This document shows positions 1-64,000 of a stretch of DNA of 64,000 nucleotides, one piece after another (position 1 is the stretch's first letter; each line of letters starts with the position of its first letter). The stretch spans positions 41,977,250 to 42,041,249 of the forward strand of contig OX439051.1 in assembly GCA_949317995.1 (NCBI GenBank), read 5' to 3'. A program made the translations under genes and the position numbers. The stretch is from Acholoe squamosa (Eukaryota > Annelida > Polychaeta > Phyllodocida > Polynoidae). The notes under the pieces were generated by a model. The model was not told the origin of the DNA and ran no database searches. It was given only the letters and a program-made list of their open reading frames with translations.

Positions 1-1196
1 AACACAACCCAAAAGACACATAATGAACTGCTACTGCAAGAGTTAGGAGTGAGAAAATATTACTACATTTATCATAATGGCTCCCACAAGAATCTCTAAT
101 TGAAGTTTCCCTGACCAAAAAACGATTATTTTCCCTGACCGAAGTATTTCACGGAATGTGAAATATACATGTATATGATATCAGATTGTGGGGTCTATGT
201 AAGAACCCTGTGTCATGGTATATATTCAAGAAGTTGGGGCGTTAATAGGTAATAAGATAACAGTCACACTGAATGTGCTTAGATCCTACAGTTATACCTT
301 AAGGGTTATAGTTTAAGGGTCATATATAGTACATAAATTCATCACAATGATGCATGGTTGCAGCCCTGGCAAACTTATGTTCCCAGACTATATTCATGTG
401 TTATACCTACCCTATAGGGGTTGATACTCCCTAGAAGTGTCATCATGATGCCCAATTGCAAAGCTGGTGACCACACATGCCAGTGCTGCATTGATGCATC
501 ATGACGATCAAGGTACATGAACCTGGAGACATCATCTGGCCCTCAGAGGGTTAAGACTGAAGTCGATTATGTACCAAGTTTCGTTTTATTCATGATTCTC
601 TCAAGTAAAAATTTAGGGGACTGAACAAAAGACAGGAAAAGGGGGAGGGTTGGGTTTGTAGATAATTTCCTTCTCGAAGTGTTCCAATTGTTTGATATCA
701 TTACATCTGTAACTCACTATATCGTTTATGTTTATTTACTGGAATATATTAAGGCACACCGTGGGATAAAAAAAAGAATGCTATAAGGCACACCCTCTTT
801 TAGTTACCAGAAGAGAAACTTGTATTATTCTTGGTGAGGTTAATATCAATTAGACCCCACTTTTCTGACTAGACTCATAGATAGGACAGAGTTATAATTG
901 AGAGCCAGGTATAAATGGAGATGTGTGGTATTCTAAATCTTAAAAAAAAATTCAAAACAAGTCATACATAATCCAATTTTGCATTCCCTTCATAGTAAAA
1001 CTCCTGGGAGAGGCAAGCCCTACAATGCCCCCCTATCATACCTAAAGTTTCCCTATTGTGAAGGGGATATGTATACGGGAGACATGTTGATGGAAATGAT
1101 GCAGATGTTCCATCCATAACTATTCCACATAATCATAGCATTGAGGTGTATTGCAAACAGATGAACAAACGCATGAGATCTCTGTATGATGCATCC
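1..1196. other. 3' flank of the secreted-protein gene, no gene seen
   Basis: This AT-rich stretch holds no exon I can support on either strand. A degenerate copy of the dispersed palindromic repeat (CATCATGATGC near 443, GCATCATGAC near 496) lies at about 430-515. Frames are short and have no splice-site or homology support. Confidence 0.5.
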
Positions 1197-1202
1197 TTTA
1201 TT
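1197..1202 (-). terminator. candidate polyadenylation signal of the secreted-protein gene
   Basis: Forward TTTATT reads AATAAA on the minus strand, about 350 nt past the stop codon at 1551. It is the nearest canonical signal I found downstream of the last exon. Further AATAAA-type hexamers lie lower, near 580 and 735, so the true cleavage site is unproven. Confidence 0.4.
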
Positions 1203-1550
1203 TCACTCTTATTTTCAAAGGTAAAAAAGAATGAACATTGATATTAGAAGGCTTAATGAAGATTTAATGACAGCATACACAAATTTGTAAGCCATATTCA
1301 CTGAATCATTTCTCAGGGCTCCTCTTGTCATGTTGCATGATGGCCACACAGCATTCATAAAAGCTCTTCATTTGTTCAGTGGTAGAATAACATTCAGTTT
1401 TGACGATAACAGATGCCTTGCATTACAGCTAAAGGTTTACACTAACCCTGATTATGATGCTAGAATTTGAATCAATTCTGAATGGGTATCAATATGACTA
1501 GAACTAAGCATGAGCCAACTCAGCTCCCGGATTTCAGCTACTTTGATTGA

Positions 1551-1651
1551 TTAGTGCACCTCAGATAGAAAGGTGGTGAGTAGGAATATAACAGCAGCTG
1601 CCGGCACTTTGATGTAAGCATGGGTGAAGTGTAGGGTTGCTGGGCTGCCCC
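1551..1651 (-). CDS. exon 6 of secreted Cys-rich gene: GPI-signal-like tail
   Basis: 101 nt coding the last 32 residues, ending in TAA at 1551-1553. A possible omega site (SGGS) spans the exon 5/6 junction. A spacer and a 12-residue hydrophobic run follow, then a short polar end (SEVH). The acceptor is ATTATTTCAG. There are no cysteines here. Confidence 0.72.
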
Positions 1652-4600
1652 CTGAAATAATGAGATGTTTAGTCCATACTGTTACATCAACATTATTAAT
1701 CCCCCCCCCCCCTTTAGAACGGTAGTCTGTACATCCCTGATAGTACACTTCCATGCTCCTTTGTTGATTACAATATATCCCAATATATCAGCCACCTCAG
1801 TTTCAGATTAAAGTTGTCTTAAAAAAGAACTTTTCTCCATCGTTTTCTTACCCAAACCCAATCCAAATGTTTGCAAACATTAAAAATATCTGTTTGTGCC
1901 AAGTGGGTTCCCTTCATGGGCATGGACTAGTAACCATGTTGAGTCTGTGTATGTGGATACACATGTATACATAGACTCAACCAGGTAACTATCCATGCCC
2001 ATGGTTCCCTCTAAGTTCTATGAAGCAAGCACTTAAGGATTCTTGTCTAGCAGGTCTTAATCTGACTATTAGTGCAATTCATTTTGCTAGGCCATGTGCA
2101 TGACTAGCTGGTAAACAGGAATATTTTGAAAGGGAGAAATGAAATGACTTACCACTGATGGCTACATTTACTGGTTCAACTAGGGCCTCTGGTGGTAGAA
2201 CAATCCTGCACTGGGTGATGGTGTCATTCAGTGCCACCAGGTGTTGTCGTGTCAGGGCCTCTGTATAGCTGCACCCCATGGAGACATTCCACTGGCACTG
2301 CATGTACTTAGCTACAGGCCTGAAAGGGGGGAAAATGTATACATTTTTTTAACTAGAGGTCTATAAAGAAAAATCATGAAGGGTTGGTAAATATTCCCAG
2401 ACTTCCTCAATTTTTTAACTGGTGTAATCCAAGATTTATAAACTCAAGAGGAGAATGAATATTAAGTTTTCACCGACATGTTTTGGGTTTTTCAACCCTT
2501 TGTCAAGGAACATTTTTTTGTATAGAGGTGGACTTACTAGTCCTTGGGAGCCTTATGCAGGCTTCCCAATATTTATATTCCATAAAGAAAAATCCTATGT
2601 AGTTAGGCATGGGTCGGTAAAGGGTAATAGTGCAATGTTGTTACAAACTTTTAAAAGAATAATAATAATCAGCGAAAGGCTTTATTTTTTCAATCATCTA
2701 TCAAGGAAATTAGGCTTATTGTCAGCTATATACCTGTAAACTCATAATTCATGTCAGTTATCTGGCTATGGGTATGTAGAGGAATCATATTACTTATATT
2801 TCTAACTATAGGCATGTGTTGCAAAGAACGAGGACATGTTACCTTTTCAAATTATAGGCATGATGCTTACAAGAATAGGGCATACAGTCAGCTGTAGAAG
2901 TAAAGGAATGCTATAGGCCTGTTTTCCCTACTGCAGTAAGGTCTGCAAGTTTTTAGGGCTGAGTGATTTATTGCGATTAGAAGGGGAGAGGGGCATGGTA
3001 GACTTGGGTATGCTGTTTTTTTTACATCCCCCCCCCCCCTTAATATAGTAAAAGTCATCTGACCCCTTCAATAAAACTGAGTTTGCAAAGTCCACCAAAC
3101 ACTTTTATGATGAACAGAATTGTATTCTTCTATCAGTAAATTGATGGATGTATAGAGTACCATGGTATCAACTACACCTTTCTTTGGTTAAAGAAAATAC
3201 ATGACCCTGTGTACATGCTTTTGGATTAGAAAGTGGAGAACCCTGCGTACAAGGTGCACCCCCAACTTGGGGAAATGGAAGCAGGCGCATCCACGACTTG
3301 ATTCGTGTAGAAGACGCACCTTATAAGCAAGAGGTTATGGTAGTTATCTTTTTTAATAAAAGCTTTGCTCCCCTCCAAAAAGGCCTCTTTTCAAAATGAC
3401 TCCTACCCCTCTAAACTACCCCCCCCCCCACTTGATAACATAATTCAGTACTTAAGTGACTTAAAGATTATGGCCTATACTCTGTATTGTAAATGTAATC
3501 CAAGTGAACTGTATAATTATAATTAAGGCCTATGCAATACAGTGAAGTCTCAATACTCTGCCATGCCAAAACCCTTGTAAATATTAGTCAGATCTGAGAC
3601 TGGCAGAAAATTAAAAATTAAGTTCAATTCTTTAAAAATGATTTCCTGTATAAACCTGGTGGATATTGGGGGTGTCGACGGTAGTGTTATAACTTACATG
3701 CAGTCAAGCACAGAACCTTTGAGGAGGTTCTCCACTCTTTCTTCGGAGGATTTCCAACAAACAGTGAGTGCAGCTATACGAGTCTGTATGCTCTCCAAGC
3801 ATTCTGAAAGATAATACAATATATGAGGGCCATATAGAACACGGATTATCGTAAATTCTCTCGTATAAGCCGCGGCTTATACCAGAACCCAAATCAAAAT
3901 TAGGCTTATAGGATCAACCCAAAGTGGGGGTGCGACTTATACAAGGGTATTGACATTATGATACAGTATCAAAATGCCAATGTTCAAGCCCATATGAGGC
4001 ATATAGCTTCCTTTGAAACTCAGGGTGCGGCTTATATGAGGGGTGCGGCTTATAAATAGGAGAGAATTTACGGTAATGCAGCATGATCCTATGGCCATGA
4101 TGGCAGTAATCCTGGCTGGTACATAACCAGTGCTAGGTGCATGCATCTTGGTGACGCTGCAGGTTTGTGACATTCCTTATGGGTCTACATAATGCTCCAA
4201 TGTAGTGTTACCAGGTAATTCCACATGCATTGCATTGATGCATCATGACAACCAGGAAACATGAGCCTAGAGCCCTAGTAGAGGCATCACACAGTCCAGC
4301 ATTGCACTGATCATGTAGGATGAGGGGGTAGCAGTGCTATTTCACAGCCACGAATTAATGATTCTATTTTATATTCAGATTGTCAGGATGCACACAGAAA
4401 AAGTGGTCCATAAGTATGGGTGGTGGACTTTAAAATTTACACGTACTCCGAAAATTCATTTGATCTCCTCAGAGTTGTTTAAATTCTTTTTTACCCCCCC
4501 CAACCCCCCCAACCCCCCAAACAAACACCCTCCAATTGTTAAAATGTTACCACTCCCATATTTCAATTGAGTTGATATCTTTGTATTTTTCTCATAATGA

Positions 4601-4988
4601 ATATGACAATACAGAAGCTTTACAGCATGACAGCTGATCAAAAACAAAAATGATCAAACCTACCTGGGTTACATAATCTGGCCATCATATATGCAGAATC
4701 AGCAACAGACAATGACCTCATAGATGGCAAGGTCCTTGATTGCAATTCTGTATCTGAGACAGGGATCTTCGTTGTGCAGTCTGCTGTGGCATCTGCAAAA
4801 CACTCAGCCAGAGAATCAACACCCATCTTGGATATTGTGCTGAAAATGAAACATCAGTCAGGGTTTAGTGGACTGTATGTAGAAAAATTATTTCTCATAA
4901 GGATTTTGACTGGTGTGGCAGAGGAAGCCAGGCAATAGAGGGTTCATTAACTGCATGTACACGTTGAGGGCTTAAATGCTACAATATA

Positions 4989-5057
<69 letters not shown>

Positions 5058-5938
5058 TAGAGCAAGCAGTTCCATAATTCCTAGTATATCCTTACAAATT
5101 TGGATACCCATGCATAGGCCTAGGCACAGGGAACTACCCAATCTCAAATACTGGCAAAGGGCAACATTTTTCCAAATGTTCTTTTTGGGTAACTTACTCG
5201 CATGTGGCGGTACCGTTGAACTTAGGGCTGCTGATATCTGCACTTAGGGCTGAACCAACTGCCATGCTAGACTGCATGTCTGGGGGCAATTTGGCTGCTA
5301 GTTCCCCTAAGGTATTCCTGATGTATGACTTGATGGCGCCCTCGATACATGGGTTCACTGATTCTAATTCACACATTGGCAGGCTGCTCTTGTCTCCCAC
5401 CTTTGGAATTTGGCTGCTGACTGCACCTGAATTGATGAATTTTGTTTTATCTAAACACCATGAATTTACTGGAGACCTTTTGAGCATTTTAGTAGACCCA
5501 GCTAACAAAAATGTATTAGATGGGCACAAACATAGACTTTTTATTTTTGTGTGTGTCAAATTCGGGTAAAGTCTTCCCTTAAGATGGGAGCATTCACTTT
5601 GAATGATATCATATAATGTACCTCCACCTAGCAGGATATGAAGGAAAAATTTAGTTCCATCAATGTAACAGATACAAAAATATTTAGAACCTGTCAATGT
5701 CTTATGGACATAAAACAAATTTAGAAGAACCCCATTAAAAAAGTTGAAAACATTTTAGACACATGTTTGTATCTAAGCCATATAGAAACGTTATATTACA
5801 TTGTAGATACAAGTGGTTGCAAATAAACCTTAAAGAAATCTTTCATAACATTTTTTGTCTACTGGAATACATGGAAACATACTACAAACTGAATTACTTA
5901 CCAATATAGGAGATGAGCAACAATGTCAATATGTCCAT
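1551..5938 (-). CDS. secreted, cysteine-rich, probably GPI-anchored protein; six-exon gene
   Basis: Join of 5902-5938, 5198-5426, 4664-4839, 3698-3803, 2153-2319 and 1551-1651 on the minus strand: 816 nt, 271 residues plus stop. All five introns have GT and AG ends with mostly GTAAGT donors; phases run 1,2,1,2,1 and match at each junction, which strongly supports the model. The protein starts with a signal peptide (MDILTLLLISYIG), then has 12 cysteines spread over residues about 28-220 and three N-glycosylation sequons (NGT, NVS, NDT). The last 32 residues end in a hydrophobic run (AAAVIFLLTTFL) after a small-residue SGGS stretch, the layout of a GPI-attachment signal. Even cysteine number, sequons and no internal membrane segment point to a disulphide-bonded extracellular protein. 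I do not recognise the family; a lineage-specific surface protein is likely. A single-pass membrane protein is the alternative to GPI anchoring. Confidence 0.82.
2153..2319 (-). CDS. exon 5 of secreted Cys-rich gene
   Basis: 167 nt covering residues 183-239. It carries cysteines 10-12 (MQCQW, MGCSY, TQCR) and two sequons (WNVS, LNDT). The acceptor is CCTTTCAG and the donor GTAAGT, phase 1. Confidence 0.8.
3225..3330. repeat. degenerate remnant of the CGTATAAGACGC MITE family
   Basis: Fragments such as GTAGAAGACGCACCTTATAA and CTGCGTACAAGGTGCACC match the inner arms of the intact MITEs at 9641 and 12562. Both termini are lost. It lies in intron 4 of the secreted-protein gene. Confidence 0.4.
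3698..3803 (-). CDS. exon 4 of secreted Cys-rich gene
   Basis: 106 nt covering residues 148-183, with cysteines 7-9 (ECLES, TVCWK, LDC). The acceptor is TATCTTTCAG and the donor GTAAGT. A TA-flanked MITE begins only 45 bp upstream of it (in the direction of transcription), inside intron 3. Confidence 0.8.
3849..4073. mobile_element. MITE, GTAAATTCTCTC family, TA target duplication
   Basis: The ends read TCGTAAATTCTCTC and GAGAATTTACGG, an imperfect terminal inverted repeat. Flanking TA dinucleotides lie at 3847-3848 and 4074-4075. The inner arms carry repeated GTATAAGCCGC / GCGGCTTATA blocks. No transposase frame is present. TA duplication suggests mobilisation by a Tc1/mariner-type transposase. 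It sits in intron 3 of the secreted-protein gene. Confidence 0.7.
4664..4839 (-). CDS. exon 3 of secreted Cys-rich gene
   Basis: 176 nt covering residues 89-148, entered in phase 2 and left in phase 1. It carries cysteines 4-6 (in AECF, ADCT and RLCN). The acceptor follows CATTTTCAG; the donor is GTAGGT. Confidence 0.8.
4988..5056. repeat. (TG)n(TA)n microsatellite
   Basis: A short TG run passes into about 28 TA dinucleotides ending at 5056. It lies in intron 2 of the secreted-protein gene, about 140 bp from exon 2. Expected to be length-polymorphic and able to form a cruciform. Confidence 0.95.
5198..5426 (-). CDS. exon 2 of secreted Cys-rich gene
   Basis: 229 nt covering residues 13-89. 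It carries cysteines 1-3 (in PMC, NPC and ATC), one sequon (FNGT) and a serine/alanine-rich middle. The acceptor follows AATTCAG; the donor is GTAAGT, phase 2. Confidence 0.8.
5902..5938 (-). CDS. exon 1 of secreted Cys-rich gene: signal peptide
   Basis: The coding part begins with ATG at 5938-5936 and encodes 12 residues plus one base of codon 13. The sequence is a leucine/isoleucine-rich secretion signal. The donor is GTAAGT, phase 1. The upstream 5' leader has no obvious TATA box. Confidence 0.75.
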
Positions 5939-7892
5939 GTTATCTCTCTGATATCTTCCAAATTCTGATTTTCCTCATATTTAGGTGTCACAATTTAACC
6001 TCCTTCATCACTCTCCAGACATTGATTCTAACCAATATGTCATCAGTAAGTTTACAGTCAACTAAATATGCGATTGGAAAAAGGTAGTAACTGGATTGCT
6101 GGCATGGATGGGCATGGTATAGGTGCTAATTGAAGCCATTTGCACATTTTCAAATTGTGTATTTAGTTTTTTGATTGTCAATTTTGAAGGTGATAAGGTG
6201 CCTCAGCTGGCACCTCTAACTGTGCGCTAAAATAGCCATTAATTCATCGCCTTAGTGCAAGAAGGTTGTAATTGACATTTTGGCAAAAATGAATTGTCTT
6301 CTGTTTGACCCTTATCTAGCTAACTATGAAAGTACTGATGATATGTGTGCCTACAGGCCCCAGTGCAATGTTGGTGTTTCCACTTTGTGCTATAGTAAGC
6401 GGAACATTTCTTTTGCCTCTCCTGTAAAACTTGAAAAATGCAGTTACAACCCTCTTGCACTTCGGTGGCAAATAACAACATGGTAATTTTCTAAAATAGG
6501 TGATGAAATGAACGCCCAGGATGATTGCTTTGTACATGACTCTTTGATCTTGATATGGACCTCAGGTGAACACGTTAATTAAACATTTTGACTACGGAAC
6601 AGTGAAAATCTATGCTCATTTGCTGCCATGATCACTAACAGAACCAGAACAAATAACAGACGACTACTGCAAGGAATTTGGATCCCCCCTTGATTTCTTT
6701 TTAAACAGATTTTTTTTTGCATATATCTCATCTGATACAAACACGATCGTTGGAAATTGATGAATACATATTATGAGGTATGGATTATTTCCACTTAAAA
6801 TGTCAAAGATATCTCAATATGCAAAACAAATTACTGGACGCTATTAGTACAACACAATTAACATGGCACCTAGGCCTCTGCGTAAAACATCATTTATAAT
6901 AAGATTCCAATTTACCTACCTGGTACAAATTATTGCTATTCAGTCGATAATTAAAGTAATCGGATCACCAGGAGACCACTCCCATCAATTTAGACCAAAC
7001 CTGTCTAGACATTTGAACCCTGCCCCCCCCCATCACCCTCCACCTTTGCCGGCCAGCAAGTCTGCCACGCCCATACATATACATGGGGGTGGGTGGGGAT
7101 TGTTACACTTACCATTAAACCTAACAGATGAGCCGTGGCACCCACATTATAAGTCACACACTACTCTCTTTTTCTTCTTGTCCAACCCCCCCCCCCCAGC
7201 CAACATCAGACCAGAAATGATAGAAACACTATTCCCAGTTAGGCTATAAAAAAAGAGAAAAAAAAATGACGCAGTGAAACAAAGTACATATGTTTCATTT
7301 ACTATTCAAACCGCTTTCAAGAAAACTTTCAAAGCCAGCCTAAAAGAAAAACGCCAGCAATTTAAAAGCTGCCAGGGAAAAAAAAACTGACGATGCAGAG
7401 GTTATTAACGGTTAACCTATCTCCTTTTATTTTAATTATTTCTTACTTCGAAAATACACACTAGGGCGGCCTGCTCAGGCTTACTTAACACAATCTTACA
7501 ATTGAACATTTTCTCATCTTTGGTAAATATCATTCTTCCCGGTTGATAGTCTCACATTGCTGCCAAAAGGGCTACGGATTCTAAAGCCGAAACTTTTATC
7601 CAATATCTGTGATAGGAGAAATTCCTGTGGATATACCACAGCCATGTATAAGCCACCCTGACTTTGGAAGACAGCAGCAATAAACATCCGATTCACTTAC
7701 GAGGCCCGGTTTATACTGGGAATAGACGGTAATAAGACCCGTCACGTAAATCTCAAGTGCCCCCCCCCCCAATATACTAGGGGTCATGTTCATGAGAGGG
7801 GGGTTCTGACTAGCGGGATTGTTCACAAATATTTATGCTCCCCCCCCCTTCGCTCAGCATTTTACTATACAAGGGGTCAATGGTTAGGAGAT
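5939..7892. other. intergenic upstream region with C-runs, no gene seen
   Basis: This is the 5' side of the secreted-protein gene. C-runs of eight or more occur near 7020, 7188, 7760 and 7842. Frames of 60-128 codons exist but lack splice sites, domains or compositional support, and the longest (from 6863) is proline-rich because of the C-runs. I see no promoter motif I can defend. Confidence 0.5.
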
Positions 7893-8003
7893 TATGTTAA
7901 GGATTCAATTGAAAATTTAGGATCTAAGATCTATGATCAAGAGGCCCATGTTAAGGATGCAATTGAGAGGATTCAATTTAGGATCTGTCATCTATGATCA
8001 AGA
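7893..8003. repeat. short tandem duplication, about 55 bp x 2
   Basis: ATGTTAAGGATTCAATTG near 7893 recurs, modified, as ATGTTAAGGATGCAATTG near 7948. Both copies run into a TCTATGATCAAGA block. The copies have diverged and differ by a small insertion. Confidence 0.7.
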
Positions 8004-8116
8004 TATTTGGATTTCATATTTAAATTTGACAATCAATTCTGAGTTTAATAACAATTCTAAAAGCAGTTAAATTGCAGTGCGTTTCCCGGATTAGAAATTT
8101 ATCCCATATTTTCGGC

Positions 8117-8350
8117 AAAGTAAACACAGCAAAGCTGTAATGCCGTGCATATTCATATCATTTTCTAAGAAGTATAGAATTGATTTACAACATTTTTAAT
8201 ATGATCTTAGATCAAAATTTTCAGAACAAATATTATTTTAATACGGAATCTAAAAGCCCTTCATATGTTGTGTGTTTTGCAATTTATTAATCTATAACAT
8301 ACTTTCAGGAAAGTAAACACAGCAATGCTGTAATGCCGTGCATATTCCTA
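8117..8350. repeat. 43-bp direct repeat, two copies 193 bp apart
   Basis: AAAGTAAACACAGCAAAGCT at 8117 is repeated as AAAGTAAACACAGCAATGCT at 8310, both followed by GTAATGCCGTGCATATTC. The pair lies just outside the left inverted end of the composite satellite element. Confidence 0.8.
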
Positions 8351-8576
8351 TTATGATCCAAGGAAAAAAGATCATTATATATGAACTCTATGGCCTTTGG
8401 AATGGACCTATACTTAAATATATGCTCTGATTGTTGTGCTTCCTCGCTCTCTATGTAAAACCCTGTCCCATTGCTATAGTATGGAGTAAACCTATGCCTG
8501 GATTAAAATATGCAAATAAGGAATGTGTGTGAGGGTTGGGAGTAGTGTGGTGGTGGTATTGGTGGTGGTGGTGTCA

Positions 8577-11500
8577 CAATGGTCACTAACATCCATCTGA
8601 TAACTTTAGAAGATCAAAATTGACCACATATGACCTGGATCCCTCTGTTTCCTAAAACCAAGATGGCTGACACACAAGGAAAACAATAGAATTAGGTAGT
8701 TGAGGTTTCCCAATGATCACTAACATCCATCTGATAATTTCTGAAGATCAAAATTGACCACATATGGCCTGGATCCCTGTGATTCCTAAAACAAAGATGG
8801 CCGACACATATGGGAAACAATAGAATTAGGTCGTTGAGGTTTTCCAATTATCACTGACATCCATCTGATAACATTTGAAGATCAAAATTGACCACGTATG
8901 ACCTGGATCCCTGTGTTTCCTAAAACCAAGATGGCCATCACACATGGAAAACAATAAAATTGGGTAGTTGAGGTCTCCCAATGGTCACTAACATCCATCT
9001 CATAATTTTTGAAGATCAAAGTTGACAATATATGGCCTTGATCCCTGTGTTTTCTAAAACAAAGATGGCCGACACATATTGGAAAAAATAGAATTAGGTA
9101 GTTGAGGTCTTTCAATGGTCACTAACATCCATCTGATAACTTTTGAAGATCAAAATTGACCACATATGACCTGGATCCCTGTGTTTCCTAAAACAAAGAT
9201 GGCCGACACACATGGAAAACAATAAAATTGGGTAGTTGAGGTGTCCCAATGGTCACTAACATCCATCTATAACTTTTTTTTAAAGATCAAAATTGACCAT
9301 ATATGACCTGGATCCCTGTGTTTCCTAAAACAAAAGATGGCCGACACACATGGAAAACAACAAAATTGGGTAGTTGAGGTCTCCCAATGGTCACTAACAT
9401 CCATCTGATAACTTTTGAAGATCAAAATTGACCTCATATGACCTGGATCCCTGTGTTTCCGAAAACCAAGATGGCCGACACACATGGAAAACAATAAAAT
9501 TAGGTACTTGAGGTGTCCCAATGGTCACTACCATCCATCTGATAACTTTTGAAGATCGAAGTTGACCATATATGGCCTGGATCCCTGTGTTTCCTAAAAC
9601 AAAGATGGCCGACATATATGGAGAACAATAAAATTAGCTACCGTAAACTCCCGCGTAGAAGACGCGCTGCGCGTATAGGACGCACCCCAAACTCAGCAGT
9701 GGCATTTTCACGTATAAGACGCACCTCTTAGGGCTCAATTTTGTAAATCCAGTACATTTCTATAGTAAAATTACCCCTCGTATAAGACGCACCCTAAACT
9801 TCAGCAGATCATATAAGACGCACCAGGCATTTGTTTGGCGTAAAGGACACGTCTTATACGCGGGAGTTTACGGTAGTTGAGGTGTCCCAATGGTCACTAA
9901 CATCCATCTGATAACTTTTGAAGATTAAAATTGACAATATATGAGCTGGATCCCTGTGTTTCCTAAAACAAAGATGGCTGACACACATGGAAAACAATAA
10001 AATAGACTAGTTGAGGTCTCCCAATGGTCACTAACATCCATCTGATAATTTTTGAAGATCAAAGTTGACCATATATGGCCTGGATCCCTGTGTTTTCTAA
10101 AACAAAGATGGCCGACACATATTGAAAAAAGATAGAATTAGGTAGTTGAGGTCTTTCAATGGTCACTAACATCCATCTCATAACTTTTGAAGATCAAAAT
10201 TGACCATGTATGACCTGGATCCCTGTGTTTTCTAAAACAAAGATGGCCGACACATATTGGAAAAAATAGAATTAGGTAGTTGAGGTCTTTCAATGGTCAC
10301 TAACATCCATCTGATAACTTTTGAAGATCAAAATTGACCACATATGACCTGGATCCCTGTGTTTCCTAAAACAAAGATGGCCGACACACATGGAAAACAA
10401 TAAAATTGGGTAGTTGAGGTGTCCCAATGGTCACTAACATCCATCTATAACTTTTTTTTAAAGATCAAAATTGACCATATATGACCTGGATCCCTGTGTT
10501 TCCTAAAACAAAAGATGGCCGACACACATGGAAAACAACAAAATTGGGTAGTTGAGGTCTCCCAATGGTCACTAACATCCATCTGATAACTTTTGAAGAT
10601 CAAAATTGACCACATATGACCTGGATCCCTGTGTTTCCGAAAACCAAGATGGCCAACACACATGGAAAAGAATAAAACTAGGTACTTGAGGTGTCCCAAT
10701 GGTCACTACCATCCATCTGATAACTTTTGAAGATCGAAGTTGACCATATATGGCCTGGATCCCTGTGTTTCCTAAAACAAAGATGGCCGACATATATGGA
10801 GAACAATAAAATTAGCTAGTTCAGGTATCCCAATGGTCACTAACATCCATCTGATAACTTTTGAAGATTAAAATTGACAATATATTATGAGCTGGATCCC
10901 TGTTTCCTAAAACAAAGATGGCCGACACACATGGAAAACAATAAAATTGGGTAGTTGAGGTCTCCCAATGGTCACTAACATCCATCTGATAACTTTTGAA
11001 GATCAAAATTGACCACATATGACCTGGATCCCTGTGTTTCCGAAAACCAAGATGGCCGACACACATGGAAAACAATAAAATTAGGTATTAGGTACTTGAG
11101 GTGTCCCAATGGTCACTACCATCCATCTGATAACTTTTGAAGATCGAAGTTGACCATATATGGCCTGGATACCTGTGTTTCCTAAAACAAAGATGGCCGA
11201 CATATATGGAGAACAATAAAATTAGCTAGTTGAGGTGTCCCAATGGTCACTAACATCCATCTCATAACTTTTGAAGATTAAAATTGACAATATATGAGCT
11301 GGATCCCTGTGTTTCCTAAAACAAAGATGGCCGACACACATGGAAAACAATAAAATAGACTAGTTGAGGTCTCCCAATGGTCACTAACATCCATCTGATA
11401 ATTTTTGAAGATCAAGGTTGACCATATATGGCCTGGATCCCTGTGTTTTCTAAAACAAAGATGGCCGACACATATTGAAAAAAATAGAATTAGGTAGTTG

Positions 11501-12290
11501 AGGTCTTTCAATGGTCACTAACATCCATCTCATAGCTTTTGAAGATCAAAATTGACCATATATGACCTGGATCCCTGTGTTTCCTAAAACAAAGATGGCC
11601 GACACACATGGAAAACAACAAAATTGGGTAGTTGAGGTCCCCTAATGGTCACTAACATCCATCTGATAACTTTTGAAGATTGAAGTTGACCATATATGGC
11701 CTGGATCCCTGTGATTCCTAAAACAAAGATGGCCGACATATATGGAGAACAATAAAATTAGCTAGTTGAGGTGTCCCAATGGTCACTAACATCCATCTCA
11801 TAACTTTTGAAGATTAAAATTGACAATATATGAGCTGGATCCCTGTGTTTCCTAAAACAAAGATGGCCGACACACATGGAAAACAATAAAATAGGCTAGT
11901 TGAGGTCTCCCAATAGTCACTAACATCCATCTGATAATTTTTGAAGATCAAAATTGACCATGTATGGCCTGGATCCCTGTGTATCCTAAAACAAAGATGG
12001 CTGACACATATGGAAAACAATAGAATTAGGTAGTTGAGGTCTTTCAACGGTCACTAATATCCATCTGATAACATTTGAAGATCAAAATTGACCACAAATG
12101 ACCTGGATCCCTGTGTTTCCTAAAACCAAGATGGCCAACACACATGGCAAACAATAAAATTGGGTAGTTGAGGTGTCCCAATGGTCACTAACATCCATCT
12201 GATAACTTTTTAAGATCAAAATTGACCATATATGGCCTGGATCCCTGTGTTTCTGAAAACCAAGATGGCCGACACACATGGAAAACAGTC
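8577..12290. repeat. 134-bp tandem satellite, about 26 copies
   Basis: Units begin with CAATGGTCACTAACATCCAT and recur at 8577, 8711, 8845, 8979, 9113, 9247 and onward with a 134-bp step, small indels aside, to about 12179; the last copy is partial. One unit is split by a 235-bp insertion (MITE plus its extra TA). Each unit has CCTGGATCCCTGTG and AAACAAAGATGGCCGACAC blocks. Reading frames through the array are by-products of the repeat. Confidence 0.95.
9641..9873 (+). mobile_element. 233-bp MITE, CCGTAAACTCCCGCG family, nested in satellite
   Basis: The ends are CCGTAAACTCCCGCG and CGCGGGAGTTTACGG. TA flanks lie at 9639-9640 and 9874-9875. The empty site is preserved in neighbouring satellite units (AATTAGCTAGTTGAGG), so the insertion point and TA duplication are certain. 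The interior has repeated CGTATAAGACGCAC blocks and no coding capacity. Confidence 0.92.
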
Positions 12291-12404
12291 CCAAGACTCC
12301 AAATAATCCAATGCCACGTCACTTAAAACTCCTAAAAAAGTGCATCATACTTATGTGTACATGTATACATAAATATACATGTAGGTGGCCTTTAGTGGGT
12401 TAAT

Positions 12405-12545
12405 AGTCAGTGGTGCTGAGAAAGCACCACCAGCAGAAGAGAACCACTAGGTGCTGGGGGGGGGGGGGGGTGGTGCCAGGCAGGTATGGGGCCATCCCAG
12501 GAGCACAGCCACCACCACCATTCAGAGGTGGGTGGGGGGGGGGAG
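12405..12545. repeat. G-run-rich low-complexity segment
   Basis: An uninterrupted G run of about 15 near 12456 and another of 10-11 near 12532 are separated by GGTGGTG and CACCACC blocks. G-quadruplex formation is plausible on this strand. Frames on both strands are proline/glycine by-products. Confidence 0.8.
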
Positions 12546-12561
12546 GCTATAATATATACTA

Positions 12562-12794
12562 CCGTAAACTCCCGCGTATAAGACGCGTCCTCTACGCCAA
12601 ACAAAATGCTAGGGGGTCTTATAGCTTTCTCTCAAGTTGGGTGTGCGTCTTATACGAGGGGTAATTTTACTATAGAAATGTACTAATCTTACAAATTTCA
12701 GCCTTAAAATGTGCGTCTTATACGCGAAAATGCATGTGCTGAGTTTGGGGTGCGTCTTATACGCGCAGCGCGTCTTCTACGCGGGAGTTTACGG
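12562..12794 (-). mobile_element. 233-bp MITE, second copy in opposite orientation
   Basis: It is the same length and family as the copy at 9641 but inverted: its right end read backwards matches the left end of the other, including the unusual CGCGTAGAAGACGCGC start. TA flanks lie at 12560-12561 and 12795-12796. It sits inside the right part of the composite satellite element. Confidence 0.9.
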
Positions 12795-13320
12795 TATATA
12801 CCATGGCTCTGCCTGAGGTGTCCAGGGCTATCACCACTCTGTCGCCAGGGTCTACAATAAAAGGTCCACCAACACCACCACTTCTATGCTTGACTGATTT
12901 GCAGATTTTAATCCAGGTATAGGCATACTCAATACTGTACCTATGAGAGGATTATACATGGAGAGCGAGGAAGCACCACTATGAGAGCTTGTATTTAAGA
13001 ATGGGTCCCCTCCTATAGCCGTTCATTCCTAAGAATGAACAGCAACTAGTATATAGAACTCTGCATAACTCTTATTTGTGATATTCGCCTTAGCACACTA
13101 TAACAGTTAGAACAGCGACCAGTACACTGGATGTATTGAGAGGTTTATTTGTCTTCACATTGGTAACACTATCAGAAACTTGATGATTTTTTTCCAGTGT
13201 TCAATTATATCAGTTAAAATGTAAGCAGTTTCTTGTGTATCGTGCGGTTCTATTATGGGTCGTAAGTTACATATGAGTTCAAGTAAACCTTTAGGGCTGC
13301 AAAATGCCTCATGATGCTCC

Positions 13321-13645
13321 ATTGAGTCATCATGATGCACCAATGGTCATCATGATGCACTATTGGTCATCATGATGCACCAATGGTCATCATGATGCAC
13401 CAATGGTCATCATGATGCACTATTGGTCATCATGATGCACCAATGGTCATCATGATGCACTATTGGTCATCATGATGCACCAATGGTCATCATGATGCAC
13501 TATTGGTCATCATGATGCACCAATGGTCATCATGATGCACTATTGGTCATCATGATGCACCAATGGTCATCATGATGCACTATTGGTCATCATGATGCAC
13601 GATCTTTCATCATGATGCACCATTTGGTCATCATGATGCACCAAT
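13321..13645. repeat. 20-bp minisatellite, about 16 units
   Basis: Two alternating 20-mers, CAATGGTCATCATGATGCAC and TATTGGTCATCATGATGCAC, run with a strict 20-bp step from 13321; the last units are degraded (GATCTTTCATCATGATGCAC). The shared GGTCATCATGATGCAC core matches the arm of the palindromic repeat dispersed in this window (compare GGTCGTCATGATGCA near 22724). Confidence 0.95.
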
Positions 13646-13649
13646 ACAG

Positions 13650-13815
13650 TGTTGGTGAGTTTTCTCACCAGTGCTACATTAGTGCATCATGCCGACCCCT
13701 CAGGAGTGTTATTATCCCTTAGGACAAGCATGATGCAGGAATGCAGCACTGGTGAGTTACTCACCAAGGCTGCATCTATGCTTTATGCATTTTTGGCATG
13801 ATGCATTAATGCACT
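13650..13815. repeat. palindromic foldback repeats (two copies)
   Basis: Directly beside the minisatellite, GGTGAGTTTTCTCACC followed by GCATCATGCCGACC, and then GCACTGGTGAGTTACTCACC, show the centre and arm of the dispersed palindromic family. They probably represent the parent copies from which the minisatellite expanded. Confidence 0.7.
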
Positions 13816-14464
13816 AGGCGGCCCTTACAGGTTGAAGGATCTTGCAAAGCTCTAACTTCCTAACATAAAAATCTCTGAATTCTTACCAACCAGAAATGTT
13901 ATATATGCAACATTCTACATCGAACCAACGATTATATAAATCTTGTGAAACGAGTCTTTGACCAGTTCAAAATATTTTAATATCACAATGTGAAACACAA
14001 CATTAATGCTACAATACTGAACAAGTACAGGACCTTCAAGAAGAAATCCATGTCAACACGCAAAAAGAAATCATATGCAATGTTACGTATATCATCACTG
14101 CGCAAAGAAATGTGCGACTAGCTCTGTTAAATCATGAAAAGCGAAGAGAACAGGATTTCTATGGTGTATACATAACCTAAAGATTTACAGAGGCCACCTG
14201 TGCATGCACCACAGCCCTTCCTACATTCTTTTTCTAAAAACCATTTTGTGTAGATGGGTTATCCATTCAAAGTAGATATTGTCTGTATCTATAGTATTAA
14301 ATTCCATAAAAAATTGGTCGGCAGTGTGCAGATGCTACGTGGTAATTTAGTAAAATAGGGGAGTTGGCATTAAAGTGGCTAGATACAACTAGGGTATCTT
14401 GTCTATAGAACTATAAAGATATGAATCACTCAGGATTTATATTTGAGCCTCTAAGGGTCACAGA

Positions 14465-14545
14465 ATGTGTCCTTTTGTTGTCATGATGCATCGAGGCAGG
14501 TCTGGTGAGTAACTCGCAGAAGCTGCATTCAAGCATCATGCCAAC
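14465..14545. repeat. palindromic foldback repeat copy
   Basis: GTCATGATGCATCGAGGCAG, a GGTGAGTAACTC centre and GCATCATGCCAACCCT form a diverged palindrome of the family best seen at 22801. Confidence 0.65.
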
Positions 14546-15724
14546 CCTACAGCAATGACTCAGTGCGGGCGGGTTGATATGACGTCCTTGAAGATCTAAG
14601 ATGAGACACAGACCACATCTGACCATGTGCTTTAAACGTCTGCATGCAAAGTGGATCCAAACTAGTCATCCCTATTGACAAGTGTGTCTAATCGGGAACA
14701 GTTTATTCACAGCAGGCAGTGACGCGATTGTTACTAGTACTAACTGGATGCTACTGACCAACACTACATAACAACAAAAACATCTACGACTGCCGTAAAG
14801 TGGTATACAAGTATCAATGTATATATCATGTAGGTAATACATAAACGCCACATCTCAGTCTGCAGTTTGTACAAGCAACTTTAAGACACTGTCACCGAGA
14901 AAGTTGACGTGACTTAGGCGTATGGCTGTGTCCTTGCACCACAAAACCAAGACTCAAGCTGTGCTAACAGGTATTGGGTGCAAAGTCACACAGTATCAAT
15001 ACTGTGTGCTAGGACCTTGCTAACAGTATGGTAGTTCATCATTACGACTCAGTATTCATGGCCTGGTGGGTCTGCGGGGCTGTATGTACACTACAGCCTG
15101 AGATACAACTGTTGAAGTTCTATAAAAATCCATCCCATCTCTACAAAAATAGCTTTCATCACTTTCTTTTTTTACTCCTAACCGGATGGCACCAACCAAT
15201 CTGAACCCATCGATCATCACATTATGTCTGACGTCTTGGAACCATAGTTGTCGCACAGTTTGTTTTTGTTATGAAAATATTAGATGGTTCTCTTTTGGTA
15301 ATTTACAAAAGAAAACGCTTCCGGTCCTGGCATTACCAGGGTAATATTATTTATATACAACTAGTCAAGCAGAATCTCGATTAACAAGTAGATCTGGAAT
15401 AGATAAGCTATATTCCATATATTTAACTGACAGGTTACTACAGGATTAGTTTCACAATAAAAATGCTGATTATCAATCACTTGGTTAACACATGGAAAAA
15501 GTTTCTGACAGAAAAGTTTTTTTTTCGGAGGTGTCTAGATTTGTCTTCACGACAAGAGTTCCAAATCTATCACCCAAGGTCCAAAATATTTCAATGAGAA
15601 CGAACTTGACACTTCATCTTCGCATACAGTATCAAAATACCTGGATATTCAAGTACTGCAGGCAGGGCAACTAAACAATGGAACACAGAACAAGTTATAA
15701 ATCACTTATAAATCTAAGGGAGGG
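14546..15724. other. intergenic, no gene supported
   Basis: No splice-compatible coding exon is visible. A 66-codon minus-strand frame at 15056-15256 has a fairly ordinary amino-acid composition but no recognisable motif, acceptor or upstream partner, so I leave it out. Confidence 0.45.
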
Positions 15725-15748
15725 TCATGATTATCAACAACAAAAGAT

Positions 15749-15754
15749 TTTATT
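15749..15754 (-). terminator. TMBIM6: polyadenylation signal of TMBIM6
   Basis: Forward TTTATT reads AATAAA on the minus strand, about 145 nt past the TMBIM6 stop codon. It implies a short 3' UTR ending near 15725-15735. Confidence 0.6.
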
Positions 15755-15896
15755 TCATTTTTTTTTACCACATAAAAGTGCTCAACAGGTCACAGCAACA
15801 GGTGAATTAGTCGTACCAGATATCTTCTTCGTTTAATCTGGTTTGTAGTCAGAAATGTTTCGTGTGTTATTTCTTGGGTGTGTTGGAGGAGAGCTT

Positions 15897-15990
15897 TCAG
15901 TCCTTCCTCTTCTTGTCCTCCTTGTTGGCGAGCAGGATCATGATGCGGCGGAACAGCTGCACGAAATCAATGAACAACTCGATGCCGTGC
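15897..15990 (-). CDS. TMBIM6: TMBIM6 exon 7 (last coding exon)
   Basis: 94 nt, residues 203-233 and TGA at 15899-15897. It contains [20 protein letters not shown] with D211, then the charged cytosolic tail NKEDKKRKD. Confidence 0.95.
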
Positions 15991-18900
15991 CTGCAATGGA
16001 GTAGTTTCTATATTTTAGAATAGGCCCATATAAATCTATTGTAGCACCTCGCATATAGGGTGCAATTTATACATGGCAAACTAAATGACCACATATGAAG
16101 AAAAGACTTAATGCATCTCATATAAATACCTATACACACATCTAAATTTGATTTTCTCTAACCCTCTACATGTCAAGCGGCACTAAATGCATCATGCTGA
16201 CCCTATTGAAATATAGCCCTTGTCGTTATGCATGGACTGTATTCTTATGTCATAGAGACATGCCATGGGTATAATGTTCTTATTATTCAGCCCTTTAACA
16301 GGGATTCCACTCACAGATCACTGAAAAGTAAGAAATCATCTTAATTTTCTGAATTCCAAATAGGAATATCCTATAGGAAATGAAGCAAAAAATCGGAAAA
16401 GTGGCATCCCTGCTTTAAGGTTTAATGCTGTTGTATACATAACATATTATGGGCAGAGTGTACGTACCAGATGAAGTCGTCGTCCCCACGGCGGCGCTTC
16501 TCCACGATAAGCTGGGTGTCGTACAGCACAAACCCACACATGATGAGCAGACCCAAGTACAGGTTCACCTGCAACAAATAATACAAAATATCAATATTAT
16601 ATTGGACAAATGAAAGTGAATAACCACAATACTGAAAGTGCTCACTTAGAACCCTTGTATGTAGGTTTGTATAGGAACAGTCTTTGAAACTCGAAAATCC
16701 TAGAAATCAGGGAAGCCAATGACGACTTCCATCCCGATACCAGATTGTAGCCTTTAAATGTTGCGTTTTGAGTGAGCAATGGTCAAGGATAAGCACTAGA
16801 GTATAGGTACCGTAATCTCCCGCGTATAAGGTGCGTCTTATACGGGGGGTTTAGTTCTCATTGGATCCACAAGGGGTACACCAAGACCTTTATTTTGATA
16901 TCTTACATGCCCCCTTTGGTCATGAAAGGACATAAGGGGGCCCAGGAGGGTCCGGGGTGGCCCAAGCTACACATAGGTTTTTGAATTTAGAAAATTCATT
17001 CAGTAGAACCAAAGTTATGAATTTTTCATTTTTTTTGAGAATTTTCCAAAACTCTAGGTGCGCCTTATACGCGGGCTGCGCCTTAAACGCGGGAGATTAC
17101 TGTACTTAGTTTCAGGAAAGAGACGTTGAATAAGCGCCTGCCTTTTTAATGAGCAGGGGTATGTTCATTTGTGATATGGTGTATGTAATAAAAGGACCAA
17201 TTGCTACCAGAAATAGGGTTTTCCTTTTTGTGTTACAGACATTTGGTCAGCCATGTGATTCTCTTAAATTCTGAGATGTAGGTTGCTCCATGGCAAATGA
17301 CTGTAAATTCATGGTCTTCTTACCTCAAAGATGATCCTAGACTGGAAGAAGAGGTTGGCCAGGCCGGCAACCATGAGCCACATGAGGCCCGACATCAGGG
17401 TACCTGTAAGGGAAACATGTTAAACCTTTAAGCACTGCTAATACAGGAGTGCATCATGCCCATTAGTCGGCATGATGCACCAATTAAGTGCTGGTGCATC
17501 ATGCCGACCCTCTAGGAGTGTATCACCTCCATGGTAGGCACTGAAGTAACTCCTGTGTACGGGCTGTCGTGCGCTGAGGCCAAAAGTGTTATTAAGCAAA
17601 AATGGAGCACCTCAAGTTGACATATCTTTACTTATTGATTCTGAAGCTGTTTACAGGATTTGGACAATTAGGGTATCATTTTAATGGAGTGTATCATCTC
17701 CATGGGGTCTGTATAATGCATTCGCGCATCCTAGAAAAAACATAAAAGCCACAGATATGGGGATCTAGGGTCTTAAAGGACAGGATTTGACTGCTGGTCC
17801 AACTGACTCGACACCAATTTACTTTTTTATCTCCTTAAGAAATAAAGGTGAAATTTGGGAGTTCACCTACCTCCAAGGTAAAGCCAGTGCCTCTGGTCCC
17901 CGAGGAGAGCGCTAACCGAGAAACAAATGAACACCAACGATGTCGCCAAGAATGCTGTTGGGATGATGCTGAAATGACAAAATACATCCAAATATAAGTG
18001 TTTTTTTTTGTGATATACCAACATATATGACGATGTGGCGTTTTTTAAAGGAACATATTAAATTCAATACAGAAATATCTACATAAGGCAGGCGTGCAAA
18101 ATTTCCTATCGACTGGTCAGGATGCTGCTGGTCCTAAGGTATTACTGTCCTCACCTTGGGTCTATCCTGATGACGACGTCCATAAGGGGTCCGAGGGACA
18201 GCCCAGTAAGGAAGCCGAAGCCGGCTAGCATACTCATACGCTTTGTCAGGTTCTCGGGTGTGTGGGGTGTGGCATACAGCCATCCCATCAAGCCAATCGA
18301 CAGTAACGCTGTGATGAACCCAGCCTGAAAGAAGTTATTGTAAGCTATTTAACACCATTCCTCTGGTTTGGTTTGGTTGATTTTACGTCCACTAATAGTA
18401 CTTAAAAGTTAGCAGACATTTCTGTGGTTCGCGGACAACAAACAAGTCCTTTCTTTTCTTTTTGGACAGGTTTTTAAAAGCTGCTTGTCCAAACAGCTAG
18501 ACAGGTATTTATATGCTGCTTGCCCGACACAGCAGTGACCGAATCTATGAATGATCGAATCTATGAGATGAATGACCGCATCTATGAGGAGGGGTGAGGG
18601 AGAAAACCGCTACCAGGGCTTCATTCCCCTACTCTTTTCGAAGGATAGCAAGTGTTCTTTTATTTGCCTGGTCCCATAGACAGGGCCAGACAAACCACGG
18701 CCTTTGATCACTCAGACGTGGTTCACTGAGGGGGAATCCCATGGCAAAAGGCAAGCATGTACGCCCGGGCCCGCGCATATGGACACCAGCTGCCCACATG
18801 CTCACCCCAAGACACAAGAAACCCTAAGTTTGTCGCCTTTTACGAATCTGGTATGCCCACTGGTAGAATGGAAGGAGGAAAATTCCTCCTTCGTGGACTC

Positions 18901-21900
18901 CCAATGAAGTTATTCTGCTCCTCCATGCCCTCACATGAAGGTCCCCACTCCACAGGGGGATATTCCTCTGGTAACCAATCATTTATTGATTTTATTGATA
19001 CAGTAAAGTCTCATAAAGACTACGGGTAATAGAAATAATGAGGTGAGAAGGCGTATTATATGTCAGGAGAAGAATATTGATAAGTTACAAATCACTAAAG
19101 TATATCTGAATGAATAACATACAAATCCTATGGCTAAGGGCTGATTGAAATTTACTGATACATGATTATATTCAATGAGAACGAGTTAAACAGTCACATT
19201 TTCAATTTGGGCCATTAAGACTTATCAGCAACAAAAGCTGACAAACTAGCCTCCTTGCATTAATAAAAAAAAAAAAGAGGGAAAAATACACTATAGAGCG
19301 TTTCATACCCTGATGAAGTGCGTGTAGAGGTCGACGTAGGCGCCAACACAGGCGGCCACCATGGCGATGGCCAGGCAGCTGTAGACATTGCGGAGATGAG
19401 CCTTCACCGGCTTCTCCCTGAAATAGACAAATGTAAGGTTGGACGGTTTTATTCTACCTGGCTGTTTTACATGTACTATCTTAACCCATTCAGAACAGCA
19501 CAATGGCTGTAAGGTTTTAGACATTATTAATCAACAAGGGGGTCAGTTTTAGTCCCCCTCTTTATTCTATTGTATCGAGAGCTTTTTCGCTTAAAAGGGG
19601 TAAAAATTTGTTGGGTCACCCATTCTTAAAAGCGACCACACTCTTTTTTTCTCTCGCAATAGTGCACCAGTTCAGCTATGGCGAGTATGGAGCAACTCAG
19701 CAGTGCTGAATTTGTGCACCACACAGACCATTCAAGATACATGAAGGGTGCCATGGTGAGTGACTCACCAGCATTAGACCATACATTTATGCATCATTAC
19801 AGCAGTGGACACCAAAGGACTGCCATAGGAAATGTAGGCAATCAGTGAAATGTTTCCCAGGCTTCACCTGCCAGCTGCTTAGCCTATAAGTTGTCTGTCT
19901 CGTGTCATTTTTGACTGTTTCTTCAACTGTCCCAAAGTGAACAACATCTCGAATGATGGGTAAAGTCACCCCACGCCCACTCCATACCACAGTATCAAGG
20001 TGACATTTCAATATATGAGTGCTTCCCTTTTTATAGGGCATTAGCACATTAGGCTATGGAGGCCGCCATTAGACCCCGACTGCACTATGACTAACACCTT
20101 CAGCCCCCGTCTCTGCAGTAAATGCCAGGGATGCTTCCCATTGGTCAATAATACAATAGCCATGTGCCGTATATAACCCGAGCAACAAGGGCTTGAAATA
20201 TCTTTTAAAGATTGAACGTGTGCAATACACCACTGGCCCAGGCCTTCCACTACTTACCGTAGGGGACTGTATAGTGACAGTGTGTCCGAGTCGTCAATGG
20301 TTAAGGCTATGGAGAATGCACCTATTATCGCTTGCATTTTTCATTGGCGAATAACTCCTCTCCTGGTGGGTTAAGCATTGCACAATATCACCAGGTCTTG
20401 CATAAGGATCCATATTAACCATAGAAAGGCATGAGACACTGTAATTCTCCTCCATTTTGTTATAATCAAGCAGTTTCGATGGCACAGTGAGTTGATCGTC
20501 TCGCTGTCTGCCATTTTGGATTTTGATGTTCTGTACGCATGCGCGACCCGCCTCCTATCGTTTTAACTTGAAATTAATGGCTTTTTGAATATAAAACCAG
20601 TGTTGTAGATTTTAATACAATAGTAGAGAATAGTCCTGTGAGACATGGCGCGGCGACTTATAATCTTGTGTCTAGTTTCAGTTGGTGAGACAGATAGGGC
20701 ATACTATCATCTGGGCTTTTGGTAGTATATAGCACAAATTCAACCTAAACTACCCACTGCAGCTAAGTACTAATAGTCTGTAGACTGTCCATTCTGCATG
20801 CACCTCACTCAGCTGCCACAGGGACCTGTCTTATTCAATGTTCAATGCCATAGTCAACAGGTGTGTCATTATGAGTGTACACTGTCTCAGATTGCCAGGA
20901 GCCTGCTCTGCCCCCCCCCCCTGCCCCCCCCACACACACATCCAACTGCCAATCACTTGTAATAGTCTGTACCTCGTCACGGGCCAGTGGTCAGCAAGCC
21001 GGATCACTCCACCTCTCTTTAGAGGGGGAGCACAGTGTAAGTACCCTGGTGTACATACATGTTTTCAGTGTTCCACAAAATCGTTTATATAATGAAAGGA
21101 GTAATCAAATTAATCTTTCATCACCAATAGTAGATACATATTCTAAGATAGCATTATTTCAATGTAAACTAAAAATTTTACACAGAAAAGAATGTAGCAG
21201 TTCCACAAGGTGGCCTTACACTTCAACCTCCTCTGATTTACAAAAATGCACATATGGCAACACACTTTAGCACTGATTTCTCCATAGAGATCTTTGACAG
21301 TGAATACTTTGTTCAAATACAGAAAATATGATCCAATTGTACCATAACCCACTGAGATAAAACCTGTACTACATATATATAGTAGTTTCAAAACGAACAA
21401 TTCTAAAACAAAGGCTACAGGGATGCATTTCTGAATCTTAAAATGCTCTAATGCTAATCTGCCATAGGGCTCCAAATGATGAAATGTCTTATCTGCGAAT
21501 AAAATCAAAAGTATGAGATATATTCTGAAAATTCCTTCACTGACAAGTAAAGTACACACACTGTTGTTATTACATTAGAATAGTGAGCAGGAATAGTCCA
21601 TAGCAGAGGAGCCACAAACAAAAATAGATTGCAAAGCCTCCCTATCCCTTACACCGTGGCGACTGTGAACCATACACTAGTCTACTCATCTCACGAGTAG
21701 TACTCACTAGTCGCCGCGCTAATAATTCATGCATGTTTGGCAATATTAATTGTATTGAATCATATAAACCCTATCTATTTACTGTTATAAAATAAAATCT
21801 GACGACAGGTCACTCTGCGCATGCGCCAAATCTCTATACCGGACGTGCGGCGGTCAACATAACCAAAAAATGGTGGTCCGATTTACACACTCATATATAA

Positions 21901-24900
21901 ATGGTCTTAACCCCTCCTATACCGAAAATTCCACCTTACCTGCTGAAAAAAAGCGTCTTAATTGCCCAATTCCCATAGGAGTCAATATGTTATGTCGACC
22001 CCCTGTCGACCGCCGAAATTTTTTCGGGAATCGTTACCATCTCAGAAAGAAAAGGATCTAAGTAACATCTAAGTAATCAACTTTCCATTAATTTCTAGAC
22101 CCCTTCTTTGTAGAAGCAATTCCCACTTAAAGTCAGCCATTTTGATCGACTAAAAATGCTAAAAACGCACCGCCAATGACCCAGGAGGACCTGGGCCAAT
22201 AAGTTTTATGTAGCAAAAATAACAAACCAGTTGCAGCGAGTTATCTGTCATTGCTGCAGTGACTATGAAGCTTTTAGGTAGCATACTGCCCTGAACCATT
22301 TAAAGGCCGCTGATGCATTAATGCATCATGCACATCGGTCGTCATGTAAATCACCAGGGCTTCCTTCATACATCATGCCGATCCTACATGGTTGATACAC
22401 TCCTAGAGGGTCAGCATGATGCACTTATGAAGTGCTGGCGTCAGACTCGACAGAGTCTATCATGCCGACCAATAGGAATAATGCACTCCTGAATCTGTGG
22501 CCCTGAAAGAGTTATTTAAAGTTAAACATGATGGTATGATGCCCTTCACGCTCCAGTGCACCTTCTGAGTCATGGTGATATATAGCCTGGATATATTTGG
22601 CACCCCAACACCACGTGTACATCTAACTACTGTAAACCCCTATATACAAACCCTCCCTCAGGTATAAGAATATACTAACCCTTGAAAGGGCGCTAATGCA
22701 TTGATGCCCATTGGTCGTCATGATGCATGAATGGCAGTAACTCACCAGGTCTACATTCACACATCATGCCGACCCTACGCGGCTGAGATACTCCAAACAG
22801 GGTCGGCATGATGCTCTAATGAAGTGCTGACGAGCAAACTCGCCAGCACTTCATTGGTCCATCATGCCGACCAATGTGCATCATGCAGTCCTGGCACCCT
22901 TAAAGGGTTAAGAGGCTTCTTTACTTCCAAGCTGTACCAAAAGCTGCACCTGGTATCTGACTACTTGTACCGGCTAGTTCTACTACTACCGTAAATATCT
23001 CATATAAGCCAAACCCTCGTATAAACCACACTCCCGACTTCAGAGGGGGCTATAAGCCACTTCTCTTGATTGAAATTGTAGATTTAGTACTGTTCTATAG
23101 TGCCAAATACCCCTCCTATAAGCCGCACTGCTTCTTTTGGCTGATCCAATAAGCCTAATTTTGATCATTTGGATTCTGGCATAAACCGCGGCTTATATGA
23201 GTCAGAGAGAATTTACTAAGTTTGAAGGTCCTCATATATAAGCCACACCCAAAGTGCCGTGAAACCATTTGAGCTGCAGTAAGCCTAGGATTCAAGTATA
23301 AATATGCGTTATTCAATCAAGAAGTTTTACAGTACATCTACCCATAAATTCCCTCCTATATGCTGCACCCTCGTAGAAGCAGGCCCCTGAGTTAAAAAAT
23401 TTCAAAATGGTATAACTTTTTATGAATGGATCTTCACAATTCAAAGAAGCTACGAGGTTCTAGCCCCCCCCCCCCCCGACCCACCTGTCATGCTGAAAGA
23501 GTTGGAAAATATTGGGAATACTGTAAGTCATATCTGACCCCTGACCCCACCCTCTCTCCACCCTCCTGGGTTGGTTTCTCGTACTAGCCGTCGCTTATAG
23601 AATTTTAGAGAATTTACGGTTGTGGAACGATTATATGACAGACATTACCGAAGAAAAGAACCCACTCCATCCATTGCCAAACACATTCTTCTAGAAACTT
23701 CCTTGTCTGAGGCCACCCTTAAAAATATGTTCGTTTCCTGTCCAGAGGGTGGGATTTTTCAGACCCATGAGGGAGGGACGGACAAATCTTTTTTATGATT
23801 TTTTTTTTTATTGGTCATGAACATCGCAAGAGAGGATGGCATGAATTTGCCATCATGTTCTAAGATTTAGTTAACAAATTTCAAAATGGTATAACTTTTT
23901 ATGAATGGATCTTCACAATTCAAAGAAGCTACGAGGTTCTAGCCCCCCCCCCCCGACCCACCTGTCATGCTGAAAGAGTTGGAAAATATTGGGAATACTG
24001 TAAGTTATATCTGACCCCTGACCCCACCCTCTCTCCATCCTCCTGGGTTGGTTTCTCGTACTAGCCGTCGCTTATAGAATTTTAGAGAATTTACGGTTGT
24101 GGAACGATTATATGACAGACATTACCGAAGAAAAGAACCCACTCCATCCATTGCCAAACACATTCTTCTAGAAACTTCCTTGTCTGAGGCCACCCTTAAA
24201 AATATGTTCGTTTCCTGTCCAGAGGGTGGGATTTTTCAGACCCATGAGGGAGGGACGGACAAATCTTTTTTTTTATGATTTTTTTTTTATTGGTCATGAA
24301 CATTGCAAGAGAGGATGGCATGAATTTGCCATCATGTTCTAAGATTTAGTCATTGGAACTCTAGATTCTTATGCTGATGGGCGTAAAGAAAATTCTTTTC
24401 AGAACTCAGGAAAAAAAAAAAATTTTAAGGGTGGCCGACTACTGTAATTTTCTACTATTTAATCTGAACACTTAGCACAGTATACATGGAAATAGGGCGT
24501 TGTTCAATATAAATTTGCACAGTAACTCTCCCCTTTTCATTTAATTCTATTCATTTTTTTTTCAAAAAATTTCTTTTCTTTATTTACATTATACTAAGGT
24601 TAAATATTCTCTGAAATTGTAAGTTTGGAACGCCAATGACATATTATCTATGATTTCCTTTTTTTTTCTAAAAAAGAAAAGTAACAAACCTTAAGTAGAA
24701 ACAGGAGTAAATTCAAAGAGTACCGTAATCTCCCGCGTATAAGGCGCGTCTTATACGCCAAACAAAATGCTGCTGAGTTTTATATGTGGGAGGGACATTG
24801 CCTTGAGTTTGGGGTGCGCCTTATAGGGGGGGTATTTTTACTATAGAACATTACTAAATTAACAAAAATCTGCCCTTAGGGGTGCACCTTATATGTGGGA

Positions 24901-27900
24901 CAGGCCTCCCTGAGTTGGGGGTGCGCCTTATACGCGGGCTGCGCCTTATACGCGGGAGATTACGGTACTAAAGACACTTTTGGGCGAAATAAATCAACAT
25001 GCTTCCATTTAGATACAACTGGCCTTTGTACATGTAGGTTTGATTAGTTATCTACCATACACTCACCAATCAAGATTAGATAAGTATACTTCTATCAACC
25101 CTTTAAAGGCAGCATAATGCTTGATGGTTATCTTATTGTTTTGCATTGATGCTTCAATGCAAGCTTAGCGAGTAACTGGCCAGAATTGCTTTTTAATGCA
25201 CCCCGGACAAATTACTTGGTATTGCTGCATTACAATGTGAAAATGGCATACTTTAGTGACATTAAGAGCGCAAATACTCAGCGCATACCCCCTATTTTTG
25301 GTCACATTTTACGATAAAAATTACCCTAAATTTTCGGGTTATGGAGCTCAATTGAAACTCTTAACTACCAGGCATGCATTTTAGACATTTTTTTAACGCA
25401 CTATGCACTAATCATGCCAAATACGGTACTTCATGTATGTACTGTGCAGTCTTTGAAGGGCTAACAGAAGGGTGTAGAAGCGTGTAGAGAACCACCAGTA
25501 GGCCAACATAGGGGACACACTGACAGGCAGTGTTGTTCTTTTGTGCAGCCATCATAGCGTCATACTCATAGGCTGCTGTGGTGTAGTCTATAAATAGGAG
25601 TGTCATCAAATAACAATGACATCCAATTATGTCGACATGGTGGTATATATACGGGTAAAGGCAAATGAATATCCCCGTGTGACCTAGTTTTCTTTTGTCT
25701 TTTAGTATCAACATATCCAGAGTATTCTTTTCAATTGTTTTTATAACTACATATTGATTCTAAGCTGTTCTCACATATGGGCTAGATTTTCTGGGCACGT
25801 ACAATTGGCATTTTTCACATTTTTGTATGCTTATGCACCTACAGAATAAAAACTTATGAACCAATATCCTGCTTTTTGGTCCCATTTGGAAGGGAACACC
25901 ATAACCTTTCAAATGCATGTACTCTCTTATATATCCAAGCATAATATTTGGATTAGTTGGCTTCCAAAGTTAAAAAATTATGATAAAAGGCAAATTTGAC
26001 GAAAAAGCAGGTTTTTTTTACAGCCCTGGCATATATCCCAGAGGGGTTCCAGAACCTCAGATATAGCTTTTTCTCATTGATATATCTGTTGTGTTAATGA
26101 TTCAGAAGGTTTTTGGGTATTGTAGAGCATAAATATTTGTTCGTGTAACATTCAGTGTAAAATGACTCAAATGTCCATCCGACAGTAAAACTAAAACCAT
26201 CCCATATCATAAACTAAGACAGTTAATGCATTATCCTTACTCTGCTCAGAATTGAGGGGCACTAGGGTGGTTAAGCTGCCGCAAAGATTTTTTTGCTGTA
26301 GCCTGAAGTCTTCCTCTTATACCAATGAGTGCATCCGTATACACATTTTTCTGTCGGATGGACATTTTGCCTTTTGCTGTCGGAAGGACAAATTTCTTAA
26401 TCTCAAAGTAATGCATTTGGATGCATTCTTTATGTTTTAAATCAAGCACAGTCATCCCTTGAACACTATTAAATGACATTTGTACCATAAGTCTCCCCAT
26501 AAGTGTGTTTTATACACTGTAATATGAAAAAAAGTGTCCGTCCGACAGATAAAGTCTGAATTTTAGGGTAATTTTAAGCTAATGCTGTGCCGAGTTGGTG
26601 GTCCATTAGGTTATGATGATCATTATTTCTTAGAGTAGGCATGCTGAACTTAATGTAGATTGATTTTAATGAGTATTTAAGCATTTTCTAGAGAACTAGA
26701 GGGAAAATAGCATTTTTGACAAGAATTTTAATTTTTTTCACAAGATGGCTAAATTTCATCAGCCTATATCTCAAAAGGTTTTTGAACAGTGATGTTTATT
26801 CATGAGCTTACTAAACTTGTGTACTGTAAGAGCTGGTAAACATAATTAGAAGTTCCTGTGGTGTATATATTGCCAACAAAATCATTTCACTGATTAAATC
26901 TGTCGGATGGACACAAAAAGTGACAAATTGTTATCACACAGCTATAAGAATGGAACCGGTAGGGATAACTGTGTATAATTGGTGGTTCCAAGGAGCCAAG
27001 ACATTGTTCTTTCAATGTAATAAAGTGATTAATTCCTTTTCTGACTTTCATATTTGGGGCCTTCTCAGGGAGATTTGTACGTCCCCAGGAAATCTGGCCC
27101 ACATTCTTGTTTTTTTTTTTTCTGCAATATTTTTGAATTGAAGGGCATTGTTTTAGACAAATTGACTATATTTTACTTCAGTTGTTCTTTTTTTGAGTCT
27201 GGAATACCCTGGAATTGGAATGAACAACTGATACTTGTGTATAAGCTTGATCCTGACTTTAGGCTGATCCTTTCTGTGTAGCCTAGTGTAGGCACTGAAA
27301 TACCTCCACTGTGTGAGTCTGCTGCAGGAGAGGTGTGAAACTATGATAAAGCTGAAACTGGGTAGTGTTAAACTCTCCTTTCTTTGCAAGCTTATTCTGA
27401 AGCTATTTACTGGAGGATCGTTACAAACAAGGGCTCATTTTAACAGGCTTGGCTAGACCTTTAAAATGATTATTTTTTGTACAAGGTTGAATGCAGGGAA
27501 TTTTGCCTTTGACCCTATCAAAGTTCAACCAAAAGTTTAGAACCATTTTATGATGAGAAGATCATTGAGCACCTAAAAATAAATGGTTCCCACCTGTTCT
27601 ATGGTTAAAAATGATCTAGAAAATGTTCTTTTTCCTTTTCTAAGGGGCTGCAGTATGTTTGACAGACCCTGCAAACTTTTTGGGCAAGATTATCTCTGGA
27701 CACTTATCCCAACCTCCCCAAAGTTGGGCACTTACCTATCAATTAAGACCTTATTGTGTGTATTTTATATGGTGGGAAATTGATAGCTATGATAGAAATA
27801 AGTGGTTTTGCTTTTTAAATGAAGTTATTATGTCAATTTAAATGGAAGTTATGATCATTCAAACATCCTGAGTCAAAGACGATATTCTGCCGTGGTTCTG

Positions 27901-29234
27901 TCAGAGCGCACAGTTCAAGAGAGTGAGTGAGTGAGTGAGTGAGTAATGGTTGTTTAACGCCAAGCCGACAGCTAAGGTCATATTCATGGCGGAAAAAGTA
28001 CATTAGACATCACGTCACAAAGGAATACATGTGCCTGTGCCCGTGCATATGGACACCAGACATATGTAAGAAAGAGGGGACAGGAAAGAGGAGATTCAAG
28101 GAACGAATATGTGCCAGTGCCCGTGCATATGGACACCACCCACACTCAGAGAGGATAGAAAAGCAAGACATAGACCCCTTTTAAAGATGGCCTGGGGCTG
28201 GGGAGGCCCGACAGTTCAAGAGAAAAGATGACACAAAAAATCTGATTTTACATTGTTTGATTATGATCAAATGTATCATTATTTACATTCTTGAGGGTAT
28301 ATCTTGCTTATCTGAAAAGAAAATTGCCCAAAATAATCATTTTAGTGATCTAGTATACCTTGGATTCATCTTGCTTGATCACAAAATTAGATCCAAATTA
28401 AACTCTTAACTATGGCAGAATTCTCAGTTATTCTGGGTCTGATTTAGTACCTTTGTCTTTGACCGGTCGTAATGCCACTTAAAATTGACATAGAGACTTC
28501 ATTTAAAAAGCAAATCCACTTCTTTTCTCAAGATCCATCCATTGGTCATTAGATAGGTTTAATGGGATAAAGTCTTGAAATATTAGGTAAGTGCCTACCT
28601 AGTGTAGGGCTGACACCAGCTCAGTGAGCTGGTTTTGATAGCCGCTGGCCCGGGCCGAAGCAGCACTACAGACTACAGTACAGGTGCATATAATAAATTA
28701 TAATCATGTGGGATGTGCTCTGACTATAATGATAATCTACCTGTTAAAACAGTGACGTCGGCCTTCACTGACTCAGTGACTGACCGTCAATTCTCTGCCT
28801 CTGCAGGCTCTGGCAAATTGCTCTGGCTGTCACTCGGACTCAGTGAAAAATTCACAATCCTCACACTTTGGCATTAGTAAGTACTGTACATCGAAACCCT
28901 CTAAACATTCTCTATACCACTTCAAAACCTAAATCGTTGCCAACTCGGGCACACCTGTTTTCTTTTTTTCCGGCTCGGCATCAAAACAACGAACAACGTC
29001 ACAGTACACTACGTGACCAAGTGACTGATGTCGGGGTAGTGGCCGGGGTAGTGGTCAACTTTGTCCCACGATACCAGAGAAACTGACCATTGTAGCCGCT
29101 AGAAAATACCCCAAAAAGAAACAGGAAGACTTAAAATACCCTGACAGCTTAGAATTAGAAAATATAAATGTATGTTATACTCACAATCTGTCAAAATTAA
29201 AAAGAGTTTTGAGTTGCTGATCGAAGCTCGCCAT
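15897..29234 (-). CDS. TMBIM6: Bax inhibitor-1 / TMBIM6, seven coding exons
   Basis: Join of 29185-29234, 19309-19417, 18155-18324, 17871-17968, 17324-17403, 16468-16568 and 15897-15990 on the minus strand: 702 nt, 233 residues (human about 237). Every junction has GT-AG ends and matching phase (2,0,2,1,0,2). The protein is a multi-pass ER membrane protein of the Bax1-I (TMBIM) family, which suppresses cell death and leaks Ca2+ from the ER in a pH-dependent way. Visible hallmarks are the start [20 protein letters not shown] before the first membrane segment, [19 protein letters not shown] and ELFIDF. The acidic pair D186 and D211 sits at the spacing of the family's known pore/pH-sensor aspartates. 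The tail is lysine-rich (KEDKKRKD). The first intron is 9.77 kb, the others 0.3-1 kb. All expected residues are present, so the gene looks intact. Confidence 0.95.
16468..16568 (-). CDS. TMBIM6: TMBIM6 exon 6
   Basis: 101 nt, residues 170-203. It contains [20 protein letters not shown] with D186, the first of the conserved aspartate pair, then [12 protein letters not shown]. The donor is GTACGT. Confidence 0.95.
16810..17102. mobile_element. 293-bp MITE, CCGTAATCTCCCGCG subfamily
   Basis: The ends CCGTAATCTCCCGCG and CGCGGGAGATTACTG form an inverted repeat with one mismatch. TA flanks lie at 16808-16809 and 17103-17104. It lies in TMBIM6 intron 5. The subfamily differs from the 9641/12562 copies by the TAATCT terminal step and by its interior. 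Confidence 0.88.
17324..17403 (-). CDS. TMBIM6: TMBIM6 exon 5
   Basis: 80 nt, residues 143-169. It is a membrane segment ([19 protein letters not shown]) followed by QSRIIFE. It ends in phase 0 with donor GTAAG. Confidence 0.95.
17448..17525. repeat. palindromic foldback repeat copy in TMBIM6 intron 4
   Basis: GTGCATCATGCC, GGCATGATGCACC and GCATCATGCCGACCCT blocks alternate in orientation. They represent arms of the dispersed palindromic family. Confidence 0.65.
17871..17968 (-). CDS. TMBIM6: TMBIM6 exon 4
   Basis: 98 nt, residues 110-143. It contains [20 protein letters not shown], a membrane segment, and ends in the glycine before the next one. The acceptor is CATTTCAG and the donor GTAGGT. 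Confidence 0.95.
18155..18324 (-). CDS. TMBIM6: TMBIM6 exon 3
   Basis: 170 nt, residues 54-110. It covers two membrane segments around the short loop [13 protein letters not shown] and contains [13 protein letters not shown], a conserved block of the family. Confidence 0.95.
18365..18960. repeat. degenerate retroposon-like segment in TMBIM6 intron 2
   Basis: It begins with a GGTTTGGTTTGGTTGA run leading to TTTTACGTCC. Near 18770 it contains CGCATATGGACACCAG, the same motif that occurs twice in the retroposon at 27923. Boundaries are uncertain and no target duplication is visible. Frames across it have no other support. Confidence 0.35.
19309..19417 (-). CDS. TMBIM6: TMBIM6 exon 2
   Basis: 109 nt, residues 17-53. 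It covers [15 protein letters not shown] and the first membrane segment ([19 protein letters not shown]). The acceptor is CTATTTCAG and the donor GTATGA, phase 0. Confidence 0.93.
19665..19800. repeat. palindromic foldback repeat copy in TMBIM6 intron 1
   Basis: CAGCAGTGCTGAATTTGTGC, a GGTGAGTGACTCACC centre and ATGCATCATTAC show a diverged member of the palindromic family. Confidence 0.55.
20258..20337 (-). CDS. TMBIM6: candidate alternative first exon of TMBIM6
   Basis: From ATG at 20337-20335 an open frame of 26 codons ([20 protein letters not shown] then SLYSPL) ends in CG before a consensus GTAAGT donor. That is phase 2, exactly the phase needed to enter TMBIM6 exon 2 at 19417, giving ...[17 protein letters not shown]. 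An in-frame TGA lies two codons upstream, so the ATG is the first usable start. The NRF1-like and YY1-like motifs lie about 170-210 bp upstream. It would replace the first 16 residues. No transcript evidence is available; a non-coding exon or chance is possible. Confidence 0.4.
20338..20644. promoter_or_regulatory. candidate bidirectional promoter
   Basis: Contains GCATGCGCG (20538-20546), an NRF1-type motif, and GCCATTTTGG near 20510, a YY1-type motif, but no TATA box. A possible TMBIM6 alternative exon lies on the minus side and a signal-peptide start on the plus side, about 300 bp apart. CpG-type divergent promoters commonly have this makeup. Function is inferred. Confidence 0.4.
20645..21036 (+). 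CDS. candidate 5' exons of a secreted protein (partial)
   Basis: Possible join of 20645-20684 and 20891-21036. Exon 1 starts at ATG, encodes [13 protein letters not shown] and stops in phase 1 before GTGAGA. The second exon follows CTGTCTCAG, is open for 146 nt in the required phase and ends in phase 0 before GTAAGT. The product begins with a plausible signal peptide, then [20 protein letters not shown] and a serine/glycine-rich segment ending [10 protein letters not shown]. The proline run derives from a C-run, which lowers its weight. I found no further exons, so the gene may be long, decayed or false. The acceptor has a poor pyrimidine tract. Confidence 0.35.
21816..21826. promoter_or_regulatory. 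perfect palindromic NRF1-type site
   Basis: TGCGCATGCGC is the full symmetric NRF1 motif, and CAGCCATTTTGATC near 22136 resembles YY1. The segment 21800-22160 is less AT-rich than its surroundings, but I could not attach a gene to it: a 63-codon plus-strand frame from 21870 has no recognisable features. Confidence 0.35.
22317..22480. repeat. palindromic foldback repeats in TMBIM6 intron 1
   Basis: ATGCATTAATGCATCATGCA, CATCATGCCGATCCTA, then GGGTCAGCATGATGCAC and CTATCATGCCGACC define two arms in each orientation. The same elements recur about 400 bp further on. Confidence 0.75.
22690..22905. repeat. palindromic foldback repeats with a near-perfect hairpin
   Basis: The core at 22801-22872 pairs GGTCGGCATGATG with CATCATGCCGACC and AATGAAGTGCTG with CAGCACTTCATT around a four-base CAAA loop. 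Roughly 34 bp per arm have about four mismatches. It is the clearest member of the family. Confidence 0.9.
22989..23216. mobile_element. MITE of the GTAAATTCTCTC family, 3' end eroded
   Basis: It starts CCGTAAATATCTCATATAAG after TA (22987-22988) and ends GAGAGAATTTAC before TA (23217-23218), lacking the terminal GG. Inner CTATAAGCCGCACTG-type blocks match the copy at 3849. Confidence 0.75.
23350..23616. mobile_element. degenerate MITE overlapping a tandem duplication
   Basis: A weak left end (CCATAAATTCCCTCCTATAT) and a good right end (TAGAGAATTTACGG) mark a further member of the GTAAATTCTCTC family. The duplication that starts at about 23400 copied its right end, seen again near 24095. Confidence 0.55.
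23400..24350. repeat. 479-bp tandem duplication, two copies
   Basis: TTTCAAAATGGTATAACTTT at 23400 recurs at 23879, and the ends AAGATTTAGT recur at 23862 and 24341. The copies differ mainly in the lengths of C- and T-runs and a few substitutions, so the event is recent. It lies in TMBIM6 intron 1. Confidence 0.95.
24723..24965. mobile_element. 243-bp MITE, CCGTAATCTCCCGCG subfamily
   Basis: The perfect terminal inverted repeat CCGTAATCTCCCGCGTATAA / TTATACGCGGGAGATTACGG is flanked by TA at 24721-24722 and 24966-24967. It is the best-preserved copy of this subfamily and lies in TMBIM6 intron 1. Confidence 0.93.
25080..26160. other. TMBIM6 intron 1 segment without a supported gene
   Basis: A weak palindromic-family remnant lies at 25090-25210 (GCATTGATGC, GCGAGTAACTGGCCAG). 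A coding-like minus-strand stretch at 25412-25587 is discussed as a finding. Nothing else is recognisable. Confidence 0.4.
26172..26913. repeat. cluster of five CTGTCGGATGGACA motifs
   Basis: Copies of the 14-mer lie at 26172-26185 (minus), 26351-26364 (plus), 26377-26390 (plus, one change), 26535-26548 (minus, one change) and 26900-26913 (plus). The outer pair is inverted, so they could be the ends of a 742-bp element, but no target duplication or coding frame is evident. Confidence 0.6.
26914..27909. other. TMBIM6 intron 1 segment, nothing recognised
   Basis: No exon is supported on either strand. A diverged repeat near 27285-27450 (GGCACTGAAATACCTCC; TTCTGAAGCTATTTAC) resembles the segment at 17530-17690 (GGCACTGAAGTAACTCC; TTCTGAAGCTGTTTAC). 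Confidence 0.4.
27923..28210 (-). mobile_element. retroposon (SINE-like) with 13-bp target duplication
   Basis: The 288-bp element is flanked by ACAGTTCAAGAGA at 27910-27922 and 28211-28223. Read on the minus strand it begins CGGGCCTCCCCAGCCCC and contains two copies of GGTGTCCATATGCACGGGCA. It ends GGCGTTAAACAACCATT followed by (ACTC)n, a tail type common in invertebrate SINEs. There is no coding capacity. A fragment of the same family is built into every 1158-bp macrosatellite unit. I could not find convincing tRNA-type A and B boxes in its head. Confidence 0.85.
28224..29184. other. 5' part of TMBIM6 intron 1, no gene supported
   Basis: A GTGACGTCGG (CRE-like) motif near 28752 and a CCAGCTCAGTGAGCTGG hairpin near 28616 are the only notable sites. 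A 72-codon plus-strand frame from 28868 has no supporting signals. Enhancer function is possible but unsupported. Confidence 0.35.
29185..29234 (-). CDS. TMBIM6: TMBIM6 exon 1
   Basis: Encodes [16 protein letters not shown] plus two bases of Leu17. The start context is ACAAAATGGCG, which also resembles a YY1 site. The donor is GTGAGT, phase 2. Joined to exon 2, residues align without a gap to the N-terminus of animal TMBIM6 proteins. Confidence 0.88.
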
Positions 29235-29345
29235 TTTGTCAGGTGAATGTTCACTTCCGGTTTCAGTGTTGCCGCTTATACCCACATAAATAAGAAGACC
29301 ACGCCCCCTTTCCCGCCACAAGGACACGTAGCCTATTTGGTGGTT
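29235..29345 (-). promoter_or_regulatory. TMBIM6: TMBIM6 main promoter / 5' UTR
   Basis: Read on the minus strand, this 111-bp segment has GGCGGGAA (E2F-like), GGGGGCGTGG (GC box/KLF-like) and CCGGAAGTG (ETS) before CCTGACAAAATGGCG, where YY1-like and start codon overlap. There is a TATTTATG string about 70 bp upstream of the ATG but no canonical TATA box. The combination is typical of a broadly expressed gene. Confidence 0.6.
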
Positions 29346-29494
29346 GATGTTGCATCAGGGTTGTCCTGATTGGATATTTGGGAGTTTGTGTTATGTCATC
29401 CAGCCTTATGGAATTAATTCATCGAAAAATAAGAGTTATGACGGACACAGTTGAACTGGTATCAATAGACGCTGGCTGAGGCTGACCAACAGTA

Positions 29495-29757
29495 TGGGTC
29501 TAGACCGGGGGTCTAGACCCCTAAATTCGACAGGGTGACATGGCCATTTCTTAAAATCGACATGTGACATGGAGCTTAGTGACAAGGACATAGAGAATGA
29601 AAAAGTTAGTGACATGAGACATGACCTTTCCTTAAAATCGACATGTGACATGGAGCTTAGTGACAGAGACATGGGGAAATAGAAATTTAGTGACATGTGA
29701 CATGGCATTTTCTTAAAATCGACATGTGACATGGGGACCCCCCATCTAGACCCCCAA
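29495..29757. repeat. 81-bp minisatellite bounded by TCTAGACC repeats
   Basis: TTAAAATCGACATGTGACAT occurs at 29551, 29632 and 29713 (81-bp step), with GTGACATG-type subrepeats inside each unit. GGGTCTAGACC on the left and ATCTAGACCCCC on the right border it. The minus-strand frame through it is a by-product of the repeat. Confidence 0.9.
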
Positions 29758-30789
29758 CAGTATGACTATGATTAACCTAGGGCTAGGCCTATGAGTAGGC
29801 CTGCTATAGGACTCAGTATGGATGCCTATAGTGGGGTTTCCTGTGGGCGTGCACTGCTGGAAAATGTTTATGCCCGTCTTTGATTTATAAAAACATATAT
29901 TAAAGGCAAGTGGTCAGAAGTGGTAGAACTAAATTCCATTTTGATTAGCTGTAACATCCCTACTTTTGAAAATATTGGCCTCTATTACTAAAACAGGCTG
30001 ATGAAATGTGGGAAATTGGTACTCTTTCACAGGAAACCTGAGAAAGCGTGCCTTGAAACATATCAGAAGAAGTTTGCTGAAAGTGAACAGGATGAATTCT
30101 GGAAGTATCGTAAAAGAGTCCCCTTGCAAAATCATTGATTTTGCAGATGTGTGGTTGAAAGGTGAGTAGGAAAGGGTCCAGGAGGGATAGACTCCCGGGG
30201 ATAGAGTGTATATACTATAGTCACTGTACCTGTGGGTGGGCGCTGAGTGTGCCCGTAGAGTTGAGAACCAGTCCGTTCAATGTACCTACGCTGTGGTGAT
30301 TTGGTTCACAGGCAGCGTAGATGGGTGAATTTTTTTGGAAGAACAGGTAGCCCTAGCTTATAAATGAGTTTACCAGCATGTTTGTCCAACTAAAGGCCGT
30401 ACCCCAGTTTTGACAGAACTCAAAAGGAAGCGTTATTGAGCTCTCAAAAATCATATTAGAGTTTTTTTTTTTGTTTATTTTACTAGCTCTATTTCTACAA
30501 CCATCCAAAATCTCTTCATGAAAGTTAGTAAGCTAAAAGTACACATTTTTCCAATTCGGGGGTTTCCATAAAGTATGTACGCACCGAGGGGGTTTGGGGG
30601 GGGGTTGGCAGATTACATATTTAACGGGAAATTTGTACCTGCTAAATAGCAAAATATATCTTGTCCACATCATCCATTGTCCACATTGACTATTGACCAC
30701 ATCATCCATCTTGGCACATTTTTATCATCCATCTTGCATCAATACATGACAAACTTCCACACTGGGGAGAGGGAAGTGTTAAAACTAGA
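29758..30789. other. spacer between TMBIM6 and the macrosatellite
   Basis: No gene is supported. A G-run (GGGGGGGGG near 30598) and a CATCCATCTTG repeat near 30670-30735 are present. The last bases (AAACTAGA) meet the first macrosatellite unit at 30790. Confidence 0.5.
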
Positions 30790-31386
30790 TAGAGAAAACA
30801 CATAGTATTTTGATACGCTATAACATGTATGCCATTGGGAAATGTGTTACAACTATGACTTCTGCCTTGATTTCACAGCTTATGTATGCTTAATGAACAG
30901 AGTAGGGTTTATGCTACATACTTAATCTTTGTCTGGCCAAAACACCATTCTCCTGTCATTTGAATGCTGCACATCAATCTAGGTCTTGTGGCCCAGGTAG
31001 CTTTGCGCAGTGGCAATACAATGGCCGATGAGGTCCATCCGAGGCGTGGTTATTGCTAGTTGAAAACTTTACCCAATACCCCGCGGTGTCGTCCTGAAAT
31101 ATGGATCGGCACTCGCAATTTCTGACATCTTCTGAGGGAGATGACAATTAAATAAAGAGAACACCTTTGACAGATATTTTCTTCCCTAAAGGAACTTGGC
31201 TCTGCAAAGTGCATTGATGCCTCGCACCCATTAATCTTGATGTCATGATGCATGAATACATCCCTGAGGAATACCTTACTAAAATACTTCATTCATGCAT
31301 CATGTTGAAGCTATGGGATTAATACACTTCCTAATGATCTGCACGATGCACCACTGCACTGGGGCTTCCCTAGCCCACTTTATAAT

Positions 31387-31551
31387 AAAAGGGTCTATAT
31401 CTTCTCTTTCCTATCCCCTAGGATGTGTGTGGTGCACATATGCGTGGGTACTGACACATTCCTCTGTGAAATTGTGTAATGTAGTTCTTGCCATGAATAT
31501 GACCTTAGCTGTCGAAATGCCATTAAACATATATTACTCACTCACTCACTC
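31387..31551 (+). mobile_element. old SINE fragment inside each macrosatellite unit (first copy)
   Basis: In plus orientation it reads AAAAGGGTCTATATCTTC, CTCTTTCCTATCCCCTA, GCCATGAATATGACCTTAGC, GCCATTAAACATATATT and (ACTC)n. The same order of blocks appears in the intact retroposon at 27923-28210 read on its minus strand. It is 5'-truncated or internally deleted and diverged. Because it is in every unit at the same place, it was there before the array amplified. Confidence 0.8.
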
Positions 31552-31833
31552 CACTGCACTGTGGGCATGTTACCTTAACACATGAAGAGCAGGCTGTCTC
31601 TATGCAGGCTGTCTCTATGCCTGGGTCTCTATGCAAGGATGGGCCGTATGAGTGAGGGATTGAGGCACTGATTCACAGGGGCCTGCATCGGAGTTTGTGT
31701 GAGCAATGCAGAGAGGCAGAGAAAAGCAGCCATTGGTAGGTCATGTTGTGTCAATGCCTTAAATCCACAGTGGTTTCAAAACCAATGTTGAATGTCCAAC
31801 ACCATTCAGTTCTGGTCTGTGTTAAATCTGCTG

Positions 31834-31899
31834 CTGCCTCCTGGTGTTTGTTAATCCAGTAGATGTGAGTTAGTTCCAAACTTGGCCACGAGATGGCTG
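31834..31899. promoter_or_regulatory. pair of CTCF-like motifs, present in every unit (first copy)
   Basis: ACACCAGGAGGCAG on the minus strand (31834-31847) and CCACGAGATGGCTG on the plus strand (31886-31899) each fit 12 of 14 positions of the core CCASYAGRKGGCRS. They are divergent and 38 bp apart. The core is from vertebrate and insect CTCF; binding in this organism is unknown. My rough estimate is about 0.2 matches of this quality per unit by chance, so one could be accidental. Confidence 0.35.
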
Positions 31900-34800
31900 C
31901 ACTCATTCAAGGTCTGCCCAAGAAATCAACCCAGTGTACTCCAAGATTAGAGAAAACACATAGTATTTTGATACGCTATAACATGTATGCCATTGGGAAA
32001 TGTGTTACAACTATGACTTCTGCCTTGATTTCACAGCTTATGTATGCTTAATGAACAGAGTAGGGTTTATGCTACATACTTAATCTTTGTCTGGCCAAAA
32101 CACCATTCTCCTGTCATTTGAATGCTGCACATCAATCTAGGTCTTGTGGCCCAGGTAGCTTTGCGCAGTGGCAATACAATGGCCGATGAGGTCCATCCGA
32201 GGCGTGGTTATTGCTAGTTGAAAACTTTACCCAATACCCCGCGGTGTCGTCCTGAAATATGGATCGGCACTCGCAATTTCTGACATCTTCTGAGGGAGAT
32301 GACAATTAAATAAAGAGAACACCTTTGACAGATATTTTCTTCCCTAAAGGAACTTGGCTCTGCAAAGTGCATTGATGCCTCGCACCCATTAATCTTGATG
32401 TCATGATGCATGAATACATCCCTGAGGAATACCTTACTAAAATACTTCATTCATGCATCATGTTGAAGCTATGGGATTAATACACTTCCTAATGATCTGC
32501 ACGATGCACCACTGCACTGGGGCTTCCCTAGCCCACTTTATAATAAAAGGGTCTATATCTTCTCTTTCCTATCCCCTAGGATGTGTGTGGTGCACATATG
32601 CGTGGGTACTGACACATTCCTCTGTGAAATTGTGTAATGTAGTTCTTGCCATGAATATGACCTTAGCTGTCGAAATGCCATTAAACATATATTACTCACT
32701 CACTCACTCCACTGCACTGTGGGCATGTTACCTTAACACATGAAGAGCAGGCTGTCTCTATGCAGGCTGTCTCTATGCCTGGGTCTCTATGCAAGGATGG
32801 GCCGTATGAGTGAGGGATTGAGGCACTGATTCACAGGGGCCTGCATCGGAGTTTGTGTGAGCAATGCAGAGAGGCAGAGAAAAGCAGCCATTGGTAGGTC
32901 ATGTTGTGTCAATGCCTTAAATCCACAGTGGTTTCAAAACCAATGTTGAATGTCCAACACCATTCAGTTCTGGTCTGTGTTAAATCTGCTGCTGCCTCCT
33001 GGTGTTTGTTAATCCAGTAGATGTGAGTTAGTTCCAAACTTGGCCACGAGATGGCTGCACTCATTCAAGGTCTGCCCAAGAAATCAACCCAGTGTACTCC
33101 AAGATTAGAGAAAACACATAGTATTTTGATACGCTATAACATGTATGCCATTGGGAAATGTGTTACAACTATGACTTCTGCCTTGATTTCACAGCTTATG
33201 TATGCTTAATGAACAGAGTAGGGTTTATGCTACATACTTAATCTTTGTCTGGCCAAAACACCATTCTCCTGTCATTTGAATGCTGCACATCAATCTAGGT
33301 CTTGTGGCCCAGGTAGCTTTGCGCAGTGGCAATACAATGGCCGATGAGGTCCATCCGAGGCGTGGTTATTGCTAGTTGAAAACTTTACCCAATACCCCGC
33401 GGTGTCGTCCTGAAATATGGATCGGCACTCGCAATTTCTGACATCTTCTGAGGGAGATGACAATTAAATAAAGAGAACACCTTTGACAGATATTTTCTTC
33501 CCTAAAGGAACTTGGCTCTGCAAAGTGCATTGATGCCTCGCACCCATTAATCTTGATGTCATGATGCATGAATACATCCCTGAGGAATACCTTACTAAAA
33601 TACTTCATTCATGCATCATGTTGAAGCTATGGGATTAATACACTTCCTAATGATCTGCACGATGCACCACTGCACTGGGGCTTCCCTAGCCCACTTTATA
33701 ATAAAAGGGTCTATATCTTCTCTTTCCTATCCCCTAGGATGTGTGTGGTGCACATATGCGTGGGTACTGACACATTCCTCTGTGAAATTGTGTAATGTAG
33801 TTCTTGCCATGAATATGACCTTAGCTGTCGAAATGCCATTAAACATATATTACTCACTCACTCACTCCACTGCACTGTGGGCATGTTACCTTAACACATG
33901 AAGAGCAGGCTGTCTCTATGCAGGCTGTCTCTATGCCTGGGTCTCTATGCAAGGATGGGCCGTATGAGTGAGGGATTGAGGCACTGATTCACAGGGGCCT
34001 GCATCGGAGTTTGTGTGAGCAATGCAGAGAGGCAGAGAAAAGCAGCCATTGGTAGGTCATGTTGTGTCAATGCCTTAAATCCACAGTGGTTTCAAAACCA
34101 ATGTTGAATGTCCAACACCATTCAGTTCTGGTCTGTGTTAAATCTGCTGCTGCCTCCTGGTGTTTGTTAATCCAGTAGATGTGAGTTAGTTCCAAACTTG
34201 GCCACGAGATGGCTGCACTCATTCAAGGTCTGCCCAAGAAATCAACCCAGTGTACTCCAAGATTAGAGAAAACACATAGTATTTTGATACGCTATAACAT
34301 GTATGCCATTGGGAAATGTGTTACAACTATGACTTCTGCCTTGATTTCACAGCTTATGTATGCTTAATGAACAGAGTAGGGTTTATGCTACATACTTAAT
34401 CTTTGTCTGGCCAAAACACCATTCTCCTGTCATTTGAATGCTGCACATCAATCTAGGTCTTGTGGCCCAGGTAGCTTTGCGCAGTGGCAATACAATGGCC
34501 GATGAGGTCCATCCGAGGCGTGGTTATTGCTAGTTGAAAACTTTACCCAATACCCCGCGGTGTCGTCCTGAAATATGGATCGGCACTCGCAATTTCTGAC
34601 ATCTTCTGAGGGAGATGACAATTAAATAAAGAGAACACCTTTGACAGATATTTTCTTCCCTAAAGGAACTTGGCTCTGCAAAGTGCATTGATGCCTCGCA
34701 CCCATTAATCTTGATGTCATGATGCATGAATACATCCCTGAGGAATACCTTACTAAAATACTTCATTCATGCATCATGTTGAAGCTATGGGATTAATACA

Positions 34801-35621
34801 CTTCCTAATGATCTGCACGATGCACCACTGCACTGGGGCTTCCCTAGCCCACTTTATAATAAAAGGGTCTATATCTTCTCTTTCCTATCCCCTAGGATGT
34901 GTGTGGTGCACATATGCGTGGGTACTGACACATTCCTCTGTGAAATTGTGTAATGTAGTTCTTGCCATGAATATGACCTTAGCTGTCGAAATGCCATTAA
35001 ACATATATTACTCACTCACTCACTCCACTGCACTGTGGGCATGTTACCTTAACACATGAAGAGCAGGCTGTCTCTATGCAGGCTGTCTCTATGCCTGGGT
35101 CTCTATGCAAGGATGGGCCGTATGAGTGAGGGATTGAGGCACTGATTCACAGGGGCCTGCATCGGAGTTTGTGTGAGCAATGCAGAGAGGCAGAGAAAAG
35201 CAGCCATTGGTAGGTCATGTTGTGTCAATGCCTTAAATCCACAGTGGTTTCAAAACCAATGTTGAATGTCCAACACCATTCAGTTCTGGTCTGTGTTAAA
35301 TCTGCTGCTGCCTCCTGGTGTTTGTTAATCCAGTAGATGTGAGTTAGTTCCAAACTTGGCCACGAGATGGCTGCACTCATTCAAGGTCTGCCCAAGAAAT
35401 CAACCCAGTGTACTCCAAGATTAGAGAAAACACATAGTATTTTGATACGCTATAACATGTATGCCATTGGGAAATGTGTTACAACTATGACTTCTGCCTT
35501 GATTTCACAGCTTATGTATGCTTAATGAACAGAGTAGGGTTTATGCTACATACTTAATCTTTGTCTGGCCAAAACACCATTCTCCTGTCATTTGAATGCT
35601 GCACATCAATCTAGGTCTTGT

Positions 35622-36024
35622 GGCCCAGGTAGCGTCGGGAGGCGTGGCGCAGTCGGTAGCGCGTCCGCTCACAGGCCGTAAGGTCGTGGGTTCGGTTCCC
35701 GGCCCGGCCGGGGCATAGTGGTGGTTCCAAACGTCGCCGTAAGGTGTCGTTTGAGTTCCTCCCTGCTCTGGCTAGGCTGTGCTGGAAAGTCTCTCGGCGG
35801 TCATGGCAGACAAATGACTTGAAACAGGCCTGTCCATCTCTCACTATGCCTATGTAGTGACGGATGTTAAAGAACCATTGCCTCGGTAAATGTGTAGGGG
35901 CGTGATTTCTACCTTAGCTCCCTCTAGTGTACGGGTCCGGGTTTCACGCCACGGGACCTCTCACCCTTGACGTGTCCAAAGGGCACATAGGTGAGGTTAA
36001 AATTCAAAGCAAGGCCCAGGTAGC
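35622..36024 (+). mobile_element. tRNA-derived SINE with 12-bp target duplication
   Basis: A 379-bp element (35634-36012) interrupts one macrosatellite unit between GGCCCAGGTAGC at 35622-35633 and 36013-36024. The head is tRNA-like, with an A box TGGCGCAGTCGG from 35645 and a B box GGTTCGGTTCC at 35689. A CGGATGTTAAAGAACCATTG block lies in the middle and the tail is GTTAAAATTCAAAGCAA. The empty site exists in all other units, so both ends are certain. A frame on the opposite strand (35611-35844) is a by-product. The insertion post-dates amplification of this unit. Confidence 0.93.
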
Positions 36025-39000
36025 TTTGCGCAGTGGCAATACAATGGCCGATGAGGTCCATCCGAGGCGTGGTTATTGCTAGTTGAAAACTTTACCCAAT
36101 ACCCCGCGGTGTCGTCCTGAAATATGGATCGGCACTCGCAATTTCTGACATCTTCTGAGGGAGATGACAATTAAATAAAGAGAACACCTTTGACAGATAT
36201 TTTCTTCCCTAAAGGAACTTGGCTCTGCAAAGTGCATTGATGCCTCGCACCCATTAATCTTGATGTCATGATGCATGAATACATCCCTGAGGAATACCTT
36301 ACTAAAATACTTCATTCATGCATCATGTTGAAGCTATGGGATTAATACACTTCCTAATGATCTGCACGATGCACCACTGCACTGGGGCTTCCCTAGCCCA
36401 CTTTATAATAAAAGGGTCTATATCTTCTCTTTCCTATCCCCTAGGATGTGTGTGGTGCACATATGCGTGGGTACTGACACATTCCTCTGTGAAATTGTGT
36501 AATGTAGTTCTTGCCATGAATATGACCTTAGCTGTCGAAATGCCATTAAACATATATTACTCACTCACTCACTCCACTGCACTGTGGGCATGTTACCTTA
36601 ACACATGAAGAGCAGGCTGTCTCTATGCAGGCTGTCTCTATGCCTGGGTCTCTATGCAAGGATGGGCCGTATGAGTGAGGGATTGAGGCACTGATTCACA
36701 GGGGCCTGCATCGGAGTTTGTGTGAGCAATGCAGAGAGGCAGAGAAAAGCAGCCATTGGTAGGTCATGTTGTGTCAATGCCTTAAATCCACAGTGGTTTC
36801 AAAACCAATGTTGAATGTCCAACACCATTCAGTTCTGGTCTGTGTTAAATCTGCTGCTGCCTCCTGGTGTTTGTTAATCCAGTAGATGTGAGTTAGTTCC
36901 AAACTTGGCCACGAGATGGCTGCACTCATTCAAGGTCTGCCCAAGAAATCAACCCAGTGTACTCCAAGATTAGAGAAAACACATAGTATTTTGATACGCT
37001 ATAACATGTATGCCATTGGGAAATGTGTTACAACTATGACTTCTGCCTTGATTTCACAGCTTATGTATGCTTAATGAACAGAGTAGGGTTTATGCTACAT
37101 ACTTAATCTTTGTCTGGCCAAAACACCATTCTCCTGTCATTTGAATGCTGCACATCAATCTAGGTCTTGTGGCCCAGGTAGCTTTGCGCAGTGGCAATAC
37201 AATGGCCGATGAGGTCCATCCGAGGCGTGGTTATTGCTAGTTGAAAACTTTACCCAATACCCCGCGGTGTCGTCCTGAAATATGGATCGGCACTCGCAAT
37301 TTCTGACATCTTCTGAGGGAGATGACAATTAAATAAAGAGAACACCTTTGACAGATATTTTCTTCCCTAAAGGAACTTGGCTCTGCAAAGTGCATTGATG
37401 CCTCGCACCCATTAATCTTGATGTCATGATGCATGAATACATCCCTGAGGAATACCTTACTAAAATACTTCATTCATGCATCATGTTGAAGCTATGGGAT
37501 TAATACACTTCCTAATGATCTGCACGATGCACCACTGCACTGGGGCTTCCCTAGCCCACTTTATAATAAAAGGGTCTATATCTTCTCTTTCCTATCCCCT
37601 AGGATGTGTGTGGTGCACATATGCGTGGGTACTGACACATTCCTCTGTGAAATTGTGTAATGTAGTTCTTGCCATGAATATGACCTTAGCTGTCGAAATG
37701 CCATTAAACATATATTACTCACTCACTCACTCCACTGCACTGTGGGCATGTTACCTTAACACATGAAGAGCAGGCTGTCTCTATGCAGGCTGTCTCTATG
37801 CCTGGGTCTCTATGCAAGGATGGGCCGTATGAGTGAGGGATTGAGGCACTGATTCACAGGGGCCTGCATCGGAGTTTGTGTGAGCAATGCAGAGAGGCAG
37901 AGAAAAGCAGCCATTGGTAGGTCATGTTGTGTCAATGCCTTAAATCCACAGTGGTTTCAAAACCAATGTTGAATGTCCAACACCATTCAGTTCTGGTCTG
38001 TGTTAAATCTGCTGCTGCCTCCTGGTGTTTGTTAATCCAGTAGATGTGAGTTAGTTCCAAACTTGGCCACGAGATGGCTGCACTCATTCAAGGTCTGCCC
38101 AAGAAATCAACCCAGTGTACTCCAAGATTAGAGAAAACACATAGTATTTTGATACGCTATAACATGTATGCCATTGGGAAATGTGTTACAACTATGACTT
38201 CTGCCTTGATTTCACAGCTTATGTATGCTTAATGAACAGAGTAGGGTTTATGCTACATACTTAATCTTTGTCTGGCCAAAACACCATTCTCCTGTCATTT
38301 GAATGCTGCACATCAATCTAGGTCTTGTGGCCCAGGTAGCTTTGCGCAGTGGCAATACAATGGCCGATGAGGTCCATCCGAGGCGTGGTTATTGCTAGTT
38401 GAAAACTTTACCCAATACCCCGCGGTGTCGTCCTGAAATATGGATCGGCACTCGCAATTTCTGACATCTTCTGAGGGAGATGACAATTAAATAAAGAGAA
38501 CACCTTTGACAGATATTTTCTTCCCTAAAGGAACTTGGCTCTGCAAAGTGCATTGATGCCTCGCACCCATTAATCTTGATGTCATGATGCATGAATACAT
38601 CCCTGAGGAATACCTTACTAAAATACTTCATTCATGCATCATGTTGAAGCTATGGGATTAATACACTTCCTAATGATCTGCACGATGCACCACTGCACTG
38701 GGGCTTCCCTAGCCCACTTTATAATAAAAGGGTCTATATCTTCTCTTTCCTATCCCCTAGGATGTGTGTGGTGCACATATGCGTGGGTACTGACACATTC
38801 CTCTGTGAAATTGTGTAATGTAGTTCTTGCCATGAATATGACCTTAGCTGTCGAAATGCCATTAAACATATATTACTCACTCACTCACTCCACTGCACTG
38901 TGGGCATGTTACCTTAACACATGAAGAGCAGGCTGTCTCTATGCAGGCTGTCTCTATGCCTGGGTCTCTATGCAAGGATGGGCCGTATGAGTGAGGGATT

Positions 39001-42000
39001 GAGGCACTGATTCACAGGGGCCTGCATCGGAGTTTGTGTGAGCAATGCAGAGAGGCAGAGAAAAGCAGCCATTGGTAGGTCATGTTGTGTCAATGCCTTA
39101 AATCCACAGTGGTTTCAAAACCAATGTTGAATGTCCAACACCATTCAGTTCTGGTCTGTGTTAAATCTGCTGCTGCCTCCTGGTGTTTGTTAATCCAGTA
39201 GATGTGAGTTAGTTCCAAACTTGGCCACGAGATGGCTGCACTCATTCAAGGTCTGCCCAAGAAATCAACCCAGTGTACTCCAAGATTAGAGAAAACACAT
39301 AGTATTTTGATACGCTATAACATGTATGCCATTGGGAAATGTGTTACAACTATGACTTCTGCCTTGATTTCACAGCTTATGTATGCTTAATGAACAGAGT
39401 AGGGTTTATGCTACATACTTAATCTTTGTCTGGCCAAAACACCATTCTCCTGTCATTTGAATGCTGCACATCAATCTAGGTCTTGTGGCCCAGGTAGCTT
39501 TGCGCAGTGGCAATACAATGGCCGATGAGGTCCATCCGAGGCGTGGTTATTGCTAGTTGAAAACTTTACCCAATACCCCGCGGTGTCGTCCTGAAATATG
39601 GATCGGCACTCGCAATTTCTGACATCTTCTGAGGGAGATGACAATTAAATAAAGAGAACACCTTTGACAGATATTTTCTTCCCTAAAGGAACTTGGCTCT
39701 GCAAAGTGCATTGATGCCTCGCACCCATTAATCTTGATGTCATGATGCATGAATACATCCCTGAGGAATACCTTACTAAAATACTTCATTCATGCATCAT
39801 GTTGAAGCTATGGGATTAATACACTTCCTAATGATCTGCACGATGCACCACTGCACTGGGGCTTCCCTAGCCCACTTTATAATAAAAGGGTCTATATCTT
39901 CTCTTTCCTATCCCCTAGGATGTGTGTGGTGCACATATGCGTGGGTACTGACACATTCCTCTGTGAAATTGTGTAATGTAGTTCTTGCCATGAATATGAC
40001 CTTAGCTGTCGAAATGCCATTAAACATATATTACTCACTCACTCACTCCACTGCACTGTGGGCATGTTACCTTAACACATGAAGAGCAGGCTGTCTCTAT
40101 GCAGGCTGTCTCTATGCCTGGGTCTCTATGCAAGGATGGGCCGTATGAGTGAGGGATTGAGGCACTGATTCACAGGGGCCTGCATCGGAGTTTGTGTGAG
40201 CAATGCAGAGAGGCAGAGAAAAGCAGCCATTGGTAGGTCATGTTGTGTCAATGCCTTAAATCCACAGTGGTTTCAAAACCAATGTTGAATGTCCAACACC
40301 ATTCAGTTCTGGTCTGTGTTAAATCTGCTGCTGCCTCCTGGTGTTTGTTAATCCAGTAGATGTGAGTTAGTTCCAAACTTGGCCACGAGATGGCTGCACT
40401 CATTCAAGGTCTGCCCAAGAAATCAACCCAGTGTACTCCAAGATTAGAGAAAACACATAGTATTTTGATACGCTATAACATGTATGCCATTGGGAAATGT
40501 GTTACAACTATGACTTCTGCCTTGATTTCACAGCTTATGTATGCTTAATGAACAGAGTAGGGTTTATGCTACATACTTAATCTTTGTCTGGCCAAAACAC
40601 CATTCTCCTGTCATTTGAATGCTGCACATCAATCTAGGTCTTGTGGCCCAGGTAGCTTTGCGCAGTGGCAATACAATGGCCGATGAGGTCCATCCGAGGC
40701 GTGGTTATTGCTAGTTGAAAACTTTACCCAATACCCCGCGGTGTCGTCCTGAAATATGGATCGGCACTCGCAATTTCTGACATCTTCTGAGGGAGATGAC
40801 AATTAAATAAAGAGAACACCTTTGACAGATATTTTCTTCCCTAAAGGAACTTGGCTCTGCAAAGTGCATTGATGCCTCGCACCCATTAATCTTGATGTCA
40901 TGATGCATGAATACATCCCTGAGGAATACCTTACTAAAATACTTCATTCATGCATCATGTTGAAGCTATGGGATTAATACACTTCCTAATGATCTGCACG
41001 ATGCACCACTGCACTGGGGCTTCCCTAGCCCACTTTATAATAAAAGGGTCTATATCTTCTCTTTCCTATCCCCTAGGATGTGTGTGGTGCACATATGCGT
41101 GGGTACTGACACATTCCTCTGTGAAATTGTGTAATGTAGTTCTTGCCATGAATATGACCTTAGCTGTCGAAATGCCATTAAACATATATTACTCACTCAC
41201 TCACTCCACTGCACTGTGGGCATGTTACCTTAACACATGAAGAGCAGGCTGTCTCTATGCAGGCTGTCTCTATGCCTGGGTCTCTATGCAAGGATGGGCC
41301 GTATGAGTGAGGGATTGAGGCACTGATTCACAGGGGCCTGCATCGGAGTTTGTGTGAGCAATGCAGAGAGGCAGAGAAAAGCAGCCATTGGTAGGTCATG
41401 TTGTGTCAATGCCTTAAATCCACAGTGGTTTCAAAACCAATGTTGAATGTCCAACACCATTCAGTTCTGGTCTGTGTTAAATCTGCTGCTGCCTCCTGGT
41501 GTTTGTTAATCCAGTAGATGTGAGTTAGTTCCAAACTTGGCCACGAGATGGCTGCACTCATTCAAGGTCTGCCCAAGAAATCAACCCAGTGTACTCCAAG
41601 ATTAGAGAAAACACATAGTATTTTGATACGCTATAACATGTATGCCATTGGGAAATGTGTTACAACTATGACTTCTGCCTTGATTTCACAGCTTATGTAT
41701 GCTTAATGAACAGAGTAGGGTTTATGCTACATACTTAATCTTTGTCTGGCCAAAACACCATTCTCCTGTCATTTGAATGCTGCACATCAATCTAGGTCTT
41801 GTGGCCCAGGTAGCTTTGCGCAGTGGCAATACAATGGCCGATGAGGTCCATCCGAGGCGTGGTTATTGCTAGTTGAAAACTTTACCCAATACCCCGCGGT
41901 GTCGTCCTGAAATATGGATCGGCACTCGCAATTTCTGACATCTTCTGAGGGAGATGACAATTAAATAAAGAGAACACCTTTGACAGATATTTTCTTCCCT

Positions 42001-45000
42001 AAAGGAACTTGGCTCTGCAAAGTGCATTGATGCCTCGCACCCATTAATCTTGATGTCATGATGCATGAATACATCCCTGAGGAATACCTTACTAAAATAC
42101 TTCATTCATGCATCATGTTGAAGCTATGGGATTAATACACTTCCTAATGATCTGCACGATGCACCACTGCACTGGGGCTTCCCTAGCCCACTTTATAATA
42201 AAAGGGTCTATATCTTCTCTTTCCTATCCCCTAGGATGTGTGTGGTGCACATATGCGTGGGTACTGACACATTCCTCTGTGAAATTGTGTAATGTAGTTC
42301 TTGCCATGAATATGACCTTAGCTGTCGAAATGCCATTAAACATATATTACTCACTCACTCACTCCACTGCACTGTGGGCATGTTACCTTAACACATGAAG
42401 AGCAGGCTGTCTCTATGCAGGCTGTCTCTATGCCTGGGTCTCTATGCAAGGATGGGCCGTATGAGTGAGGGATTGAGGCACTGATTCACAGGGGCCTGCA
42501 TCGGAGTTTGTGTGAGCAATGCAGAGAGGCAGAGAAAAGCAGCCATTGGTAGGTCATGTTGTGTCAATGCCTTAAATCCACAGTGGTTTCAAAACCAATG
42601 TTGAATGTCCAACACCATTCAGTTCTGGTCTGTGTTAAATCTGCTGCTGCCTCCTGGTGTTTGTTAATCCAGTAGATGTGAGTTAGTTCCAAACTTGGCC
42701 ACGAGATGGCTGCACTCATTCAAGGTCTGCCCAAGAAATCAACCCAGTGTACTCCAAGATTAGAGAAAACACATAGTATTTTGATACGCTATAACATGTA
42801 TGCCATTGGGAAATGTGTTACAACTATGACTTCTGCCTTGATTTCACAGCTTATGTATGCTTAATGAACAGAGTAGGGTTTATGCTACATACTTAATCTT
42901 TGTCTGGCCAAAACACCATTCTCCTGTCATTTGAATGCTGCACATCAATCTAGGTCTTGTGGCCCAGGTAGCTTTGCGCAGTGGCAATACAATGGCCGAT
43001 GAGGTCCATCCGAGGCGTGGTTATTGCTAGTTGAAAACTTTACCCAATACCCCGCGGTGTCGTCCTGAAATATGGATCGGCACTCGCAATTTCTGACATC
43101 TTCTGAGGGAGATGACAATTAAATAAAGAGAACACCTTTGACAGATATTTTCTTCCCTAAAGGAACTTGGCTCTGCAAAGTGCATTGATGCCTCGCACCC
43201 ATTAATCTTGATGTCATGATGCATGAATACATCCCTGAGGAATACCTTACTAAAATACTTCATTCATGCATCATGTTGAAGCTATGGGATTAATACACTT
43301 CCTAATGATCTGCACGATGCACCACTGCACTGGGGCTTCCCTAGCCCACTTTATAATAAAAGGGTCTATATCTTCTCTTTCCTATCCCCTAGGATGTGTG
43401 TGGTGCACATATGCGTGGGTACTGACACATTCCTCTGTGAAATTGTGTAATGTAGTTCTTGCCATGAATATGACCTTAGCTGTCGAAATGCCATTAAACA
43501 TATATTACTCACTCACTCACTCCACTGCACTGTGGGCATGTTACCTTAACACATGAAGAGCAGGCTGTCTCTATGCAGGCTGTCTCTATGCCTGGGTCTC
43601 TATGCAAGGATGGGCCGTATGAGTGAGGGATTGAGGCACTGATTCACAGGGGCCTGCATCGGAGTTTGTGTGAGCAATGCAGAGAGGCAGAGAAAAGCAG
43701 CCATTGGTAGGTCATGTTGTGTCAATGCCTTAAATCCACAGTGGTTTCAAAACCAATGTTGAATGTCCAACACCATTCAGTTCTGGTCTGTGTTAAATCT
43801 GCTGCTGCCTCCTGGTGTTTGTTAATCCAGTAGATGTGAGTTAGTTCCAAACTTGGCCACGAGATGGCTGCACTCATTCAAGGTCTGCCCAAGAAATCAA
43901 CCCAGTGTACTCCAAGATTAGAGAAAACACATAGTATTTTGATACGCTATAACATGTATGCCATTGGGAAATGTGTTACAACTATGACTTCTGCCTTGAT
44001 TTCACAGCTTATGTATGCTTAATGAACAGAGTAGGGTTTATGCTACATACTTAATCTTTGTCTGGCCAAAACACCATTCTCCTGTCATTTGAATGCTGCA
44101 CATCAATCTAGGTCTTGTGGCCCAGGTAGCTTTGCGCAGTGGCAATACAATGGCCGATGAGGTCCATCCGAGGCGTGGTTATTGCTAGTTGAAAACTTTA
44201 CCCAATACCCCGCGGTGTCGTCCTGAAATATGGATCGGCACTCGCAATTTCTGACATCTTCTGAGGGAGATGACAATTAAATAAAGAGAACACCTTTGAC
44301 AGATATTTTCTTCCCTAAAGGAACTTGGCTCTGCAAAGTGCATTGATGCCTCGCACCCATTAATCTTGATGTCATGATGCATGAATACATCCCTGAGGAA
44401 TACCTTACTAAAATACTTCATTCATGCATCATGTTGAAGCTATGGGATTAATACACTTCCTAATGATCTGCACGATGCACCACTGCACTGGGGCTTCCCT
44501 AGCCCACTTTATAATAAAAGGGTCTATATCTTCTCTTTCCTATCCCCTAGGATGTGTGTGGTGCACATATGCGTGGGTACTGACACATTCCTCTGTGAAA
44601 TTGTGTAATGTAGTTCTTGCCATGAATATGACCTTAGCTGTCGAAATGCCATTAAACATATATTACTCACTCACTCACTCCACTGCACTGTGGGCATGTT
44701 ACCTTAACACATGAAGAGCAGGCTGTCTCTATGCAGGCTGTCTCTATGCCTGGGTCTCTATGCAAGGATGGGCCGTATGAGTGAGGGATTGAGGCACTGA
44801 TTCACAGGGGCCTGCATCGGAGTTTGTGTGAGCAATGCAGAGAGGCAGAGAAAAGCAGCCATTGGTAGGTCATGTTGTGTCAATGCCTTAAATCCACAGT
44901 GGTTTCAAAACCAATGTTGAATGTCCAACACCATTCAGTTCTGGTCTGTGTTAAATCTGCTGCTGCCTCCTGGTGTTTGTTAATCCAGTAGATGTGAGTT

Positions 45001-48000
45001 AGTTCCAAACTTGGCCACGAGATGGCTGCACTCATTCAAGGTCTGCCCAAGAAATCAACCCAGTGTACTCCAAGATTAGAGAAAACACATAGTATTTTGA
45101 TACGCTATAACATGTATGCCATTGGGAAATGTGTTACAACTATGACTTCTGCCTTGATTTCACAGCTTATGTATGCTTAATGAACAGAGTAGGGTTTATG
45201 CTACATACTTAATCTTTGTCTGGCCAAAACACCATTCTCCTGTCATTTGAATGCTGCACATCAATCTAGGTCTTGTGGCCCAGGTAGCTTTGCGCAGTGG
45301 CAATACAATGGCCGATGAGGTCCATCCGAGGCGTGGTTATTGCTAGTTGAAAACTTTACCCAATACCCCGCGGTGTCGTCCTGAAATATGGATCGGCACT
45401 CGCAATTTCTGACATCTTCTGAGGGAGATGACAATTAAATAAAGAGAACACCTTTGACAGATATTTTCTTCCCTAAAGGAACTTGGCTCTGCAAAGTGCA
45501 TTGATGCCTCGCACCCATTAATCTTGATGTCATGATGCATGAATACATCCCTGAGGAATACCTTACTAAAATACTTCATTCATGCATCATGTTGAAGCTA
45601 TGGGATTAATACACTTCCTAATGATCTGCACGATGCACCACTGCACTGGGGCTTCCCTAGCCCACTTTATAATAAAAGGGTCTATATCTTCTCTTTCCTA
45701 TCCCCTAGGATGTGTGTGGTGCACATATGCGTGGGTACTGACACATTCCTCTGTGAAATTGTGTAATGTAGTTCTTGCCATGAATATGACCTTAGCTGTC
45801 GAAATGCCATTAAACATATATTACTCACTCACTCACTCCACTGCACTGTGGGCATGTTACCTTAACACATGAAGAGCAGGCTGTCTCTATGCAGGCTGTC
45901 TCTATGCCTGGGTCTCTATGCAAGGATGGGCCGTATGAGTGAGGGATTGAGGCACTGATTCACAGGGGCCTGCATCGGAGTTTGTGTGAGCAATGCAGAG
46001 AGGCAGAGAAAAGCAGCCATTGGTAGGTCATGTTGTGTCAATGCCTTAAATCCACAGTGGTTTCAAAACCAATGTTGAATGTCCAACACCATTCAGTTCT
46101 GGTCTGTGTTAAATCTGCTGCTGCCTCCTGGTGTTTGTTAATCCAGTAGATGTGAGTTAGTTCCAAACTTGGCCACGAGATGGCTGCACTCATTCAAGGT
46201 CTGCCCAAGAAATCAACCCAGTGTACTCCAAGATTAGAGAAAACACATAGTATTTTGATACGCTATAACATGTATGCCATTGGGAAATGTGTTACAACTA
46301 TGACTTCTGCCTTGATTTCACAGCTTATGTATGCTTAATGAACAGAGTAGGGTTTATGCTACATACTTAATCTTTGTCTGGCCAAAACACCATTCTCCTG
46401 TCATTTGAATGCTGCACATCAATCTAGGTCTTGTGGCCCAGGTAGCTTTGCGCAGTGGCAATACAATGGCCGATGAGGTCCATCCGAGGCGTGGTTATTG
46501 CTAGTTGAAAACTTTACCCAATACCCCGCGGTGTCGTCCTGAAATATGGATCGGCACTCGCAATTTCTGACATCTTCTGAGGGAGATGACAATTAAATAA
46601 AGAGAACACCTTTGACAGATATTTTCTTCCCTAAAGGAACTTGGCTCTGCAAAGTGCATTGATGCCTCGCACCCATTAATCTTGATGTCATGATGCATGA
46701 ATACATCCCTGAGGAATACCTTACTAAAATACTTCATTCATGCATCATGTTGAAGCTATGGGATTAATACACTTCCTAATGATCTGCACGATGCACCACT
46801 GCACTGGGGCTTCCCTAGCCCACTTTATAATAAAAGGGTCTATATCTTCTCTTTCCTATCCCCTAGGATGTGTGTGGTGCACATATGCGTGGGTACTGAC
46901 ACATTCCTCTGTGAAATTGTGTAATGTAGTTCTTGCCATGAATATGACCTTAGCTGTCGAAATGCCATTAAACATATATTACTCACTCACTCACTCCACT
47001 GCACTGTGGGCATGTTACCTTAACACATGAAGAGCAGGCTGTCTCTATGCAGGCTGTCTCTATGCCTGGGTCTCTATGCAAGGATGGGCCGTATGAGTGA
47101 GGGATTGAGGCACTGATTCACAGGGGCCTGCATCGGAGTTTGTGTGAGCAATGCAGAGAGGCAGAGAAAAGCAGCCATTGGTAGGTCATGTTGTGTCAAT
47201 GCCTTAAATCCACAGTGGTTTCAAAACCAATGTTGAATGTCCAACACCATTCAGTTCTGGTCTGTGTTAAATCTGCTGCTGCCTCCTGGTGTTTGTTAAT
47301 CCAGTAGATGTGAGTTAGTTCCAAACTTGGCCACGAGATGGCTGCACTCATTCAAGGTCTGCCCAAGAAATCAACCCAGTGTACTCCAGATTAGAGAAAA
47401 CACATAGTATTTTGATACGCTATAACATGTATGCCATTGGGAAATGTGTTACAACTATGACTTCTGCCTTGATTTCACAGCTTATGTATGCTTAATGAAC
47501 AGAGTAGGGTTTATGCTACATACTTAATCTTTGTCTGGCCAAAACACCATTCTCCTGTCATTTGAATGCTGCACATCAATCTAGGTCTTGTGGCCCAGGT
47601 AGCTTTGCGCAGTGGCAATACAATGGCCGATGAGGTCCATCCGAGGCGTGGTTATTGCTAGTTGAAAACTTTACCCAATACCCCGCGGTGTCGTCCTGAA
47701 ATATGGATCGGCACTCGCAATTTCTGACATCTTCTGAGGGAGATGACAATTAAATAAAGAGAACACCTTTGACAGATATTTTCTTCCCTAAAGGAACTTG
47801 GCTCTGCAAAGTGCATTGATGCCTCGCACCCATTAATCTTGATGTCATGATGCATGAATACATCCCTGAGGAATACCTTACTAAAATACTTCATTCATGC
47901 ATCATGTTGAAGCTATGGGATTAATACACTTCCTAATGATCTGCACGATGCACCACTGCACTGGGGCTTCCCTAGCCCACTTTATAATAAAAGGGTCTAT

Positions 48001-49009
48001 ATCTTCTCTTTCCTATCCCCTAGGATGTGTGTGGTGCACATATGCGTGGGTACTGACACATTCCTCTGTGAAATTGTGTAATGTAGTTCTTGCCATGAAT
48101 ATGACCTTAGCTGTCGAAATGCCATTAAACATATATTACTCACTCACTCACTCCACTGCACTGTGGGCATGTTACCTTAACACATGAAGAGCAGGCTGTC
48201 TCTATGCAGGCTGTCTCTATGCCTGGGTCTCTATGCAAGGATGGGCCGTATGAGTGAGGGATTGAGGCACTGATTCACAGGGGCCTGCATCGGAGTTTGT
48301 GTGAGCAATGCAGAGAGGCAGAGAAAAGCAGCCATTGGTAGGTCATGTTGTGTCAATGCCTTAAATCCACAGTGGTTTCAAAACCAATGTTGAATGTCCA
48401 ACACCATTCAGTTCTGGTCTGTGTTAAATCTGCTGCTGCCTCCTGGTGTTTGTTAATCCAGTAGATGTGAGTTAGTTCCAAACTTGGCCACGAGATGGCT
48501 GCACTCATTCAAGGTCTGCCCAAGAAATCAACCCAGTGTACTCCAAGATTAGAGAAAACACATAGTATTTTGATACGCTATAACATGTATGCCATTGGGA
48601 AATGTGTTACAACTATGACTTCTGCCTTGATTTCACAGCTTATGTATGCTTAATGAACAGAGTAGGGTTTATGCTACATACTTAATCTTTGTCTGGCCAA
48701 AACACCATTCTCCTGTCATTTGAATGCTGCACATCAATCTAGGTCTTGTGGCCCAGGTAGCTTTGCGCAGTGGCAATACAATGGCCGATGAGGTCCATCC
48801 GAGGCGTGGTTATTGCTAGTTGAAAACTTTACCCAATACCCCGCGGTGTCGTCCTGAAATATGGATCGGCACTCGCAATTTCTGACATCTTCTGAGGGAG
48901 ATGACAATTAAATAAAGAGAACACCTTTGACAGATATTTTCTTCCCTAAAGGAACTTGGCTCTGCAAAGTGCATTGATGCCTCGCACCCATTAATCTTGA
49001 TGTCATGAT

Positions 49010-49209
49010 NNNNNNNNNNNNNNNNNNNNNNNNNNNNNNNNNNNNNNNNNNNNNNNNNNNNNNNNNNNNNNNNNNNNNNNNNNNNNNNNNNNNNNNNNNN
49101 NNNNNNNNNNNNNNNNNNNNNNNNNNNNNNNNNNNNNNNNNNNNNNNNNNNNNNNNNNNNNNNNNNNNNNNNNNNNNNNNNNNNNNNNNNNNNNNNNNNN
49201 NNNNNNNNN
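49010..49209. other. assembly gap of exactly 200 N inside the macrosatellite
   Basis: Sequence stops after TGTCATGAT and resumes at CTAATGATCTGC. In intact units 81 bp separate these points, so 200 N is a placeholder and not a measured size. The true gap could be 81 bp plus any number of 1158-bp units. Frames that run through the N are meaningless. Confidence 0.97.
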
Positions 49210-52200
49210 CTAATGATCTGCACGATGCACCACTGCACTGGGGCTTCCCTAGCCCACTTTATAATAAAAGGGTCTATATCTTCTCTTTCCTATCCCCTAG
49301 GATGTGTGTGGTGCACATATGCGTGGGTACTGACACATTCCTCTGTGAAATTGTGTAATGTAGTTCTTGCCATGAATATGACCTTAGCTGTCGAAATGCC
49401 ATTAAACATATATTACTCACTCACTCACTCCACTGCACTGTGGGCATGTTACCTTAACACATGAAGAGCAGGCTGTCTCTATGCAGGCTGTCTCTATGCC
49501 TGGGTCTCTATGCAAGGATGGGCCGTATGAGTGAGGGATTGAGGCACTGATTCACAGGGGCCTGCATCGGAGTTTGTGTGAGCAATGCAGAGAGGCAGAG
49601 AAAAGCAGCCATTGGTAGGTCATGTTGTGTCAATGCCTTAAATCCACAGTGGTTTCAAAACCAATGTTGAATGTCCAACACCATTCAGTTCTGGTCTGTG
49701 TTAAATCTGCTGCTGCCTCCTGGTGTTTGTTAATCCAGTAGATGTGAGTTAGTTCCAAACTTGGCCACGAGATGGCTGCACTCATTCAAGGTCTGCCCAA
49801 GAAATCAACCCAGTGTACTCCAAGATTAGAGAAAACACATAGTATTTTGATACGCTATAACATGTATGCCATTGGGAAATGTGTTACAACTATGACTTCT
49901 GCCTTGATTTCACAGCTTATGTATGCTTAATGAACAGAGTAGGGTTTATGCTACATACTTAATCTTTGTCTGGCCAAAACACCATTCTCCTGTCATTTGA
50001 ATGCTGCACATCAATCTAGGTCTTGTGGCCCAGGTAGCTTTGCGCAGTGGCAATACAATGGCCGATGAGGTCCATCCGAGGCGTGGTTATTGCTAGTTGA
50101 AAACTTTACCCAATACCCCGCGGTGTCGTCCTGAAATATGGATCGGCACTCGCAATTTCTGACATCTTCTGAGGGAGATGACAATTAAATAAAGAGAACA
50201 CCTTTGACAGATATTTTCTTCCCTAAAGGAACTTGGCTCTGCAAAGTGCATTGATGCCTCGCACCCATTAATCTTGATGTCATGATGCATGAATACATCC
50301 CTGAGGAATACCTTACTAAAATACTTCATTCATGCATCATGTTGAAGCTATGGGATTAATACACTTCCTAATGATCTGCACGATGCACCACTGCACTGGG
50401 GCTTCCCTAGCCCACTTTATAATAAAAGGGTCTATATCTTCTCTTTCCTATCCCCTAGGATGTGTGTGGTGCACATATGCGTGGGTACTGACACATTCCT
50501 CTGTGAAATTGTGTAATGTAGTTCTTGCCATGAATATGACCTTAGCTGTCGAAATGCCATTAAACATATATTACTCACTCACTCACTCCACTGCACTGTG
50601 GGCATGTTACCTTAACACATGAAGAGCAGGCTGTCTCTATGCAGGCTGTCTCTATGCCTGGGTCTCTATGCAAGGATGGGCCGTATGAGTGAGGGATTGA
50701 GGCACTGATTCACAGGGGCCTGCATCGGAGTTTGTGTGAGCAATGCAGAGAGGCAGAGAAAAGCAGCCATTGGTAGGTCATGTTGTGTCAATGCCTTAAA
50801 TCCACAGTGGTTTCAAAACCAATGTTGAATGTCCAACACCATTCAGTTCTGGTCTGTGTTAAATCTGCTGCTGCCTCCTGGTGTTTGTTAATCCAGTAGA
50901 TGTGAGTTAGTTCCAAACTTGGCCACGAGATGGCTGCACTCATTCAAGGTCTGCCCAAGAAATCAACCCAGTGTACTCCAAGATTAGAGAAAACACATAG
51001 TATTTTGATACGCTATAACATGTATGCCATTGGGAAATGTGTTACAACTATGACTTCTGCCTTGATTTCACAGCTTATGTATGCTTAATGAACAGAGTAG
51101 GGTTTATGCTACATACTTAATCTTTGTCTGGCCAAAACACCATTCTCCTGTCATTTGAATGCTGCACATCAATCTAGGTCTTGTGGCCCAGGTAGCTTTG
51201 CGCAGTGGCAATACAATGGCCGATGAGGTCCATCCGAGGCGTGGTTATTGCTAGTTGAAAACTTTACCCAATACCCCGCGGTGTCGTCCTGAAATATGGA
51301 TCGGCACTCGCAATTTCTGACATCTTCTGAGGGAGATGACAATTAAATAAAGAGAACACCTTTGACAGATATTTTCTTCCCTAAAGGAACTTGGCTCTGC
51401 AAAGTGCATTGATGCCTCGCACCCATTAATCTTGATGTCATGATGCATGAATACATCCCTGAGGAATACCTTACTAAAATACTTCATTCATGCATCATGT
51501 TGAAGCTATGGGATTAATACACTTCCTAATGATCTGCACGATGCACCACTGCACTGGGGCTTCCCTAGCCCACTTTATAATAAAAGGGTCTATATCTTCT
51601 CTTTCCTATCCCCTAGGATGTGTGTGGTGCACATATGCGTGGGTACTGACACATTCCTCTGTGAAATTGTGTAATGTAGTTCTTGCCATGAATATGACCT
51701 TAGCTTTTGAAATGCCATTAAACATATATTACTCACTCACTCACTCCACTGCACTGTGGGCATGTTACCTTAACACATGAAGAGCAGGCTGTCTCTATGC
51801 AGGCTGTCTCTATGCCTGGGTCTCTATGCAAGGATGGGCCGTATGAGTGAGGGATTGAGGCACTGATTCACAGGGGCCTGCATCGGAGTTTGTGTGAGCA
51901 ATGCAGAGAGGCAGAGAAAAGCAGCCATTGGTAGGTCATGTTGTGTCAATGCCTTAAATCCACAGTGGTTTCAAAACCAATGTTGAATGTCCAACACCAT
52001 TCAGTTCTGGTCTGTGTTAAATCTGCTGCTGCCTCCTGGTGTTTGTTAATCCAGTAGATGTGAGTTAGTTCCAAACTTGGCCACGAGATGGCTGCACTCA
52101 TTCAAGGTCTGCCCAAGAAATCAACCCAGTGTACTCCAAGATTAGAGAAAACACATAGTATTTTGATACGCTATAACATGTATGCCATTGGGAAATGTGT

Positions 52201-55200
52201 TACAACTATGACTTCTGCCTTGATTTCACAGCTTATGTATGCTTAATGAACAGAGTAGGGTTTATGCTACATACTTAATCTTTGTCTGGCCAAAACACCA
52301 TTCTCCTGTCATTTGAATGCTGCACATCAATCTAGGTCTTGTGGCCCAGGTAGCTTTGCGCAGTGGCAATACAATGGCCGATGAGGTCCATCCGAGGCGT
52401 GGTTATTGCTAGTTGAAAACTTTACCCAATACCCCGCGGTGTCGTCCTGAAATATGGATCGGCACTCGCAATTTCTGACATCTTCTGAGGGAGATGACAA
52501 TTAAATAAAGAGAACACCTTTGACAGATATTTTCTTCCCTAAAGGAACTTGGCTCTGCAAAGTGCATTGATGCCTCGCACCCATTAATCTTGATGTCATG
52601 ATGCATGAATACATCCCTGAGGAATACCTTACTAAAATACTTCATTCATGCATCATGTTGAAGCTATGGGATTAATACACTTCCTAATGATCTGCACGAT
52701 GCACCACTGCACTGGGGCTTCCCTAGCCCACTTTATAATAAAAGGGTCTATATCTTCTCTTTCCTATCCCCTAGGATGTGTGTGGTGCACATATGCGTGG
52801 GTACTGACACATTCCTCTGTGAAATTGTGTAATGTAGTTCTTGCCATGAATATGACCTTAGCTGTCGAAATGCCATTAAACATATATTACTCACTCACTC
52901 ACTCCACTGCACTGTGGGCATGTTACCTTAACACATGAAGAGCAGGCTGTCTCTATGCAGGCTGTCTCTATGCCTGGGTCTCTATGCAAGGATGGGCCGT
53001 ATGAGTGAGGGATTGAGGCACTGATTCACAGGGGCCTGCATCGGAGTTTGTGTGAGCAATGCAGAGAGGCAGAGAAAAGCAGCCATTGGTAGGTCATGTT
53101 GTGTCAATGCCTTAAATCCACAGTGGTTTCAAAACCAATGTTGAATGTCCAACACCATTCAGTTCTGGTCTGTGTTAAATCTGCTGCTGCCTCCTGGTGT
53201 TTGTTAATCCAGTAGATGTGAGTTAGTTCCAAACTTGGCCACGAGATGGCTGCACTCATTCAAGGTCTGCCCAAGAAATCAACCCAGTGTACTCCAAGAT
53301 TAGAGAAAACACATAGTATTTTGATACGCTATAACATGTATGCCATTGGGAAATGTGTTACAACTATGACTTCTGCCTTGATTTCACAGCTTATGTATGC
53401 TTAATGAACAGAGTAGGGTTTATGCTACATACTTAATCTTTGTCTGGCCAAAACACCATTCTCCTGTCATTTGAATGCTGCACATCAATCTAGGTCTTGT
53501 GGCCCAGGTAGCTTTGCGCAGTGGCAATACAATGGCCGATGAGGTCCATCCGAGGCGTGGTTATTGCTAGTTGAAAACTTTACCCAATACCCCGCGGTGT
53601 CGTCCTGAAATATGGATCGGCACTCGCAATTTCTGACATCTTCTGAGGGAGATGACAATTAAATAAAGAGAACACCTTTGACAGATATTTTCTTCCCTAA
53701 AGGAACTTGGCTCTGCAAAGTGCATTGATGCCTCGCACCCATTAATCTTGATGTCATGATGCATGAATACATCCCTGAGGAATACCTTACTAAAATACTT
53801 CATTCATGCATCATGTTGAAGCTATGGGATTAATACACTTCCTAATGATCTGCACGATGCACCACTGCACTGGGGCTTCCCTAGCCCACTTTATAATAAA
53901 AGGGTCTATATCTTCTCTTTCCTATCCCCTAGGATGTGTGTGGTGCACATATGCGTGGGTACTGACACATTCCTCTGTGAAATTGTGTAATGTAGTTCTT
54001 GCCATGAATATGACCTTAGCTGTCGAAATGCCATTAAACATATATTACTCACTCACTCACTCCACTGCACTGTGGGCATGTTACCTTAACACATGAAGAG
54101 CAGGCTGTCTCTATGCAGGCTGTCTCTATGCCTGGGTCTCTATGCAAGGATGGGCCGTATGAGTGAGGGATTGAGGCACTGATTCACAGGGGCCTGCATC
54201 GGAGTTTGTGTGAGCAATGCAGAGAGGCAGAGAAAAGCAGCCATTGGTAGGTCATGTTGTGTCAATGCTTTAAATCCACAGTGGTTTCAAAACCAATGTT
54301 GAATGTCCAACACCATTCAGTTCTGGTCTGTGTTAAATCTGCTGCTGCCTCCTGGTGTTTGTTAATCCAGTAGATGTGAGTTAGTTCCAAACTTGGCCAC
54401 GAGATGGCTGCACTCATTCAAGGTCTGCCCAAGAAATCAACCCAGTGTACTCCAAGATTAGAGAAAACACATAGTGTTTTGATACGCTATAACATGTATG
54501 CCATTGGGAAATGTGTTACAACTATGACTTCTGCCTTGATTTCACAGCTTATGTATGCTTAATGAACAGAGTAGGGTTTATGCTACATACTTAATCTTTG
54601 TCTGGCCAAAACACCATTCTCCTGTCATTTGAATGCTGCACATCAATCTAGGTCTTGTGGCCCAGGTAGCTTTGCGCAGTGGCAATACAATGGCCGATGA
54701 GGTCCATCCGAGGCGTGGTTATTGCTAGTTGAAAACTTTACCCAATACCCCGCGGTGTCGTCCTGAAATATGGATCGGCACTCGCAATTTCTGACATCTT
54801 CTGAGGGAGATGACAATTAAATAAAGAGAACACCTTTGACAGATATTTTCTTCCCTAAAGGAACTTGGCTCTGCAAAGTGCATTGATGCCTCGCACCCAT
54901 TAATCTTGATGTCATGATGCATGAATACATCCCTGAGGAATACCTTACTAAAATACTTCATTCATGCATCATGTTGAAGCTATGGGATTAATACACTTCC
55001 TAATGATCTGCACGATGCACCACTGCACTGGGGCTTCCCTAGCCCACTTTATAATAAAAGGGTCTATATCTTCTCTTTCCTATCCCCTAGGATGTGTGTG
55101 GTGCACATATGCGTGGGTACTGACACATTCCTCTGTGAAATTGTGTAATGTAGTTCTTGCCATGAATATGACCTTAGCTGTCGAAATGCCATTAAACATA

Positions 55201-58200
55201 TATTACTCACTCACTCACTCCACTGCACTGTGGGCATGTTACCTTAACACATGAAGAGCAGGCTGTCTCTATGCAGGCTGTCTCTATGCCTGGGTCTCTA
55301 TGCAAGGATGGGCCGTATGAGTGAGGGATTGAGGCACTGATTCACAGGGGCCTGCATCGGAGTTTGTGTGAGCAATGCAGAGAGGCAGAGAAAAGCAGCC
55401 ATTGGTAGGTCATGTTGTGTCAATGCTTTAAATCCACAGTGGTTTCAAAACCAATGTTGAATGTCCAACACCATTCAGTTCTGGTCTGTGTTAAATCTGC
55501 TGCTGCCTCCTGGTGTTTGTTAATCCAGTAGATGTGAGTTAGTTCCAAACTTGGCCACGAGATGGCTGCACTCATTCAAGGTCTGCCCAAGAAATCAACC
55601 CAGTGTACTCCAAGATTAGAGAAAACACATAGTGTTTTGATACGCTATAACATGTATGCCATTGGGAAATGTGTTACAACTATGACTTCTGCCTTGATTT
55701 CACAGCTTATGTATGCTTAATGAACAGAGTAGGGTTTATGCTACATACTTAATCTTTGTCTGGCCAAAACACCATTCTCCTGTCATTTGAATGCTGCACA
55801 TCAATCTAGGTCTTGTGGCCCAGGTAGCTTTGCGCAGTGGCAATACAATGGCCGATGAGGTCCATCCGAGGCGTGGTTATTGCTAGTTGAAAACTTTACC
55901 CAATACCCCGCGGTGTCGTCCTGAAATATGGATCGGCACTCGCAATTTCTGACATCTTCTGAGGGAGATGACAATTAAATAAAGAGAACACCTTTGACAG
56001 ATATTTTCTTCCCTAAAGGAACTTGGCTCTGCAAAGTGCATTGATGCCTCGCACCCATTAATCTTGATGTCATGATGCATGAATACATCCCTGAGGAATA
56101 CCTTACTAAAATACTTCATTCATGCATCATGTTGAAGCTATGGGATTAATACACTTCCTAATGATCTGCACGATGCACCACTGCACTGGGGCTTCCCTAG
56201 CCCACTTTATAATAAAAGGGTCTATATCTTCTCTTTCCTATCCCCTAGGATGTGTGTGGTGCACATATGCGTGGGTACTGACACATTCCTCTGTGAAATT
56301 GTGTAATGTAGTTCTTGCCATGAATATGACCTTAGCTGTCGAAATGCCATTAAACATATATTACTCACTCACTCACTCCACTGCACTGTGGGCATGTTAC
56401 CTTAACACATGAAGAGCAGGCTGTCTCTATGCAGGCTGTCTCTATGCCTGGGTCTCTATGCAAGGATGGGCCGTATGAGTGAGGGATTGAGGCACTGATT
56501 CACAGGGGCCTGCATCGGAGTTTGTGTGAGCAATGCAGAGAGGCAGAGAAAAGCAGCCATTGGTAGGTCATGTTGTGTCAATGCCTTAAATCCACAGTGG
56601 TTTCAAAACCAATGTTGAATGTCCAACACCATTCAGTTCTGGTCTGTGTTAAATCTGCTGCTGCCTCCTGGTGTTTGTTGATCCAGTAGATGTGAGTTAG
56701 TTCCAAACTTGGCCACGAGATGGCTGCACTCATTCAAGGTCTGCCCAAGAAATCAACCCAGTGTACTCCAAGATTAGAGAAAACACATAGTATTTTGATA
56801 CGCTATAACATGTATGCCATTGGGAAATGTGTTACAACTATGACTTCTGCCTTGATTTCACAGCTTATGTATGCTTAATGAACAGAGTAGGGTTTATGCT
56901 ACATACTTAATCTTTGTCTGGCCAAAACACCATTCTCCTGTCATTTGAATGCTGCACATCAATCTAGGTCTTGTGGCCCAGGTAGCTTTGCGCAGTGGCA
57001 ATACAATGGCCGATGAGGTCCATCCGAGGCGTGGTTATTGCTAGTTGAAAACTTTACCCAATACCCCGCGGTGTCGTCCTGAAATATGGATCGGCACTCG
57101 CAATTTCTGACATCTTCTGAGGGAGATGACAATTAAATAAAGAGAACACCTTTGACAGATATTTTCTTCCCTAAAGGAACTTGGCTCTGCAAAGTGCATT
57201 GATGCCTCGCACCCATTAATCTTGATGTCATGATGCATGAATACATCCCTGAGGAATACCTTACTAAAATACTTCATTCATGCATCATGTTGAAGCTATG
57301 GGATTAATACACTTCCTAATGATCTGCACGATGCACCACTGCACTGGGGCTTCCCTAGCCCACTTTATAATAAAAGGGTCTATATCTTCTCTTTCCTATC
57401 CCCTAGGATGTGTGTGGTGCACATATGCGTGGGTACTGACACATTCCTCTGTGAAATTGTGTAATGTAGTTCTTGCCATGAATATGACCTTAGCTGTCGA
57501 AATGCCATTAAACATATATTACTCACTCACTCACTCCACTGCACTGTGGGCATGTTACCTTAACACATGAAGAGCAGGCTGTCTCTATGCAGGCTGTCTC
57601 TATGCCTGGGTCTCTATGCAAGGATGGGCCGTATGAGTGAGGGATTGAGGCACTGATTCACAGGGGCCTGCATCGGAGTTTGTGTGAGCAATGCAGAGAG
57701 GCAGAGAAAAGCAGCCATTGGTAGGTCATGTTGTGTCAATGCCTTAAATCCACAGTGGTTTCAAAACCAATGTTGAATGTCCAACACCATTCAGTTCTGG
57801 TCTGTGTTAAATCTGCTGCTGCCTCCTGGTGTTTGTTAATCCAGTAGATGTGAGTTAGTTCCAAACTTGGCCACGAGATGGCTGCACTCATTCAAGGTCT
57901 GCCCAAGAAATCAACCCAGTGTACTCCAAGATTAGAGAAAACACATAGTATTTTGATACGCTATAACATGTATGCCATTGGGAAATGTGTTACAACTATG
58001 ACTTCTGCCTTGATTTCACAGCTTATGTATGCTTAATGAACAGAGTAGGGTTTATGCTACATACTTAATCTTTGTCTGGCCAAAACACCATTCTCCTGTC
58101 ATTTGAATGCTGCACATCAATCTAGGTCTTGTGGCCCAGGTAGCTTTGCGCAGTGGCAATACAATGGCCGATGAGGTCCATCCGAGGCGTGGTTATTGCT

Positions 58201-61200
58201 AGTTGAAAACTTTACCCAATACCCCGCGGTGTCGTCCTGAAATATGGATCGGCACTCGCAATTTCTGACATCTTCTGAGGGAGATGACAATTAAATAAAG
58301 AGAACACCTTTGACAGATATTTTCTTCCCTAAAGGAACTTGGCTCTGCAAAGTGCATTGATGCCTCGCACCCATTAATCTTGATGTCATGATGCATGAAT
58401 ACATCCCTGAGGAATACCTTACTAAAATACTTCATTCATGCATCATGTTGAAGCTATGGGATTAATACACTTCCTAATGATCTGCACGATGCACCACTGC
58501 ACTGGGGCTTCCCTAGCCCACTTTATAATAAAAGGGTCTATATCTTCTCTTTCCTATCCCCTAGGATGTGTGTGGTGCACATATGCGTGGGTACTGACAC
58601 ATTCCTCTGTGAAATTGTGTAATGTAGTTCTTGCCATGAATATGACCTTAGCTGTCGAAATGCCATTAAACATATATTACTCACTCACTCACTCCACTGC
58701 ACTGTGGGCATGTTACCTTAACACATGAAGAGCAGGCTGTCTCTATGCAGGCTGTCTCTATGCCTGGGTCTCTATGCAAGGATGGGCCGTATGAGTGAGG
58801 GATTGAGGCACTGATTCACAGGGGCCTGCATCGGAGTTTGTGTGAGCAATGCAGAGAGGCAGAGAAAAGCAGCCATTGGTAGGTCATGTTGTGTCAATGC
58901 CTTAAATCCACAGTGGTTTCAAAACCAATGTTGAATGTCCAACACCATTCAGTTCTGGTCTGTGTTAAATCTGCTGCTGCCTCCTGGTGTTTGTTAATCC
59001 AGTAGATGTGAGTTAGTTCCAAACTTGGCCACGAGATGGCTGCACTCATTCAAGGTCTGCCCAAGAAATCAACCCAGTGTACTCCAAGATTAGAGAAAAC
59101 ACATAGTATTTTGATACGCTATAACATGTATGCCATTGGGAAATGTGTTACAACTATGACTTCTGCCTTGATTTCACAGCTTATGTATGCTTAATGAACA
59201 GAGTAGGGTTTATGCTACATACTTAATCTTTGTCTGGCCAAAACACCATTCTCCTGTCATTTGAATGCTGCACATCAATCTAGGTCTTGTGGCCCAGGTA
59301 GCTTTGCGCAGTGGCAATACAATGGCCGATGAGGTCCATCCGAGGCGTGGTTATTGCTAGTTGAAAACTTTACCCAATACCCCGCGGTGTCGTCCTGAAA
59401 TATGGATCGGCACTCGCAATTTCTGACATCTTCTGAGGGAGATGACAATTAAATAAAGAGAACACCTTTGACAGATATTTTCTTCCCTAAAGGAACTTGG
59501 CTCTGCAAAGTGCATTGATGCCTCGCACCCATTAATCTTGATGTCATGATGCATGAATACATCCCTGAGGAATACCTTACTAAAATACTTCATTCATGCA
59601 TCATGTTGAAGCTATGGGATTAATACACTTCCTAATGATCTGCACGATGCACCACTGCACTGGGGCTTCCCTAGCCCACTTTATAATAAAAGGGTCTATA
59701 TCTTCTCTTTCCTATCCCCTAGGATGTGTGTGGTGCACATATGCGTGGGTACTGACACATTCCTCTGTGAAATTGTGTAATGTAGTTCTTGCCATGAATA
59801 TGACCTTAGCTGTCGAAATGCCATTAAACATATATTACTCACTCACTCACTCCACTGCACTGTGGGCATGTTACCTTAACACATGAAGAGCAGGCTGTCT
59901 CTATGCAGGCTGTCTCTATGCCTGGGTCTCTATGCAAGGATGGGCCGTATGAGTGAGGGATTGAGGCACTGATTCACAGGGGCCTGCATCGGAGTTTGTG
60001 TGAGCAATGCAGAGAGGCAGAGAAAAGCAGCCATTGGTAGGTCATGTTGTGTCAATGCCTTAAATCCACAGTGGTTTCAAAACCAATGTTGAATGTCCAA
60101 CACCATTCAGTTCTGGTCTGTGTTAAATCTGCTGCTGCCTCCTGGTGTTTGTTAATCCAGTAGATGTGAGTTAGTTCCAAACTTGGCCACGAGATGGCTG
60201 CACTCATTCAAGGTCTGCCCAAGAAATCAACCCAGTGTACTCCAAGATTAGAGAAAACACATAGTATTTTGATACGCTATAACATGTATGCCATTGGGAA
60301 ATGTGTTACAACTATGACTTCTGCCTTGATTTCACAGCTTATGTATGCTTAATGAACAGAGTAGGGTTTATGCTACATACTTAATCTTTGTCTGGCCAAA
60401 ACACCATTCTCCTGTCATTTGAATGCTGCACATCAATCTAGGTCTTGTGGCCCAGGTAGCTTTGCGCAGTGGCAATACAATGGCCGATGAGGTCCATCCG
60501 AGGCGTGGTTATTGCTAGTTGAAAACTTTACCCAATACCCCGCGGTGTCGTCCTGAAATATGGATCGGCACTCGCAATTTCTGACATCTTCTGAGGGAGA
60601 TGACAATTAAATAAAGAGAACACCTTTGACAGATATTTTCTTCCCTAAAGGAACTTGGCTCTGCAAAGTGCATTGATGCCTCGCACCCATTAATCTTGAT
60701 GTCATGATGCATGAATACATCCCTGAGGAATACCTTACTAAAATACTTCATTCATGCATCATGTTGAAGCTATGGGATTAATACACTTCCTAATGATCTG
60801 CACGATGCACCACTGCACTGGGGCTTCCCTAGCCCACTTTATAATAAAAGGGTCTATATCTTCTCTTTCCTATCCCCTAGGATGTGTGTGGTGCACATAT
60901 GCGTGGGTACTGACACATTCCTCTGTGAAATTGTGTAATGTAGTTCTTGCCATGAATATGACCTTAGCTGTCGAAATGCCATTAAACATATATTACTCAC
61001 TCACTCACTCCACTGCACTGTGGGCATGTTACCTTAACACATGAAGAGCAGGCTGTCTCTATGCAGGCTGTCTCTATGCCTGGGTCTCTATGCAAGGATG
61101 GGCCGTATGAGTGAGGGATTGAGGCACTGATTCACAGGGGCCTGCATCGGAGTTTGTGTGAGCAATGCAGAGAGGCAGAGAAAAGCAGCCATTGGTAGGT

Positions 61201-64000
61201 CATGTTGTGTCAATGCCTTAAATCCACAGTGGTTTCAAAACCAATGTTGAATGTCCAACACCATTCAGTTCTGGTCTGTGTTAAATCTGCTGCTGCCTCC
61301 TGGTGTTTGTTAATCCAGTAGATGTGAGTTAGTTCCAAACTTGGCCACGAGATGGCTGCACTCATTCAAGGTCTGCCCAAGAAATCAACCCAGTGTACTC
61401 CAAGATTAGAGAAAACACATAGTATTTTGATACGCTATAACATGTATGCCATTGGGAAATGTGTTACAACTATGACTTCTGCCTTGATTTCACAGCTTAT
61501 GTATGCTTAATGAACAGAGTAGGGTTTATGCTACATACTTAATCTTTGTCTGGCCAAAACACCATTCTCCTGTCATTTGAATGCTGCACATCAATCTAGG
61601 TCTTGTGGCCCAGGTAGCTTTGCGCAGTGGCAATACAATGGCCGATGAGGTCCATCCGAGGCGTGGTTATTGCTAGTTGAAAACTTTACCCAATACCCCG
61701 CGGTGTCGTCCTGAAATATGGATCGGCACTCGCAATTTCTGACATCTTCTGAGGGAGATGACAATTAAATAAAGAGAACACCTTTGACAGATATTTTCTT
61801 CCCTAAAGGAACTTGGCTCTGCAAAGTGCATTGATGCCTCGCACCCATTAATCTTGATGTCATGATGCATGAATACATCCCTGAGGAATACCTTACTAAA
61901 ATACTTCATTCATGCATCATGTTGAAGCTATGGGATTAATACACTTCCTAATGATCTGCACGATGCACCACTGCACTGGGGCTTCCCTAGCCCACTTTAT
62001 AATAAAAGGGTCTATATCTTCTCTTTCCTATCCCCTAGGATGTGTGTGGTGCACATATGCGTGGGTACTGACACATTCCTCTGTGAAATTGTGTAATGTA
62101 GTTCTTGCCATGAATATGACCTTAGCTGTCGAAATGCCATTAAACATATATTACTCACTCACTCACTCCACTGCACTGTGGGCATGTTACCTTAACACAT
62201 GAAGAGCAGGCTGTCTCTATGCAGGCTGTCTCTATGCCTGGGTCTCTATGCAAGGATGGGCCGTATGAGTGAGGGATTGAGGCACTGATTCACAGGGGCC
62301 TGCATCGGAGTTTGTGTGAGCAATGCAGAGAGGCAGAGAAAAGCAGCCATTGGTAGGTCATGTTGTGTCAATGCCTTAAATCCACAGTGGTTTCAAAACC
62401 AATGTTGAATGTCCAACACCATTCAGTTCTGGTCTGTGTTAAATCTGCTGCTGCCTCCTGGTGTTTGTTAATCCAGTAGATGTGAGTTAGTTCCAAACTT
62501 GGCCACGAGATGGCTGCACTCATTCAAGGTCTGCCCAAGAAATCAACCCAGTGTACTCCAAGATTAGAGAAAACACATAGTATTTTGATACGCTATAACA
62601 TGTATGCCATTGGGAAATGTGTTACAACTATGACTTCTGCCTTGATTTCACAGCTTATGTATGCTTAATGAACAGAGTAGGGTTTATGCTACATACTTAA
62701 TCTTTGTCTGGCCAAAACACCATTCTCCTGTCATTTGAATGCTGCACATCAATCTAGGTCTTGTGGCCCAGGTAGCTTTGCGCAGTGGCAATACAATGGC
62801 CGATGAGGTCCATCCGAGGCGTGGTTATTGCTAGTTGAAAACTTTACCCAATACCCCGCGGTGTCGTCCTGAAATATGGATCGGCACTCGCAATTTCTGA
62901 CATCTTCTGAGGGAGATGACAATTAAATAAAGAGAACACCTTTGACAGATATTTTCTTCCCTAAAGGAACTTGGCTCTGCAAAGTGCATTGATGCCTCGC
63001 ACCCATTAATCTTGATGTCATGATGCATGAATACATCCCTGAGGAATACCTTACTAAAATACTTCATTCATGCATCATGTTGAAGCTATGGGATTAATAC
63101 ACTTCCTAATGATCTGCACGATGCACCACTGCACTGGGGCTTCCCTAGCCCACTTTATAATAAAAGGGTCTATATCTTCTCTTTCCTATCCCCTAGGATG
63201 TGTGTGGTGCACATATGCGTGGGTACTGACACATTCCTCTGTGAAATTGTGTAATGTAGTTCTTGCCATGAATATGACCTTAGCTGTCGAAATGCCATTA
63301 AACATATATTACTCACTCACTCACTCCACTGCACTGTGGGCATGTTACCTTAACACATGAAGAGCAGGCTGTCTCTATGCAGGCTGTCTCTATGCCTGGG
63401 TCTCTATGCAAGGATGGGCCGTATGAGTGAGGGATTGAGGCACTGATTCACAGGGGCCTGCATCGGAGTTTGTGTGAGCAATGCAGAGAGGCAGAGAAAA
63501 GCAGCCATTGGTAGGTCATGTTGTGTCAATGCCTTAAATCCACAGTGGTTTCAAAACCAATGTTGAATGTCCAACACCATTCAGTTCTGGTCTGTGTTAA
63601 ATCTGCTGCTGCCTCCTGGTGTTTGTTAATCCAGTAGATGTGAGTTAGTTCCAAACTTGGCCACGAGATGGCTGCACTCATTCAAGGTCTGCCCAAGAAA
63701 TCAACCCAGTGTACTCCAAGATTAGAGAAAACACATAGTATTTTGATACGCTATAACATGTATGCCATTGGGAAATGTGTTACAACTATGACTTCTGCCT
63801 TGATTTCACAGCTTATGTATGCTTAATGAACAGAGTAGGGTTTATGCTACATACTTAATCTTTGTCTGGCCAAAACACCATTCTCCTGTCATTTGAATGC
63901 TGCACATCAATCTAGGTCTTGTGGCCCAGGTAGCTTTGCGCAGTGGCAATACAATGGCCGATGAGGTCCATCCGAGGCGTGGTTATTGCTAGTTGAAAAC

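What the first reader, a model, noticed from the sequence alone, without database searches (positions are those of the whole stretch)
30790..64000. Near-identical 1158-bp macrosatellite of at least 28 units
The strict 1158-bp head-to-tail array starts abruptly at 30790 and runs off the window. Units differ by only a handful of bases over 33 kb. Such homogeneity at this unit size implies recent amplification, frequent gene conversion or unequal exchange. Large-unit satellites of this kind can be centromeric, heterochromatic or structural (as with DXZ4-type macrosatellites). I do not know this unit.
Basis: partly seen in the sequence, partly recalled or inferred. Interest (0 to 1): 0.7.

Follow-up and report, generated by a model that had tools for sequence, protein, structure and literature searches.

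The report
Tandem array of U4 splicing-RNA genes
The near-identical 1158-base repeat is not an anonymous satellite but a head-to-tail array of genes for U4, one of the small RNAs that cells use to splice messenger RNA; repeated genes of this sort are a known arrangement, so the find is clear but fairly ordinary.

Summary
The array is real: 1158-bp units run head to tail from 30790 to the window end (28 units plus the start of a 29th); 22 of 28 are letter-identical if one insertion is set aside. The RNA keeps both U6-pairing stretches, a paired central stem, an Sm-like site and a terminal hairpin, with some departures in the 5' stem-loop. So this is most likely a tandem U4 gene family homogenised by recombination, like human RNU2, itself called a macrosatellite. 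Extra anatomy: a 379-bp SINE-like insert with a 12-bp target-site duplication separates U4 copy 5 from its upstream region; an older retroelement tail lies in every unit; a 200-N gap inside unit 16 leaves the copy number open. Species, right edge, expression and genome-wide copies were not determined (genome search did not complete). New member of a known kind; interest low to moderate.

The parts
30790..64000 (+). tandem array of 1158-bp U4 snRNA gene units: 28 units plus the first 278 bases of a 29th; continues beyond the window
30999..31143 (+). U4 snRNA gene, copy 1 (Rfam match 30999-31140, model 1-138 of 138; the predicted terminal hairpin ends at 31143). Further copies start at 32157, 33315, 34473, 36022, 37180, 38338, 39496, 40654, 41812, 42970, 44128, 45286, 46444, 47601, 48759, 50036, 51194, 52352, 53510, 54668, 55826, 56984, 58142, 59300, 60458, 61616, 62774; a 29th at 63932 is cut by the window end
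   Evidence: 28 of 28 complete copies identical over 160 bases from the start
30950..30969 (+). possible PSE-like promoter element (-49 to -30), resembling vertebrate PSEs as recalled; untested, and about 10 bp closer to the start than usual
   Evidence: read by eye; comparison from memory
31148..31160 (+). possible 3' box just after the U4 3' end; resembles the consensus as recalled; untested
   Evidence: read by eye; consensus recalled
31365..31550 (+). old retroelement tail fixed in the unit, ending in (ACTC)n and lying between two 14-bp near-identical words (31351-31364 / 31551-31564, 13 of 14 alike). Its 3' part (from 31387) has a relative in the left flank; its 5' limit rests on the short duplication alone
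   Evidence: exact copies in 27 of 28 units, (unit 18 differs by 2 bases)
35634..36012 (+). 379-bp insert in unit 5, read as a tRNA-derived SINE; target-site duplication GGCCCAGGTAGC at 35622-35633 and 36013-36024; leaves U4 copy 5 (36022) with 9 bp of its own 5' flank
   Evidence: removing insert plus one duplicate gives unit 1 exactly; weak tRNA-model match at 35638-35710, 17.5 bits, E 0.61, below gathering
49010..49209 (.). run of exactly 200 N inside unit 16: assembly gap, so the array length is unresolved

Best explanation
The array is a tandem multigene family for the major-spliceosome U4 snRNA, probably of an animal. Each 1158-bp unit is one self-contained gene: about 210 bp of upstream DNA that should hold the snRNA promoter, about 145 bp of U4, a 3'-box-like signal, and roughly 800 bp of spacer containing an old retroelement tail. 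RNA polymerase II would transcribe each unit, and the U4 RNA would bind Sm and 15.5K proteins and pair with U6 in the U4/U6 di-snRNP. Tandem copies would meet a high demand for U4 RNA, and unequal exchange and gene conversion would keep gene and spacer identical. Shown: array, U4 identity, main structural features, identical copies, insertion. Inferred: organism, transcription, promoter parts, demand, and exchange as the cause.
For: Rfam RF00015 matches 29 of 29 units on one strand; 28 over the full model at 108 bits (gathering score 46), the 29th cut by the window end. A permissive scan of two units found only two other families, both below gathering. The 28 complete genes are identical. Against the Rfam consensus, of 28 pairs 14 are the same, 4 differ on one side, 6 on both sides and still pair, 4 are broken (the alignment was fitted to the model, which leans towards its structure). 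The central hairpin folds alone with 12 pairs and two single-base bulges, the terminal one with 7 pairs. Cofolding with a recalled stretch of human U6 gives stem II (13 pairs) and stem I (8 pairs). Against letter-shuffled U4 pieces, stem II is reached by 0 of 1000, stem I by 37 of 1000 when U6 is limited to that region, 57 of 1000 against the whole stretch. Exchange: position 969 is shared by units 20 and 21, position 18 by units 21 and 22.
Against: No expression data, no relatives, species unknown. In the 5' stem-loop 2 of 11 consensus pairs are broken, and neither the free fold nor the cofold gives that stem-loop its consensus form. The whole RNA folds no better than shuffles (z -0.36; 66 of 200). 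The Sm site reads AAUUUCUG where the consensus has AAUUUUUG. The cofold also has a further 4-pair contact that I did not test. Identity to the consensus is 99 of 138 columns. The six variable positions of the array lie outside the gene, but with so few this says nothing about selection on it. Another, better U4 locus elsewhere cannot be excluded.
Confidence: 0.93

Rival explanations
1. Satellite made from a silent U4 copy: a segment with a U4 pseudogene amplified as a non-functional macrosatellite, with the real U4 genes elsewhere.
For: Departures in the 5' stem-loop and Sm site; identical spacers show that homogenisation does not depend on selection on the gene.
Against: Full-length U4 with both U6-pairing stretches kept and six pairs that differ on both sides from the Rfam consensus yet still pair, which a decaying copy would hardly keep.
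Confidence: 0.06
2. Structural macrosatellite (centromeric, heterochromatic or DXZ4-like), the U4 content being incidental.
For: Large unit, high homogeneity, long array.
Against: Each unit is a complete gene unit, and a tandem snRNA gene array with these properties is known (RNU2). Chromatin evidence could not be sought here.
Confidence: 0.02
3. Assembly artefact: repeat count inflated by the assembler. (Not exclusive with the best explanation: the unit would still be a U4 gene.)
For: A run of exactly 200 N inside unit 16 marks a join within the array; 13 units in a row (1-13) are identical apart from the insert in unit 5, and identical units are hard to count.
Against: Unit 5 carries a unique insert, and units 14, 18, 20, 21 and 22 carry distinct or neighbour-shared changes, so several units are separately real. 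A join within the array suggests a count that is too low rather than too high (inference).
Confidence: 0.04

Closest known systems
Human RNU2 locus (tandem U2 snRNA genes, 6.1-kb unit, 6-82 copies per allele; PMC3795722, passages seen incl. parts of the abstract)
   Same: Head-to-tail, nearly perfect array, one snRNA gene per unit, called a macrosatellite and missing from the reference assembly for long.
   Different: U4 instead of U2; unit 1158 bp instead of 6.1 kb; another organism.
Tandem U1 and U2 snRNA gene arrays of sea urchins, Xenopus, fish and insects (recalled; that fish snRNA genes lie in tandem repeats is stated in passages seen of PMC10532334)
   Same: snRNA genes in tandem repeats.
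   Different: U1 and U2 are the families usually described; the passages seen set U4 and U6 apart from those at single sites in Ancistrus and mention defective U4 copies there.
Other U4 genes: human RNU4-1/RNU4-2 and chicken U4B/U4X (recalled); Arabidopsis, 11 U4 copies, seven of them in U1-U4 clusters (PMC545797, passages seen); tunicate Didemnum, U4 apparently single-copy (PMC5006418, passage seen)
   Same: Same RNA family; in Arabidopsis partly clustered.
   Different: Few or dispersed copies, or paired with U1, rather than a long homogeneous array of U4 alone.

Membership tests
U4 spliceosomal RNA (RF00015) | Covariance-model match above the gathering score over the whole model | tested here: met
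   108 bits against 46, model 1-138 of 138, in 28 of 28 complete copies
U4 spliceosomal RNA (RF00015) | Pairs with U6 in stems I and II | tested here: met
   cofold with a recalled human U6 stretch gives both; shuffles reach stem II in 0 of 1000 and stem I in 37 of 1000, so stem I is weaker evidence; the organism's own U6 was not available
U4 spliceosomal RNA (RF00015) | 5' stem-loop with the 15.5K-binding kink-turn | tested here: inconclusive
   kink-turn-like letters present by reading, but 2 of 11 consensus pairs broken and the consensus form not found by free folding
U4 spliceosomal RNA (RF00015) | Sm site followed by a 3' hairpin | tested here: met
   AAUUUCUG, one base off the Rfam consensus, and a 7-pair hairpin; Sm binding itself not tested
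Tandem snRNA gene array under concerted evolution | Head-to-tail units, one gene each, gene and spacer homogenised within the array | tested here: met
[quoted passage not shown]
   no relatives found (in viral and prokaryotic collections); genome search unanswered
Tandem snRNA gene array under concerted evolution | snRNA-type promoter (DSE, PSE) and 3' box | tested here: inconclusive
   PSE- and 3'-box-like stretches read by eye, consensus recalled; no scan, no relatives; no DSE sought. That these elements define human snRNA genes: passages of PMC9138887
DXZ4-type or centromeric macrosatellite | CTCF or CENP-A chromatin function | not testable with these tools
   no chromatin data

The most novel reading that the evidence does not exclude
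The usually low-copy U4 gene has here been amplified alone into a long homogeneous array that is the species' main U4 source, carrying a lineage-specific U4 (altered Sm site and 5' stem-loop), with the multicopy U4 genes serving as landing sites for a SINE at the U4 start.
Probability: 0.15. Interest if true: 0.4.

Novelty: new member of a known kind. Interest (0 to 1): 0.22.

Why it matters
It turns an anonymous macrosatellite into a named gene family: a spliceosomal RNA encoded by at least 28 near-identical tandem units. It offers a clean case for studying how recombination homogenises snRNA genes, with natural markers (one insert, a few shared substitutions), and warns that such arrays can be mistaken for satellite DNA. 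Long arrays of U4 alone seem less often reported than U1 or U2 arrays, but my literature search covered open-access papers only.

Tried and rejected
Protein-coding content: no ORF of 200 aa or more in the window with ATG, GTG or TTG starts. Of 12 stop-to-stop frames of 100 aa or more in the left flank, 10 were given to Pfam and none matched at E 0.1; frame 5194-5754 had no credible solved relative (best E 0.71). tRNA genes: none by ARAGORN. Other RNA families: in two units two families below gathering; in the left flank eight matches below gathering, seven of them on a TA run or a 20-bp tandem repeat, none an snRNA. Comparative U4: a U4 core pattern found nothing in viral contigs or genome contigs, which hold viral and prokaryotic DNA, so this says little. 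Genome-wide copy number: the genome search did not complete seven times. Papers: ten searches answered; most hits were seen as listings only. Passages were seen of PMC12923391, PMC10532334, PMC4291461, PMC5006418, PMC3795722, PMC9138887, PMC545797, PMC7789003 and PMC12787238 and the abstract of PMC3706591; none describes a long array of U4 alone. Marz 2008 and PMC1171455 are not held. A mollusc as source (from the ACTC-tailed element and the SINE) is a guess from recall and not claimed. My first control for stem I let the U4 piece pair anywhere on the U6 stretch; I repeated it with U6 limited to the stem I region and give both.

Full report
Observation. The tandem array is real and begins at exactly 30790, where identity between units 1 and 2 stops abruptly. 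The 29 U4 starts lie 1158 bases apart in 25 of 28 intervals; the exceptions are a 391-bp insertion in unit 5, a 1-bp deletion in unit 14 and a 200-N gap in unit 16. One search cut units by the distance to the U4 start, so it puts the insertion at the end of its unit 4 and shows its unit 5 as very different; searches show that units 4 and 5 equal unit 1 apart from the insertion. Of 28 units 22 equal unit 1 (unit 5 with the insertion set aside); unit 14 lacks one base, unit 16 differs only by the gap, and units 18, 20, 21 and 22 have one or two substitutions each. The 24 equal-length units (units 4, 5, 14 and 16 left out) hold 7 substitutions in 27,792 bases. The 29th unit is cut at the window end and is identical as far as it goes.

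What it is. Rfam's U4 model matches 29 of 29 units on the plus strand; 28 are full length at 108 bits (gathering score 46) and the last is cut. A permissive search over two units shows only two other families, both below gathering. The 28 complete genes are identical over 160 bases. Identity to the Rfam consensus is 99 of 138 columns; of 28 consensus pairs 14 are unchanged, 4 differ on one side, 6 on both sides while still pairing, and 4 are broken, two in the central stem and two in the 5' stem-loop (that alignment is fitted to the model). Folded alone, the central stem re-registers to 12 pairs with two bulged bases, and the terminal hairpin has 7. Cofolding the first 82 bases with a recalled stretch of human U6 gives stem II (13 pairs), stem I (8 pairs) and an untested 4-pair contact. 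Letter shuffles of the U4 piece reach stem II in 0 of 1000, stem I in 37 of 1000 with U6 limited to that region and 57 of 1000 with the whole stretch.

Results against. The whole RNA folds no better than dinucleotide shuffles (z -0.36, 66 of 200); the 5' stem-loop does not take its consensus form in the free fold or the cofold; the Sm site has one changed base. Taken together I still read it as a working U4 gene rather than a decayed copy. That the organism is an animal is inferred from the style of the gene and of the retroelements, not a tool result.

Anatomy of the unit. 209 bases upstream of U4 belong to unit 1, with a PSE-like stretch at 30950-30969; a 3'-box-like stretch follows at 31148-31160. 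Both were read by eye against recalled consensus sequences and not tested; human snRNA genes use DSE, PSE and a 3' box (PMC9138887, passages). The spacer holds a retroelement tail ending in ACTC repeats between two 14-bp words that differ by one base (31351-31364, 31551-31564, from a tool whose description warns that short two-copy families are often chance matches). Its part from 31387 on matches 27929-28181 on the minus strand in the left flank at 75-78%. The stretch 31365-31550 is exact in 27 of 28 units, unit 18 differing by two bases, so it predates the amplification.

The insertion in unit 5. A 379-bp element (35634-36012) lies between two copies of a 12-bp word, 35622-35633 and 36013-36024; without it and one copy the unit equals unit 1 exactly. 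That is the mark of a target-site duplication. Its 5' part weakly resembles a tRNA (17.5 bits, E 0.61, below gathering), hence the reading as a tRNA-derived SINE. It leaves U4 copy 5 with 9 bp of its own 5' flank, so this copy is probably silent (inference). It is in one unit only, so it came after the array formed and has not spread. One insertion cannot show target preference; DNA transposons that target U1 and U6 genes are known (PMC3706591, abstract), but they are of another kind.

How the array stays uniform. Variants are rare and clustered: position 969 is shared by units 20 and 21, position 18 by units 21 and 22. Such overlapping sharing is what unequal exchange or short conversion tracts leave; this is inference. 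Identical spacers show that selection on the gene alone is not the cause. The six variable positions (five substituted, one deleted) lie outside the gene, but so few do not test constraint.

Assembly. Exactly 200 N replace 81 unit bases in unit 16; such a fixed length is typical of scaffolding (recalled). The true number of units is therefore unknown and may be larger. The right edge lies outside the window, and the whole-genome search did not complete.

Comparison with the known. Human RNU2 is the nearest parallel: a 6.1-kb unit with a U2 gene in a nearly perfect tandem array, 6-82 copies per allele, called a macrosatellite (PMC3795722, passages). [quoted passage not shown] Fish snRNA genes are described as tandem repeats, with defective U4 copies in Ancistrus (PMC10532334, passages); U2 and U4 have been mapped on fish chromosomes (title in a reference list). 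Arabidopsis has 11 U4 copies and seven U1-U4 clusters (PMC545797, passages); Didemnum appears to have one U4 (PMC5006418, passage). In what I saw of ten answered searches, mostly listings, no long homogeneous array of U4 alone is described; the library is open-access only, so this is no proof of absence. I file it as a new member of a known kind.

Verdict. Observation confirmed; identity solved; interpretation partly supported; interest modest.

Noticed in passing
8570-9637 and 9872-12287: A 134-bp tandem repeat (7.9 and 17.9 copies, 88% matches) in two blocks; the stretch between them (9639-9877) has an inverted relative at 12558-12796 (87%) and a weaker one at 24721-24971 (75%): probably a local satellite interrupted by a dispersed element.
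   Followed up: no
13309-13643: A 20-bp tandem repeat (TCATGATGCACCATTGGTCA, 16.6 copies, 89% matches).
   Followed up: no
23390-24350: A direct duplication of about 480 bp, two adjoining copies 98% identical.
   Followed up: no
29537-29734: An 81-bp tandem repeat (2.4 copies, 87% matches) about 1 kb before the array edge.
   Followed up: no
35634-36012: The SINE-like insert has no second copy in the left flank at E 0.01.
   Followed up: partly
5194-5754 (minus strand): Open frame of 186 aa without Pfam match or credible solved relative.
   Followed up: partly
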